Source of the DNA: Tribonema minus
Taxonomy: Eukaryota; Sar; Xanthophyceae; Tribonematales; Tribonemataceae
Assembly: GCA_017506865.1 (NCBI GenBank)
Contig: JAFCMP010000268.1
Span: 806,001 to 870,000, forward strand
Reading direction: 5' to 3'
DNA length: 64,000 nucleotides
Positions 1 through 64,000 of the stretch are shown here, in pieces. The stretch's first letter is position 1, and each line of letters begins with the position of its first letter. Position numbers and translations under genes: made by a program. The notes under the pieces are model-generated. The model saw only the letters and a program-made list of their open reading frames with translations, searched no databases and was not told the origin of the DNA.

Positions 1-2176
1 CCCACAGATGTCAAATCGCAAAGCTCAAATGCCTCTGCCAAATCCACAGTTGAAGCACCAAGTTCAACTTCAACGAGCAACAGACCTCGCGCTTGTATAG
101 CCACATTCAAAGGTGCAGCCGTCAACAGCAGCTATGGGACACCCTTCAGCTTCAATGATCTAGCCAAATGCTCCAAAGCCCTCACAGCCAGGCTGAGCCT
201 TCTGTCTCTAGCCGACATACAACAAGTGCTGCATGAAGAGGACGCGCTACTGGATGATACACCAGTGCTGCGCGATATGCCAGAAATCGACAACAAAGGT
301 GTCACAGCAATCACGAAAATACAAAAGCATTTTGATCTACAGGACAGCGACCCATGGGCTCTGTACTGTGCTAAATTAAGGTCTCAAATTGCAAAGGCGG
401 CAGCAACAAATGATGAGGCTGATTTCCTACAGTTGGACCCAGAGTGGCAACAAGCCTTAACAGGTAATGCTGCAGCCTCAGACGCTGACATGGACACAGA
501 TTTAGTGCCACCACAGGTGGAAGATGATAGCCTGGAGACCCCAAATACCGCAGTTACAGCTGGCAATGATAATGGTGCAAATGATGAAGGCCAACAAAAT
601 GAGGCAGCAGATCGAAAGCGCAAAAGAACGATCCTGAGACCGTTCCCTAAAGAAGGGGAGAAGAACAGGCCACTCTTGTTCCGGTACCTGCAATGCTCAG
701 CAGAGAAATTTTTATCGAAATGCAGCGATGGGACGCGTTCTGCACATCAATTGCCAATCTGCTCAACAACAAAGAAATCCCAGAGAACAGAGACATTGCA
801 ATGCACGCTCTGATCAACCAGGAGTTCTACACTCTTGAAGAAGATGGCCTTCTGGTACATTGCGCAGCCAGTTATCCAAAGCGAGGTCTCATGATGCTAC
901 AATGGGTGGTACCCGCCAACTCACGACCTCTAGTGCTAAGGTTAGGGCACGATGATGCAAGCGCTTTGCATCCTAGCACAGGCCCCACACATGCAAAGAT
1001 AGCGGAGCGCTATTACTGGCCAACTATGGGTCAAGATGTCCGCACATATGTGCGCAGCTGTCATGCGTGCCAAACACGTGAAAGGCCACAGACTACAAAA
1101 TACAAGCAGGCAATACCACAGCCACGGAAGATGTACCAAAGACTATATGCCGACATTACAGTCCACAGAGGGATATAAATACTTCTTGACAGTGGTTGAA
1201 GGCTTCGCGAAAATACAGTCCACAGAGGGATATAAATACTTCTCGACAGTGGTTGAAGGCTGCTGCGGGTACTGCTGGCTCTTTCCTTTAAAGACATTGG
1301 ACGAGCAAGAAACGGCAGAGAAGCTCACCAAAGTTATGCTGGAATGTGGATATCTGGTCAAAGAGTTATGCACAGACCAAGGTTCAAACTTCATGAGCAA
1401 TGTCGTGAAGAGCCTGTGTGAAATGTTTGAAATCCACAAGATTGACACCAGTGCATATCACCCGCAGACAATGTCCCCGCCGAGCACATGAATATGCGTG
1501 TCAAGCAAGCCCTCAGATTTTGGGTTGATCACCTTCAAGAGAAATGGGCTGACGGTGTTGACTTTGTGCAGTTTGCGCTGCGCAACACGCCCCGCGAAGA
1601 GACAGGGCTTACACCATTCTTCTGTGTATATGGCCGTGAAGCCAGCTTGCCCCATGATGATGCAATGAAGAGTCCTCACTGGACCTCCACAGAGATATTG
1701 AAAAGCGTATGGAGTACATGCAAATGGCTCAACAGTGCATAGATGAGGCTTTTGAACGCCGTCGCCAACGAGTTGAAAAGTTGAATAAATTGGTAAAGCG
1801 CGCCCTAAATGTCAAAGTGGGTGACTATGTGCTTCTCAAGCGCCACAATGTTTCAGGACGCTCAATGCCGTTGCACGATCAATACACAGGACCATGGCAG
1901 TTGGTAGCCTCAGCTGGCACTTTAGGACTGTCCTACACCTGCCGAATGATGGGCAGAAAAATCAAATACACCAGGGGACATGTCGAAAATATGAAGCCAT
2001 GCAATCTGCGCCCCACAAATTTAGAGCCATCAGGGGTTCCCGCACAATTGACCACAGCACAGCTGCAACACCTAGAGGGTGCTGACAAATTGCATCGCAT
2101 TGTAGACCGCCGTCTGGAAGATGATGACACATGGAGCTATAAATGGTTGGCTCGCGACGGCAACACGTCAGATTGA
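1..2176 (+). pseudogene. Ty3/gypsy-type retrotransposon, integrase region (decayed)
   Basis: The reading frame is open from base 1, so the element continues upstream of the window. Frame 1 runs to about 690 with a charged linker. The frame starting at 693 then carries an integrase zinc finger (HPSTGPTH about 970-995, CHAC about 1060-1072) and the first core Asp (YADIT, about 1145-1160). The next frame carries the second Asp (CTDQGSNF, about 1370-1392) and ends with YHPQT. The catalytic Glu (AEHMN, GAG at about 1482) lies in another frame. A final frame (1709-2176) has the post-integrase GDYVLLKRH and TGPWQL segment. The D,D-35-E integrase order is normal for Ty3/gypsy Pol. At least four frame breaks mean it cannot encode an active protein. 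Protease, RT and RNase H are not in the window, and no LTR was found. Confidence 0.85.
1157..1260 (+). repeat. 57-bp tandem duplication inside the integrase core
   Basis: The 47 bases at 1157-1203 recur at 1214-1260 with one mismatch, at a period of 57 bp (19 codons). The unit encodes STEGYKYF-TVVEG. It doubles the first beta strand of the integrase core without shifting the frame. An active enzyme would not be expected to tolerate this, so the duplication probably arose after the element lost function. Confidence 0.95.
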
Positions 2177-2191
2177 GTTTCAGAGGATGTC

Positions 2192-2560
2192 ATGATCAAA
2201 GAAATTAAGATCATGCCTTGGGTACTTGACAACTTTCATGCTCTGTATGAACTGAGAGCCGGGGGTAGGATACCAACCTATGCAGCTCGCCCTGCACCTC
2301 CCAAAGACTCTCATATGCGTAAGGCTGACGCATTGCAGAAATACCCTAAAGGTACTGCGGTTGCACGCGAGTACAGGGACCCAAGCGACACAGAAGGAAA
2401 CACCCTTACTCACATTTGGGGTGAAGTCAGAAATTACTTAAGCCCATACTGGCGCGTGCGCTATGAAGATGGTGAATGGGAAGACCTGACTTCCACGCAA
2501 CTGGTAGCACGCAAAAATCAACAGGGCTGGTGCTGGCACAACTGCTGGGGCTGCCAGCGG
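2192..2560 (+). pseudogene. C-terminal Tudor-like segment of the gypsy element
   Basis: This open frame follows the integrase tail after a few bases. It encodes a basic region and then a short motif, YWRVRYEDGEWEDLT, at about 2450-2495. The pattern of an aromatic, a basic strand and an acidic DGE turn resembles the small barrel modules (Tudor or chromo-like) at the end of some LTR-retrotransposon Pol proteins. The frame stays open to 2704, but beyond about 2560 the sequence seems to belong to the next element. The assignment to the gypsy element rests on position and motif only. Confidence 0.5.
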
Positions 2561-3605
2561 TATTCGCACCCGGTCCGGCAACTCCAGCTCAGCCTGACTG
2601 CCATCTGGATGTGCTGTGGACGCCGCCTGGGCTATATACAAATGTGGGACACTTTGAACTGCTTGTCGCCCCTGCGGCAGCTCCGCCCTTGCCAACCACT
2701 GTGACAGCGTCGGCGACCACTCAAGCTGACAGCACCCACATCACGGCTCCGAGCCGGACACAGCCCCGTACTGCGCTGCAGTTGCCACAGCAGCCTGAGC
2801 CACTGAGGTGTCCACTATGCACACTGGCATTTTGGCAGCTTGGTCAGAAAGAGGACAGCAAACAGCGAGGCAAACTGTCAGCTGCGAGCCGCATGGCACC
2901 GGTAGTGGCCCACTTCAACGGTGGTAGCTGCACGAGGTCGATGCTGAACCCTGAGGCGAGCACATCACACTGTCAGCAAAATCCGGCGGCAGCATACGCC
3001 AAGGGCATCCGGCAGCAGGTTGATCACGACCCATCCGGTGACCGTCCCCTTCAGGCAGCAGTACCTGCAGCACTGGGGCACACCATGCCAAGCGTGTGCA
3101 GGAGAATCTCACTCACTGTCACACTGTGTCACATTATGATGAGCAACATGTATGGTTGCACGGCAGATGACTTCCTACGGGCGGTAAGGAAGCTGAGTGC
3201 ATGCACAGGTGCCTGCGGTCTGGTCCATATGTCAGCCAGCGCGGGGCAGAGGCAATGCGCGCTGACCTCGCCATGCCACACGTGTCGACGGAATGGAAGC
3301 GCCCCCACGCGCGCACGCCCGGCAGTACCCCCGGGCCAGTCCGAGGGCGGGGGTGCGGGTAGCGACGGCGCGGCCACGGCGGCGGGGGCTGCCGCAGCGA
3401 CACCTCCAATTTGAAAGCCACCGGCGGTGCCGGCTAGTGGCGCTGCCAACTCCAAGTCCAGCAAGAAACGCCCGGCGGCCACGGCAACCGGCGCGCAACG
3501 CCGGCGCCGAACGGCAGCTGCTGCGGCACCGCCTGGCAGCGCCGGCAGCCGCACTCAGTCTAACAGCCTGAGGCTGCAGGACAGCAGCCCCCCCACGGGA
3601 CGGCC

Positions 3606-4745
3606 GTGGGATGGGCGGACATGGACTTGGACCCGCCGGACGATGCCGCGTCACCGCCCCCCCCGACCACCACCACCAGTGGCAGGCCCTCAAAGCCCCA
3701 GGCACGAGCATCCCTGGCTTGGGACCTCTCGACGCCCTCGGTCGTCCACGCACTTGACCAGACAAATGAGGCGGATCTACTGCTGCTACGGTTCACCACG
3801 ACTGCCAACCCCTTCCGCACTCAGCTGCAGTGCACCCAGTGGGCACGGCTAGTGGAGCACGCCACACGACTACTGGCGGACGCCACAGACAGACTGAGTG
3901 CACGTGGGGCGGCACGGGTGTGCCTCCACCATGGTGCCGGGGCGTTTGCTCATCAGGTTTCTCAGACTCTAGTGCAGCGCGGCTACAGGCTGCTGCACCT
4001 GCTAGCAGCAATGGCCTTTGGTAGGCAACCGGAGGGAACCGGTATGCCGCCTGCGGCCCGGCTGGCAGCGTTGCTGTCTGGCGACTTTGCGGAGCTACTG
4101 AGAAAGACGCTGTCAGGAGCAGCGGCGCTGCGGGCCCCCAAACCAAACAACGCAGCTACGGCGTCGGCACAAACGAACTTCGATGCCGACTGGACAGAGG
4201 CTGACTCCAGGCAGCAAACAGCATGCGCTGCCCTCTCAGGCAAGCGACGGGGGGTAGGCCTGGCTGCCGCACGACTAGAGGCGCGTGAAGCATGCGCCCC
4301 AGCAGACGAGGTCACGGCACAGGTGCTGGCAGCAAAGCACCCTGAAACTGGCACCCGGCCCGGGGTAGTCGATACGCCAATGGAGCAAGTGCGCGGCCTG
4401 GTACACGACGCCCGGCGGCACTGCTTGCACGGCGCAAAGGTGGCAACGACCGCCGGGCCCGCTGGCAGCGGCAGTCCCGTCTTCGAATCGGGTCAGGCGC
4501 ATGATCGCAGCGATAGGCCTGAGGATGCTGCCAGCGCAGCCGGACGGCGCCTCGAGGTGGAGGCGACAGACATACTGTCGACCTTGTCCGCAACAGGGGC
4601 GGGGAAGGCAGGAGGGCTGGACGGCCTACGCTATGAACACCTCTTGATGGCCACTGGGCCTGGTGCACCAGTGAAAGCAGCCACCCGCCCCGTGGGCAGT
4701 GCCTCGCCAGGACTAGCTGGTGATTCAGAATCGGATGTCACATGA
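3606..4745 (+). pseudogene. Element A: RT leader and motif 0
   Basis: This 379-codon frame starts with a Pro/Thr-rich acidic stretch and continues into an alpha-helical leader typical of the region before LINE reverse transcriptases. It ends with the motif-0 sequence AGGLDGLRYEHLLMATG at about 4606-4656. Its stop codon (TGA 4743-4745) overlaps the first Met of the next frame, in which the RT continues. The true junction is therefore a frameshift between roughly 4660 and 4745, not two separate genes. Confidence 0.75.
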
Positions 4746-6652
4746 TGGAACCGGCATTCGCCCATCACCTGGCCAAGGTGTTCACAACGCTGCTTGTTGA
4801 GCCCGAACTGCTGCCGGAGCAATCGCAACGGCTTCTCCGCGCCGCGGCCCTCTCAGGCATAGGACAGAAGCGGCGTCCGATCGCCTGCTCCAGTGTCTGG
4901 CGCAGACTCCTTGGGTCCACAGCGGCACGGAGTGTCAAGGGCAAAATATCGGGGCTGCTGGCCTCCCTGTTGCAGTTTGGCGTAGGATACCGGTCTGGCG
5001 TCGAGCATGTGGCAGCGCGCGCGCGCGTGTGGCACGAGCTGTATGGCACCACAATCCAGCTGGACTGTGAGAACGCATTTAACAGTGTGGATCGCACCGC
5101 CATTGTGCGGGGACTTATGCTCTTCTGTCCGGAGCTGCTCCCGCACTTTGAGTCCGTATACTGTGGTGACACTGCCCCAGAGATGCGAGTGGAGGTGAAC
5201 GGTGAAGCTCGCATTATCTGCTCCCACCTAGGGTGCCAGCAAGGGGACCCTCTAGGGCCGCTGTACTTTGCAGTGGCAGCGGCCTTCCTACTCTTCTACC
5301 CTGATGGAGTGAATGCGACGCCCGGCAGTATGCCGGCCTACGGCCACAGCACAGCGAAACCGCCAGCCCCGCACTGCGCTTTCCTGGATGACCTCAACGT
5401 GCTGCAAGCTGCCTACTTCGACGATGCAGCGGCCGCTGGGGTGGCAGAGGTGATCCGCCGGCTTGCGGCAGGGGGCCTACGCGTTCGACCAGACAAGTCG
5501 CTGGCCATCGCCATGCGCGGCACAGTGTTTGATGAAGCGGCCAGAGCACGCCTGCGCGCCCTTGACATACCGTTCGTGGACGCCACCATGCCAGAATCCA
5601 GTCAGGGCTTTACGTCGGTCGGGGTACCGGTAGGGCACCCAGCCTATGTGCATGCTGCCATGAGCAAGCATCTTGTTGACGCAGGGACATGGCGATTGTC
5701 GTGGCAGCTAGCTGGAATGGCGCGGCATCACCTACAGGCAGCACAGTTCATTCTGCGCAGGTCACTGACGAAGCGCGTGGGCTTCTTAGCTCGGGTCGTT
5801 GACACGGCTTTGAGTGAGACATGGCTGCACGCATTTGACGGGTTCTGTGCATGGACGCTTGAACGCATGCTGCACCTGCACGGCTGCGCTACCGCGGCAG
5901 TCATGAAGTCACACCTGCTGGCCGCCTGCACTGCTGGTGACAATGAGGAAGCCAGCAGTGGCAGCGTGCTGGTATTGCCGCGCTTGGGCCCGCCAGAACT
6001 CACGGACATCGCAGTGCCACTGCGGGCGTCACGGTTGCCGGAGCGACGAGGCGGTCTGGGCATGCCGCTTTTGGGGCTACTGGCACCAGCCGCATACACG
6101 GCCCAGGCATGCACAACACTGCGGCCTGCAATAATTCATGCCACTGTGGCAGCAGGGGCCCTGAGGCTCGGCACTGACGAACACGGCGCAGTCACCTGGT
6201 TCGCGCAGCACTCATGCGCAATACGCGAGGACCAGGGACTGCCGCCAATCATCGAGGCCGTGCGACGCTCTACGCGAGCGCTGACAGCTGATGGCGGCGA
6301 AAAATCACGCACAGCTGTGGCCGAGCAGCTCCCAGCATCGTTGCTGCGGTGGGCAGCAGATACGACGGCCGCAGCGTCGACGCTCCCCACTGCGGTGCAA
6401 GCGATCTACGCCGCAACTGCGTCACGGAGACGGGGACCACTGAGCCAGCCCCACACACCCACGGCATTGTGCCTGGCGCCGAGGCGGCCGCTGCGGCGGC
6501 GACCGTACCTGGCCCTCAAGCCGCTGCCGCGGCTGCCTCTTCCACGCCCGCTAAAACACAAACTAGCGCGCAAGAAAGCAGCTGCAGCGGCGGGCAGGAG
6601 GACGACGACGACGACTGGGAGGCCTATGCTGACGAGATCTGCAGGAAGGTAG
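4742..6652 (+). pseudogene. Element A: reverse transcriptase core and thumb
   Basis: The 636-codon frame opens inside the RT fingers (RRPIACSSVWRRLLG, about 4870-4915). It contains motif A (QLDCENAFNSVDR, about 5058-5096) with the first catalytic Asp, motif B (CQQGDPLGPLYF, about 5235-5270), and motif C as FLDD (about 5380-5392) in place of the commoner YxDD. A thumb-like and Ala-rich connector follows. After about 6400 the reading continues in the frame of the endonuclease segment; the last part of this frame (Arg/Pro-rich) is an overlap artefact. The catalytic residues are intact although the element as a whole is broken. Confidence 0.85.
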
Positions 6653-7692
6653 TGCCCCGCCGCCGGCGCGGTCACTTCACGCACGGACTACAAGCCGGCC
6701 TTTCAAATGTTCTTCGACGTCAATACGAGGACTGCCTGGTGGAGGACCTAGAGGCTGCCTCGGCTGGTGCCGTGGGCAAGCCGACGCAGGCTACACTTAT
6801 TGGTGACTCGCGTGACACCAGCCGCCGCCGCCAACAGGCTAGCGCGCGGGTCCTGGCGCAGCTGCGCAGCCAGCGTGCGTCCGGGGCAATGGCGTGGATG
6901 AGCGTGCCACCCGCTGCCAATGACCGCCCGGGTGCGGCGTCCATGTCCAGTATGGCAGCAGCCACGATGATTTTGGTTGCGATCTTTATAGACGGGTGGG
7001 GCATACAGGGTGAGGTGTGCCCATGGCGGTGCAGTGACGTGAGCCCCACCTCCACGCATGCGATCAGCTGCCCCAGCCAGCACATACGGGGGCACAACGC
7101 GACACACACTGCCCAAAAGCGGTGCCTACAGCGCATCTTGAGACAGCACCATGTCTCTATTGTCCGCAATGAGGACGCTAGCGTCTTCAAGGTACCGGGG
7201 TATCGGGCGGACACAGTCATTGACCCAGGGTGTCTGCACTTTAGCAGTGCATACCGTAACAAGGGAATAGTGCTAGACACAAGTGTGCGCACGCCCACAG
7301 CGAGCTCGTACCTGACAGGCAAAACAAATGCCTCGAACACGGACGGCTATGCTGCTGGGGTGGGGGAGGACGCTAAGGTCAAGCACCGCACCGGCACCTT
7401 GACGTCATCTTGGGCTTTTGTGCCATTCGTGCAGGAGTCGTACGGACGGCTGGGCAAGCAGACAAGCCTTTTTGTTAAGGAGTTAGCAATGCACTCAGCA
7501 CTGTGCTCAGAGGGGGGGGGGGCAGATGTGTTACGCAAGGCCGGGTTAGCTAAGCGTCAGATCCACATTGAGCTGAGCATATCGCTGGCGCGGGAGTTGG
7601 CGGAGCGCGTCATGGCATACACACGTGGAGCGCGAATGCGGGGCTGTGTTGCGGCGCCGGTATCCAAACTCCTAGGGCACAGCGCAGACTAG
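6349..7692 (+). pseudogene. Element A: CCHC knuckle and restriction-like endonuclease
   Basis: From about 6560 this frame holds the downstream part of the element. It has an acidic patch (DDDDDWE), a Cys/His knuckle (CPWRC at about 7018, with HAISC at about 7057-7073), and a C-terminal domain with the features of the LINE restriction-like nuclease. These are YRADTVIDP (about 7201-7227), IVLDTSV (about 7267-7287), a Lys near KHRTGT, and the FVPFVQESYGRLG segment (about 7420-7455). The stop is at 7690-7692. A run of ten G at about 7511-7520 lies in the frame and is a likely slippage site. The arrangement is the same as in element B at 23.5-24.3 kb. Confidence 0.75.
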
Positions 7693-8417
7693 GCTGCTGC
7701 GTTGACGCAAGCTTTTCGATTGCATAGGCAACCCGGCCTCCCTTGGGCCTTTATAAATACAAGTCCATACGTACAGTACAGACTCTGATGCTCATTTTTC
7801 TTCAGTTTGCACAGCTTCTAATTTAGAACCAGGTTTTGCAATATTAACTGAATTTATCAAATGGGTCGATCAGGACTTAATAATTAGTTGTGACATTTTT
7901 GCTGTTAGCAACTTGAAAAGGGTGAGTAAATCACGACCGTACTACTAGTAAAGTAGAGTGAACTTCAGAAAGACCGTCCGGTGACCTTGATTTGGTAGTA
8001 CTCGTTGCGATACGAGATCCCAATCAGCTTCGACCTGGCAACGCTGTCCGAAATGCAGCAGCGAAATTCAGTGCTGGCAGCCTGAGGGTTCAGCCGGCCA
8101 CACTTGTCCAATTTGGAAAGTTGCTGTGCCCGTCATTCTTCTAAACTGGCAGTTGTACAAAAAATTTATTAATATGAGCCAGCACTTTCAAAGTTCTCAA
8201 CTAGTACTTTGCAACTGCATAGCTGACACCAAGAACACCACAAGCAGCATCCGCAGGTCCGCTCCCACCACCTGTTGGTGGAGGCGGCTGCTGCATAGGT
8301 GTCTGTTGCTGCAGTCACTGTGGCATTAGACTAAGTGCTGCTGGCAGTAGATGTTCTAGCTTGTCACCAGGTGGACCTCAGGCTGTTGCCACACATAGGG
8401 ATATGATAGATAATCCA
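7693..8417. other. No gene seen; 3' flank of element A
   Basis: This stretch is AT-richer than its left flank and has no open frame with recognisable content. It follows the stop codon of element A and presumably includes its 3' UTR. The boundary could not be fixed because no tail repeat or target-site duplication is visible. Confidence 0.5.
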
Positions 8418-9366
8418 GCAGCTAGCTGTGGCGATCACTGCATAAGGAGCAGGCGCGCCACCTCTGCTGCTGCTGCGCCTTCAAGTTGTAGGATAGCTGG
8501 TGTAGAACACGCAGCGCCTGCATCGGTGATCACGGCTGCCGCTGCTGCATGCGCTGGAGCAGCTCCGCCGCCTGCAGTTCCTGCTGCTGGTGTTGCTGCA
8601 GCAACTGCTGCAGCCTGAGGACCTGGTGCAGGTGCGGCACCTGCCAGTGCCACATTGGCCACTGCCACCGCCATTACCGCTGTCGCCGCTGGCACGGCTG
8701 CGGCGCCGCCTGCTACTGTACTTTTGTGCACTGCCTGGCTCGCCCCCACGTAACCCTCAGGCTGCATACGCCCAATGGCATGCTTGACAGTGTGCAAAGG
8801 CAAATCATGATGGTGCAGCCAAGGGGGGGTCTGGTGCTGCAATGCAGCAGCCCTAGGGCCTGAAGCAGCTGTGTTGCCTATGCTCGCAGCAGCTGCCGTT
8901 GATGGTGCTGCTAGTGATGCCGCAGGTGCAACATGTACTGCCACTGCTACTGCCGTAGTGCCTCTGATGATGCTGGAGCAGCTGCTGCTGCCGCAAAGTT
9001 TGAAAGTTGTTGCGCCATGCGCTGCCGCTGCTGCTGCCACAGGTGCCGCCTGTGCTGCCGCCGCAGCCGCCGGTCCAGGTCCAGCGACAGCTGCGCCGTG
9101 TGTCACCAAAATGGCTGCGCCATTAACAGCTGGCACTGGAGCGGCTGTGCCGCCCACAGCCAGTGCACTGCCGCTAGTCCTGTAGCGGTTGCCGCTGTCG
9201 GGGCGGCAACGCGGCCTGCCGCTGATGCAGCTGCCGCTGCAGTGCCGGAGCGGTCGCGCCTCCAACCAGTGGTACCACAGACTGTGACTGTCGCTGTTGC
9301 TGCTGCTGGTGGTGGTCGGTAGTGCTGCTGCCGCTGCAGCCTGCACCGCTTGTGTTGCCGCATCTC
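8418..9366 (-). mobile_element. Diverged fragment of LINE B (Ala-rich connector)
   Basis: This block matches the low-complexity connector of element B (about 24270-25010) in the same minus orientation. Shared landmarks are the words around GGCAGGCGCGCCACCTCTGC (B near 24300, fragment near 8450), the block near 8850-8930 that matches B near 24570-24670, and the CCGCTTGTGTTGCCGCATC word that ends both. The fragment has about 140 extra bases (about 8700-8845) and lacks RT and endonuclease parts. Its long Ala-rich open frames are a by-product of GCN repeats. It is a dead copy about 15 kb from its relative. Confidence 0.8.
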
Positions 9367-11041
9367 CAGCATTTAATCCTCATCCTAACCCTGCAGTGTA
9401 CTTCAAAATACCCGGGGCCTGGCCCTGGTGCCAGAGTCAGGAGGCTTTTACTTGAACAGCAGTGGCAGTGTCTTGTGCAGCGCGCTCCACACATTGTGAG
9501 TAATTGTATGCATGCTCAGCCAGCCTGGCTGCTGTCTTCGCCGGCCAATACAGTGGTCGCAAAATCATCCGCCATGGAAAAAAAACAAACTACGTGCATC
9601 GCACTTGTACCAGGCAAATGTTTGCATTCCTTTATGCCACTTCTGCGACAACTGCTTGAAAACACTGGCAGAGCTTGATTGCTGTGCTACCATAGCAAGG
9701 CGGCTCATTGCATCAACCTGAGCAAACTGAGCACTGCAACCCGGATAGTCGGGAAGCACTGTGTATGACACCGTGACGAACACTGCATGCAACTTTCGTG
9801 CCCCTGCAGGCACACGAAGATCATTGACAGCAACAAGGAACTACATTGAGTTGTCAATTTGTCAATTTGTCGACGTCGCTGCCAGCGGTAGCATTCGCTG
9901 CGTCTGAATAACAAGTGTGTGCAGACCTACACATGCTCAACATGGACATGCTATGGCTGGCTGCTGTCCTTGTCAGCGATGCTCAGCAGGTCACCCAGGA
10001 TGGCGCGCGAGTACGCTCTGTCGGCTTGGCTCTGCCTCGACTCTGTCCGCCCCCTGCGCAGCCAGACAAGATGCAATCATCAGAGCTGGTTTTGAACGCT
10101 CAACTTGCAGAGCCAACGCACATGACGTGGGCCAGTGCTTTCAGAAAGGCTGTGCCCAAACCAAAGCCTGAACCCCTAACTGCGGTCGGTAAGCACATGG
10201 CGATAGAAGAAGGCTGTTGTTGAGAGGCAGCATTCCAGATGCTGATGACACTGACCGAGCCGTCGAGCGAGTCCTCAGGCTGTCTCTCCATTCTGATGAA
10301 TCGCCCGTGGATCCGAGTTGCTCACAATGTCATGTAGCACGCAAATATTGATGAGATGTAAGCACCTACCCCTGACCCTAAGCCTCATTTCAACCTTAAA
10401 CCTACCCAGAAGGCCCACACAGAAGCATGAGCCTCACTGAGTGAGGCCGGATGCACGTGCTGGCTCGATTCGTTGCAAAGCATCACCTCCGCCAATATTC
10501 CGCAAAGTTACAAAAGGTTGCAGCCACCAACTTGAAGCAGCTCACAATGCAAGTTGTTGACTATGTCGCAGCTGCTCTTGCAGAAGCACCTGGCAGAAGC
10601 ACCTGGCAGTTTGTGAAGCATGGTGCAGCTGTACCTAAAATGCCACTGCTCCCGTAGTCCCTGCATCAGTTCATGTACTACACCATCAGCACCCCAGGCA
10701 ACTTGAAGGAGCAGCAAGATGGGGGTGCCAGAAGCTTCAAGTTGTTGGCTACTGTTGACGAAGCTTAGCCCTATCATCGGCAATACTATACCTGTGAGAG
10801 CAGCTGCTGCCAGTGTCACGCGCGTTGTTCGTTTGAAGTTACAAAGTTTGCAATACATCAGGCCGCTATGTGATTTTTCACAACACTATGTAGACTGTTC
10901 ACGGCGCATTTCAATGTAAATTGGCCACTGTTTAGAAGAAAGAACGAGCATGTTTGAGACCACGTCCTCATTCCCCATTGGCGTAGACTTGCCTGGAATG
11001 GTCATGCAAAAAAGCTGATCTGACGGTCAGTTTCTGAAATA
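9367..11041. other. Gene-free stretch, probably 3' flank of the AIF-like gene
   Basis: I see no recognisable coding sequence on either strand. It holds short direct repeats such as the doubled GCAGAAGCACCTG unit at about 10578-10607, and a degenerate CCCTAA-type tract near 10370-10410. On the minus strand a TGTAA word (plus TTACA at about 10837) lies about 200 bases past the AIF-like stop. It could be a polyadenylation signal if the host is a green alga of the Chlamydomonas type. Confidence 0.4.
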
Positions 11042-14000
11042 CTACCACCTATCAAAAGTAACACTTCGAAGCAATGAAGATGAACCTAAGGGGGAAAAAT
11101 GGAAATACATACTTCTGAAGTATACCATCTGTTTTTTCATGCAAGGAACTCGCCTGCGCTGAAACATGTACTCGTCCAGGGCATCCGGAGGCGTCACGCC
11201 GGGCCTGCCCGACAAAAATCGGTAGACGGGCGGTGGCAACTCTGCCATGCTGCGGTCCACGCGTGTACTGGCGTGAACTGCCGCCGCCGCCGTCGCGAGA
11301 GTGCGTACGACAAACGTCCGCTGCAGGGAGTGTGAAGCAGCAAAATGCCGGTCAGCACTAAGGAAGACATCGCCAGTACATATGAGTCCGCAGCAGAGCT
11401 CCATGTGCTGATTAGATGCCTATCTGCACTGACTGTGAAACAGGTACATAATAGCCACATACAAAATAATTGCTCATTGGGTCTGTTTTCCCACTGCTGT
11501 CATGTCAACTGTTAGGAAGAAGACGAAGATTATGGGATGTAGACCTCTCTAAGGCGCAACCTGAGATCGGGAGCCTTTTCAAGCTGCATTTAAATGCCAG
11601 CGAGCCTTTTTGAGTTTGGCGCGTGAACTCTGAGCACAGTAATCTCTCTTCATCTGGTCCGTGCCGTGATTGAAGGCGCGTAGCCTTCCTGCTGCCATGC
11701 TGTGCACAGGGGGCCGCGTTTAGTTTTGAGATCGAAGGCAAGTCACCACGAGACGCAGAGTAACATGAAGTAATATGTGGCGCGACTGCTGCCGCTTGGA
11801 GAACGCCAAAAATCAAATTTTGCGCCACTCATGGTCGGTAAGCGTCTCTCTGTGCTGTCCAGAGCTGTCTTGCGCATTTACTGAACGATCAGCGGCATGA
11901 GTGCTGCGGCAAACTGCTTCAAGGATCGTGAAAACCATCAATTTTACTATAGCTGAGTACAGCAGATCATATATGCATCAGTGTGTCTCAAAATTGTTGT
12001 TATTTTGGCCTGCAATGGGTGCAGATATGTGGGAAAAGAGCCTGCAGCATGCTTACATCACTGTAGTATAGATTACTGCATGGTGAGGAAGTAAGAGACA
12101 TGCAAAACAAGCAAGAAGATGCTCTTCCAGGTTGCTGTGTGACTGTGTACTGCAAATGTGACGCACCTCTTGGTCAGTAAGCGCCTGTCCGGCGCGGCCG
12201 AAAGGCGCCTTGTGCGTCTCTTCAATGATCAGCCGCATGAGTGCTACGGCTGCAGGGCCTAGCCCAGCTCCTGACTCATCCACCACAGGGAAGCCCCATA
12301 CCATTATTCCCCTGTCGAGACATTTGCAAAAAGGGCAAGAGAGTCCGTGATGTTGCAGTATGGAGGTACACGGAGGCTCAGTGGAGAATCGCGGAGCGAT
12401 GAAGCAGAATGGTCCAGCTATCAGCAAAAAAAAGTGACTGGGAAACTTCAAGGCCCAATTTCAAGGTCCAATCTTGTCCCCTGGGACTCCCCCTCTACAT
12501 ACCCCCATAAAGGGTCAAATAGGGGGAAGGGGAGGGGCCCAGGGGACAAGGTACAAAGGTCACCATGACGCCACATGCATGAAACAAAAGTGAGGTCAAA
12601 AGGGCATTCTTATTTGTGATGTAGGAAACCCGCAAGGCTGTTGAAGTTGATTTGAGGACTGCTGTGCGCTGCGAGACGTCACTCTCTGCGGAGCGCCGGG
12701 CCTGTGGGTCTTCTGCACGAGCGCAAGAACATGACACGCCACGGCCTGGCGCTCGACTGCAATGCACGCGGTGTATCACAGCCACAATGCGCAGCATAGC
12801 ACGGCATGTCGGACGTCAGGCAGCAGAGCGTCAGGCAGCAGTGCTCCTCACCGCACTCTCCCTCCGCTCAAGTAGAAGACGACACCTTTGCCGATGGGCG
12901 GGGCAACGCCGCCCCCCGGGGCGCGGGTGGTGGCGCGCATGAGCGCTGCCTTTTGCTGAGCACTACTACTGTTGCTGCCTTGCTGCTGAGCAGAGCTGCT
13001 GTAGTTGTCCTCGTCCTCCGTGTCCTCCAGCGCTGTGCGCACGCTGTCGTGCGCCGCTGCCGCTGTGGCAGCAAGGACAGGAATGCAGTGACAGCAGCTG
13101 ACAGCTTTAACTTTGCCTTGTACTGGTGTTGCAGGTTCCAGTGACAGCAACATGAGTTAGGAATGACAACGAGACTGCTTTTTGTGTTTAAACAAGATTT
13201 TGCATGCGAGTCATGGTCTGAGTCAATCTCTGAGTCCTGCTCTGAGTCATGCGCACGCTTGAGCAGGCACACGTTTTGCGTGAGCATTCTCTTTGCAACA
13301 AGAGTGCGGCCGCAGCGGCATTGCCTTAGCGCCCACGCTGGCGTTATTGGTTGCTTCACAGTGCAGCAGCACTTCAAAGGTACTGCATCACCACTGACGC
13401 CAAGAGAGCGCCGCCACTCGTGCCACAACTCTGCAAGTCTCCTACACGAGACATGTACGTGGCTAACAAGTGTGAAACGGGTGTTGCGCATGCAGACGCA
13501 CGCAGCTTTACTGGAGCCCGCACGCTGAATGTGCAGCAGTCAGGTACGCAGTTCATACACGTACGCAACATGATCGCAGACGCTCTCACTTTTTGCAATG
13601 TAGGAGCACGGCCCTCGTGCATACACAGTTGCATTACTACGAGTTACCTCATGCCCTAGGCTACTCAAAATCTACATACAAAGTACATGGAAATAATTGG
13701 ATGTTGTGAAATGGTTTTGTCGCACACCTCCGAGCTCATTCAGACATGCATTTTGTACCAAAAAAACTGCATCTGCACACGTACCCGCGCGGCCCAGAGC
13801 AGCATTGCTCCACCAGTACCCATACGTGTCGTGCGCCGCCGTGCAGTCCCCCACGAAAGCCACGTGCACGCCCGCGCGCGGCGCGCGCCCGGCAAACAGT
13901 GGCGCGCTCTCGTGGCGCCACGTGGCACCCCCCTGAGCGCTGCCGCCGCTGCCGCTGCCGCTGCCGACACTTCTGCCGCTGCCGCCGCTGCTGCCGCTGC

Positions 14001-17000
14001 CGCTGTGCTGCGCGCTGAGGGCCATGTTGGCGCCGGCGATGGCGCCGGTGGTGTGAGCAAAGTCGGCGCCGCGCAGGTGCGCGGCGCGGCCCAGCCTGCG
14101 GTGCGGAGCGCTGACGGCGTCCCCTGCCGCGTAAACCTTTGTCGTGTACAGGTATAAGAGGCAGACACAAGGGGTATACAACTGGGTCAGTGCCCTCGTC
14201 ATGTTATGCGTGGTCACATTTTGAATTTGTTTCATTCGGTGCAAGTGCCAATACAAAGTCGGCGCCGCGCAGGTGCGCAGCGCGGCCAAGCCTGCGGCGC
14301 GGAGCGCTGACGGCATCCCCTGTCGCGTACAGCTGTGCAATGTAGAAGTACACATTTGACTTACATGACACCTGTATAACGCCAGACACAAAGGGCATAT
14401 AAATGGGTGGGCAGCGCACACCTGTGTGATGTACAGGTATAAGAGCCAGAAACGGAGAGTATGGACATGGGTGGGTCAGTCAGTGCCGTGGGTCAGTCAG
14501 TGCCCTCGTCATGTCATGCGCGTTCAAACCTTGAATGATTTAACTGCTTTTAGCAGTGCAAGTCCAAATGAAAGGCATAAGTAGCCTGGTGTAGTTTGAT
14601 GGCAGCGACCCTCACTAGCACGATCACCTGCATACTGTCTCAAGGGCTTGCCGTCATGTATCAGATCAATGGTTTGGTCAAGCTCGGCTGGACACTGCAG
14701 AAAAAGTGGTGCAGAAAGATGCAATTGCACCGCTATACGTCACAAGAGCACTATACATGAGGGATATGTTCATTTGTGGAGACTGCTGACGTGGAAACTG
14801 CTGATGCAGCAGGTGTATCAAAAGCAACATACCAGCAGGACTCAGCACTGGTCTTATTGCTCTGTAGTGTTGGTTGGTGCTTGTGCTGCATGTAGGTGTT
14901 GATGCTGGTGATAAGGTTCGTGTGGTGCCGTCAGTGAGTGCTGCTGAATTCCCCACAAACTTCAAGAGAGACACAATTGGTACTCTAAAGTCTGCTTGTT
15001 TGTGGACACTTGTGCAAATGGTAGACACCGCATGCCAGGTTGTTCCTTCGATCGGCAGGTATTGGTGGGTCCAAGGATGTTCAAGGCCTGTAGACTAATG
15101 ACAGAGGCACTCATATGGCACACATATCTCCCATCACCGTGGGCATGCCCCAGGCGCCCTCAAATTCCTCAAAGAACACCTTATCAGTGCTGCAGCAGAG
15201 TCTCGTGTTGTCAAGCATGCATTCCACTGGAGGTGTACTCATATACTTCTAGACTCAAGGTGCACCCGTGACTTGCTGCACATTCAGTGTTGTTGTGTCT
15301 TGTCCAAGACTCCAGCATCACTGCAATCAAAGCTTCCCTGCTGATGGAACCGCGCGACCGTTGCGTTGCGTTGCGGCCGCGGGCGTTGAGGTGGTTGCGC
15401 TGGTGCAATTTCGTGCGCCGCACCCGGGCTCGCCGCATGAGACGCATGTGCAGAGTACCAGCTCGGGCTCCACGCCGTAGTAGGTGCCCTCGCCGGCTCG
15501 GTGGAGGTCCAAACACTCGGCGTTGATCGCCTGCATAGTATGCGACGAGCACTCACATTGGAGCTGGCCATCATCTCCTGGTTGACGGTGAGGGTGCCGC
15601 AGGGGCCAACTTCAAGTCCCGCCTGGGGGTCCTCTGCCCAGCGCTCAACGCGCTTGTCGCCCCTGGCCACCACGAGCAGATCAGCGTTGAAGGCGCATGT
15701 GTCCAGCGGGTCGTGCAGCCTGTGAACACAGTGCAGGTGATGATGCTCAGCGTGATGACGCTCGGCATGGCTGGGGTAGGTATGTACCTTAGAAAGAGGG
15801 CGGCCGCGTCCGGTCACTGCATCAGTACGCTGATCCAATAGATTGCGAAATCGCTGTGCTCTAGGCGCAAAGTGATGCCGAGTTTGAGCGGCAACATGGT
15901 GGTCGGGCGAGTATGTACCACCATCGGAAGATGGTGGCCGCATACAGTCGCGCCGCGTCAGTGTGCCAATCCGAGAAATCGTTGTGCTCTACATAGATGT
16001 GAAAATTTTCATGATAGAGTGGCAGCGTGCCCAGCAGACGCAGACGCTCACAGCACACTGCAGCCACATACGACCGGAACCACACCGATGCTGTCAGTGC
16101 TGGCCAGACCACGTGCTTCGCTTCAACGCGCCAGCTCCCTGTTCTACCTTATCGTGGTGAGCGCCGTCAGCTTCACGGAGCACACTGCTGTTCTCGCGCA
16201 GTTTCCTACATGTGCAGACCGTGCGGCCCTTCAAGGGTACCCGCTGGGGCCCGCCGCTCGCTGGTTTCAAGGTCACTGTGAAACTCACGCGCAACCTCAC
16301 AGCCATGCCGCTGTGCGCTCACTGATTCAGCTCGCTAGCGCCGCAACCTGCGGTTGCGATATTGGGCAGCACCATCACCAAGCTCTCTCCGCGCTCGGAG
16401 TTCATTGGGCACCTACCTGCATGTGTAGACCCTGACGCCCTTTGAGGGTGCCCCCTGGGGCCCCCCGCTCGCGCTCTCGGGCGCGTACTCGCGGCCGGCG
16501 CTCACGTAGCGCAGCGCGCTGTGGCTCGTGACGTTGATGCCCAGGCGCCGCAGCCGTTTCACCAGGGCAGTGCTCAGCTGCGCACATCACGGGGTTGCGT
16601 GGGAAGATGTAGCGTTATGATGAGGCGTTTGTGTGCAGCCACCGCATTTATATACACACTCACAGAGGCAAGGGCCAGAGCCAAGGTGAGAAGGTTGAGT
16701 AAGAGGCGTTGGTGCCCAGAGGTGGTGTGCCCATCTCCAAAAGTTGGAGCCAGCGCTAGAGTTGCACTACAGTTAAGAAAGGTGAGGAAGCAAGTATAGC
16801 ACTCAACATCGAACTCCTGCTACTGTAGTACCCATTGTATCATGGCAGTGCACACTAGCGCAGGGCTCCGCTTCACGGGCCAGGGCCAAGGCTGGGGTTA
16901 GCAAATGTGGGGCAAGCAGGTTGCGAATCGCACTGGCCAGGTGCAACATGGGTCACAGCGCTGCCTAAACTTAAGCTTAGCGACAGTAGCGTTGCAGCGC

Positions 17001-20000
17001 AACTGTCTCAGCAGCTTCTCCGCAGCAGTGTCCAGACACTTGGGTTAGGCTTGCAGCAAGGATAAAGCATTTGCAGCGAGGGTCGACATGAGTCAGCACA
17101 CAAGCAGGGCTATTTTTATTCCGTGCTCCCGCAGCCAGCGATGGCTGCAGTTTGACTTGGGTACTGCGGTGCAGCCAAGGCAGAGCGGTGTTCGAATTTC
17201 CCAGCTTCTGAAAGAGTGAATCCAGGGGTTGATGAAAACATCAACTTCAACTTCAACTTGTGGCTCTCCCTCTTCTCTACGCAGGTTGGCGGTGTGTCGC
17301 GTGCCGTCAAGCTTGGCGCGCAACTCCTTGCAACAAGCAACTGCAGCAATGTTTCACCTGCGCCCAGTGCGCAAATGGGTTGCAGGTGTTGGCACAATGG
17401 ACAGTGCCATGCGGTGACGGTGCTGTTAAAAAGCCTGCATCGTTTGTAGAATCTTTTGGATTAAATGCTGGTCAAGTACCATCCAGTGAAAAGAAGTTGG
17501 CATTGCATCCTTTAAGCCCTACAGTAGGTTCGCGCAAGCACGGCCAGAGGCACAGAGTGTGCTGATCATACATGGCATGATAATACTCATGTACTCAACA
17601 GAACATGATGCTCACAAAGCATGATCATAGTCTTGTGCGCACATAGTGCGCAGTATGATTATTCGCATAGCATGATGTTACTCACATAGCGTGGCAGCAG
17701 GTTGTCCAGCGGCCCGTATCCTGCACAGACCATGCTGATCTGCCCTGTGTGATGCTGTGAGGGGGAGGGGGCAGGGGGGGGGGGAGCGCAGATAGTCACA
17801 TGATGGATCAAGCTTTAAAATTTCAACAAAAAAACTTGGAAGCACATGGTACTTGGTGGAAGTGGCTGTGAGGCTCGGTGTACACGGGACAGAAAAGTGC
17901 GCTTCGCCGATACGTTGCAGCATGCGGAGGCGATTAAAAAATTTGCTGGCGTGCTATCACAAGGCAATCCGCCAACAGCCGACAGTGCTCTCGTTATTTT
18001 GCGCTGTGCTTGATTTGCGTATGCGCACATCGTCTGTGCCTTGTCACTATGCGCAACAGCACCTGCGCGACAGAAGCGAGGTGTACAAAGCCGCATCAGA
18101 GCGGCTCACTGCAGGTGAAAATCGCTGCTACGAGACGCAGCAAACCACTACAGTGATAGGGTTTGAAATAGGGTTGAGGTTAGGGTTAGGAGTAGCGTGC
18201 CGTGGATGAATCCACGTGCGGTGGATGACCAGCATGTGCAGTCGGATGACCTTGGTAACTCCTGTCCTCACCGCGGGTGAATGCTCGCTGCGCGTGTCTA
18301 TGCTTCCTGCATACGCCACCAAGTGCTGAGTTCCGCAGCAGATACTTCAAAGAGCATGCTGAGCACTGAGGTAGCTCCTGACGAGCGGCGCAGCAGCTGA
18401 CTGCACATGCGGGGCAACCTGAACTTGCCTTTGACCCACTGCTGTCATCCGGTCCAGCAGCCTGCACTTGCATGGGGCGAGGCAGGATGTGGCAGCAGCG
18501 GCGGCAGCAGCAGCAGTAGCAGCAGCAGCAGCAACAGCAGCAACTGGAACATCAGCGCAAATCGTCATGGCAGTCACAATTCATGGCCAGTGTTCATCAC
18601 ACCATGAGCTGCTGGCCACCAAATTCATACCGATGGACTTGAACGTTACGAGCATAGCAGACCCTTACCCTCAATATGACCCTTAGCATCCTTCTGAAGT
18701 AGTTCTGCCTCGTGTAGCGGCTCGAGCCAACGATTGCCCAGTTCTACTGCATGCGTGCCGAGCAGTGATCCACGCCTGCATCATGCAGTGTTTGAAGATT
18801 GCCGTAACAAGCGTCACACACCCCTTCGCATCGTGGATGCGAAATTCAACTTCACCCCGCCAAAGGAAATGATCACCCTTTGCAGGATTTAATGAAGTCC
18901 TCCTGCCCGCTTCCCCAGAACTATGTGAAAAGCGTTCTGACGTACACTGCGTTTCGAAGCGGGCAGCGGGGAGGTTGAAACCTACTAGTTTTGAGACACA
19001 GCCTGCGCAGATTCACTTCCTCTTTTGTGCGGCTGGTGTGCAGCCTTCTCGGCTTTCTTGCAGCTTGGTGTACATGCAACAAAAGGGCGGCGCCACACCG
19101 TTGCAAGGCAGTTTGAGGGGAAACGCAGGCATTTAAAGATGCCGACTGCAATACTCACGCCTGCCGCTGAACATGACCAAACAGCTGCTAGTTTACCTAC
19201 AGCGCGTGGCACACTTGCCTGAAGTGGCAATCTTGAGCGGCTGACGACGGCAGAAGCTACGTCCGCGGACTGTTGACGATAACAATGGCAACTTCTATTT
19301 GCGCAAATCGCATGGCGCACCTGCCTCATACTGTTTCAAATCAATGTCACTTGGTTTGCATCTTGAACCGTTGAAGACGGCCTGAGAAACTTCAAATTGC
19401 ATTGAGCGAAGTGGCGCACCTGTCGCAAGTGGCACGCCAGCTCCAGCGCCTCCCACCCGCTGCCCAAGATGACGACGCTCCCCCCTTTGCGCACGCGCCA
19501 CATGGCAGCCTCACACGCTTCTGAGCCGTGCAACGGCAGCACGCTACCCGCCGCGGCGGGGTCCACGTAACCGTCGGGCAGCGGTTCCGGGGGCGCTCCT
19601 GTCGCCACGAGGCACCGCTCAAAGCCGATGACCTGTGTGCAGTCCACAACATGCGGTACATGGCAGTCAACGCCGAGTACTTTAATTGGCACTGATTTGA
19701 TACCAGAGTGGCGGCGTGTGTCAGCATCTTTGTATGGGTCATGATGGTCAGGGGGAGCGGAGCAGAAGCGCATCGGCAGCAGCTGCGACGGTGCGTCCCT
19801 GCAACGGTGCGCACAATGGTCTGCAGAACGGTCTGCAGAACGGTTCAGGAGTGGTGCTGAAGGCGAGCTGGTCGCCGCAAGGCGCTTCTGTACTTCCAAA
19901 GTTCCTCAGGTATACACTTTTGCAGGAATTCCGACGACAGCAACGTCTTGGCACATTCACCGCAGCAGCCCGCGTGTTGTGTGCGCGTGATCACTAGCGA

Positions 20001-23000
20001 CACGGAGGGGCAACGCGCACATGTACATGTACACCATGACGGATCCGGCCGGCTTCAAGTTCAACTTTTGACAGACAAACGCAATTCAGCAGTCACCGCA
20101 ACACCCACGTGCATGTTGCCTCAGAGGTCTTGTGTGATTGTTGTCGTCACATCTTGCCACTTGTGTAACTGCTTGAATTGCATCGTGAGTGCCAGCCAGG
20201 TTGAGTGTACCTGGAAACAGAAGGCGCACCACCATGTACTTCAGAACAACACCGCAGCATATTTCAGGAACATGCCTTAACCTCCGCCCTGAAACCACCT
20301 TTATCAGCAGCGTCATGTTATGTCATATGTGTCGTAATTGCCTGCTGATCATCACCAAGCAGCCACCATCAGTCCCCGCACCAGCGCATTCTGTGACAAG
20401 CGTTTCAGTGTCGCTTCATAACTAGCCACTGCGTAACGGTCTGCAACTGACCCCCCAAAAACGCGCGGTGCTCACCTGCTGATCATCACCAGCAGCCACT
20501 GTCACCGTCCCCACATCAGCGTATTTCAGGAGATCGTACTCACATGCGTGCTCGGTGCTGCTGTACGTGCGCGCTGGCACTCGCGTGACAGTCCAGCCCG
20601 AAACCATCTCTAGCAGCAGTGTCGTCTCCATACACGCCGTGGCCGCCTGCTGATCATCACCAGCAGCTGCTGTCACAGTCCGCGCATCAGCGCACTTTGT
20701 GAGAAGCCTTTCAGCGCTGATTGGTAAACTGTTCGTAATTGTCTGCTCAAAAGTACCCAAAGTACCCATAATGCACGCGGCGCTCACCTGCTGATCATCA
20801 CCAGCAGCTACCGTCACGGTCCCCCCATCAGCCTAATTAAAGCGATTGCCTCCACTCCCTACTGAAACCATCGTAATCAGCAGCAGAGTCATCTCCATAT
20901 GCGCCGTACTCACCTGCTGATCATTACCAGCAGCCACCGTCACGGTCCCCGCATCAGCGCATTCCGTGACAAACCTTTCAACGCGGCTCTGTAACTGCCT
21001 GTGACTGTTCGATAACAAAGTACCCCCTATCATGCACGCGACGCTCACCTGCTGATCATCACCAGCAGCCACACATCAGCATAGTTCAGCAGGAAAATGT
21101 CTTCACCCCCACCTGAAAACATCATCAGTAGAGTCATCTCCATATGCGTCGTGCTCACCTGCTGGGCATCAACAGCAGCCACATCAAGCGCCTTCCGTGG
21201 CAAACCTTTCAGCGCCTCCTTCTAACTGTCTGTAACTGTCAGATCAAAAGCACACCACCCCCCATAACACGCGCAGCGCTCACCTGCTGCTCATCACCAG
21301 CAGCCATCGTCACCGTCTCCACATCCGCACAATTCAGCAGGAAAATGTCTTCATCCCCACCCTGAAACCATATTCATCAGTAGAGTCGCCTCCATATGCG
21401 CCTTGCTCACCTGCTGAGCATCACCAGCAGCCACCATAACGGTCCCCGCGTCTGCATCCAGGCCGCGCACCGTCCCCTGCACAAACGCGACGCCCCCCCC
21501 TTCCGCGCGCCCGCCCCCCCTGCGCAGCGGCGCGTTGGGGTTACCTGGGGGGTGTTTCTCATCCACCACCAGCACGTCGGCGTGCGGATCGTGCCTGAGG
21601 ATGGCTGAGCGCCGATGCAGGAGATAGCGCAGTTCAACTTGAAGTGTTCACGTGCAGCGGATACATATATACTGAAGGCACTGGCAACGTTGAGTTTTGG
21701 ATGGTTCTATAGGAGGCATTTCATTTGCTGAGCGCCAATGCAGGAAGGAATGTACGTCAACTTGAAGTATGATGCACGTGCAGCGGGTGAACAGCCCACA
21801 TACTGAAGGCACTGGCATGCTGAGATTTGAATGGTTGGGTAGGAGGCGTGTCGTCTGCATGCTTGGAAAAAACATTTGTGCCTGCTGACCACAGGAAGAA
21901 TGTTGACGTTTGCACGCATGCACGCCATGGCAGTGAGCGGCAGGAGGGTCGCCAGCCAAGGCAAGTTGAATAAGGCCACGATCAGGCGCGCAGCCGTGAT
22001 GCATGATTGCTGAGCGCTGCGCAGGCAAGAGACTGGAGCGCCAACTAGGCTTGGCCTGAGCGCAGCGATCAATGCCAGTGGGGCCTGACGTTCTGTAACT
22101 CCTTGCGTGCGTGATGCCACGGCAGGTTGAACTGCTGCATTCAGTGCGCGTGTGGTGGCAGCAATCGAGTGCGCGGAAGTTGAACATCAGTTCCATCATT
22201 ACTGAAAAGAGTGGCCGGTGTGGTAAACTGCAGGTGAAGTAGAGCACACAAAACAAGTGTGCTTGGTGAACTGCATGGGCGCCAGTTGCTGCATGTCATG
22301 TGCCGCCTGAGACGCCTACTTGCATGGCGTAGGTGGCATAGCATGCCCCTGCCAATGCACCACATTTCCTGAGACACATGGCAGTGTGTGAATGCTTTGC
22401 TGTGGACAACACAATGGGGCAATTGACAAGGACCGCATCAGTGATGTAGCCACCCTACTGTAGCCAATCAACAAGCTTCGCTCAAGGAGCACCCAATTAC
22501 TGCTACTGCATCAATTTGTAACAGTTTGCAGTTTTGTGTATAGGATGCACAGGTGATACGTCCTTTACGTCCTTGACTCACCTATGTATGCTTGATCTTA
22601 CATTGGAGCCAATCAGAGCAAGCTGGTTGCTACAATACTGAGATTACCTGACTGAATGCTCATGCTTGGCAGCAGAAATGGCTGACATGATCTCCTTCCT
22701 CAGTGCCTGATCAAGGCCCATGAGTAAGAATGTACAGTCTCTCCTTCGAAGCTATCACCACAAGCATGAATTTCTACTTTGGGACTGTGTGTTGGGCTTT
22801 CACTCACCTGCCAAAGCAGCCCGGCCAGCAATTCCATAACCCAAAATGACGTGCTTGTGGCGTCTGTGCACCGTCGCAGCAGCTGTCGTCGCCCCATGAA
22901 AATTGTGCCTACTTACTGCACTGTCTAGTATCCTGACAGGCACGCCGTGGGCGCTATGAGGAGCATTGGTACCGAATCCTGCTGGTGCAGAGGTGGAACC

Positions 23001-23111
23001 TCGATTCCTATTCTTGTTTTCCCGATCCTGGCAGAGTGCACCAGTGGCTGCAGGAAATGCCGCAGCCACCAGGGCCCTGCACAGCACTGCCCTTCCTTGA
23101 TACCATGCCAT
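11042..23111 (-). CDS. AIF-like FAD/NAD(P)-dependent oxidoreductase (multi-exon)
   Basis: Apoptosis-inducing-factor-like flavoprotein, inferred to act in mitochondria. Exons placed (high to low): 22808-23111, 21411-21604, 19420-19632, [one not found], 16417-16577, 15557-15719, 13785-14136, 12852-13062, 12167-12311, 11042-11320. All junctions between these join in phase. Landmarks in order are: FAD-binding VILGYGIAG; the strand end VLVVDE; FERCLVATGAPP; the second Rossmann motif VVILGSGWEALE; the RLRRLGINV strand; VYAAGDAVSAPH (FAD-contacting GD); TGAIAGANMA; and the AIF-type C-terminus GKGVVFYLSGG, then GIMVWG across a junction. Low-complexity Ser/Gly and Ser/Gln inserts lie in exons 13785-14136 and 12852-13062. 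The start ATG (23111-23109) is chosen because it gives a basic, acid-free leader; the frame is open upstream without another obvious ATG. The exon between 19420 and 16577, expected to carry the strand after the NAD motif, was not found. The last exon's end is the first in-frame stop and is less sure. Confidence 0.8.
11824..11900 (-). repeat. Pseudo-exon copy of the AIF-like exon at 12167-12311
   Basis: The words TCGGTAAGCGTCTCTCTGTG and GATCAGCGGCATGAGTGCTG parallel TCAGTAAGCGCCTGTCCGGC and GATCAGCCGCATGAGTGCTA in the exon. The copy lies about 340 bases downstream in the direction of transcription, within the next intron. Confidence 0.8.
14248..14345 (-). repeat. Pseudo-exon copy of the AIF-like exon at 13785-14136 (acceptor side)
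   Basis: The first ~85 bases of the exon (AAGTCGGCGCCGCGCAGGTG through the GCGTA of VYAAGD) are repeated just upstream of its acceptor. The copy can still encode YATGDAVSAPRRRLGRAAHL. Here the duplicated edge is the acceptor side. Flanking words (ACAGGTATAAGAG, GGCACATAAATGGGT-like) are repeated again near 14400-14500. Confidence 0.85.
16204..16262 (-). repeat. Pseudo-exon copy of the AIF-like exon at 16417-16577
   Basis: The 3' end of the exon, with its donor region, recurs about 210 bases into the downstream intron: GCAGACCGTGCGGCCCTTCA here versus GTAGACCCTGACGCCCTTTG in the exon. It is diverged but clearly related, and shows the same exon-edge duplication as the exon 2 array. Confidence 0.8.
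18484..18545. repeat. CAG/GGC trinucleotide microsatellite
   Basis: An imperfect run of CAG, GGC and TAG triplets (GGCAGCAGCGGCGGCAGCAG and onward), in an intron of the AIF-like gene. It is probably non-coding and length-variable. Confidence 0.9.
20341..21410 (-). repeat. Tandem array of the AIF-like exon 2 donor edge
   Basis: Nine copies of the exon-2 end, including its splice donor (CAGCAG then GTGAGC on the minus strand), are seen on + as CCTGCTGATCATCACCAGC. They start at 20341, 20475, 20646, 20787, 20913, 21048, 21158, 21283 and 21410; the last is the real exon. Spacing is 110-171 bp. A second landmark (GAAACCAT...TCTCCATATGCG) recurs only about every 250-310 bp, so the array is built of two-part higher-order units. 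The copies lie entirely in intron 2 and most keep a GT donor. Confidence 0.93.
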
Positions 23112-23492
23112 GCAGCAGCACCAGCGTACACAGATCTCGAGTTGAGTCAGGAAAAAGGGCGGTTCCCGTGGACTGGGCCCGAGAACTGGCTTGCCGCAGT
23201 GCTCAGCACAGTTCCGTGCTCTGCACGACGCTGCACATGCTGTAGCGCTCAACTCAGTGCGGTGCCTGAAAACGCGCTGCAACAGCGGCGGCGGCGGCGC
23301 CTTGAAGCGCTGGAGACGCCCGGCTGCGCGACAGCTGGTGGCGCCGTCGCACGAGGCAGCTGGCGCGGTTATCGTTCAATGTACTTTTTATTAATTCTCG
23401 CTCAGGGCGCGAAAAAGCCCAGATGATTGGCATCTAGCTGTAAGGAATCTACATGTCGTATGACAGTCTGAAAGTGTCGCAACGACAACCAC

Positions 23493-24476
23493 TCAAACGC
23501 CGCCGCCGCCAAATGGCATCTTGGGGTCCTCCCCTACGTCCTCCTCCATGTGCCCCCCCCCCCTGGATTCTGCCATGTGTGTCATGACACGGCCAGAGTA
23601 CGCCATGTGGAGCGCTGCCGACAGTGCCGAGCGTAAGCGCGCCAGGGCGATGCCCTTGAGAGCTTTAGGGCGCGCTCCTCCGGGCACTGACATCTTGCTG
23701 GCATACTCCGTCGCCACAGCCTCCAGCAGCTTCCGCCCCTGCTCCCCGATGCTGCCAAATGACCCTGTTGCCAAAGTGGCAAGTTTGTAGCAATTCTGAT
23801 CATAATGACCAGAATAGTGGGTAGTCTTGGCGGCCTCTTGGTCGCGGCAGCATCGCTCGGGATCTGCTGCAGTCTTCGCCGCCCGCGACGCCACCTGTGC
23901 CTCGAAGCAGGTAACGTCCACCATGAGCGGTAGGTGGCGTGTCGGGTCGTCGTAGCCGGTCACCGGGAAGGCGTCGGCAGGCAGCACGATGTCCATCCTG
24001 CGACTCCCCGGCGGCCCGGCGGACCCCAGAAACGGCGTGTAGTCCTCGTCCACCAGTCCCGGTTTGAGGTATTGCCGCAGGATGCGCTGCGTGGCCCTCT
24101 TGACGCTATTGTGGACGATGGTGTCGTGCGCCTTGACGCATGGCGCTTGACACAGCCGTGCATGCAGGGTGCCGCCCGGCAACTTCCCGCACAGCTTGCA
24201 GCGTGCCGTCTGCTCCTCTACTCCGATGGCGCGTTTGACGGCCAGCTGTTGCTGCACGTAGGGATGCGGCAGCTGTGGCGATCGTCCGCATGAGGGGCAG
24301 GCGCGCCACCTCTGCTGCTGCTGCGCCTTGTAGCATTGCTGGTGTGGAACGCGCAGCGCCTGCATTGACGGCTGCCGCTGCTGCGTGCGCTGGTGCTGCA
24401 GCTGCGCCGCCTGCCGTTGCTGCTGCTGCCAGCGGTGTTGCTGCTGCCGCTGGTGTTGGTGCAGCACCTGCCGCAT
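23493..24476 (-). pseudogene. Element B: zinc knuckles and restriction-like endonuclease
   Basis: The first ~50 residues are Gln/His-rich, a shifted reading of the Ala repeats. From about 24310 the frame is meaningful: CPSCGRS, then CKLCGKLPGGTLHARLC (a CCHC knuckle, about 24210-24160), then a PD-(D/E)xK-like domain with RRMDIVLP (about 24003) and PLMVDVTCFEAQ (about 23925). A Lys follows in TKHYS-like context (AKTTHYSGHY), then FGSIGEQGRKLLE (about 23755). This is the same order as in element A and matches RLE-bearing LINEs. The stop is at 23493-23495. Confidence 0.8.
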
Positions 24477-27111
24477 TGGCCGCTGCCACCGCCATTGCCG
24501 CTGTCGCAGCCGGCATGATTGCGGCGCCGCCTGCCGACGCTGCTCCTGTTGCAGGTGCTGCAGCAGCCCTAGTAGGGCCTGGAGCAGCTGTGTTGCCTAT
24601 GCCCGCAGCAGCTGCTGTTGATGCTGCAGTTAGTGATGCCGCCGAGGCCACTTGAGGTGCAACATGTGCTGCAGCTGCTGCAGCAGCTTCTGATGCTGGA
24701 GCAGCTGCTGCTGCCGCCGCCGCTGCTGCCGCCGGAGTAGTTGCGCCGTACGCCGCCGCAGCGACTGCTGCTGCCGCTGGTGCCGCCTGTGCTGCCGCCG
24801 CGCCCCCTGATCCAGCGGCAGCTGCGTCGTGTGTTGCCGGAATGGCTGCGCCATAAGCGCGGCCTGCCGCTGATGCAGTTGCCGCTGCCGGAGCGGTCGC
24901 GCCTCCACTGGCAACCGCCGCTGCCGCTGTAACAGTTGCCGCTGCTGATGCTGCTGGTGCTGGTGCTGCTGCCGCTGCTGCCGGTGCCGCTTGTGTTGCC
25001 GCATCCTCAGCAGCGTCGTCGGCAGCCGCTTGAGGAGCCGCCTGCTGCAGCACCCCCGCCCATCCAGAGAGTGCTGGTTGCAGCGCTTGCAACGTGCCCG
25101 CCACATACGTAGCATCAGCGATGTCGCAGGCGCTGGTAATGCCAAGGCCGCCATGCCGTGTTGTGAGTCGCGCTTGCTGTAAGGCTGGGCCGTGCGCTGC
25201 CAGATGGAAGTGGGCCCCACTTTGCTCAAACTGGTGCCAGGTCTGGCCTGGTGGCTGCAGGCCCATTGAGTGCTCAAGCACCCACTGCGTGACACGATCC
25301 CACTCCTTGGCGGCTGGCGCTGTCTGCGTAGTGGGAATGGTGCGCAGGCAGTACGTCATGCGAGGCACCACGCAGTAGCGCAGTAACCTGAACATAGCCC
25401 TCGGAGATGTCAGGCGCGCGCATCGCTCTGCGAATCGAGCCCCTGCCCCGCCTGCACCCGCTTCCCTGCGCAGCCATGCGTCCACAAAGCTGCTGTGGCC
25501 CACCGGCACCCCCAGCAACACAGCTCCGCCGTTCTGATTTTCATCCGTATCCCCCACTAGCTGAACGCCCAGCTGCTGCAGCAGTTGCCGCTCGTGGTCT
25601 GTCACCACATGCCCCCTGCCAGGCAGCGCGCGTGACTTGGTGAGGTTTAGCTCCAGCCCCACCTCCGCAAAGTGTTGTTTGAGCTGCGCCACCGCCTGTA
25701 TGTCATCCTGAGTCAGCGTGCAAGCGCCTGTTCGGACGTTGGCATCGTCCATGTAGGCGCCCATCCGCCTCCGCGCGCGCTGCGCGGCCGCCGCCTCATT
25801 GAACCGTTTCAAGCACTGAGCAATGGCGCCGCAGAAGAGCATCGGTGCTGCGGGGTCCCCCTGCTTAAACCCGCGCTGAGACATGATGATGCACGTGGAG
25901 CCGTTGACGTGCTGGAACAGCAGGCGTGGCCGAGTGCGAACGTATGTGCCGATGAAGTAGTCGAGGAAGTCCGGCAGCTGTGCTGCTACCCATTCCGCTG
26001 CCGCCAGGACGAACACCATGTTGAAGGCATTCTTGAGGTCCAGCATGAACTGCCAGTGACCAAGCTCATATGCGAGTTTGCCGGCCATGGCCGCTTTCTC
26101 TGCTCCTGCTGAGACGGCTACCCCATACTGCCCGTCTGGCTCAAGGAGCTCCGCCAGGAAGTCTTTGCGGTCTGCCACGTACACCGAAGTGCATAGTCGC
26201 TGCAGCACCTCGCCGCAAACGCTGGGCCGCTGCTTAGCTGTACCATCTTCCTGTTGTTCTGCAAGTGGCGTCAGGTGCCCCGCGCCATGCAACTGCCAGA
26301 AGGCATCCGGCAGCCGCGCAGCCTCCCGCATAACGGCCTGAAGCCACCGTGTGAGGACAGCAGCAAACTCATGCCGTCCCCAGCTTGTGCGTAGCGCATC
26401 CTGCAGGTGGCTGTGGCGCAGCCCCGATGGGCCTGCTCCACTGTAAGGGCTTGCTCGCTGGATGAGCTTGGCAACCGTCTCTGGCTCAATTCCCTCCCCC
26501 TGTAACAGGCTGAGTTCTGCTGGCATGTCGGCTGCTTTCGCCACAAGCTGACCAACCATGCCAGATAGCTCATGGAGTTGTTCCCCTGGCGCAGCGGGGG
26601 GGTGTTTGGACTGCATGGCGGCAAAGCAGTCATCATCAGGTATCGCCACCGTTTTGGGCTGAAGGAAACGCGCTGCCTGCTGTAGCCCCCTCCGTGTGCC
26701 CATGCACTGTAGAACGTAGGCGTTGATCGCTGCCTCCGTTTGCTGGCGCGCGCGCCAGCGCCGGTGCGCACGCGCGTGTGCGAGGAGCGCTGGCACCAAC
26801 CGGTCAAGCTCACCGCGTGCCAACATTCTGATTCTGTCGGAGCGAGTGATGCCAGGTGCGCCATCGGTGGAGGTGATGAGTGATGGCATGAGGTGGTATA
26901 GAATCGTGGATCTTTGCAGTCGCTGCACCCGCCCTGCGGACTTTGGCTCCTGCGCCGCATTGACGAACATCGTCATTGTGTGTGCCAACAGATGTGTTGC
27001 TGCGTTCTCCAGTGCAGCTCCCACATAGCGGCGATTGCGTGGTCTAGCAAGGCTTCTAGTTGTCGCGAACTGCAGCTTGCACAGCTCATCGAGGCTGATG
27101 CTGTCAAGCAC
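24106..27111 (-). pseudogene. Element B: reverse transcriptase polyprotein part
   Basis: A 1001-codon frame. The leader (ELCKLQFATTRS and on) is followed by motif 0 (GAGPSGLRHSHLQDA, about 26420), motif A (FMLDLKNAFNMV, about 26040), motif B (RGFKQGDPAAPMLF, about 25865) and motif C GAYMDDANV (about 25755), so the YxDD box is intact. A thumb segment ends at about 25060. The next ~250 residues are almost pure Ala with Thr and Pro, the product of GCN-type repeats. The last residues (after about 24290) are out of frame with the endonuclease, which continues in the neighbouring frame. Confidence 0.85.
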
Positions 27112-27662
27112 TGCTGCGACTGCGGGGGTTGAGATAGTCCACGTGAAAAGCCCACCTGCCCCACCTGCTGCGCCTGCAGGCGCTGCCGCTGCTGCCGCCG
27201 CACCTGCCGCTCGGGGGCCCCCTCCGCCGCCGCCGCGGCCGCCGCACCACAGCCTCGTCCACCGCTGTCGCTGCTGCGACCGCTGCCACGGCCACCGCGG
27301 CCGTTTTGAGTTCGCGCGCCACTGCCGCTGTTGCTAGCACCGCCGCTGCGGGTGCTGGCATCACTGCTGCGGCCGTTGCCAGCGCCGCTGTCCTTAGTAC
27401 CGGCTGCACTGCCGCCGCCGGCACCGCTGCTGCTGCCGCCTCCAGTTCTGCTGCCGCTAGTCGCTCTGCTACTGCTGATGTCTGCATCATTGCTGCCGCT
27501 GCGAACGCGTCCTCCATTGCCACGTCCGCGCCCTCCACTGCAACCCCGACCCCCTCGTGTAGCACTGCTGCCCCCGCGTTCCGGCCTCGTTGAGCTGCCG
27601 GAGGAGCTGCTGCCACCAGCCTGAGCAGCAGGTGCCTGCTGCGCGTACTTCAGTTCATGCAC

Positions 27663-28487
27663 ATCCCTTACCTGTTGTCTTCAGAGGTGCCATTGACAGG
27701 TGCTGAGCTGTTCGCTGGTTGTAGATTTGCTTTGATACCGTGGTATCGCTAAGTGTTGGTCTCTGGTGTTGCATTGCACTCAGGTCGCAGCGCTCGGCGC
27801 TGGCTTGTTGAGTGGGTGGCGGGGCTGTTGGGCTTGCCTTTAATGCAACTTATCCTCATTGTGCGGGTCGCGAGCCCCGCCGCGATGGAGTTTTTCATGC
27901 GCCGCTTCCAAACATTGGTCACGCAAGCAGCACAGATGTGACTGTGTTGGCAAGTCCAGCACAACACAAGTTCCGGGCAAAAGCAGTGACGCCAAAACAT
28001 ATGTTGGTGCCAGTGCGTACTGTATTGAATCCTTCTGATGGCGCTTCTTTGTTCAAGAATGGTGCATGCACTATCATCACACATCTGTGCATGTTGGTGC
28101 TTTTTGGCATGTGACCGTCACCTCCATTCAACCGTTCAAAATCTGCACCAGCTGCTGAGCGTTGTGTTTTGATGGTATCTACAGATACCAGTCGTATTAC
28201 AAGTCCTCGATAGAAGTACATGTTTAGCATCAAGGACATCTGCTCTTCCATTCAGTTGAACTCGGTTCGTCATGCCACCTACAAGGGGGCGGTGGCGAAG
28301 GCACGTAGCATGCTTGGTGGCTGTAGTACCTATGCCCATCAGCAAGCATGGCACAAGCGGGTCTACGCAGCTGAAGAGCGACGACCAACACGACGCCACC
28401 GCGATAATGGCGAGTGGGCGCACTACTTGTTGATGAGCACTGACGCAACGGGGCAGCCCTCAAGGCGCAGTCCCCACCGCATTCGCA
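27663..28487. other. Gap between LINE B and the glycosylase gene
   Basis: No coding sequence was recognised. On the minus strand a TGTAA word (plus TTACA at about 28195) lies about 290 bases past the glycosylase stop and may mark its polyadenylation site. Otherwise featureless. Confidence 0.4.
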
Positions 28488-31400
28488 TCACCAGTCTAGC
28501 TCTTCGGCTGTAACTGCCTTCGATTTCGCCTTTCCACTCGCTCTCTTCTTCGCCCTCAACTTCCCTGCATCGCCGTCACCGGCGCCTGCTTTATTCTCGC
28601 CCTCACGACCGATGCCCTCAGCTGTAGTGGGGTCCGACACCGCTTTCTTCAGCACGTTGTTGAAGTACGCACAGTGGGGCATCAACGGGCATGAAGAGCA
28701 GTTGGGGTCACGCCGCGCGGTGCAGACCTAGGGGGATACAAGGGGGTGTGCAAACAGGGGGTGAGAAGGGGGAACAGGGGGTGTTTGAAGCCTTGTAAGT
28801 AACAAGACAACGCGTCCGATCCTGCGCTGTGGCTTCTGCAATTGTACTTCATGGTGTACTCTTGCGAGTGCAGATGCTACTAGTAGGGGACTGATATGCC
28901 TACCGCACAAACTGCGTGTGTTGGTGGGCTGATGGGCTGCAGAACAGTGTGCCCGTCTTTGGCACCATATCATCATATGCGTACAAGACAAAGGGGACAA
29001 AGAGGCAGATGGCAACATGCTGTCCAGTACCTTGGGATGAGCAGATGTCACATACTCACATGTACGAAACCGCGGAAGGCGAAGAGGACGACACGTTCAT
29101 GTGCCAAGCATCAAAACGTACTGCCATCAATAGCATTCCAGAGTATTCTTACGGGCCACTCAGTAAGCTTCATTGCATGATGGGGGAAACTGGCAGCCAG
29201 CCATCTGCACAAAGGCTTTGCTTCGTTCGCCCTAGCATGTCCAGGTGTGCTCTAATCATCATGAGCAGGGCTGGTGCAAGCACACCTTCGTGTCGTGCTG
29301 ACTTACGCACATGCAAACTGTGTTGCGGCTAACGTGAACTACTCTTCAGTGTTCAGGGCGCTGCTGATGAATGCATTGTTGCCATCCTGTATCATGGGCA
29401 CGTGAACGTCGTGCCGCACTGCAGGGCGACGCGGCGTTGATCACGGCATGCTTTGCGAATGCAGCATTGCTGACGAACACGCACCTTGTTGCCGTGCTGT
29501 ATCATGAGCACGTGCAGGTCGTGCCGCAGCTGCGGAGGTGACGCGTCGTTGATGACTGCGTATGTGGCCTCGCGGGACGCGCGCGGCGGCGCCAGACCCA
29601 CGCGCGTCGCCACGCGGTGGACGTGCGTGTCGACAGGCAAGTCCGCCCTGGCACCCGACAGGAGCGTCACCACACGTCAACTTCAACAACGCATCGTTTT
29701 GCAGCAAAGCATGCATTGAGTGGCGCTGTTGGCGTGCTCTTGTGTCGCTGCGATGTGCGCGTGTGCCTGAGGAAATCGGCAGGTCTGCAACGGAACCACT
29801 TGCGTCAACACTGCATCGAGAAGTACCTGGCTTGGTGCTGTGCACTTGCTGGCGCGATCATGCGTCAGTCAATGCTGTTGAGATGAGAGTCAAAGCACTA
29901 CTGTATGAAGTTTGGAGGGCAGCAATACGATGTCAATTTCAAGTTTGTGTTCTCTTGCCAGAGAGTGCATGAAAGAAGGTAAGTCTGACAGCTGAGTGGT
30001 TTAAGCTGCGCAGTTGTGGGGCTAATAAGCCTTAAATGCGAGTTCAATTCCTACCGGAAGCACAATGTGAACAGTCCAAAACCACTAGCTTCAGCAACCT
30101 ATAAAAAGATTTGTCTTTATAGGTGAAATGGCGATGCTGGTCTGCGCTTGTGGACATGCCGCGCTCGAGCAACGCGACTGGCGCGTAGACCAGAGCACAA
30201 CTCGCATGACCAATGCACCAGCGCTGTGCGGTCGCTGATTTGATGAAGCGTACCTTGCAGTGTGAGTACGATAATTCTCCTGCATCAGGTTTGAAGTGTT
30301 GCGCTGTGGAGGCAGCCTTGAATGGTGGCACGTGTGCTGCCGCCCTTGCAGCCACTGAGCATCATGCATGTGGAGGTGCATTCATTGCGCTGCTGAGCAT
30401 CACATTATCACTTGGAAAACGACTGCATTGCTGACGAACCAAAGTTCCTGGCAAGAGAGAAGGCCAGCACACAAGATATGCTCTTCGGGCCAACGCCGGG
30501 CAATGCCGTCAGGACGCGGCGCGCCTCATCCGTTGGCCAATGATGCTTCGACCTAAATCAAATTGACACCATTTTTAGTTTTATTCTGCTTATATCTGTC
30601 ACATATTCTACTTATATCTGTCACTTGGAAAAACATTGTATTGCTGATCGACCAAAGAAAGTACCTGTCCAGAGTGATGGCCAGTACACATGAGACGCTC
30701 TTTGGGCCGAGCCCGTCAGCACGCGGCGCGCCTCGTCCGTTGGCCAATAATACCCCAACTTTGATTACATAATTCGTCAAATATAGAAGTATTGCTTTTA
30801 GAGCATCTCCACCGGTGCCTTCTTCTTGGCCGTCCAACAGCGGGTCGTGGCAGTCAAAGGCTAGCCACTTAATTGACGTGTCCAGCTAAAATCTTGCTGG
30901 CCGAGTATCGCCACACCGGCAGCATCAAGCCTGGCTCATTTGCAACCCTTTCGTAAAATCCACCACCAGCTGGTCGTTGTGCTTGCGCTGTGCATGCGCT
31001 GTGCAGCTGCTTTGCTGCGTGCAGTGCACGCACCAGAAAGTCTTGAAGCATGCACGTTGCTCGCGTGAATACAGGTGCAAGCACAATCATGGTGCTAGCT
31101 ACTGCAGCTGCCAACGCGCACGCGCGATGTGTGCTGCGATAACGCTGTTGTTTTGTTATCGAATGATGTACATGGCTATGATAATCTGTACGCACAAGCT
31201 CTAGGTTGCGTGGTATTCGTTGTGCAATGCCTGGCGGCGATATGCAAACGCCATGCGTCATTGACTGCCGCATCCCATATGCGAGCTATAGACGCCTCCA
31301 ATCTCGCCTCCTATCTTGGGCGGCTAGATTGTCGAGCATATATGACATCACCCCTCTAGCCGCCTAAGATTGCTGCCGGTGCGAGGCGACGCCGCCCAAC

Positions 31401-34219
31401 AGCAACTGTTGAGTTTCAAGCGTTGGCCTAGCCGCATAAGAAAGGCACCGGTGGAGACGCTCTTATGGTACTTATGTTTATCTTGTGGCAAGATGGTGGT
31501 ATTGCTAATTTACCAAAGTACCTGTCCAAGGTAAAGGCCAGTATGCACGACACACTTTTCGGGCCGAGGCCGGGCAGCGCTGTCAGCACGCGACGCGCCT
31601 CGTCTGTCGGCAGCGCGCGCAGGTGTTCCAGCGACAGCGTCGGGGATGATTCCGCAGTGTTTCCAATCTTCAGGCCCTTAACGGCCTGGCGAGGTAAGCA
31701 GAGACGACAACAAGGGGGTGCGGCGCCGGTTCAGAAGTTGAAGAGATGGCGTGATCTCAGTCTCAAGATCAAAAGCATCAGGGGCACGAGTGAGTTCGAC
31801 TCTGCATTCATGGAGCTGCACAGCACAGTAGAAATGGTGAAACGATGGCAACCGCTGTAGCATACCCCAGTGGCATATGACAGCTGGGAGAGCCTAGGAC
31901 GAGGGTGGGGAAGGGGGGGGGGGGGGTAGGGCAGGTATAGGTCTTGCTACACTAGGACGAGTGCCAAGGATTGCTGCACAATGTTGCTGCAGTCAACGGC
32001 AAGAAGTCTGCCAGCCACAAAATGGTTGTGATGTCTGCCTGCTTGTGTGGTAGCGCACCAGGCATTGCTGATCCCGCAGCGCATGCGATAACTTTGTGAT
32101 CTTACCGGGTTTTGAAGGGCTATACTGGCCTCTGTCGCAAGCGACACACCAACGCGAGGCTGCATATGGTGCAGTCGACAGTACTCAGGTCCAGGGTTGA
32201 GGTCAGGGCTAGGAGTGCAGTGAAGTCAGGGCCGATGTGATTGACTTAGGGCTTGAAGTCAGGGTTAGGACTACTGTGATGACTTAGGGCTTGAAGTCAG
32301 GGTTAGTACGGTTAGCGTCATGGCAAGGGGTTAGGATCAAGTAACTGAAGCAGGCCGCCAACGAGCTTGGTCTTCGTCTTGCTGAGTCCGCCATATCTAA
32401 CTGTTGCCACAACCTCGTCGAATGCTGCTCAGGGGTGGGGATCACGACCAGGGGTAGGATCATCTACCTGGAGCAGTCCATTGATGCGCTTGACCCCTTA
32501 TGTTGCTCGGTCCGCCATACCTGACCATTGCCTCGACCTTTTCAAATAATGCTCAGAATTGGGGGTAGGGTTAGGTTTGAATTTATTGATGCCGTGCAGG
32601 GTTAGGGCTATCTGCAGTACCCGAAGCAGTCCAAGATGCGCTTCGCCTTCATCTTGCTGAAGCCGCTGCACCAGATGGCTGCGTCAACCGTGTCTAAAAA
32701 TACTCAGAATCAGGGGTCGAGTGCGGCTAAGGTCCAGGTCATGCCTAGGGTGCGGGTCGTGCCTGACATTAGGGCCCCGTTTACCTGGAGTAGTCCAAAG
32801 ATGCGCTTGGCCTTCATCTTGCTGAGGCCACCGCATCTGATCGCTGCCTCGACCTTATCCTCGCCAGCTGCCAGCATGGCGTCGGCGCCGTCCGGAAACG
32901 CAGCCCTGCAGGTTCCAATACTTCAATTGTGAGTATGAATATAGTCTATTCGAGAATTGATATACTTCGAGCGCAGGGCCAGGCACGTGGTCCATCCGTG
33001 AATCCCTTAATGAGGTATACAATACTTCGAAGTATTCAATGGAGAATTCATTTACTGAAACAGTATGTGTATGTGTGTCTACGTGTGTATATGACTGGCG
33101 CCGCCAAGAATTTATGAGCAGATCGGCGAGGCCATTGCGGAGAGGCCATTGTGGAGGTTGGTGGGCTACATGATGACATCTGACGTGGTTGAGACCTGTA
33201 CGAGTCACGCAAAGATGAGCGCTCACTTTCAGTTCAAATAAGATGCATCATCAATTCACAACAATGAAAGCTATAAATGTAGTGTTGATGTCGTGAACAA
33301 TATACATTATATAAACTGTCGAGCACAGTAACCTTACGAGTCGCCGTCCTCATTGGACGTTCACCAGGCCGTGCAAGATATCGCCGCCATTTTGCTGGTG
33401 TTCTGGCGCACTATAGGTATGTGCGCGCCACATATACATAAATGGTTGCATTCGCCGCGCTCACTTGAGGCTCGCCAGCGCGCGCATTGAGTTGCCATTG
33501 CTGGTGTTCTGACTGAGTATGAGTGCCACACACGCGTCCACCACCAGCGCCTTGCGGCCGCACGCGCTGAGGCTGTCGCCAGAGGCGCGCGGCTTGCGCG
33601 GCGCGCCGTGTGCCGAGACCAGCAGCGCGTGCAGGGTTTCGTAGTCGATGGTCGCTTCCCAGGTAGGTGCCTGGGGGAGAGAAATGTGTATTTGCAAGCT
33701 CAGTACGAAACGGTATTTGTTCAAGGTGCAAACACATTCACGAGGGCTCGAACAGCATAAGGTTCCTTGAATGCAGCCAACGGCTGTCCCGTTTGCCCTT
33801 GATTTTTCATTGGTGTTGCTGTGCGTAACACATACTTCGAAGTAGAACTTAGCAAGGCACACTTTTCTGAGCCCATCAGCACAACATGCGATTTCACAAA
33901 ATGAACGGCTCTTTGATCTATCAGCAGACTTCAACCAGTTACATCCTGGAAATAACGTCTGAAACTTTGCATGATGGAGCCCAGTGTGCCTATTGTCCTG
34001 AAGTGGGGATTGAAGTGAATCACCAGTGTGTAACAACGCTTTTGAACCCATTCTGTTCAAGAATCCTGCCTCACGCACCCAAAAGGCGTCCAGCACATCG
34101 CGAGGTCAATGACAAATGACGCTTGCCTGCTTGACGCCAGTGCCTGAGATAGATGGCGATCTAGCGCGCTTCTTGCCCTTGCTAACGGGCGAGGCCTCTG
34201 CTGCGTCAGGCGTTCTCAT
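28488..34219 (-). CDS. Endonuclease III-like HhH-GPD DNA glycosylase with Fe-S loop
   Basis: Base-excision repair glycosylase/AP lyase, expected in the nucleus. Exons: 34127-34219, 33465-33670, 32785-32905, 31522-31685, 29485-29647, 28488-28727. They total 987 bases and encode 328 residues, all in phase. Features: a Lys/Arg-rich N-terminus (KGKKRARS); the endonuclease III first helices (ALILSQNTSN) in exon 2; AIRCGGLSKMKAKRI in exon 3; the helix-hairpin-helix LPGLGPKS with the predicted catalytic Lys183 in exon 4; PVDTHVHR with the catalytic Asp201 in exon 5 (18 residues after the Lys, as in E. coli Nth); and the cluster loop Cys251, 259, 262, 268 in exon 6. The loop spacing is C-x7-C-x2-C-x5-C, one residue longer than the usual x6. 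A basic tail follows. The first intron has a GC donor. The start is the only ATG in exon 1. It resembles the plant HhH-GPD branch more than classical NTH1, so no symbol is given. Confidence 0.92.
29376..29560 (-). repeat. Copy of glycosylase exon 5 donor edge
   Basis: The real exon end on + is TTGTTGCCGTGCTGTATCAT (29487 on). It recurs about 110 bases further into the intron as TGTTGCCATCCTGTATCATG (about 29379), followed by matching GGCACGTGAACGTCGTGCCG and GGCGTTGATCACGGCATGC words. It is the third exon of this gene with an edge copy. Confidence 0.88.
29980..30058 (+). other. tRNA-like Pol III box pair (possible SINE or tRNA relic)
   Basis: A box-A-like word, TGACAGCTGAGTGGTTTAAG (about 29986-30005), is followed about 40 bases later by a box-B-like GAGTTCAATTCC (30040-30051, one mismatch from GGTTCRANNCC). 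GGTA near the front can pair with TACC at the end. The T stem and anticodon stem do not fold cleanly, so it is not a working tRNA. A tRNA-derived SINE head or decayed tRNA is more likely. Confidence 0.35.
30432..31690 (-). repeat. Copies of glycosylase exon 4 donor edge (HhH exon)
   Basis: The segment encoding GLGPKSVSCILAFTLDR, with its donor and about 20 bases of intron, recurs at about 30640-30750 and 30432-30545 inside the next intron. The 30.7 kb copy still reads DGLGPKSVSCVLAITLDRYF but has lost nine bases of the HhH hairpin. Both copies keep intron-side words (ATTGCTGA.CGACCAAAG), showing that the duplicated unit spans the exon-intron border. Confidence 0.9.
31911..31927 (+). repeat. 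Poly-G run
   Basis: About 15 consecutive G, with GGGGAAGG before it. It is in a glycosylase intron and would be C-rich in the transcript. It could act as a polypyrimidine tract on that strand or simply be a slippage tract. Confidence 0.8.
32335..32870 (-). repeat. Tandem copies of glycosylase exon 3 donor edge
   Basis: The end of exon 3 (KMKAKRIFGLLQ plus donor, real copy 32778-32870) recurs three times in the following intron, at about 32607-32700, 32457-32560 and 32335-32440. On + each has the form CCTGGAGCAGTCC...GATGCGCTTGG...CATCTTGCTGA. Divergence increases with distance from the exon. Flanking GGGTTAGG-like tracts are part of the repeating unit. Confidence 0.9.
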
Positions 34220-34595
34220 TGCACAAGCGTGCAGGGCGGCTCGTGGCGTCAGAGGCAGTACAACGGCGGCGCCTACCCTGATGGCCACAACGGCAAGCAG
34301 TCCTGCAGCGCAACAGTATCTCGCAATAATGATTACCGCTACAAGCTAGAGCACACGTGTACACACAGTTTTTCCCAACTTCAACGTGTGAAGTTCACTC
34401 CCCGCCAAAATTTGAAAAATCAACCTTCGCTGCCCTACAGGTACAGGAGCAAGTCACAGAAGTAGAGCAAACGCAGAGCATCCTGAGTGACAAAGCTCCA
34501 TCTTAGACCTGAACAGCTGGCCGCCAGCAGAGCTCGGAGGCGAGGGGGCTCACACATATTCGAACACACCTTGGCGCGCCGACGACGCTTGCACC
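34220..34595. promoter_or_regulatory. Shared divergent promoter region, glycosylase and MSH2
   Basis: The two start codons (34219 on the minus strand, 34596 on the plus strand) are 376 bp apart and transcribed outward, so both 5' UTRs and core promoters must fit here unless an unseen upstream exon exists. No clear TATA box is placed well for either gene. The interval includes ACTTCAACGTGTGAAGTTC (about 34378-34396), an imperfect inverted repeat that could bind a regulator. Both genes act in DNA repair, which fits co-regulation, but no binding factor can be named from sequence. Confidence 0.6.
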
Positions 34596-37500
34596 ATGCC
34601 GGAGGAGCTGGAGACCTGCTCAGTGGCCATTAAACTAGGAGTGAAGGCTCAGCAGCGCACAGTGGGCCTCTGCGCTCGTATCCCATCCCCCAGGGACAGC
34701 GAGGATGACACCGTGTACTGGCGCCTCGTGAGCTACGAGTTTCTGGACAATGAGCAGTTCAGCAATCTGGACAGTTTACTGCTGCAGCTGGGGCCTGCGG
34801 AGGCGTTCGTAGCTGCGGAGCCTGGGAGCAAGGAGGGAAAGCCTAAAGGGGACCTGGCCAAGCTCGTGAACATGCTTGAGAGGCGGCAAATTGAGGTACC
34901 TACATGAAGCTGCTGTCGAGCACAACTTGCTGCTGATGATATGCTATTGCTGATGGGCAATATCTGGTGGTTGATTAAGACTGCACTACTAGATAGTGGT
35001 ATTATATGTACATGAGCAGCGGCTCAGCGATCAATGATCATGGACCATTGTTCCTGGTGTGCTTGTCCCGATCCAAGAATCCTGAAGGCCCGCTAAATGG
35101 CCAAGTTGTTGAAGATCGATACGCTGTACAGACCGACACAGCTATGAGCATGACCATCCCAAATTAAACAGAAACTGCATCTCATGAGCACTACGATGCG
35201 CAACACATCGTACTGTAATCCCCGGCCTCTGGCTAATGTTGGGGACTCAGGCGCCAAACCTCCTCACTTTTCCGCCAGACTGCGTTCATGCCTGCCCCAA
35301 CGTGTCAAAGCCTGCCGTTCCGGGTTGAATGTAGTCAATCACCGTGACTCAGACGCTCTTCATGGCTATCCTACACCACAGCGCTGGTGACCGCACAGCT
35401 GCAGCAGATGCTCAGTGCGCATGTGAGATGCCCACTTCGAGCACCTTCCTGTCAAGGCATCTAACCGACAACACTAACACAGCGTGCATGAGAGGATGCC
35501 CTTTCTTTTGCAAGCAGTCCGTTGGCCATGTGGCCTTGGCGTATGTACACCGATGGTTGGACTGGTGGTGGCCTTACCTCAGATGCGCTCCTCCGGCCGC
35601 GTAGCTGCCAAAGATTAACGTGCAGAAGACGCGCGAAAAAAGGCATAAAGGGACGCAGGTGCCGTGGGCGCAGCGCGTGCCCAGGCCCCGTTTGCTGCCA
35701 ACAGAAGCTCCTGATCAACTTGCTCTACGTGCCTGACCTGGCGGTGCTGTTGTGTGTGATGATGAAGGAAATCTTCTTGTGTGCTGCTGATCTCTTTCGC
35801 CTGCCGCGCTTGGCGTGCAGCTGAAAATGGTCAAGGCGTCGTATTTCATAAGCATGAAACCACCAGACAGCCGCAATCGATCAACTCGCTTCATGTGCTT
35901 GAGCGGGCGGTGACATCCATGCGAGGCCCCTCTTGTTTCTGCTGCTGATGCCCGATGCTACTCGCCGCGCCGCTTGTGCAGCTGAAAATGGTAAAGGCGT
36001 CGTCGTTCAAGGTGGTGCCGGAGGACCTGAGCACGCAGCTGCAGCGGCTGCTGCACAACGGCAGCCTTCTGGCTCAGGTGATGCACCGAAGCGTGCACCT
36101 GCACTACGCTTGTGTCTGCAAGGCATAGACATTAATACTTGTGTGCATGGGATCGTGCTGGCTCAGGTGATTCGCCGGAGCATGCGCTTGCACCAGGCTT
36201 AATTTTCGAAGGCATAGACTCGAATATTTCACACGAATCGTTAGGGCTAGGATTAGGGGTGAACAGCATTCTCACTGCCTATCACGCAGGCCATGTATGT
36301 AATGGCGGCTGCTGCACTTGCAGGTTGTTCGCTCAAGTGAGACACTCAAGCACACGCCTTCAGTCCTGACCTTGAAGGGCACAATAGAACGATTCCACAT
36401 TTATGCATGAGGCATGTATGTACAGAATGAGAGCGTGGCTGTCGTGTCACATATGTATGTACAACATTTATTTACAGTATGAGAGCATGGCTGTCATGTC
36501 ACATATGTATGTACAGCATTGAAAGTGTGGGCTGTCACGTAATTGTCATGTGTGCAAGCTGGGGGCTGCAGCGGCCGTCCCCTCATGTCGACCGCGGTTG
36601 CTGCAAAAGTGCGCGCAGCTGCTGTACGCACATGCAACCTGTTGTCACTCAGCACAGTCTGTGTTTGTAGATGGTTTGGTACACGAGTGCTTGGCATTAG
36701 TTACACTTTGCAATGCGGTGCAAGCGGCAGGCCTCGGTTGTGGGAAGCGCCCACATGCACTTCGTGACAGGCTCAGCAATGATGGAACTGTTTACCTATG
36801 ATGTTGCGCTCTGGCCCGCTGACGAACCTGTAAGCACGCATTTCCCTTTTAGTAATACGGCAGCCTCTGAGCGCTGCTGTGAACTCCGCATGCGCTACCC
36901 AAAGCGAGGTGCAGCGTAAGCGCCTGTTGCCTTTCTAGTCGTCTGCCACAGTTTTGCTATTCAACTGCAGCCTCTGTGCACTGCCCCAAACCTGCCTGTG
37001 CGCTGCTGCAGTTCACGAATGAACTGGAGCGTCCCCTGGCCACGGCCTGCATCGCCGCGCTGCTGAAGGAGCTGGAGCTGGAGAAGGCGGAGGACGGGTC
37101 GTACCGTGTTGTGCAGGGCAGGTATGTATGCTTGTACCATACCCATGCTTTGTGCGCGTAATTCTATATATTGATACTTCTACTATGTATACTTCTACTC
37201 TTTATTTGGGACTACTTCTATAAGGCATACGTAGATAGTGGTGACAAGCTTACATCAAGGACGGGTCGTATCGCGTTGTGCAGGGCAGGTATGTATGCTT
37301 GTAATATATTCATGCTTCAGGCGCGTGATTTCATGAATTAATGTTGTTTATCAGGGACTATAAGATGCATGTAGATATTGATTACAAGCTGACATCAAGG
37401 ATGGGTCGTATCGCGTCATGCAGGGCAGGTATGTATGCTTGTGTCATACTCATGCTGTAGGCGCGTATTGTATAAAGTGATGCGCGTAAATGTATGAACT

Positions 37501-40500
37501 GATGCTTGTGCATCAGGGACTACAAGATACATGTAGATGTTGGTCGCAAGCCATCAATCAATGCTGGCTTTCTCGCGCCTTGAGCAAGATGTGTTGGGCT
37601 GCCGGCTGGAGCTGGCCTACTGAACACGTGAGACCTTTACCATACTGAACACCATGCCTCGAACGTTAAAAAGCTTGCATACCGAAGTCTTTTGCCTACT
37701 GTGGATATGGTGGCACTGTTTGACTCATGGCCAATGACTGCAGCAGCGGCGACCACGGTTATTAGTGAAAGGCACTTGCGGCTAACCATCCCTTGTCACC
37801 TAGAGCTCTACGATCTTTTGATTCGTTTTTCATTCAATGGACAGTGGTACATTCCCATGCGTTGCGCTTCTAACACAGCATGGAGCAGTATGTGGAACGA
37901 GATGGCGCAGCGGCAGCGAAGACGCTCCTGCCGGACTCCGTCGCATTTGATTCATGAGATGCGTTTCCACCGGCAGCAACGTGCATCGTGGCTGCGATAT
38001 TGAGTACATGGTGCTAAAGCACCGCCGCCGCTGCCTGCATTTCTGTTCAAATTGCAGCGTGGAGCAGTGTGTCAAGCTGGACAGCGCAGCGGCCGACGCG
38101 GTGACGCTCGCCCAACCCCCGCCTTCCATTCATTATACTTGCATGACATGACCTTCTACGTATGCATTGTGAGGACATGTTGCTAAAGCGATGCTGCCTC
38201 TGCCTGCATCTCTGTTTCAATGGCAGCCTGGAGCAGTATGTCAAGCTGGACAGCACCGCGGCAGACGCGGTGACGCTCCTCCCGACTTTGTATTTCATTC
38301 GTTGTCGTTGCATGACATGACTTTCCACATGCAGAAACATTCATCATGACTGCGGCACGTGGTGCTGATACGCAACCTCCGCCGCCTGCATCTCTTCTCT
38401 GTTGGCAGCTTGGAGCAGTATGTTATGCTGGACAGCGCAGCAGCAGATGCGGTGACGCTCGCCCGACCCCCGCCTTCCATTCATTATACTTGCATGACAT
38501 GACCTTCTACGTATGCATTGTGAGGACATGTTGCTAAAGCGATGCTGCCGCTGCCTGCGTCTCTGTTTCAATGGCAGCCTGGAGCAGTATGTCAAGCTGG
38601 ACAGCGCCGCGGCAGACGCGGTGACGCTTCTGCCCGACCCCGCCTTTCCCGGCGCCAACGCAAGCATCTACGCGGTGCTGAACCGCTGCAAGACAAAGGT
38701 GCGCCGCTTCAGTTGCAGTACCCGTTAGGATGAGCGTTGCGGGGTAGAGATAATTATAACCCTAACCCTAAGAAGAGGCTCGGCAATGGAGTGAAACACC
38801 TGTCATTCTGCACACACGCCACATCTTCACTGAACGTGCGGCATGCCATGGTTGCAGTGGCTGCCACACCTCATACATACCTGCCCATCTCATCACGAGC
38901 CTCGCTGGCTGCTGAGCACTGCAGATGGGCTCGCGCCTGCTGGAGCGGTGGCTGCGGCAGCCGCTCAGAGACAGGGCTGCGATTGAGGCGCGGCAGGACC
39001 TGGTCGCGGTCTTCATGGGCTCAGCAGCGCTCAGGTGCGTGGCTTGTCACACGTGAAGTTACTGTTGAAGTGGCTGCGGCAGCCGCTCAGAGACAGGGTG
39101 GCGATAGAGACGCGGCAAGACCTGGTTGCGTTCTTCATGGGCTCAGCACCGCTCAGGTGTGTGGCCAGTCACATGTGAAGTTGTTGTTGGAGTGACACAT
39201 GGTAGTCCAGTGCGCTGGCTCAGCAGCGCCCCGATGCGTGCACCACTTGTGTGCGGTACAGAAGTTGCAGCACCACGCAGCTAACTAGGCTCAGCAATCC
39301 TCAGGCACGCAGTACTTGTTGCAGCGATGGCAGCGCTCTGGTGCGTGCACTTCTACTAGAAGGAAGTGTCAGTCATTCTCAGCTCAGATGGCTCGGCACC
39401 GCTCAGGCGTGCATATTTTATTGCAGCGATCCTCAGCTGTGAAGGCGCGACGGGGCCTGGTAGGGGGTGCTCATGAGCTCAACAGCGCTCCGGTGTGTGC
39501 CTTGCCGAATGTTTAGTTGCAGTACCGCTCCGCTCAAGAGGGCGGTGCTGCTGCGCTCAGAAATGCTGAAGTGCGGTTGCCCGTCGTCCATGGGTGGATG
39601 CAGCAGTGCTCAACTCCCACTTGTGTGCCTTTCATGTAGCGAGACAACCCGGCAAATGAGATAGAGTGTTCAGCTACTTTGGTGGCACAGAACGGATCAC
39701 ACCCTCAACAAGCAGCCACCAGAGTGAAGCACTCAAGACTACCGGTCAATGTCAGCTTCACATTATATATGTGGTAACTGCACAAGGCAACGAACAGACG
39801 CTCACTGACACACACAGCAGATGTCATCATGCTTGGCACCTATGCACCGCGAAACTCACAACTGCTGCAGTTGCTGCAAACCACGCGTTCTTCCCCTCCG
39901 GCCGGCATGTGTTCCGCCATATGCGCCTTCCAATGCTGTGCGTTCGCTATTGCGCAGTATTCTGCAAGGGCGCAACCAGCTTCGACTTCAACGTTTCATT
40001 GAAGTTTTTGTGCCAATTCTGTCGGGCGGTCCGTTGACCCCCACACTGACCCTAACCCTAACCCTTGCATTATACTTCTAGATCTCAGCTGCTGACAGCG
40101 CTCGTTGCCTTGCCCTTTACTCTGCAACAGATCTGCACTTCAAGATGGCCCCCTACGCAAGAGCCCCGACATGGAGGCCCTGCAAGCGCGGCTCAGGCAC
40201 CGGGTGAGGGCTAGGGTTAGGGTTAGGGATTGGATTAGGTCATTTGCTAGGGTCAGGGTCATGGTTAGGGTTAGGGTTACGGTTGGGGTTACGACTACGG
40301 CCGCTTCTGCAGCTGATGGGCTAGGGTTAGGGTTAGGGTTGGGCCAGGGTTGTTTTGCAGTGCGGCGTGTACAGGGTGGTTCAGCGGGCTTCGAAGCGCG
40401 CACTTCTGTGTGTGCACCACACCTGCAGCATGTGCTGAGCGCTGCTATGTACTCTGAGCACTGCCACAAACTGTCTCAGGGCTCGTCATGCTGCGGCGAG

Positions 40501-43500
40501 TGCTGCATGGGACTAGTCATGCACGGCGGTGCTCTCCTCCTGTCGCTTGCTGCCGCAGCGTGCGGGCGCTTCACGCTACAGTCGCAGCGCCTTTGTGCAC
40601 ATCCAGTACCTCTTGTGCTGTTGCCGCCGTTTCTACACGCAGGCTGTGGCGTGGCGTCTCGATGGAACATCAGTAATAAGTGGCACAAGTACAGCCTGAC
40701 CCGTTTCAACTGCCTTGCTCGCTGTCAATGAAAATCAGTCGTACAATCGGTACTGTTGCATTCTCTGACGTTCTGTAACTGTGACTTTCTGTAACTGCCC
40801 TGCTCGCTGCCTCAGCGCGCCGGGCTCACGGAGGTCTTCAAGGTATACCTATTTGCGCGCTGCATACCTACCTTCACGGACGTGCTGCGCGACTCCAGCA
40901 GCGGCATCAGCGACGAGGAGGCGACTCTCCTAGAGGAGAAGTTCGCCGGCAAGTTCCACAGTCTCAGCCACAGGGTGAGTTTTGTCGTGGTTGATGCGCT
41001 TTTGCGGAGCCTACGCGTTAGGGGTATGCTGGGGTAGGTATAGTCTGATGCAATACATACCCACCCCTAAGGAGGTGCTGCGTGACTTCAGCAGCGGCTT
41101 CAGTGCCGACGGTGGTGACTTTGCCGGGGAGAAGTTATTGGCAAGCTCAACTGTCTGAGCCAGCGTGTGAGCCTGTGATTTTTATGTGTTTTTGCAGGGC
41201 CAGCATTGCGCGCAGGTCGCCACTAAGGGCGGTAGGTATGGTACGATGCAGTACATACCAATATTGCCATGGTCTCTACTTCCAGGGACCCGCACAGCGT
41301 TGTCAGCGATGCCAAAGCAGCGCAACTGGGCTGTACTCAGAAGTACAATTGTGTGCATCCAGCCAGAGGGTCAGGCATGGGATATGTACATTGTCATGCA
41401 AACATACCGATCCTTGTTTGTCAGGCGCTGCGCAAATACATAGCCCCGTCAAACAATTTCACAGCAGCAAAGCCCGAAGAACAGACGCTGGCCACTGAAT
41501 TCCGCGTTTCTAACCAGCGGCTAAGGCTCGCGTTTGAGTGCATGGCTGTGCACTGGCGCCAGGGGACTAGCCTCTGTTGTAGGGTCCAGGGTAGGTATGG
41601 TCGGCTTAACATATACAGTACCTACTTTTGCAGAGGCGTTGGGCGTGACCCTGGCAGCGCCGGCCGGCGGTCGCCAATTTGCTGCGCGAGGACACCCCAA
41701 AGTCAGGTAGATACATTGGCCGGAGCTTACTTACATTTGGCGCTGGCGTGGCGCCTGCGCTGTGCTTGACGGTGCAGCCCTTTGGTATAGTACTCAACGA
41801 GCATCTGCAACGCTCTTGGCGATGTGAGCTTCCGCTGCGCTCGTCTGACAGTAGGCGCGCCATGCGCTGGTTTGCAGGGCCCGGAGGGCATTCTTGTGTA
41901 CTGGGCAGGTACGTATTGAAGTATAAGTCAGGCTGGCGCGACGCACGCACTGTGTAAAGGGCGAAGCCGGCAAGCTTGGCGGCCTCGGCGAACATGACAC
42001 TTCATTGCCTGCCCGCATTTTGGCTAAAATGATCAGAATGGTTCAGCAACTCTTACCATGTGTAGCATGTGCGTTATCATGTCTGGCGAGTGTGTCAATT
42101 CACCGGGTGGACAAGGCATTCACTATGCATGTGTGTGAGACATGACCCTGCACACACTGCGTGCGCGTGCTGCCGCAGTTTGAGCGGTTCCAGGAACTGG
42201 TGGAGAACGTTCTTGACCTGGAACGGCTGCCTGACCTCAGCATCAATCCCACGTACAGCCCAGAGCTGGCGGAGTTAAAGGAGCTCATGGACGAGGTAAC
42301 CCTAGACCTATTTACCACGCTGTCACCACTGTCGCTGTAGTCTGAACTGCTCAAAGAAGCATGTCACATGGTGTGTTGGCATCAGTGACAGGCTTGACTC
42401 TTGCGTAATTGGCACCCTTTCCATGCATGTCAATCTGCTGTTTTGATTAAGCGCAATCATGTTCCTGCAAATGTTGTACTCTGCTGCGTGAAGCTGCAAT
42501 GCGTGCCATCACCGGGCGAGGATGAACGAGGCTGTCAGTATAGTGCACCCAGCGTTTGTGGTACAACATGTATGCAGGGATCAGCGTGTTTGCTGCATCG
42601 CTGTTGGGGGCAAGGTTACGGTTAATGATCGTGAAGCAGGGGTAGGGGTAGGCGGGTACGTAGGCATGGCTGCCTAACTGCACAGGACTTGAGTGGACTG
42701 AACGCTCTCATACGCATGAGTCATGAGTCATGAGGTGTCAGTCTTTATCAGAACACTGCCACCAGGACACCGGCTACTGCCTTTGGTCTTGTAGCCCGCG
42801 GCATGTCGATTCAGACTTTTCTTCATGCTTCCGTGCGGGTGTGCACGCGCCTTATCTGCAGGTGAAAGCTGAGGTGGACGAGATATATCTGGATGCGCGT
42901 GACGGCTGGTGCGACTTTGACAAGGTGACTCTCCACTTTCTACTGTTTAGGAACTTGGACAAGGTGACTCTCCGCTTTCTACTGTTAGAACTTCGACAAG
43001 GTGACTCGCATTGTCTGCTAATTGGGGATTTCATTACAAGCACGGTTATGTGTGGCACGTGAATCCAGGATTGCTTCAGCATCGCATGCCATTAACATGT
43101 TAGTTACTGCAAATACCGCTTCAGGGTATTGTGTTCACCGGTACCCTTCTGGCTGGGTGATTGACTTCGGCATTGCCTTGCGTAGTACTGGTACTGGTAC
43201 TGTGCGTGCACGCGCCTGCTTGTGTACCAAACACTAGCTTGTGCTTGCTTTTGTAAACCCTGTTTGTACTCTTGTGTACCCGCTTCAAGTGCTCAGCACC
43301 AGCGTCAGCGTCGGCAGGCACCTGCCGCGTGGACAAATATATCTGCAGCAGCCCATTCCACAAGCTCAATTGCTTCCTGCAGCGAGCGTGTGTCGCCAGG
43401 CATTGTTCTTGCGATTGATTGCTGCCCCCTGCAAGCGTGTGTGGCCAGGCAATGCTCATGCGACTGTTTCCCCTGCACTCTGGCTGTTGGCCTGTTGACT

Positions 43501-46500
43501 GTGTGACAGGACAAGTGCCTGCTGGAGCCCGACAAGCAGCGCGGCTTTGTGCTCAGGCTCACCAAGGTATGCTGTTTTTGTTGTTGTTTGTCCTTGTTTT
43601 TGCTCAAATGTATGTTCTAGTTGTTCTCTGAAATGAGGACTGGTGCTACATGATGCTGGCAGTTGAATATTCAACTGATGAAGTTGTAGCAGAAGTGGCC
43701 CTATGAAAGAGCATCGTTCCACAGTATGCGGGTACGCAATCGATTGCTTGCCTTTGCTCGCGTGCCCACATGCGTTCGCACCACGCAGCAGCGACCTGCC
43801 ACCAATGCACGGCCCCCTTGTGCACAGCAGACAGACCCCTCCTTGCCAGGGGCTTGACCACTGCTGCTAGTGACCTCAATGCCGCCCCTCTTGTCCAACC
43901 CTAATTCAAACCTAGAACCCACTTCAAGTTGAAGTGCAGTGGTGGATACTGACACCGGCGACGTCACTGCACCTCGCCCACTTGAGATTCCATTAAACTG
44001 CAGTATGATGAAGCATGTGCATGGGCAATTCGCGAGAAGATTTGAAGCGCCCACCTGCCGCGTTGCTGGCTGCAGCACTAGACTGCCGCTGCTGACTAGA
44101 TTTGCTCACTCTCCCTGACAACAATGTGCGGGGAACCTAGAGGAGGGTATTTGCGCCTCGCTTACTGCAGTGCTCAGCTGCAGTTACTCACCAGTGTTTG
44201 TCCACCCTCCCTGCCAGCATGCGGAAACCTTGAAGGAGGGCATGTATGCACGCGATTCCCGCGTTGCTCAATGCAAGGAAACCTAGAGGAGGGTATGTAC
44301 GTGCCCGTGGCTTACTGCAGTGCTCAGCTGCAGTTGCTCACAAAAAACATATCTGACCCACTGCCCACTGATGCTGCGCAGGCAAACCTCGAGAAGGACC
44401 TGAAGAACCGCAATTCGCGTGCTGAGACCATCAGCGTGCTCAAGAACGGCGTGCACTTCACCACGCCGCAGCTGAGGGACGCGGGCAAGCGCTACATCGC
44501 TCTCAAGGTGCGTACGTGCTTCGTGTACTTCTTGGAGTACTTGTTGTACTTCAAGTATTCCGTGCACTGGTTGAAGTATGGGAGTTCTTGATGATTCGGT
44601 GTTGCGGAACTCCGCCGTTGACTGTCCCTGTTTCTCGTGAAGCAGGAGGGACCGGCTGCCTCAAACATGTACATGCCGGTGCCAAAGCACAAGAGGGTAG
44701 GGGTAGGACGAGGATCAGTAGGAAGGTTAGGTTTAGGGTCAGGGGTAGGGTGGGTGTCAACGTCAGTATGTGTTTCCAGAGTCCGAACGATGCCACACTC
44801 AGTGAGCACTGCTGTCATTCGCACGAGAACTACTGGGGGTCGGGCTTAGCACCAACCAAATACTTTAGAAGAAATGTGTTTTTGTTCATTATAGTATGAG
44901 CGATGCCACTCTAAAGTATTACCAAGTAAGGTGCTTGTGTGTGATAATCTGAGCGATGCCGTGCCGACAGAGCGCTGACGCCCCTCCATGCGCACGCGCT
45001 GCGCAGCAAGAGTACGAGAAGCAGCAAGAGGAGCTGGTCGGCAAGGCCGTGGCTACTGCTGCTACCTACCTACCCCTGATGCGACACTGACTGAGCACTG
45101 TTGTCAATTGCTTGAGAAGACGTGAAATTTGCTTAGAATGAGATTTTGATTAGAATGTCATCTCAATACGGTGTTTTCTTGTTATGATCTAATGCCACGC
45201 TGCCGCCGCTCTGCATGCGCACCGCGCAGCAAGAGTACGAGAAGCAGCAAGAAGAGCTGGTCGGCAAGGCTGTGGAGACCGCGGCTACCTACCTACCCCT
45301 GATGGAGTCGGCCTGCAACGTCGTGGCAGAGCTCGACGTCCTGGTCGCGCTCGCGCACACGGCGGCCATGGCCCCGGAGCAGTACGTGCGGCCGAAGCTG
45401 CTCGATGCGGTGAGTATAATGCCCTTTGTTCAAAACATTAAAACAAAACATTTTGAAGAACTACTTATGTTACACTACATCTGCTGCTGTATTGCGCTGA
45501 CGAAGTGTATGGAGCCTTGCACGTTGAAGCTTTGCATCTTCAGGGAGTTGGTGCGGCATGTTGTGCTGTTGCCGTATGCACTTCGTGATATGCTCAGAAG
45601 CTGCATGTCCTGAAGCTTTGCATAGTTCAGGAGCAAGCAATATTGGCGAGGATACCTTTACGTCATGAAAAGTGACTGCAGGTTCATCTGTTAGGAACAC
45701 TTGTAGAGAAGAGGAGTCACCCAACGAGGCCAGCCTGCTACTTGGTCAGGTAGCGGAGCTGTATCTTTTTATTGCGTGCGCACTTGCCTCCGTCACCATG
45801 TCTCACCATCATCTTCATTTCTGTCATGTATAAGTGTCCGGTTTGTTGAACATTTTCAAGGGGCAGAACAGCACTCAAATCGCAGACGCTTCAACCGTCA
45901 CAACTACTGCGTTTCTACTTAAGGAGCACATGCCTTCTCCACTGAGCCGGCCCACTGATCATCAGCCTCTGGCTCTCAAATCATCGCGTGCTTCCTGCTC
46001 AGCATGCACACATCGTGCCGCTTGACTAGCCATTGCGAGTGCGAATGCTGTGTCAGTTGCTGCGTGTCCCATTCACGCCTCGAAATTGCGGAATATTCAG
46101 TACGCTTGTAGCATATATGTGCATACTGACTGAGCGCTGCTGCGGTGCATGCGTGTGCAATGCTTTCATCACCGATTGCGGTCTATGCGGTGCGCGCGTA
46201 GCGCATGTATGTACACCGACTGAGCGCTGCTGCGGTGCACGCTTGCGCACTGCTTCCATCGCCGATTGCAGTATATTCGGTGCACGCATAGCGTACGTAT
46301 GCATGTATATATATATATGCATATATATATGTACTGACTGAGCGCTGCTGCAATGCATATGCTTGTGCAGGGGTCCGGCGTGCTGGACGTTCAGGGCGCT
46401 CGCCACCCGTGCCTCGAGGTCAGTGCTCATCAGGCTGACTGCGTGCGGAACTTGAAGTGCAGCCCAGCCCTAGTGTGTCAGCTGATTTACTGCAGCGGCA

Positions 46501-49500
46501 GTTGATTGTCTCTGTCTGCTGACCTTATGGCGCAGCACACTGTGGACCGTCGAGTGCGTCAGCATTTCACAAGATCAGGAGAGCAGCGCCTTAGTTATTT
46601 GGCTCTATACGTTTTCATGATTGTGACTGATTAGGTCCCTTCAAGGCCAGAGACACAGACAAATGAGAAGGGCTCGACCCAACCAAGCCGTGCAAGTGTT
46701 TCAAACACCATGTTCAAACGCTCCCTTCATATATGTTCTTCATTTGTAAAGTGGCAGGAGGATGAGCTTCATGCCCAACAGTAGCGCGCTGAAGCGAGAC
46801 AAGACCCCAGTAACACAGGCCAGGATTTTCCAACTTTCTTGAAGCGCAACTTCAAGCGCTGGCTCTCCGACTTTTCTCATCCACGCAGTGGCAGGAGGAC
46901 ATGAGCTTCGTGCCCAACAGCTACACGATGCGGCCAGACAAGACCTCAGTAACACAGACTATGGTCCAAGTTTTGGTACAACGCTACTTCAAGCGCTGAC
47001 TCTCTGAGTATGTTCCTCATCCGCGCAGTGGCAGGAGGACATGAGCTTCATGCCCAACAGCTACGCCATGAAGCGCGACAAGGGCCGGTTCCTGGTTGTC
47101 ACCGGACCCAACATGGGCGGCAAGTCTACGTACATCCGCACGCTGGGGTCCATCGTCGTCATGGCTCAGATGGGCTCCTTCGTGCCTGCGGCTAGCGCCG
47201 AGATCAGGTGCGGTTACGCCATGAAACCGCTGAAAGCGCTATGGTTTGTTCGTTCGGGAACCGCTCAGAGTGCTGCGAGTGGCGGCTTCTGCAGGCTAGC
47301 CCTGACTCTTGACCCCAACCCTATCATGTGTAGTTGCCCCAGTGTGTATATGTGATGCAGATGCAGGCAGATTTCTCTCAGAGGTTTGTTCAGAGGTGAA
47401 ATGCAGGTGCTCACAACTCAGCGGCACCTTGACACATGATGGGCAACTATAGTCCACACGGTATTGGCAGCGCTCAACGTTGTGACTTAGTACTCGTGAA
47501 CTGTAATGATGGTGCCCTCAGCCTCTGCTCATGCTGCAGGGGCATGCCCCTCCTGTCTGCAGGACATGTCGCCATTTTGGATTGATTCGGCATACATTCA
47601 TACATACAAAGGCACATGCACAGAGGTCAACGCGAGACAGCGCATGACCATGCCAACGCATGCGCACCGCCGCTGCAGCATCATATGCACTCTTTACGAG
47701 GAGTGTGATGCGTGTTATCACTTGATACATTTGAGAATGAAAGCGATTCGAGGTGCCAACAAATGTGCTGAGCGCGTCAGCTGTTGCAGACCCCCAATTT
47801 CTCTCTCTGTGGGACAGCACGTCGCTTTCACCACTTGAGGCGAAACCGAGACCGCTGCTGCAGCATTGTGGAAGTTCAGGGTTAGGGTTAGGCAAGACAT
47901 TGCTTGAACACATAAGGCTCTATAGCTGTGAAGCGTTTCTGCTCGTGCTGCCAGGGTATGCGCCTCTACTGAAGGACGTGCATGTGAAGCAACCCCAGGC
48001 GCTCTCCGTGACTGCTATAGCATTGCACACACACTGCCAATACTGGGGACGCGCTCTTTGCACACTTCAACATACCACTCCAACTCTTGCAAGGCCTTGA
48101 CGCAGCTAGGTCTCCGCTCGCGCTCGTGCTGCAAGTGGGATTCCTTAGTCTATCACACTTGCACATGAAGCAACCCGATGCACACATTCCTGACCACCGT
48201 GCCACCGCACACACACACACTGCCGCTGCAGCATTCTGGATGCGCTCTTTGAAGTACCAGGGTGAGGATTAGGATTCGGGCTAGGGTAAGGGTCAGGACG
48301 TGTGAAGCAATTTCAGGCACGTTTCCTGATTCCAATTACCGTTGCAAAACATCACGCCGCTGCAGCATCGTGGATGCGCTCTTTTGCGCACTTCAACATA
48401 CCACTTGAACTTTATCTCTTGTTAGGCTCTATGTAGCTAGGTCGCCGCTCGCGCTCGCGCTGCAAGCGGGTTAACCTGTTCGATAACACTCGCACGTGTA
48501 GCAACCGAGAGTACATTCCTAACTGCGATACCATTGCAAAACACAACGCCGCTGCAGCATCGTGGATGCGCTCTTTGCGCGCGTGGGCGCTGGTGATGCT
48601 CAGCAGCGCGGCGTCTCCACCTTCATGGCGGAGATGCTCGAGGCGAGCGCCATTTTGGACGCTGCCACCGACAAGTGAGTCCCAATCAGCAAATTTGTGC
48701 CTGGTGCCAGCCACATGTAGAATTGTCTTGCACTGGCTGGCTGTGTTTCAGGGTTAGGGTTACGGTGAGGGTTAGTGTTGTTGGGTTAGCGGAGTGCATG
48801 CACATGCATGTTTACTCTGAAAGTATATATGCGAATACTTGCCATGGTGGAGGTGCTCTGGGCGAGCACCATCTGGACGCTGCCACCGGCAAGTGAATAC
48901 TCTGTGGCGCGCATGTGTGCCTGATCTCGCCCTCAGGTCACATTGCATTTAAAAAGCTGTGTTCAACTGCGCAATGCTGCTGACTAGGGTATGCCCCCAT
49001 ACAGGTTTGTGTATGTATAGGGCATTGTATGCATGTATGTACAGTGTACATGAGTCATCAGGCAAGCTGTTGCCTGATTACTGCCGCTCGCGGCCCTTGC
49101 AAATTGCTGATCATCATTGACAAAAACACACCTGAGCGGTGCTGCGCAGTACCTGCTGCAGGTCGTTGATCATCATCTACGGCCTAGCCAGCGGCACATA
49201 TAGAAGTATACCCCTCTTGTGCAGCCGGATGTGTAGTTCCGTGGATATAATGGGATATGTCAGCAAGAGCAGATTACTTCAATTGTTGACTAATTGGTAC
49301 ACGTCGACAACGTTGGGCACACACTTGCAGCAGCGCTTCCATGTACCGGTCATCGGTGATGCCTGAGCCATGCCACGCATTGCTGCCGCAGATCGCTGAT
49401 CATCATCGACGAGCTGGGACGCGGCACGAGTACGTTTGACGGTTTCGGACTGGCCTGGGCCATAAGCGAGTACCTGGTGCAGGAGGTCAAGGCCTTCACG

Positions 49501-51044
49501 CTCTTTGCCACTCACTTCCACGAGGTACGCGCGCACAGTTGAAAAAGCAACTTGCAGATTGCTGTTGTTTCGGCACTCATTTCTTCGATGCTCACGCAGC
49601 TTGCACGTGCAACTTTGTACGTCCAACCATGCATAACCTCATGGTCGTGGTAGTGGAACTTCAGCACAGTCCTTGATGCGTGCTGCTAGCCCAGTACCGA
49701 GAAGATGGAATGGGGACGTCATTGTCATTCATGTCATTTGTTTTCTGTCATGTGTTCTTGTGACCTGTACGTCGACAAGGTCTGGCATGCAGCTCTTGAT
49801 CAGGCCGCACATCAACTTTGCAACGCATCTGCTGTGCACTGCGCCAGGCGCGGCCAGTCAAATGTACGCTTCAAGCAAAAGCATTCAGCTGCCTACCGAG
49901 TAATCACAGCATGCTGTTGAGACGCTTGTCCTTGAAATGGAACCTGCACAGCTGTAGTGAGACGCTTGTCCTTGAAGTGGAACCTGCACAGCTGTAGTAG
50001 CGTATGCAAGTGGATGGGATCATTCGCAATGCAATTGTCTAAGGCGTGGGCGCTAATATGTACATGCCGCATGACTCTGTAACAGCAGGAGTAGATGTGG
50101 ACTTGTGTACCAAGAGCCCTGCAGCACTGAGATTTTACATCACTACCACACGCGCCCTCATGACCTGCCTCTTGTATGATCTACAAAGCGCACTGCTCAC
50201 ACCGACGATTTCATGTTTGATTTGCCGGTTTTCTTTCTGTTCATCGGTTAGATGACGACATTAGCGGACACCGAGCCCTGTGTGGAGAACTGGCACGTCT
50301 CAGCTGAAGTTGGCAGCGACAAGATCACCATGCTGTACCAGGTCCAGCCGGGGCCATGCCTGCAGTCCTTCGGCATTCACGTCGCGGCCATGGCGGGTGA
50401 GAAGCTTGCTATGACACCCTTTGTGGAAGGAACTTAACCTAATGTAGCTGAATGTCATGCGGTCGTGCTGAATCTGCCAGAGGGTGCTCTCCGTCTCTCG
50501 CCTGCCTGCACTACAATGTTGGTATTGCACGTGCCACACGGAACATAGATTTTGGAATGCACGGGATGGGGCGCAAAGTTCGAGATGCCATAATCACACC
50601 ATGTACTGCATAGAGGTGCTCTGCGCTCTCGCGCACTTCAACAAGCGTCGAGCCCTGCGCCTGAAGCACCAGTAAGCCTCATGCCGCAGCACACATCTCT
50701 GTGCGCAAGGTGTCAGGGTGCTCGGGAATCGTCAGCGCCTTCTGCCAGCAACTGACTTCAGCATGTCGATTGCATTTCCAGGCTTCCCCAGTAGCGTCAT
50801 ACGCGAGGCCAAGCGCAAGGCGGCAGCGCTCGAGAGCTTTGAGACCGCTATGGAGGCGATGCAGACAGGCGACGCGAACTTCAAGTCTGGCACGGCTCAG
50901 CACGACAACAAGCGCCTCCGCAAGCTGGGTGAACTGTTCTGCGCGCTGCCGGTGGGGACACTCGGCGCTGCGGAGACCATCGCGGCGGTGCGAGAGCTGG
51001 TGGATAAGGTGTACATTGGGAATGGCGCTGCCGCTGCGCAGTGA
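34596..51044 (+). CDS. MSH2: MSH2, MutS-family DNA mismatch repair ATPase
   Basis: Eukaryotic MutS homologue that pairs with MSH6 or MSH3 to bind mismatches in the nucleus. Exons: 34596-34895, 35982-36077, 37012-37121, 38578-38698, 38925-39034, 40131-40203, 40816-40974, 42179-42295, 42862-42924, 43510-43566, 44382-44507, 45230-45409, 46371-46418, 47029-47207, 48558-48674, 49392-49524, 50252-50396, 50782-51044. They sum to 2397 bases (798 residues), all in phase with GT-AG borders. Landmarks: connector-domain [17 protein letters not shown] (exon 1); lever start [12 protein letters not shown] (exon 5); clamp [11 protein letters not shown] (exon 11); [15 protein letters not shown] (exon 12); ARHPCLE (exon 13); Walker [11 protein letters not shown] (545-554); STFMAEM (600-606); Walker [13 protein letters not shown] (Asp625-Glu626); FATHFHE; and QSFGIHVA. 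The DELGRGTST and FGIHVA forms are those of MSH2. The protein is about 130 residues shorter than usual MSH2 because the mismatch-binding domain I is absent before exon 1. The ATG at 34596 sits in a good context (GCACCATG). Confidence 0.96.
36068..36370 (+). repeat. Copies of MSH2 exon 2 donor edge
   Basis: The exon end CTGGCTCAGGTGATGCACCG (about 36069) recurs as CTGGCTCAGGTGATTCGCCG (about 36159) and in weaker form near 36327 (TCGCTCAAGTGAGACACTC). Intron words (AGCGTGCACCTGCACTACGC and AGCATGCGCTTGCACCAGGC) are carried along. The acceptor side also has a copy at about 35817-35850 (GCAGCTGAAAATGGTCAAGG). Confidence 0.88.
37090..37445 (+). repeat. Triplicated MSH2 exon 3 donor edge
   Basis: The end of exon 3, GGGTCGTACCGTGTTGTGCA plus GGGCAG and donor GTATGT, recurs twice more with donors at 37289 and 37429 (real donor at 37122). 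Spacing is 167 and 140 bp. The copies differ by only a few bases over about 40, and all three donors are identical over GGCAGGTATGTATGC. They are strong potential decoy donors. Confidence 0.95.
37697..37840 (+). repeat. Dispersed repeat R, copy 1
   Basis: About 145 bases match the reverse complement of 59655-59807 closely (I estimate close to 90% from reading). Both can be read as [19 protein letters not shown]. Here it lies in MSH2 intron 3; the other copy lies in an intron of the secreted-protein gene in opposite orientation. It is probably a piece of an unrecognised mobile element. Confidence 0.85.
38054..38640 (+). repeat. Four tandem copies of MSH2 exon 4 acceptor edge
   Basis: The acceptor and first ~60 bases of exon 4 (GGCAGCCTGGAGCAGTATGT, encoding [17 protein letters not shown]) occur with acceptor GCAG at 38054, 38223, 38405 and 38574; the last is real. 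Spacing is 169, 182 and 169 bp. The copies keep the reading frame of this segment, then diverge where the real exon continues into LPDPAFPG. The unit includes upstream intron (CATTGTGAGGACATGTTGCT). Confidence 0.95.
38949..39540 (+). repeat. MSH2 exon 5: near-intact duplicate and decaying shorter copies
   Basis: Bases 38949-39034 of exon 5 recur at 39071-39156 with 78 of 86 identical by my count. There is no stop codon and the donor is kept (CTCAGGTGTGTGG). Shorter echoes of the terminal GGCTCAGCAGCGCTCAGGTG follow near 39215, 39288, 39325, 39389 and 39472, with growing divergence. The duplicate starts right after TTGAAG, which could serve as an acceptor, so inclusion or mutually exclusive use cannot be excluded by sequence. 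Confidence 0.93.
40050..40345 (+). repeat. Interstitial telomere-like (TTAGGG)n tracts
   Basis: Short runs of CCCTAA (about 40050-40066) and TTAGGG (about 40211-40228, 40267-40285, 40321-40342) flank exon 6 of MSH2, with degenerate units between. Similar two- to three-unit tracts occur at 18176-18190, 38757-38770, 47879-47893 and 48752-48766. They all lie in introns. Confidence 0.88.
41068..41175 (+). repeat. Copy of MSH2 exon 7 donor half
   Basis: GTGCTGCGTGACTTCAGCAG here matches GTGCTGCGCGACTCCAGCAG of exon 7, and the end TGTCTGAGCCAGCGTGTGAG matches AGTCTCAGCCACAGGGTGAG including the donor. The copy carries indels and a stop. Confidence 0.9.
42915..43010 (+). repeat. Triplicated MSH2 exon 9 donor
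   Basis: The donor word GACAAGGTGACTCTCC recurs three times at spacing of about 36-38 bp (GACAAG at 42919, about 42957 and about 42994), each followed by ACTTTCTACTGTT-like sequence. This is the shortest-period exon-edge array in the window and leaves three nearly equal GT sites within 80 bases. Confidence 0.93.
44128..44400 (+). repeat. Copies of MSH2 exon 11 acceptor edge
   Basis: Forms of GGGAACCTAGAGGAGGGTAT at about 44130, 44220 and 44276 resemble the exon start GCAAACCTCGAGAAGGACCT at 44382. A companion word CTTACTGCAGTGCTCAGCTG repeats with them. The second and third copies are close to each other; similarity to the exon itself is weaker. Confidence 0.7.
45007..45081 (+). repeat. Near-intact duplicate of MSH2 exon 12 start
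   Basis: Seventy-five bases at 45007-45081 match 45230-45304 at 69 of 75 positions, including the GCGCAG acceptor before them. The copy reads [20 protein letters not shown] and has no stop within the match. The real exon continues with [12 protein letters not shown]; the copy runs into intron. Confidence 0.93.
46127..46370 (+). repeat. Repeats before MSH2 exon 13 acceptor, with AT microsatellite
   Basis: The word ACTGAGCGCTGCTGCGGTGC, part of the intron leading to exon 13, occurs at about 46130, 46213 and 46336. An (AT)n stretch, palindromic around ATATATATGCATATATATAT, sits at about 46304-46330 and would be prone to extrude a hairpin. Confidence 0.85.
46752..47090 (+). repeat. Three copies of MSH2 exon 14 acceptor edge
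   Basis: GTGGCAGGAGGACATGAGCT (real exon start 47029, encoding [18 protein letters not shown]) is repeated at about 46752-46805 and 46887-46965. The middle copy keeps the CGCAG acceptor and the coding frame for about 18 codons. All three share AACAGC or TAGC-CGATG words. Downstream text of the two extra copies (ACACAGACTATGG-like) is also shared. Confidence 0.93.
47669..48674 (+). repeat. Repeated MSH2 exon 15 acceptor edges
   Basis: GCCGCTGCAGCATCGTGGAT, the acceptor and start of exon 15 (real acceptor at 48556-48557), recurs near 47669, 47853, 48222 and 48357. The 48357 copy is identical over about 25 bases. A donor-side echo lies at about 48846-48895 (GAGCACCATCTGGACGCTGC then GGCAAGTGAA). 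Exon 15 therefore has copies of both its edges. Confidence 0.92.
49091..49440 (+). repeat. Copies of MSH2 exon 16 acceptor edge (Walker B exon)
   Basis: The exon start ATCGCTGATCATCATCGACG (49392) is echoed at about 49157-49200 (GGTCGTTGATCATCATCTAC, then GGCCTAGCCAGCGGCAC, matching GAGCTGGGACGCGGCAC) and more weakly near 49100. It is the Walker B segment that is duplicated; the copy has lost the Asp-Glu pair. Confidence 0.88.
49918..49997 (+). repeat. 40-bp perfect-register tandem duplication
   Basis: Two adjacent 40-base units (TGAGACGCTTGTCCTTGAAA at 49918 and TGAGACGCTTGTCCTTGAAG at 49958) differ at one position. They lie in MSH2 intron 16 and are not derived from an exon edge. Confidence 0.95.
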
Positions 51045-52623
51045 AGACCGCTTGCAAGAATAAGCACGTGGTATGGCTAGAGAGTGGGGGTGTGCGGAGG
51101 TCTAGGCAACGGCAGGGAATAGTACTCATTTACATTACACATATTGCTATTGCTGACAGCACTCCAACACCTCAAAGTCAGCTTATGGTGCCCTTTGTTT
51201 GCTCTTCACGATCATGAACACTGGAGTTGCAGCAGCGTTCACGTACAGTTGTGAGATTCACACTGTGGACATTGACTTTGCAGCAGGCTGGGCCGCTTCA
51301 GCGACCCGCACAATGTGAGGCAGGGGTCTTCAGCGTGCCATCTAACTTCAAGTTCTTGTAGTGTTCGTGAACACACCAGGTTGAGTAGTGGACAGAGTTG
51401 CGCACACTGCTTGCTGAGTTCACGTCGTCCTCCATGACACCATCGCGCATGGTGGCTGCTCCTCATGCCGTATTATGCAATGTATATCGTAGCTTGTCGT
51501 GTGCGCACAGCAGTGCACACAGCATTGTCCCTGCAATATTGTGCAATGACGATGGTGCAGTCAGAGAGTCTCGCATTGCGGGATGACGATCTGCAACTCT
51601 CAGTGGTCCACAAAAGCCGATGAAATCGCTGGTGCAAGTAACGCCGCCTTGTGTGTTTTTCAACTGCAGTCACATGCATACTTTGAAGATGTCTATAGTA
51701 TGATGCCTGCCTGCATATCCTCCAGATGTGCCCCCTGCAGTGAATTTAGGGCCCAATGCCTTGGGCGCGTTGCAGTGCAGGCGCCGAGCATGATGCAAAG
51801 CTGTGCAAAGGTTGAAAAGTTTCTTAGAAGGGCAACACATTTTAGAACGACGGCCGTATCAGGATAGCAAGGCGAACTGGCACAAATGTGCAATTGGCGT
51901 AGTATGACAACACGTTGCAGGCGTTGGCAGTGCGCATGGTAGCTGTATGAAAAGTGGGTACGATTGCATTTGAAGGCCTAATTCAAAAGCATTGTTGTGT
52001 CAACGTCAGCGTCACCCCCTGCTGGCGAAACTCACGTCGTTTGCACAACTATGCGTGACACGATCTGCCATACACTTCATGTCATCAAGACGATGACGGC
52101 AAACAAGGGTATTCGGAAGGAAGAAAGTCTCTGGGAGATCAAAGCTTTTTAAAAAGATAGCATGTTGTGTCCATCTTGAAGTTGATGCTGTGCCAGAAAG
52201 TGTCATATTCAAGTTGCAGCATGGCATTGCATTCAATGATAGGTACCTTCCGAGCATACACATGTCAGCCATGCGCTTTGCGGCAATGTCATCAATTTGC
52301 ACAGAAGCGCTGCTCTGGAGTTTGAACCCTAGGACACACATACATAACATACGCATGAAACAAGGATTACTTCCTCGGGGGCTTTACCTGTGAACAAGTT
52401 CATAAATGCTGCTCTGCCACATCCTAGCAGCTGCTGCACTCACGCATGCATGTCAATTGCACCGCACAAGCATCATACAGGGCATTCTTGCACGACAACC
52501 AGCATGCGCTTGCAAAACCACAAAGCCAGCTGCCGGTGCGCCAAGGAAGCTGATGTTTCGGCAGAGGCTGCAATGTTCATTGTATCACTTTGTATGTGCA
52601 TGTCGCTCTCAGGCTGTTCTGAA
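51045..52623. other. Intergenic gap, MSH2 to F-box/ankyrin-like gene
   Basis: The two genes converge here, so the gap holds two 3' ends. No convincing coding sequence, repeat array or structural RNA was seen. Confidence 0.5.
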
Positions 52624-54082
52624 TCACTCGCACTGACAAGGGCAGCCGGCGGCATGGATCGCTTTGATGATAGTGTAGCGCCTGCGAGACACTCCGTCAC
52701 AATCCGTCGGCGTCCACTCACCCCAGGGGCAGCCCTGCTGTGCCGCCCACACGAGAGCTTTGACGTCAAAGTCTTCATGCTCCAACGGGCTGAGCAAGAC
52801 ATCACCCAGTGTTGGCCACTCCGCGCCTTCGCAGCGCAGCCAACAAATGATGGTCTCAGCGCCCTGAAGCCCTACCATCTCTGCTAATGCCGCTGTCACC
52901 ATATCACGACTCCAACTCCCCCCCATGCCCCTAAGCCACTCCATTTGCTGCAGGTTTAACAAAGGCGTCATACAGTAGGAATACTTCAGGCTGATCTCGC
53001 AAATGTCATTGACGTCATGTGGGCAGCCTGCGCGGTGCAGCCACTGCACAGCAGCACACCGCCCACGCGCAGCTGCACATGGCATAGTGAGGTGCGTGAA
53101 AGGCAGCCCCTGCTCCTGGCGCAACCACTGCAAGATCTCAACGCGGCCGGCTAGTGCAGCCTGGTCCATGAGTGTGAGAAGGGCATTGGCGTACGGGTCA
53201 ACCTCGTCGTCAAAAGACCATTTGAACCGACGCTTTGGTGCATTGGCCCACTCTGGACTGCTCCAGTCTACAGCAGACAGGTCGCGAATGAGTGGGCCGA
53301 ATAGCGCCTGCCCGTGGTCGTCGTGCATGAGGAACTTTAGCGCCGCCAGCTGGCCATTCCACGCAGCCGTGTGGCACAGCAGTGTGCAGTACCACACCGG
53401 CCACGCGCGCACCTGCTGCGACAGCCAGGCGAGCACTGCCTTGATCATCATTAGCGTACGCAGCACCAAGCACACTTGCCTGGACGAGCACCCAAGTGTG
53501 GAGCGTCACCTGCTCGCCGCTCCCCAGCGCCAGCAGCCTGTAGAGAACACCCGTGCGCCGCGCGCGCGCAGCGCAGGAGAGAAAGTTTGAAATACTCATG
53601 CCGATTCCGTGCAGACGCCGCACGACCTCCATTGAACCCGATGCACCAGCGGCGTTGAATACCTCAGCGAGGTAGCGGAAATTCGGCGCATGGACCATGA
53701 TGCCGCAGTCAAGCGCCGTCTCCAGCCGCTGTGGAGACTCCACGGCGGCCGCCGCCGACGTCCTGCACACCCACGGCACGCCCTCCTGTTGTGCCACGAT
53801 AGACATGTATGCCGTGCGCCAGGACTGCGCAACTGGCGCAAGGTAGAGCCAATGGCCGCGCCCCATGAAGCTGATTATTGATGTCAGCAGGTGAGCGTTC
53901 GCCAGTACCGCCCGCCGTGGCCCGCCCTCGCCTTCGCTGTGCAAGCGAGTGCTCGCTGTGGCATCGTCGCTCCTTGCCGCAGCTGTCACCTCCAGCGATT
54001 TTGTCCGCATAGCCTCCAGCGTGTAGGTTAATATCCTTACGCCTGGATTCGAGGATGGGCTTACATTCAACACCAGCAGCAT
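52624..54082 (-). CDS. F-box/ankyrin-like protein
   Basis: Probable substrate-adaptor or scaffold protein. The model joins 53480-54082 to 52624-53439 through a 40-base GC-AG intron and gives 472 residues in frame. The N-terminal third has an F-box-like helix set (LLTSIISFMGRGHWLYLAPV then SWRTAY, about residues 63-92). The rest is built of degenerate ankyrin-type units with the WL...GCP form common in algal and protist proteins (VQWLHRAGCPHD, LVWAAQQGCPW, IKAIHAAGCP). Without the intron a shift of frame is needed at the same spot, so the alternative is a pseudogene. The intron reading is favoured by the AG|GCAAGT donor, a CTAAT branch-like word and AAG acceptor, and by another GC donor in the glycosylase gene. 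The start is the first ATG of the frame. Confidence 0.7.
53440..53479 (-). other. Candidate 40-nt GC-AG mini-intron
   Basis: On the minus strand the donor is CAG|GCAAGT and the acceptor ATCAAG|GCAG, with GCTAATGA near the 3' end as a possible branch site. Removal restores one long frame (VLVQ joined to AVLAWL). It is far shorter than the other introns in the window. Confidence 0.55.
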
Positions 54083-55667
54083 GGCCTCGCGCTCAGCTGC
54101 CAGGCTGACAGCCCGCGTCGTTGCTGCCGCTTGCTCTGTACACAGGCGGCACGCATGCGGAAATAAGGTGAGTGGCGACTATAATGCTGGTTTGAGAAGG
54201 GTAAACCCTGGGTTTTTGATACGTGTTTGAGAGGTCCAATAACCCACCAGCGGATGTTAGTGCCGACCCGGGGGACAGCCATGGCGTCTCAGCAAGCAGG
54301 CGACTGGATCTCCTTTGCAGCACATCGAACACATGTTGTTGGTGCGCATGACGCAGCGCGCGCATCGCTCATCGACGTGTGAGAAGACTATGCGGTCCAG
54401 GACGGTCCAGGACGTAATACAACCTCAACTCAACGTTGAAGTTAGCAGGTTGCTGCTGCCTGCCATCTCAACATCTCAAGGCACAGTGCGCGCGACTGGG
54501 ACCGCACACCGGTGTCAATGATCTGACAGAGGGAATGGCACATGGCTGATGTCAGCCGCGGTTCCGCATCATGCGCCACATCCGAATCGTGTGACAGCTC
54601 GCTAATCTGATCTCGCTTCGCTGTGACTCTGCGGCACAGACCTGAACTCGCAACACGACTCATGAGCAGGCCATCGACACACGTTCTACTGACTCATGGT
54701 TTTCATGCAGAAACAAGTTGCAATTGCGCACGTGTCACACCTTGACTTTGTATATTTGTGGTGATCAGTGCCTGCAGCCTTGCCACCCGCAGGCGACAAG
54801 CGTTGCCTCGAAGCTGGATTCGTTGCTGCAACATACAGAACGGTCACATTTGCGTTTTTTGAGGCGAGTGAAAAAACATTTGACCAAGACTCCATGCAGA
54901 ACGCGACAGTTCTGTCAATTGCAGCAAATAGCAGCAGACAAGTTGAACGAGGAGTCGGTTACGGCTCATGCATAGATATACACCTGGCAGAGCGATTTTG
55001 TATTGTCCATGCGCGCATGCAGTCAGAGGCTGAACAAAGACCCTAGAGGCCAAACCTACATGTGCAAGTGCAGTCTACTGATTGAACTGCCTACCTGTGG
55101 CAGCAGTATTCAATTTCCATGCATGCGTACGGACTGCGCTTGCGCTTGCGAGTCCCCCCAAAGTGTGACTAAAGTACGCTGCTAAGCAACTTTGTTGCAA
55201 ACTGCCAGATCACACCGCAAGCTCTCGAAGCCATTGAATTCAATGGCCGAGAGCTGCGTGTCAAATAAATGGAAGCGGGGATGTCTGTTGCCTCCCTGGC
55301 CGTTGCCAATCGACCTTGACTGTGCTATGAAAACAAGCGTAAGCCACCGATTGACGCCGTGTTTCAGCCTCACTGACAGGGCGTTGCGCAAGGTGATGGG
55401 CCCCAAAAAGTTTAAGCTAAACAAGTCTCCCGCGCCGCAGACGGCTTCACACGCTGACTGAGAGCAGCTGATTTAGCTGGTGCTTCCAGGGTTGCAAAGA
55501 TAATATGCGCCGACCCTGAGACAGCACTGCAGGCTGTCGGCAGTAGTGTACATCATGATACTCAAAAACCTACTGGCGCAGTTGGTCGGTCAGGCTGCCT
55601 CGCCGGTGTGTCACACCAAACCACAGGCGGAATCTCCAATCTGGCGCCGACGCCAGGCGCTCTCGGC
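54083..55667. other. Intergenic gap
   Basis: This lies between the F-box/ankyrin-like start and the 3' end of the secreted-protein gene, so it should contain the promoter of the former. No coding sequence was recognised in short open frames on either strand. No repeat array was seen. Confidence 0.45.
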
Positions 55668-58600
55668 TTAAAAGCCGCAGACGATGCCTAAGAGACCAAC
55701 GGTGTTCGATGAGGTGGTGGCGGTACGGAGCCCAACTATCTTGTCTCCGGTGGCACAGTTCGTCTGCGCGCCAGCTGTGGCGGCGGAGCTCGATCCGTAT
55801 GGTCCGGACACAGTACCTGAGGGGGATGTGAAAGTGACCTTGGCAAGCAGGTTGAGGGTTCCGGAGACCTGCTTGCCCGCGCTGGCGCCCGTGAACCCTG
55901 TGAAGCTGAACGGCACCTGCTGGCTGCCGCCTGCCGTGTTGCCTGCGGAGATGACCAGGTTGAAGACGGGCGCCGCGCCGCCGGTGCCGCAGTCTATCGA
56001 CATGACGGCGTCCACGATTGTGCTCGCGCGCAAGATGATATCGCCAACATAGTAGCCGGGAGGGCAGACAATGCTCTTGACAGTGCCGCTCGTGTACGTG
56101 ATTGATGGGTCGATCTCCAGGTCCGCCGTGCCTCGGGTGGTGGTGCCGGAGACTTGACAGGCAGCCAGGCGCGAAGCAGATCCAGTGTGCCACAGTGTGT
56201 GAGAAAGCAATGGCGTGTGCAAGGGACACAGTAAAGAGTGTGATCCAGAAGTTGCAAGCGCGCATCTTTTGCAACCGCTTCGATGAGTCACGGATGAAGA
56301 ACGCTTTTTGTAATGTTGAGAATCCAACCCTGAGGCTTGCAGGCATAATGCACATGAGCTGGTACAGCAATGTGTTAATTTTGAACATGGTATGCTCAGG
56401 AGGGCTCAGTTGAAGATGCTGCGCTCGGAGTTCTACTAGGTCAGTGAAACGCTGCCAGAGGTCGTCGCGTCTGCCTCTGTAACACTAGTAGACCTGGGCC
56501 ACATGCCATAGGAAGTCATGCTCTGGGCAATGGCGCCCGCCTGGTCAGTGAGCCGGAGGCATGACACACAGCGCAAAACTCTTGCAAGTGCATCAGCTTG
56601 TCCGCAGTACCCCAGGCAGCACAATACTGTTTGACCCGCCTCTGTCATATGCGCACTGCGGCACGCATGTAAGCCTCACGCTTGTGTGAATCGCGGCCGT
56701 AATCACAAGTCTATATTCCAGTGAGTGCACAGTAGTACTACCCCTTCAGGTCACTTCGTAGTGGTTTTGATCAATCACAGCCGAACGTGACTCCATCATA
56801 CGATTGATGACCAACAATTGAACATGAAACTGCCATGTCACAGTACACCGGACTGCAACATGTCTGAACTAAGGGAAGTTTAGAGTGCACATCATGCCGG
56901 CGCCCGCAGTCATGATGCCGTGACTGGCAATCAGTGCTCCTCTCTACTCGCCTGACAAAACCTATGCATGCCCCACAAAATCGGAGTTGTTTGCCGCCTA
57001 GCCCTGCAATCGCTTGCATTTAAAGTTTGGGCTTGGTATGCCTTGTCACCAACATTTTAAAGGGACCTGACCATTGACTTGAAATTTGACTTGATTCTGA
57101 ACTTGTGGTCAGCGAGCATTGGACGTTGCATTGTCATTCATATGACATGGCAAGTCTCAGTTGCAACGTAGTTTTTTTCTTACCGTGTGCCACCGTACTG
57201 CTGCGCAGGCGTAATGCAAGCTAAGTAATGATGCAGACGTAATGCAGGTTGAGAGTTGCTGCCCGACGCACAACTTTTTTGTAAATGGATACCTCAAATC
57301 ATTTGCACCTGACGGACTCTGCTTTGGAAGTGTGTGTGTGTGAGAGAGAGAGAGAGACAGCAGGCATTGCCATGATTGATGCACTCCAACTCGTATCACA
57401 TCCCTTGTAGCATGCACTCGCACTCACCGTTTGTGACACCGCTTCCGCACACAAATCCGATTGCACTGACGGCATTGCCGACGCCTGTGGACTTGGTCGC
57501 AGTGCGCAGGCCAATGATAGCGTACCCAGTTGGGCACACGAAATTCGCCCCATTGGTGCCCGAGCCATTGGACCCATAGGGGCCCAGTTTGGTGGTGTAC
57601 TTGTCCGTTGTGAAGAAGAGATTGGCCACCACCGAAGATCCGCCAACGGTCGCCTGACCGGCGCTGACACCATTGAACCCACCAATGCTGGCACTGATGC
57701 CGACTTCGGATGCGGCGCCGCCGCTGGTGGCGCCCGCGCCAACAGGGACCACGATGGGAGAGTTGAAGCCGTCGTAGCAGGTGATGCTGTCGATGCCGAC
57801 GATGTACGTGGATGCGCGCAGGCTGACCAGGGTGGCCAGGTAGTTCGGGGGGCAGATGGTGGTCTTGATGCTGGCGAGGGCCGTGTCCGGGCCGAGGTCG
57901 TACACGGTGCGGCCGGCTGGCGCAACAACGGAGGAAGAAAAGGTCCCAGCAAGAGGCCATTGAACCAGTACACTCTAATCAATATTTGATGAGGTAGTGC
58001 ATCAGCAAATAAACATGAAGTTCCAGCCAGAATCCATCAGGAAGGCTCATTTTATTAACAACTTGAACTCCAATGCAGGAGGGTCACATGATCAACTCGA
58101 AATAAGTGCAGATACATTAGGAGTGGAGCGCAGACGCGTTTGCTCCTCCAATGGCACTTGAGCGTGCCTGACAGACAAGCAATGATGTACTCATGGCATG
58201 CTGAACGCTGCTCAACCTATTGTGGACTGTGTTGACCTTTTGCATCTGCTACTCAGCAACTTCTTCTCAGGAATGTGGCACTGCTGCATTTTGCGGTTGC
58301 AGAAGTATTTGAAGTGCCTCCTGCACCCAGCGGTGCCTAGAGCACTGTGAACGCACTTGAGGATGGCGCAAAAAACATGCTCCGGGGCCTCGATGATGCA
58401 CACAGCAAGGATGCCAGACCACATGATGTTGCATCAGCGTCGTTGTAACGCGGTGTTGGGCTTGTAGGTGGTATCTATTGAAAGAACGACAGCAACACTT
58501 CAAGATTTACTTGACGTTGAAAGCCAACAGATGACTAATTTAGAGGTTCATGGCTTGCTTGGAGCACTAGTAGGGTTGGCGAGAAATGGACATGGAGATT

Positions 58601-61600
58601 GCGTGGAAGAAATCCATCAGCATATTTTGCATATGTATGTACACAAAAAATCTAGCTGGCAAACCGTGATCGACGTAACAGTTGCTTGCCAGCATATCAA
58701 GTCTGCTAGTAAGGTTGAGGCTTGTTTGAATGCAACAGCAGACAATGCCCATACAAGCAGAGATGTTGTGAAGGTCTCGTGCTGTCGACGTGTTTGAGGA
58801 GCACAAGCTCACCACCTCTGCCTACCCCATCCTCCCCCACACACACCCACACCCCCTTTCCCAATACATGTATATGCTCAGACATAACACGAGTGTCCTA
58901 CTTCGCCACTGACGCGCTCGCAAGTTTTGTCCAGTGATTAGGCAATTCAAATAGTGAGGGCGACGCCAACAGCAAGAAGTGCTGCCACGCTGACCCTGGA
59001 ATTCTTGAATACCGGATATGAGTCCGTACAGCAGACTTGCAAATACCAGAGCGAGTACTGTCCTGCTGCATGGCTCGGTCATGCTAGCTATGCAACAAGT
59101 CATTCCGTGGCCCCACAGTGGCTTGCTAGCAGCCATCATGATGCCCTGCACCTCTGTTGGCTGCTTCTGTTGGCTGCTTCAGAATCTGTTGGCTGTTGGC
59201 TGCCAGAAGCAGCATCAGCCCTGTGGCTGCTACTACACTGGTAGCGCCAGCTGCCAAACATGAACTTCTTGAAGCATGCTGCAGCTGCTGCGGACTAACA
59301 TTGAACTGATTCTGTGGTCGTCCCTGTGTGGCTGATCATGGCCTCGAGTTCACTGCATTTGACGCTGTAGGCCATGTATGTATACATCACATGTACATGC
59401 ATACCAGGTATGCATACATACACAATCCTGAGCCTCAGGCTCTTGCATTCATCAATTGTGAGACGTACATGCCCTACGCAGCACTCAGCGATGTCCTCCA
59501 CCAGACGCTGAAATCTCAAGGAGCTGCTGGCGTTGGTTTCCTAGCGAATTGATGTTTGCATTTAAATACATCAGCTACTCGCGCACTCCAGTGCCTGCTG
59601 AAGTGCACGTGTGCCATGCCCCCCATGCAACAATTCACCAAGGGTACATGTATAGAAACGAATCAAAAGCTCGTAAAGCGTTAGGTGACAAGGGGTGGTT
59701 AGCCGCAAGTGCCTTCCACCAATAACCGTGGTCGCCGCTGCTGCAGTCATTGGCCACGAGTCAAACAGTGCCATCATATCCGCAGTAGTCAACAGACTTC
59801 TGTGTGCAAGCTTCGAGGATACTCTGGATGCGAGTTCACACTCACCTACGACAAACGACGTTGGTGAGGATGTCGCCAGTGCGGTGGGAGTGGTGGTGGG
59901 TTCAGCAGTTGGCATTGCTATTGGCACTGCGGTCGGGTTGGCGGTGGGTTGCGCAGTTGGCGTCGCTGTTGGCACTGCTGTAGGATTCGCCGTTGGTGCA
60001 GCTGATGGCACAGCTGCAAGTGGCGATGGTGTCACAACATCAGAATTGGCAAGCAGCGGCAGGACGACATTGGACAAATGCGCCATGCATATCAGTACCA
60101 GCAGATATTGTCAGAGTTGAGGCCGGCAGCATATACACATGTACCATCGTGTTGCTATCAAAGCCAGAGGAGCACCAAACTGAGCTGTTAGCAGGCCCCG
60201 AAACTATTTTATCCGGGTGATACTTTTGCCAAAGTCTCAGTAAGCTGGTCCCTTTTTGACTGCCCTGTGAGGGCGCGCAGCGGATTTTCACATACGTTGA
60301 CATAAGAAGTTCATTGTGCCACAGCCACTGAAGGCCTCAGGCACTGACCAAAGCAGAACTGGATACTTCAAGGGAGGCAATGGAAAACACCCGGCACGGG
60401 GGCAGTGCTCGCTACCGTCTTGTAGACATGTGCTGTAAGCATGCAATCATGCGTACAGATTCCAGGCGCGCATTGATGTTGTCACATGTTGAATGCCCTG
60501 AGTCGGTCAGGAAGCTTGTGCAATGCCTACCACTCAAAGTTATTAATAGTCAGGATTCTCAAGTTGAAGTTCGTGAAGCGCGCGCGGATGCTGCATGTGT
60601 CATTGCACCTGCCAGATTGCACGTTGCCATGAATGAGCAGACAATGTTATGATTGACATGTTGTTGCTGCAACGTATTACAGGAAGAACCACTTGCAGAT
60701 TTTTCAAAAATGAAACAATGAGGAGATTAAGGTGCAACGCAGTGTGTCACAGCGCTGTGACCGTGGTGACCACACCTTGACGCAGAGCATGGCCGTGTAT
60801 TACATTATGCCGCTGCTTCGAGCAGTTGCTAACCCTCTACCATAGCCCCTCAGGCTGGTCAAGCACTTGAAGGCATGCTATTTTCCTACTATAGCCTTGC
60901 GATAGGCAAACAGAAACGCAGATGCTGCAAGCATACGCCCAGCGTCGCAATACCAAACTTCCGTTTACAAAGGCGAGGGCTACCAATACAGGCCTAGTGA
61001 TCGCAGCTGACTAGCCTTAAACCATTGCATTAAAACATATGAACAAGTTCTCGAAAGTAGTCTCATCAGTGCGCAGCTGACAGACAGCTGAGCCCGTGGT
61101 GTCTGGTCAGGCAGCACGCGATGAGCCATTCTGTCTCTGAGTGTTCTTGGCAAGAAGCGGTCCAGCTTGAAGTTGATGGAGCTCGTTCGCGTCTGTAGTG
61201 CAAACTGTGAGCTGCAGATCCGATGAGTCAGGATCAGTGCATGATTGGGGGTGCCGTTGTGGTAGAGGCTCGAAAAAGGTCTACATTTTATTGCCTTTCA
61301 CATCGTCAAGTGAGAATCCCACTTAAACTATGTCATGACGAGGCGAGCCTGCCAAGTTTGGTTGAACTTGAAAGAATCACACTCATTCCGTACTTCAGGA
61401 GCCCTGTCACAATGTGCCTGAAGCAGACACTGGTTGCATGCCATTGGTGTTCTGGCGCTCTAACTCAAAGCTTTGAAGCTGGTAGTATGCAGCTTCAACA
61501 GTGCATGCCGCACCCTGAACTATCATGTCAAGAAGCTTTGGCATGCCTGTCAGCATAGTTTGTATGAAAAGTACGCAGAGCATACTACAGGGACAGCTGT

Positions 61601-63550
61601 TTTTCCTTCATAGCACATGCTTGCAGGTCAGTTGGACTCAGCGTGGGATTAGTCCAGCTGCCTTGGGGTATGCAGGTATGTGAAGCATAGATTCACTCCT
61701 TGGCTCACCTGTTGGTACACTTGTAGGATTGGCTGTGGGTGTGGCCGTTGGTGTTGTTGTTGTGGTTGGCTTACGGGTGGGCCTGGCTGTGGTTGGTTTT
61801 CTGGTAGGCTGCACAGAGTTCAGTGCAACATGTCTTAGCCACGCGATTGTAGTGCCCGTGGTTACTGCATGCACCATCAAGCATGACGCGTTGCTCATAA
61901 AGCTTTAGTCATGCATGCAAAGCTTTCTATTTATGCATGTCATGTGGTGTGTGCTTGTCATAGCTGACTGCGAACCCATGCACGCCTCTTGCACTGTGTG
62001 CCAGCGGCATTTGCATAGTAGACACTACTTCAGCCACTGCCAGTCAAGCGCGGTTTGTCATAAGCAGCGCAGCGATCTGTAATGGCCCAATAGTCCATGG
62101 ACTTTTGAAGTTGGAAAGCTACTGGTAAAGACTCTGGGTGACATTTTATAGTCAAATGCTCACAAGGCGCCCATGGCATGCGTCCGACGAGTCCCTAGAC
62201 GCTGCCTTCAAACCACATGTTGAAGTATTGGTGAACTGGCAATGCAGAATTCGCTAAGGCTTGTGGTAAAGCAACTAGATCACTTAAGTCACGCCATCAG
62301 TGAGGACAGCAACACAGCTTTGCCAAATCTGAAAGAAAGCTGCCACGGTACATGCAGTGCGCATGTACCATGCACTGCAGTGCAAGGAGTCATTTTAGTG
62401 TGACGCAGGCAGTCCACATATTGCTGAGTACAGTGTTAGACCTGTGCAGTACGTGACGATGACAACGCACCCGGGCAGTTGTGGGCTGTTGTGTTGGCCG
62501 GTTGGTAGGCCTCTTGGTGGTAGGCTTCCTGGTGGTTGGCTTTCGCGTCGGCCTCCGTGTTGTTGGCTGCGCACAAGTTCAGATCCGCACGCACAACAGC
62601 ACACAGGTTTTGTCAGGTTCAACAAGTTACCGTGTTGTAACTTAGAAACTCAAGCAGCACGTCAGCAGCAGCTAGTAGAGGCAATGCACCAACCAATGCA
62701 TTTATAATGGACATCCAAGTACTGCGTCATAGTAGCCGTTACAGTACTTGGCTGCTGACGAAGCTTCATTTGTTCAACTCGAGTTGGCTGCCAGAATTTC
62801 CATGTGTCAGGGGCCCATTGCAGCTGCACTAGTGCTTGGAATGGTGCTGACCTTGTGACCGCAGCATGGCATTGCCTCGGAATTTTACCAGCGCTCAGCA
62901 GAACTACTACATGATTGAAAAATCATATAACTGTACAAGCGACTGTTGCTGACAACTCCATCAGCATTGATGCTGAGTTTGGCATAGCATTGCTGCAGTG
63001 GCCTCAGGCTTGTGCATATTGGCTGTATGCAGCAGAGCACGCAGCTCAAGATTGCACAGGGCATACTACTAGGCAAACCTGGACCACTGGCATGTGGATC
63101 ATCGATATATTTATGAACATATGTATCAGATGTGGCATTACCCAGTTCAGCGATTTTCAGATTGCCCTTCCATGTACTATGACGATAGATGATGACATTA
63201 AATTTTATCACAAGCATGTCAAGATGCAGGCAAAAAATCGAGAGACTACTTATAATGAGTTGCAATGTTCGATCATTGAATGAAACTGAATGTTACAGTA
63301 ATACCTTGCGCGTAGTCGGCTTTGGCGTTGTTGCTAGGAGCCGTGCAGGAGCCTCAGCAGGCGCATTGAAGTGTACTTTGAAGTCTGCATTATGGCCCCA
63401 GAAGCTTTGAGCAAGTGGCGTAGCCTGGTCCCTTGTCCTGGGGCCGTCATGATTTGAGAGTTCAGTCGCTCTTAGTTGGCCAACAGCAGGTGGCGCAAGC
63501 TGTGCCAGCAGAATTGCAATGACTGCTGCGGTGGCATACGATTGCCACAT
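55668..63550 (-). CDS. Secreted Pro/Thr-stalk protein with two related C-terminal domains
   Basis: Predicted extracellular or cell-wall protein of 527 residues. Exons: 63305-63550, 62471-62566, 61709-61808, 59846-60013, 57428-57916, 55668-56152; all phases match. The N-terminus is a signal peptide (hydrophobic AAVIAILLAQLAPPAVG, cut near residue 24). Residues about 75-200 form a stalk of PTTRKPT, PTRKPT and later PTANPTAVPTAT repeats, split over four exons. Exons 5 and 6 each encode one copy of a ~155-residue domain: CPP-Y near the start, LRAST, a second Cys, GF-G-SAG, GPYG, a third Cys, IGLRTAT or VGLRTAT, and a final VCG. The four Cys are conserved between copies and may form two disulfides. 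The GPYG...I-GL...IG pattern recalls jacalin-like beta-prism lectins, but that is tentative. One domain per exon and equal phase suggest exon duplication. The start ATG directly precedes the signal peptide. Confidence 0.78.
57335..57360. repeat. Compound GT/GA microsatellite
   Basis: (TG)n followed by (AG)n at about 57332-57358 in an intron of the secreted-protein gene. On the transcribed strand it is a CT/CA tract. Confidence 0.9.
58468..58797 (+). other. Isolated AT-rich open frame of 109 codons
   Basis: Lies antisense within the intron between exons 4 and 5 of the secreted-protein gene. The predicted protein (VESQQMTNLEVHGLLGALVG in its middle) looks like a soluble helical sequence and has more A/T at third positions than the host exons. 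I do not recognise it. It may be a remnant of a mobile element or an insert, or a chance frame. Confidence 0.25.
59655..59807 (-). repeat. Dispersed repeat R, copy 2
   Basis: Matches 37697-37840 in opposite orientation. It lies in the intron directly after exon 4 of the secreted-protein gene and keeps an open frame ([19 protein letters not shown]). No terminal inverted repeats were seen, so the kind of element is unknown. Confidence 0.85.
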
Positions 63551-63859
63551 CCGATTCGGTCTCGTGGGCTTTGCACGAGCTGATGCAGCCTGAGCCTGCC
63601 AGTGTGCAGCACGACAGCAGCATTTGGAATGAGTGTTTCACTGACAGTGTTTCAGGATGTCACAGTCACTGTGGTCATCTAGACTAGCCTGAGAGCTTGA
63701 CGAGTTCTACTTCAAGTTGACAATGCCAATGAAAGTGCCACCGGCTCGAGTTCAACTCAAGTTGTGACTCAGAGCTCATCGATGATCATTCAGTGACACG
63801 CTGATCATCATGATGTTACGCGTGACACCGTGACTGTCACAGTGTGATCAATCACATGC

Positions 63860-64000
63860 ATGCAAGGACGGTTGCTGGGAAAAAATGATCTGACACTGAG
63901 ACACTGCTGATGCGATCTCACACCTCAGGCATGCAAAGGCGGTTGCTGGGAAAAAATGATCTGACACCGAGACACTGCTGATGCGATCTCACACCTCAGG
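63860..64000. repeat. 71-bp tandem repeat at the window end
   Basis: Two units with period 71 (GGTTGCTGGGAAAAAATGAT at 63870 and 63941) differ at a few positions. The second unit ends exactly at the window edge, so the array may continue. It lies upstream of the secreted-protein gene, with TGATCA-rich inverted words just before it (about 63780-63855). Confidence 0.93.

Follow-up and report, generated by a model that had tools for sequence, protein, structure and literature searches.

Why do the introns of neighbouring genes in Tribonema minus, a xanthophyte of the PX clade of Ochrophyta, carry imperfect copies of the edges of the very exons that they adjoin? The question arises from a window of 64 kb, by which we mean the whole stretch of DNA that was analysed, namely positions 806001-870000 of contig C268 in a genome assembly of 158 Mb and 554 contigs; positions given without a contig are those of the window. 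An earlier note on this DNA had reported that introns of three genes, coding for an AIF-like protein, a glycosylase and MSH2, hold tandem copies of exon ends together with the splice site and some intron. The gene models on which our analysis rests are the following:

11172..21594, minus strand: AIF-like oxidoreductase, a partial model of 7 exons from the gene finder (Pfam Pyr_redox_2, E 7e-13, with the spliced translation)
21411-21594, 19420-19632, 16417-16577, 15557-15719, 13785-14135, 12167-12249, 11172-11320, minus strand: AIF exons, the start of 13785-14135 being placed by eye
28488..34219, minus strand: endonuclease-III-like glycosylase (NTH), 6 exons (Pfam HhH-GPD, E 4e-12)
34596..51044, plus strand: MSH2, 18 exons with GT-AG introns and an open frame of 798 aa
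34596-34895, 35982-36077, 37012-37121, 38578-38698, 38925-39034, 40131-40203, plus strand: MSH2 exons 1-6
40816-40974, 42179-42295, 42862-42924, 43510-43566, 44382-44507, 45230-45409, plus strand: MSH2 exons 7-12
46371-46418, 47029-47207, 48558-48674, 49392-49524, 50252-50396, 50782-51044, plus strand: MSH2 exons 13-18

The annotated Tribonema minus protein P0001 agrees with the MSH2 model at 96% identity and lacks exon 2 only; we retained this exon because a counterpart is visible by eye in proteins P0003 and P0005, the latter from Ectocarpus. For NTH, the first exon with its GC donor is uncertain, and it was excluded from the border tests. In the genes examined the median exon measures 164 bp and the median intron 836 bp, and the GC content steps down from 0.700 in exons to 0.569 at intron edges and 0.566 in intron interiors. 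Rfam yielded no match within the 64-kb window.

When the window is aligned with itself by BLAST, 84 pairs of direct repeats with separations below 4 kb emerge, mostly between 11.8 and 49.4 kb; repeat spacings below 57 bp are absent from this list and were covered by TRF. The earlier statement that the two genes on the right end are free of such copies broadly holds, in that self-BLAST lists nothing between 51 and 61.7 kb and, farther right, a weak pair at 61762/62532 (E 0.99) as well as a repeat of 71 bp at 63855-64000; TRF places short repeats near this end at 59153, 59880 and 62503. Alignment of exon edges with the adjoining introns resolves the repeats of the three genes into these arrays and copies:

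11814..11910, minus strand: AIF, donor-side copy of the end of exon 12167-12249, old (71%)
14254..14536, minus strand: AIF, acceptor-side copies upstream of exon 13785-14135 (self-BLAST and border alignment)
16205..16261, minus strand: AIF, donor-side copy of the end of exon 16417-16577
20249..21456, minus strand: AIF, donor-side array with 8 copies of the exon end and donor downstream of exon 21411-21594
29376..29447, minus strand: NTH, donor-side copy, exon 29485-29647
30408..30744, minus strand: NTH, donor-side copies, exon 31522-31685
32318..32690, minus strand: NTH, donor-side array, exon 32785-32905
35815..35848, plus strand: MSH2 exon 2, acceptor-side copy
37091..37557, plus strand: MSH2 exon 3, donor-side array of 2 copies, both with CAG|GTATGT intact
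37590..37836, plus strand: dispersed 245-bp element inside MSH2 intron 3, separate from the arrays
37876..38646, plus strand: MSH2 exon 4, acceptor-side array of 4 upstream copies, all with AG intact
38948..39194, plus strand: MSH2 exon 5, donor-side tandem duplication, unit 122 bp, 88%
41056..41171, plus strand: MSH2 exon 7, donor-side copy
44973..45081, plus strand: MSH2 exon 12, acceptor-side copy, also recovered by the genome-wide protein search (C268 850977-851102)
46732..47008, plus strand: MSH2 exon 14, acceptor-side array of 2 copies
47665..48557, plus strand: MSH2 exon 15, 4 acceptor-side copies
48843..48896, plus strand: MSH2 exon 15, donor-side copy
49131..49197, plus strand: MSH2 exon 16, acceptor-side copy

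To place these observations on a statistical footing, the 50 bp at each exon edge served as a probe for the adjoining intron alone, exon ends being sought downstream and exon starts upstream, against a null drawn from introns of other genes. At p<=0.01, 10/34 borders of MSH2, 3/8 of NTH and 4/12 of AIF are positive, i.e. 17/54 where about 0.5 would be expected; another threshold gives 9/34, 3/8 and 4/12. The copies in the three genes are thereby confirmed, and the figure of at least 18 affected borders given in the earlier note proves about right, as does its range of one to eight copies, the upper end being reached downstream of the AIF exon that ends at 21411 on the minus strand. Over 14 genes, 33/184 borders are positive at p<=0.01 as against 8/268 control probes; the flanks of three array-rich stretches (L005, L008 and L009) form part of this set, so its border frequencies are biased upward. 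Among the controls at the same threshold, the exon end against the upstream intron scores 1/64, the exon start against the downstream intron 5/64, the exon end against the next intron 1/78 and the exon middle 1/62. When 16 genes are considered, direct probes exceed the null at 38/216 borders and reverse-complemented ones at 4/216, so that inverted exon-edge copies stand at background level. Both donor and acceptor sides are affected, as had been noted before, with donors ahead: 22/92 against 11/92 in the 14 genes (p 0.054), and 26/108 against 12/108 (p 0.019) or 29/80 against 13/80 (p 0.007) in other gene sets, all of which overlap.

Most of these copies represent more than exon fragments. Anchored alignment shows the intron part of the unit to be homologous at z>2 in 51/66 copies, with mean identity above the null over 130 bp, which indicates that for the most part whole segments of exon plus intron were duplicated head to tail. 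The alternative that the copies are exon fragments without intron is excluded by this alignment for most of them, 15/66 falling below z>2. Successive copies are spaced at a median of 146 bp (middle half 122-169 bp; 53/66 within 100-200 bp), and units overlap the exon by a median of 57 bp at the 32/42 borders with a usable alignment. Directly adjacent copies thus hold exon edge, splice site and intron together, as is expected of tandem duplication across a splice border. One copy in the MSH2 exon 4 array is 97% identical at a distance of two units, implying that two-unit duplications occur too. The decay with distance from the exon described earlier is true as a trend: at 13/16 borders with multiple copies the copy closest to the exon has diverged less than the most distant one, in the exon part and the intron part alike, and at NTH exon 32785-32905 copies at 165, 316 and 440 bp show exon identities of 0.83, 0.75 and 0.72. 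Tandem arrays are liable to misassembly, and one could suppose that the arrays are artefacts of this kind; given that most copies differ mutually by about 5-30%, with indels, and that the pattern is repeated on independent contigs, this explanation is scarcely credible.

The manner in which the copies decay bears on what they might do. Indels in copies break the frame in 134/153 cases, and differences between copy and exon amount to 0.121, 0.137 and 0.204 at the three codon positions; judged from the sequence, both look like the pattern of a neutral copy set against a slowly changing exon. Some copies remain open, and several were called as exons by the gene finder (e.g. L023 7179-7253), so that one might regard them as alternative or mutually exclusive partial exons. 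Such exons should keep intact frames, which the great majority of the indels contradict; the codon-position differences are about those that neutral decay of the copy together with synonymous changes in the exon would produce, and P0001 contains none of the MSH2 copies, all of which makes a coding role very improbable. The many decoy splice sites that the earlier note anticipated are present, GT or AG being intact in 48/66 copies, including 6/8 in the AIF donor-side array. About 49 intact splice-site cores would be expected from the identity of the exon part; hence the decoys appear to have been neither detectably kept nor purged, and a conserved decoy function was rejected because GT and AG are retained at the neutral rate only.

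The same figures weigh on a further possibility, namely that duplications arise evenly along genes and that selection keeps those near exons, where they might serve as buffers, as decoys binding U1 or as regulators of splicing. The frequency of strong donors among the copies, conspicuous at the AIF exon just mentioned, and the roughly twofold excess of donors over acceptors would agree with it. Splice cores retained at no more than the neutral level and indels that are predominantly frame-breaking speak against it, and we consider it quite unlikely.

Nor do the units appear to have been brought in by mobile elements. Introners are known in algae (PMC9860276), and transposition of introner-like elements or other transposons could in principle carry units into introns. 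The units, however, derive from the adjacent exon, and the same sequence does not recur in many introns for any of the three arrays that were searched against the genome in two queries: the part of the AIF array at 20289-21456 has no match elsewhere, and the MSH2 exon 4 array from 38001 on, queried together with the exon 5 array, matches only itself, as the latter does. The dispersed 245-bp element in MSH2 intron 3 is a separate entity, with 91-94% matches on many contigs among the best 40 of 2546 first-pass candidates. For the three arrays thus searched a mobile origin is contradicted, and for the units in general we give it a negligible probability.

Several lines of evidence extend the observation beyond the window, although unevenly. 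Fourteen stretches on other contigs (402 bp-10 kb) were picked regardless of content, and a scan of the 13 that reached 2 kb showed 10-13 repeat pairs in each of L005, L008 and L009 and 0-3 in the others, apart from L014, which has a satellite. A MutS paralogue chosen by homology (L023) is positive at 8/30 borders (p<=0.01) under the uncorrected gene-finder model and at 9/16 after correction, in which 7/16 predicted exons were removed as copies or doubtful; the end of its Walker-B exon occurs three times consecutively. Another MutS paralogue on contig C10 (L022) has 0/16 positive borders, and 2/16 at p<=0.01 in a separate test. When the MSH2 protein was searched against the genome, 23 of 34 matches fell on C268, all at the MSH2 gene, and the remaining 11 on five other contigs, among which C10 and C554 carry MutS genes. 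A comparable search with Cpn60/TCP1 proteins gave 73 matches, which by eye form 10 loci, with a single weak match left over; it detects well-kept copies only, and recovered 7 partial exon-edge copies at 5 borders in 4/10 loci, all on the expected side, with three of the seven preceding the C51 exon at 22346. The spread among genes is accordingly uneven, and seven of the 16 genes jointly show 1/56 positive borders.

The simplest account of these facts would be that ordinary tandem duplication strikes introns and borders evenly, the arrays at borders being merely recognisable for longer through the conserved exon. Even duplication accounts for the polarity, decay and contiguity of the arrays and for the non-coding state of the copies. 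Because a conserved exon indeed keeps border copies recognisable longer, we ran simulations on the real exons in which tandem duplication strikes uniformly and is followed by neutral decay, indels and deletions, with the duplication, indel and deletion parameters varied. Taken alone, the border data come close to the simulation: in nine array-bearing genes 33-43/160 simulated borders are positive against 41/160 real ones, and the identity of the intron part at matched exon identity is 0.693 simulated and 0.694 real. In a calibrated simulation the overall intron identity is 0.712 against 0.682 in the real genes, with 0.018 against 0.011 gaps per bp. One simulation round had a null pool that included the same gene, and its border counts are low in real and simulated genes alike.

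The placement of the arrays is where the simulation breaks down. In the nine genes, 37 arrays sit at borders; of those confined to introns, 8 come within 60 bp of an edge and 5 are deeper, as compared with 21-42, 2-11 and 39-60 in 12 uniform simulations. As these nine had been chosen for bearing arrays, the location test was repeated on all 16 genes, with seven others added: here the unmasked counts are 37, 8 and 9, and eight uniform simulations give 26-35, 6-16 and 44-58. Thus even duplication predicts 44-58 deep arrays where 9 were found. When exons are masked, so that arrays are detected by their intron sequence, 24/34 arrays in the nine genes lie near an edge; for the 33 with an assignable intron the count is 23 against 7.4 expected, a result that 0/100,000 random placements equalled. 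With the seven added genes come 4 more exon-masked arrays, each of them deep, which changes the total from 23/33 to 23/37 (and the deep unmasked arrays from 5 to 9). Over all 16 genes, then, 23/37 exon-masked arrays are found no farther than 60 bp from an exon edge against 7.6 expected, with 0/200,000 draws as extreme, and array positions are not independent of exon edges. The three window genes may have drawn notice through border-sited arrays, and among the curated genes 10/15 are near an edge (3.7 expected; P 3e-4); the genes with automatic models, chosen by array content rather than array position and resting on our own gene finder, give 13/22 (3.8 expected). In the masked simulations the near-edge share is about 0.3-0.4, and larger deletions do not rescue the fit, leaving it at only 0.30-0.40. 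At the lowest duplication rate single runs gave border-to-intron ratios of 5:11, 9:1, 9:13 and 4:6, the 9:1 run having a total far below the real one.

A variant of even duplication would have intron interiors turned over by repeat insertion, erasing deep arrays. When 6.8 kb of gene sequence was compared with the genome, the only matches listed elsewhere were to the 245-bp element and to a telomere-like repeat of about 150 bp, the best 40 candidates being scored in each of two of the underlying queries; as so little matches elsewhere, such turnover looks unlikely. Interstitial telomere-like repeats were also considered as a sign of break repair, and set aside since they are common but not restricted to introns. 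One fact does favour even duplication, namely the deep intronic position of the two youngest arrays. On balance the sample strongly disfavours it, and we hold it to be unlikely; the edge concentration exceeds what detection bias and uniform duplication produce.

Unit size also matters for location. According to TRF, arrays in the nine genes with units of at least 80 bp are near an edge in 11/13 cases (4.6 expected), as against 8/21 (4.3 expected) for units of 20-65 bp (Fisher p 0.013), four short-unit arrays within exons being excluded from the count. The small-unit arrays, too, show a mild edge excess. Intronic minisatellites resemble the Tribonema arrays in forming head-to-tail arrays within introns, but the units of about 146 bp straddle or adjoin borders and are placed unlike the short-unit arrays of the same genes, which is not what slippage of the minisatellite kind would give.

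We hence favour, with a probability of roughly two in three, the reading that introns in these genes grew by repeated local tandem duplication at exon borders, the copies being neutral and having arisen or been kept preferentially at the edges. Each event would duplicate a stretch of DNA, about 95-230 bp long (median 146), lying across the exon-intron border or directly beside it; the true exon would be spared, the copy of its edge, splice site and flanking intron would come to lie on the intron side, and would afterwards decay as neutral DNA. Tolerance of such events is probably afforded by recognition across the exon, whereby the outermost sites, those nearest to each other across the exon, are used and the inner decoys ignored. 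Exon definition is the simplest reason for this tolerance given that the true sites, whose use is judged from protein homology, are the pair nearest across the exon. The duplications could either have arisen preferentially at exon edges or have been preferentially retained there. As to the cause, the unit is about one nucleosome long and the GC content steps from 0.70 to 0.57 at the border, which leads us to guess, speculatively, at a replication or repair error on the scale of nucleosomes or Okazaki fragments, its position set by chromatin or by the GC step. Taken together, the pattern suggests an undescribed route of intron growth in the genes examined.

A stronger form of this reading would make exon borders present or past hot spots for nucleosome-length tandem duplication, from which introns grow outward like a conveyor, older units being pushed inward while exon definition hides the process. 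Were border duplication hidden from selection in this way, much intron sequence may consist of fossil exon edges. We regard this form as tentative, and doubt it more than we credit it. Identities of at least 90% are found in only 2/38 exon-masked arrays of the 16 genes, where simulations give 13-23 of 70-82, and in 0/31 masked arrays of the nine genes, against 25% in simulation. Both of these young arrays are situated far inside introns, in genes that show no border copies; that they are found only there is evidence against a current hot spot at edges. Perhaps the process at edges has slowed down, or some factor that we do not see has left young copies under-represented. Units in the real genes overlap the exon by a mean fraction of 0.46, against 0.56 in the uniform simulation (32/42 rows), and this shorter overlap may reflect selection rather than a hot spot. 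The donor excess, likewise, is not something that a process acting purely locally on DNA would predict. If the first site to be transcribed is favoured, acceptor copies would be more harmful than donor copies, a candidate reason for the excess.

How far the favoured reading, border-focused duplication with neutral decay, departs from known routes of intron evolution can be judged from several comparisons. In the RdRp gene of potato, a tandem duplication across an intron-exon boundary made a new intron (Ma, Lan and Niu 2016, PMC4974935). There, a single duplication in a single gene runs from the end of an intron into the exon that follows, and the splice signals are inherited from the parent border, in both respects as in Tribonema, the copy being spliced into a new intron and exon. 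In Tribonema, by contrast, the copies apparently stay within the old intron as decoys, and they are serial, occur at donors as well as acceptors and affect several genes. Tandem duplication is an accepted route of intron gain (PMC3443670, PMC2891723). In the AGGT model set out there a local tandem duplication alters intron structure, as in Tribonema; what is duplicated is exonic sequence, and a new intron arises between two proto-splice sites, whereas in Tribonema it is the existing introns that have become longer, with no sign of a new one. In MSH2 in particular no new intron was found: the copies are intronic, and the exons join in frame and are collinear with P0001. Introners, as described in PMC9860276, likewise contribute bulk intron sequence in algae and show a chromatin bias, but they are dispersed and make new introns, while the Tribonema units tested are local and derived from borders. 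The portions of these four papers (PMC4974935, PMC3443670, PMC2891723, PMC9860276) that were available contain no serial decoy arrays concentrated at exon edges. A survey of open-licence literature, covering titles and the beginnings of abstracts, likewise found no report of edge-concentrated arrays.

The earlier view that no standard model predicts the pattern therefore needs to be divided. Boundary-crossing tandem duplication has been published and tandem duplication is a standard model of intron gain, so that this part of the claim does not stand; uniform duplication with selection fails to give the edge concentration, and to that extent the claim is sustained. What is already known is tandem duplication across a splice border; what lies outside the uniform model is its location at exon edges. 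The companion proposal, that introns grew by repeated duplication across splice borders, is supported by the homologous intron part, the head-to-tail units and the local nature of the arrays. Gao and Lynch (2009) are reported to have described internal gene duplications with intron creation, some of them affecting splice sites; edge concentration and serial exon-edge arrays are not known to be part of their account.

Long introns without transposons are poorly explained, and border-focused duplication would offer a concrete and testable route for their growth. The arrays would furthermore supply a natural series of duplicated splice sites of equal strength with which the choice of the outermost site by the spliceosome could be studied, and the exon-edge fossils could become a clock for intron age. 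The copies could also mislead gene annotation, as is illustrated by the several that our own gene finder called as exons.

At least 90% identity is retained in just 2 of the 38 exon-masked arrays, i.e. tandem arrays judged on intron sequence alone in 16 genes, and both of these occupy deep intron positions, on contigs C180 and C5. Simulations of steady duplication yielded 13-23 arrays of at least 90% identity out of 70-82. The wave of exon-edge duplication may be over by now. Recent exon-edge copies are taken for exons by the gene finder, as at 7179-7253 and 2691-2822 of L023, a Tribonema minus MutS paralogue locus. Public gene models of this alga may likewise include such copies as false exons or skip true ones; alongside the latter stands the annotated MSH2 protein P0001, which lacks exon 2.

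Other repeats and mobile-element-like features lie in the window:

3564-6652, plus strand: long open frame, putative reverse-transcriptase-type retroelement (by eye only)
24106-27333, minus strand: long open frame, likewise putative and by eye only
37590-37836: 245-bp dispersed element inside MSH2 intron 3 (genome-wide sequence match)
18180, 32261, 32567, 38757, 40050, 40204-40352, 47878 and 48750, among further sites: short interstitial TTAGGG-like clusters
59880-60010: tandem repeat, unit 48 bp, 2.7 copies

TTAGGG-like clusters were counted in three classes of sequence, which together exceed the window: 21 lie in introns (94 kb), 1 in exons (30 kb) and 14 in the 117 kb beyond modelled genes, the baseline in random intron-like sequence being 0.7 per 100 kb. 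Among the matches scored for the query 40204-43509, its TTAGGG-like part (40204-40352) pairs with sequence close to where contigs C423, C3 and C537 begin.

Copies of the 245-bp element occur on many contigs at 91-94% identity among 40 scored matches. By eye, a frame at 59571-60110 (minus strand) resembles one within this element. The 48-bp repeat differs from the intron arrays in sitting within an open reading frame.
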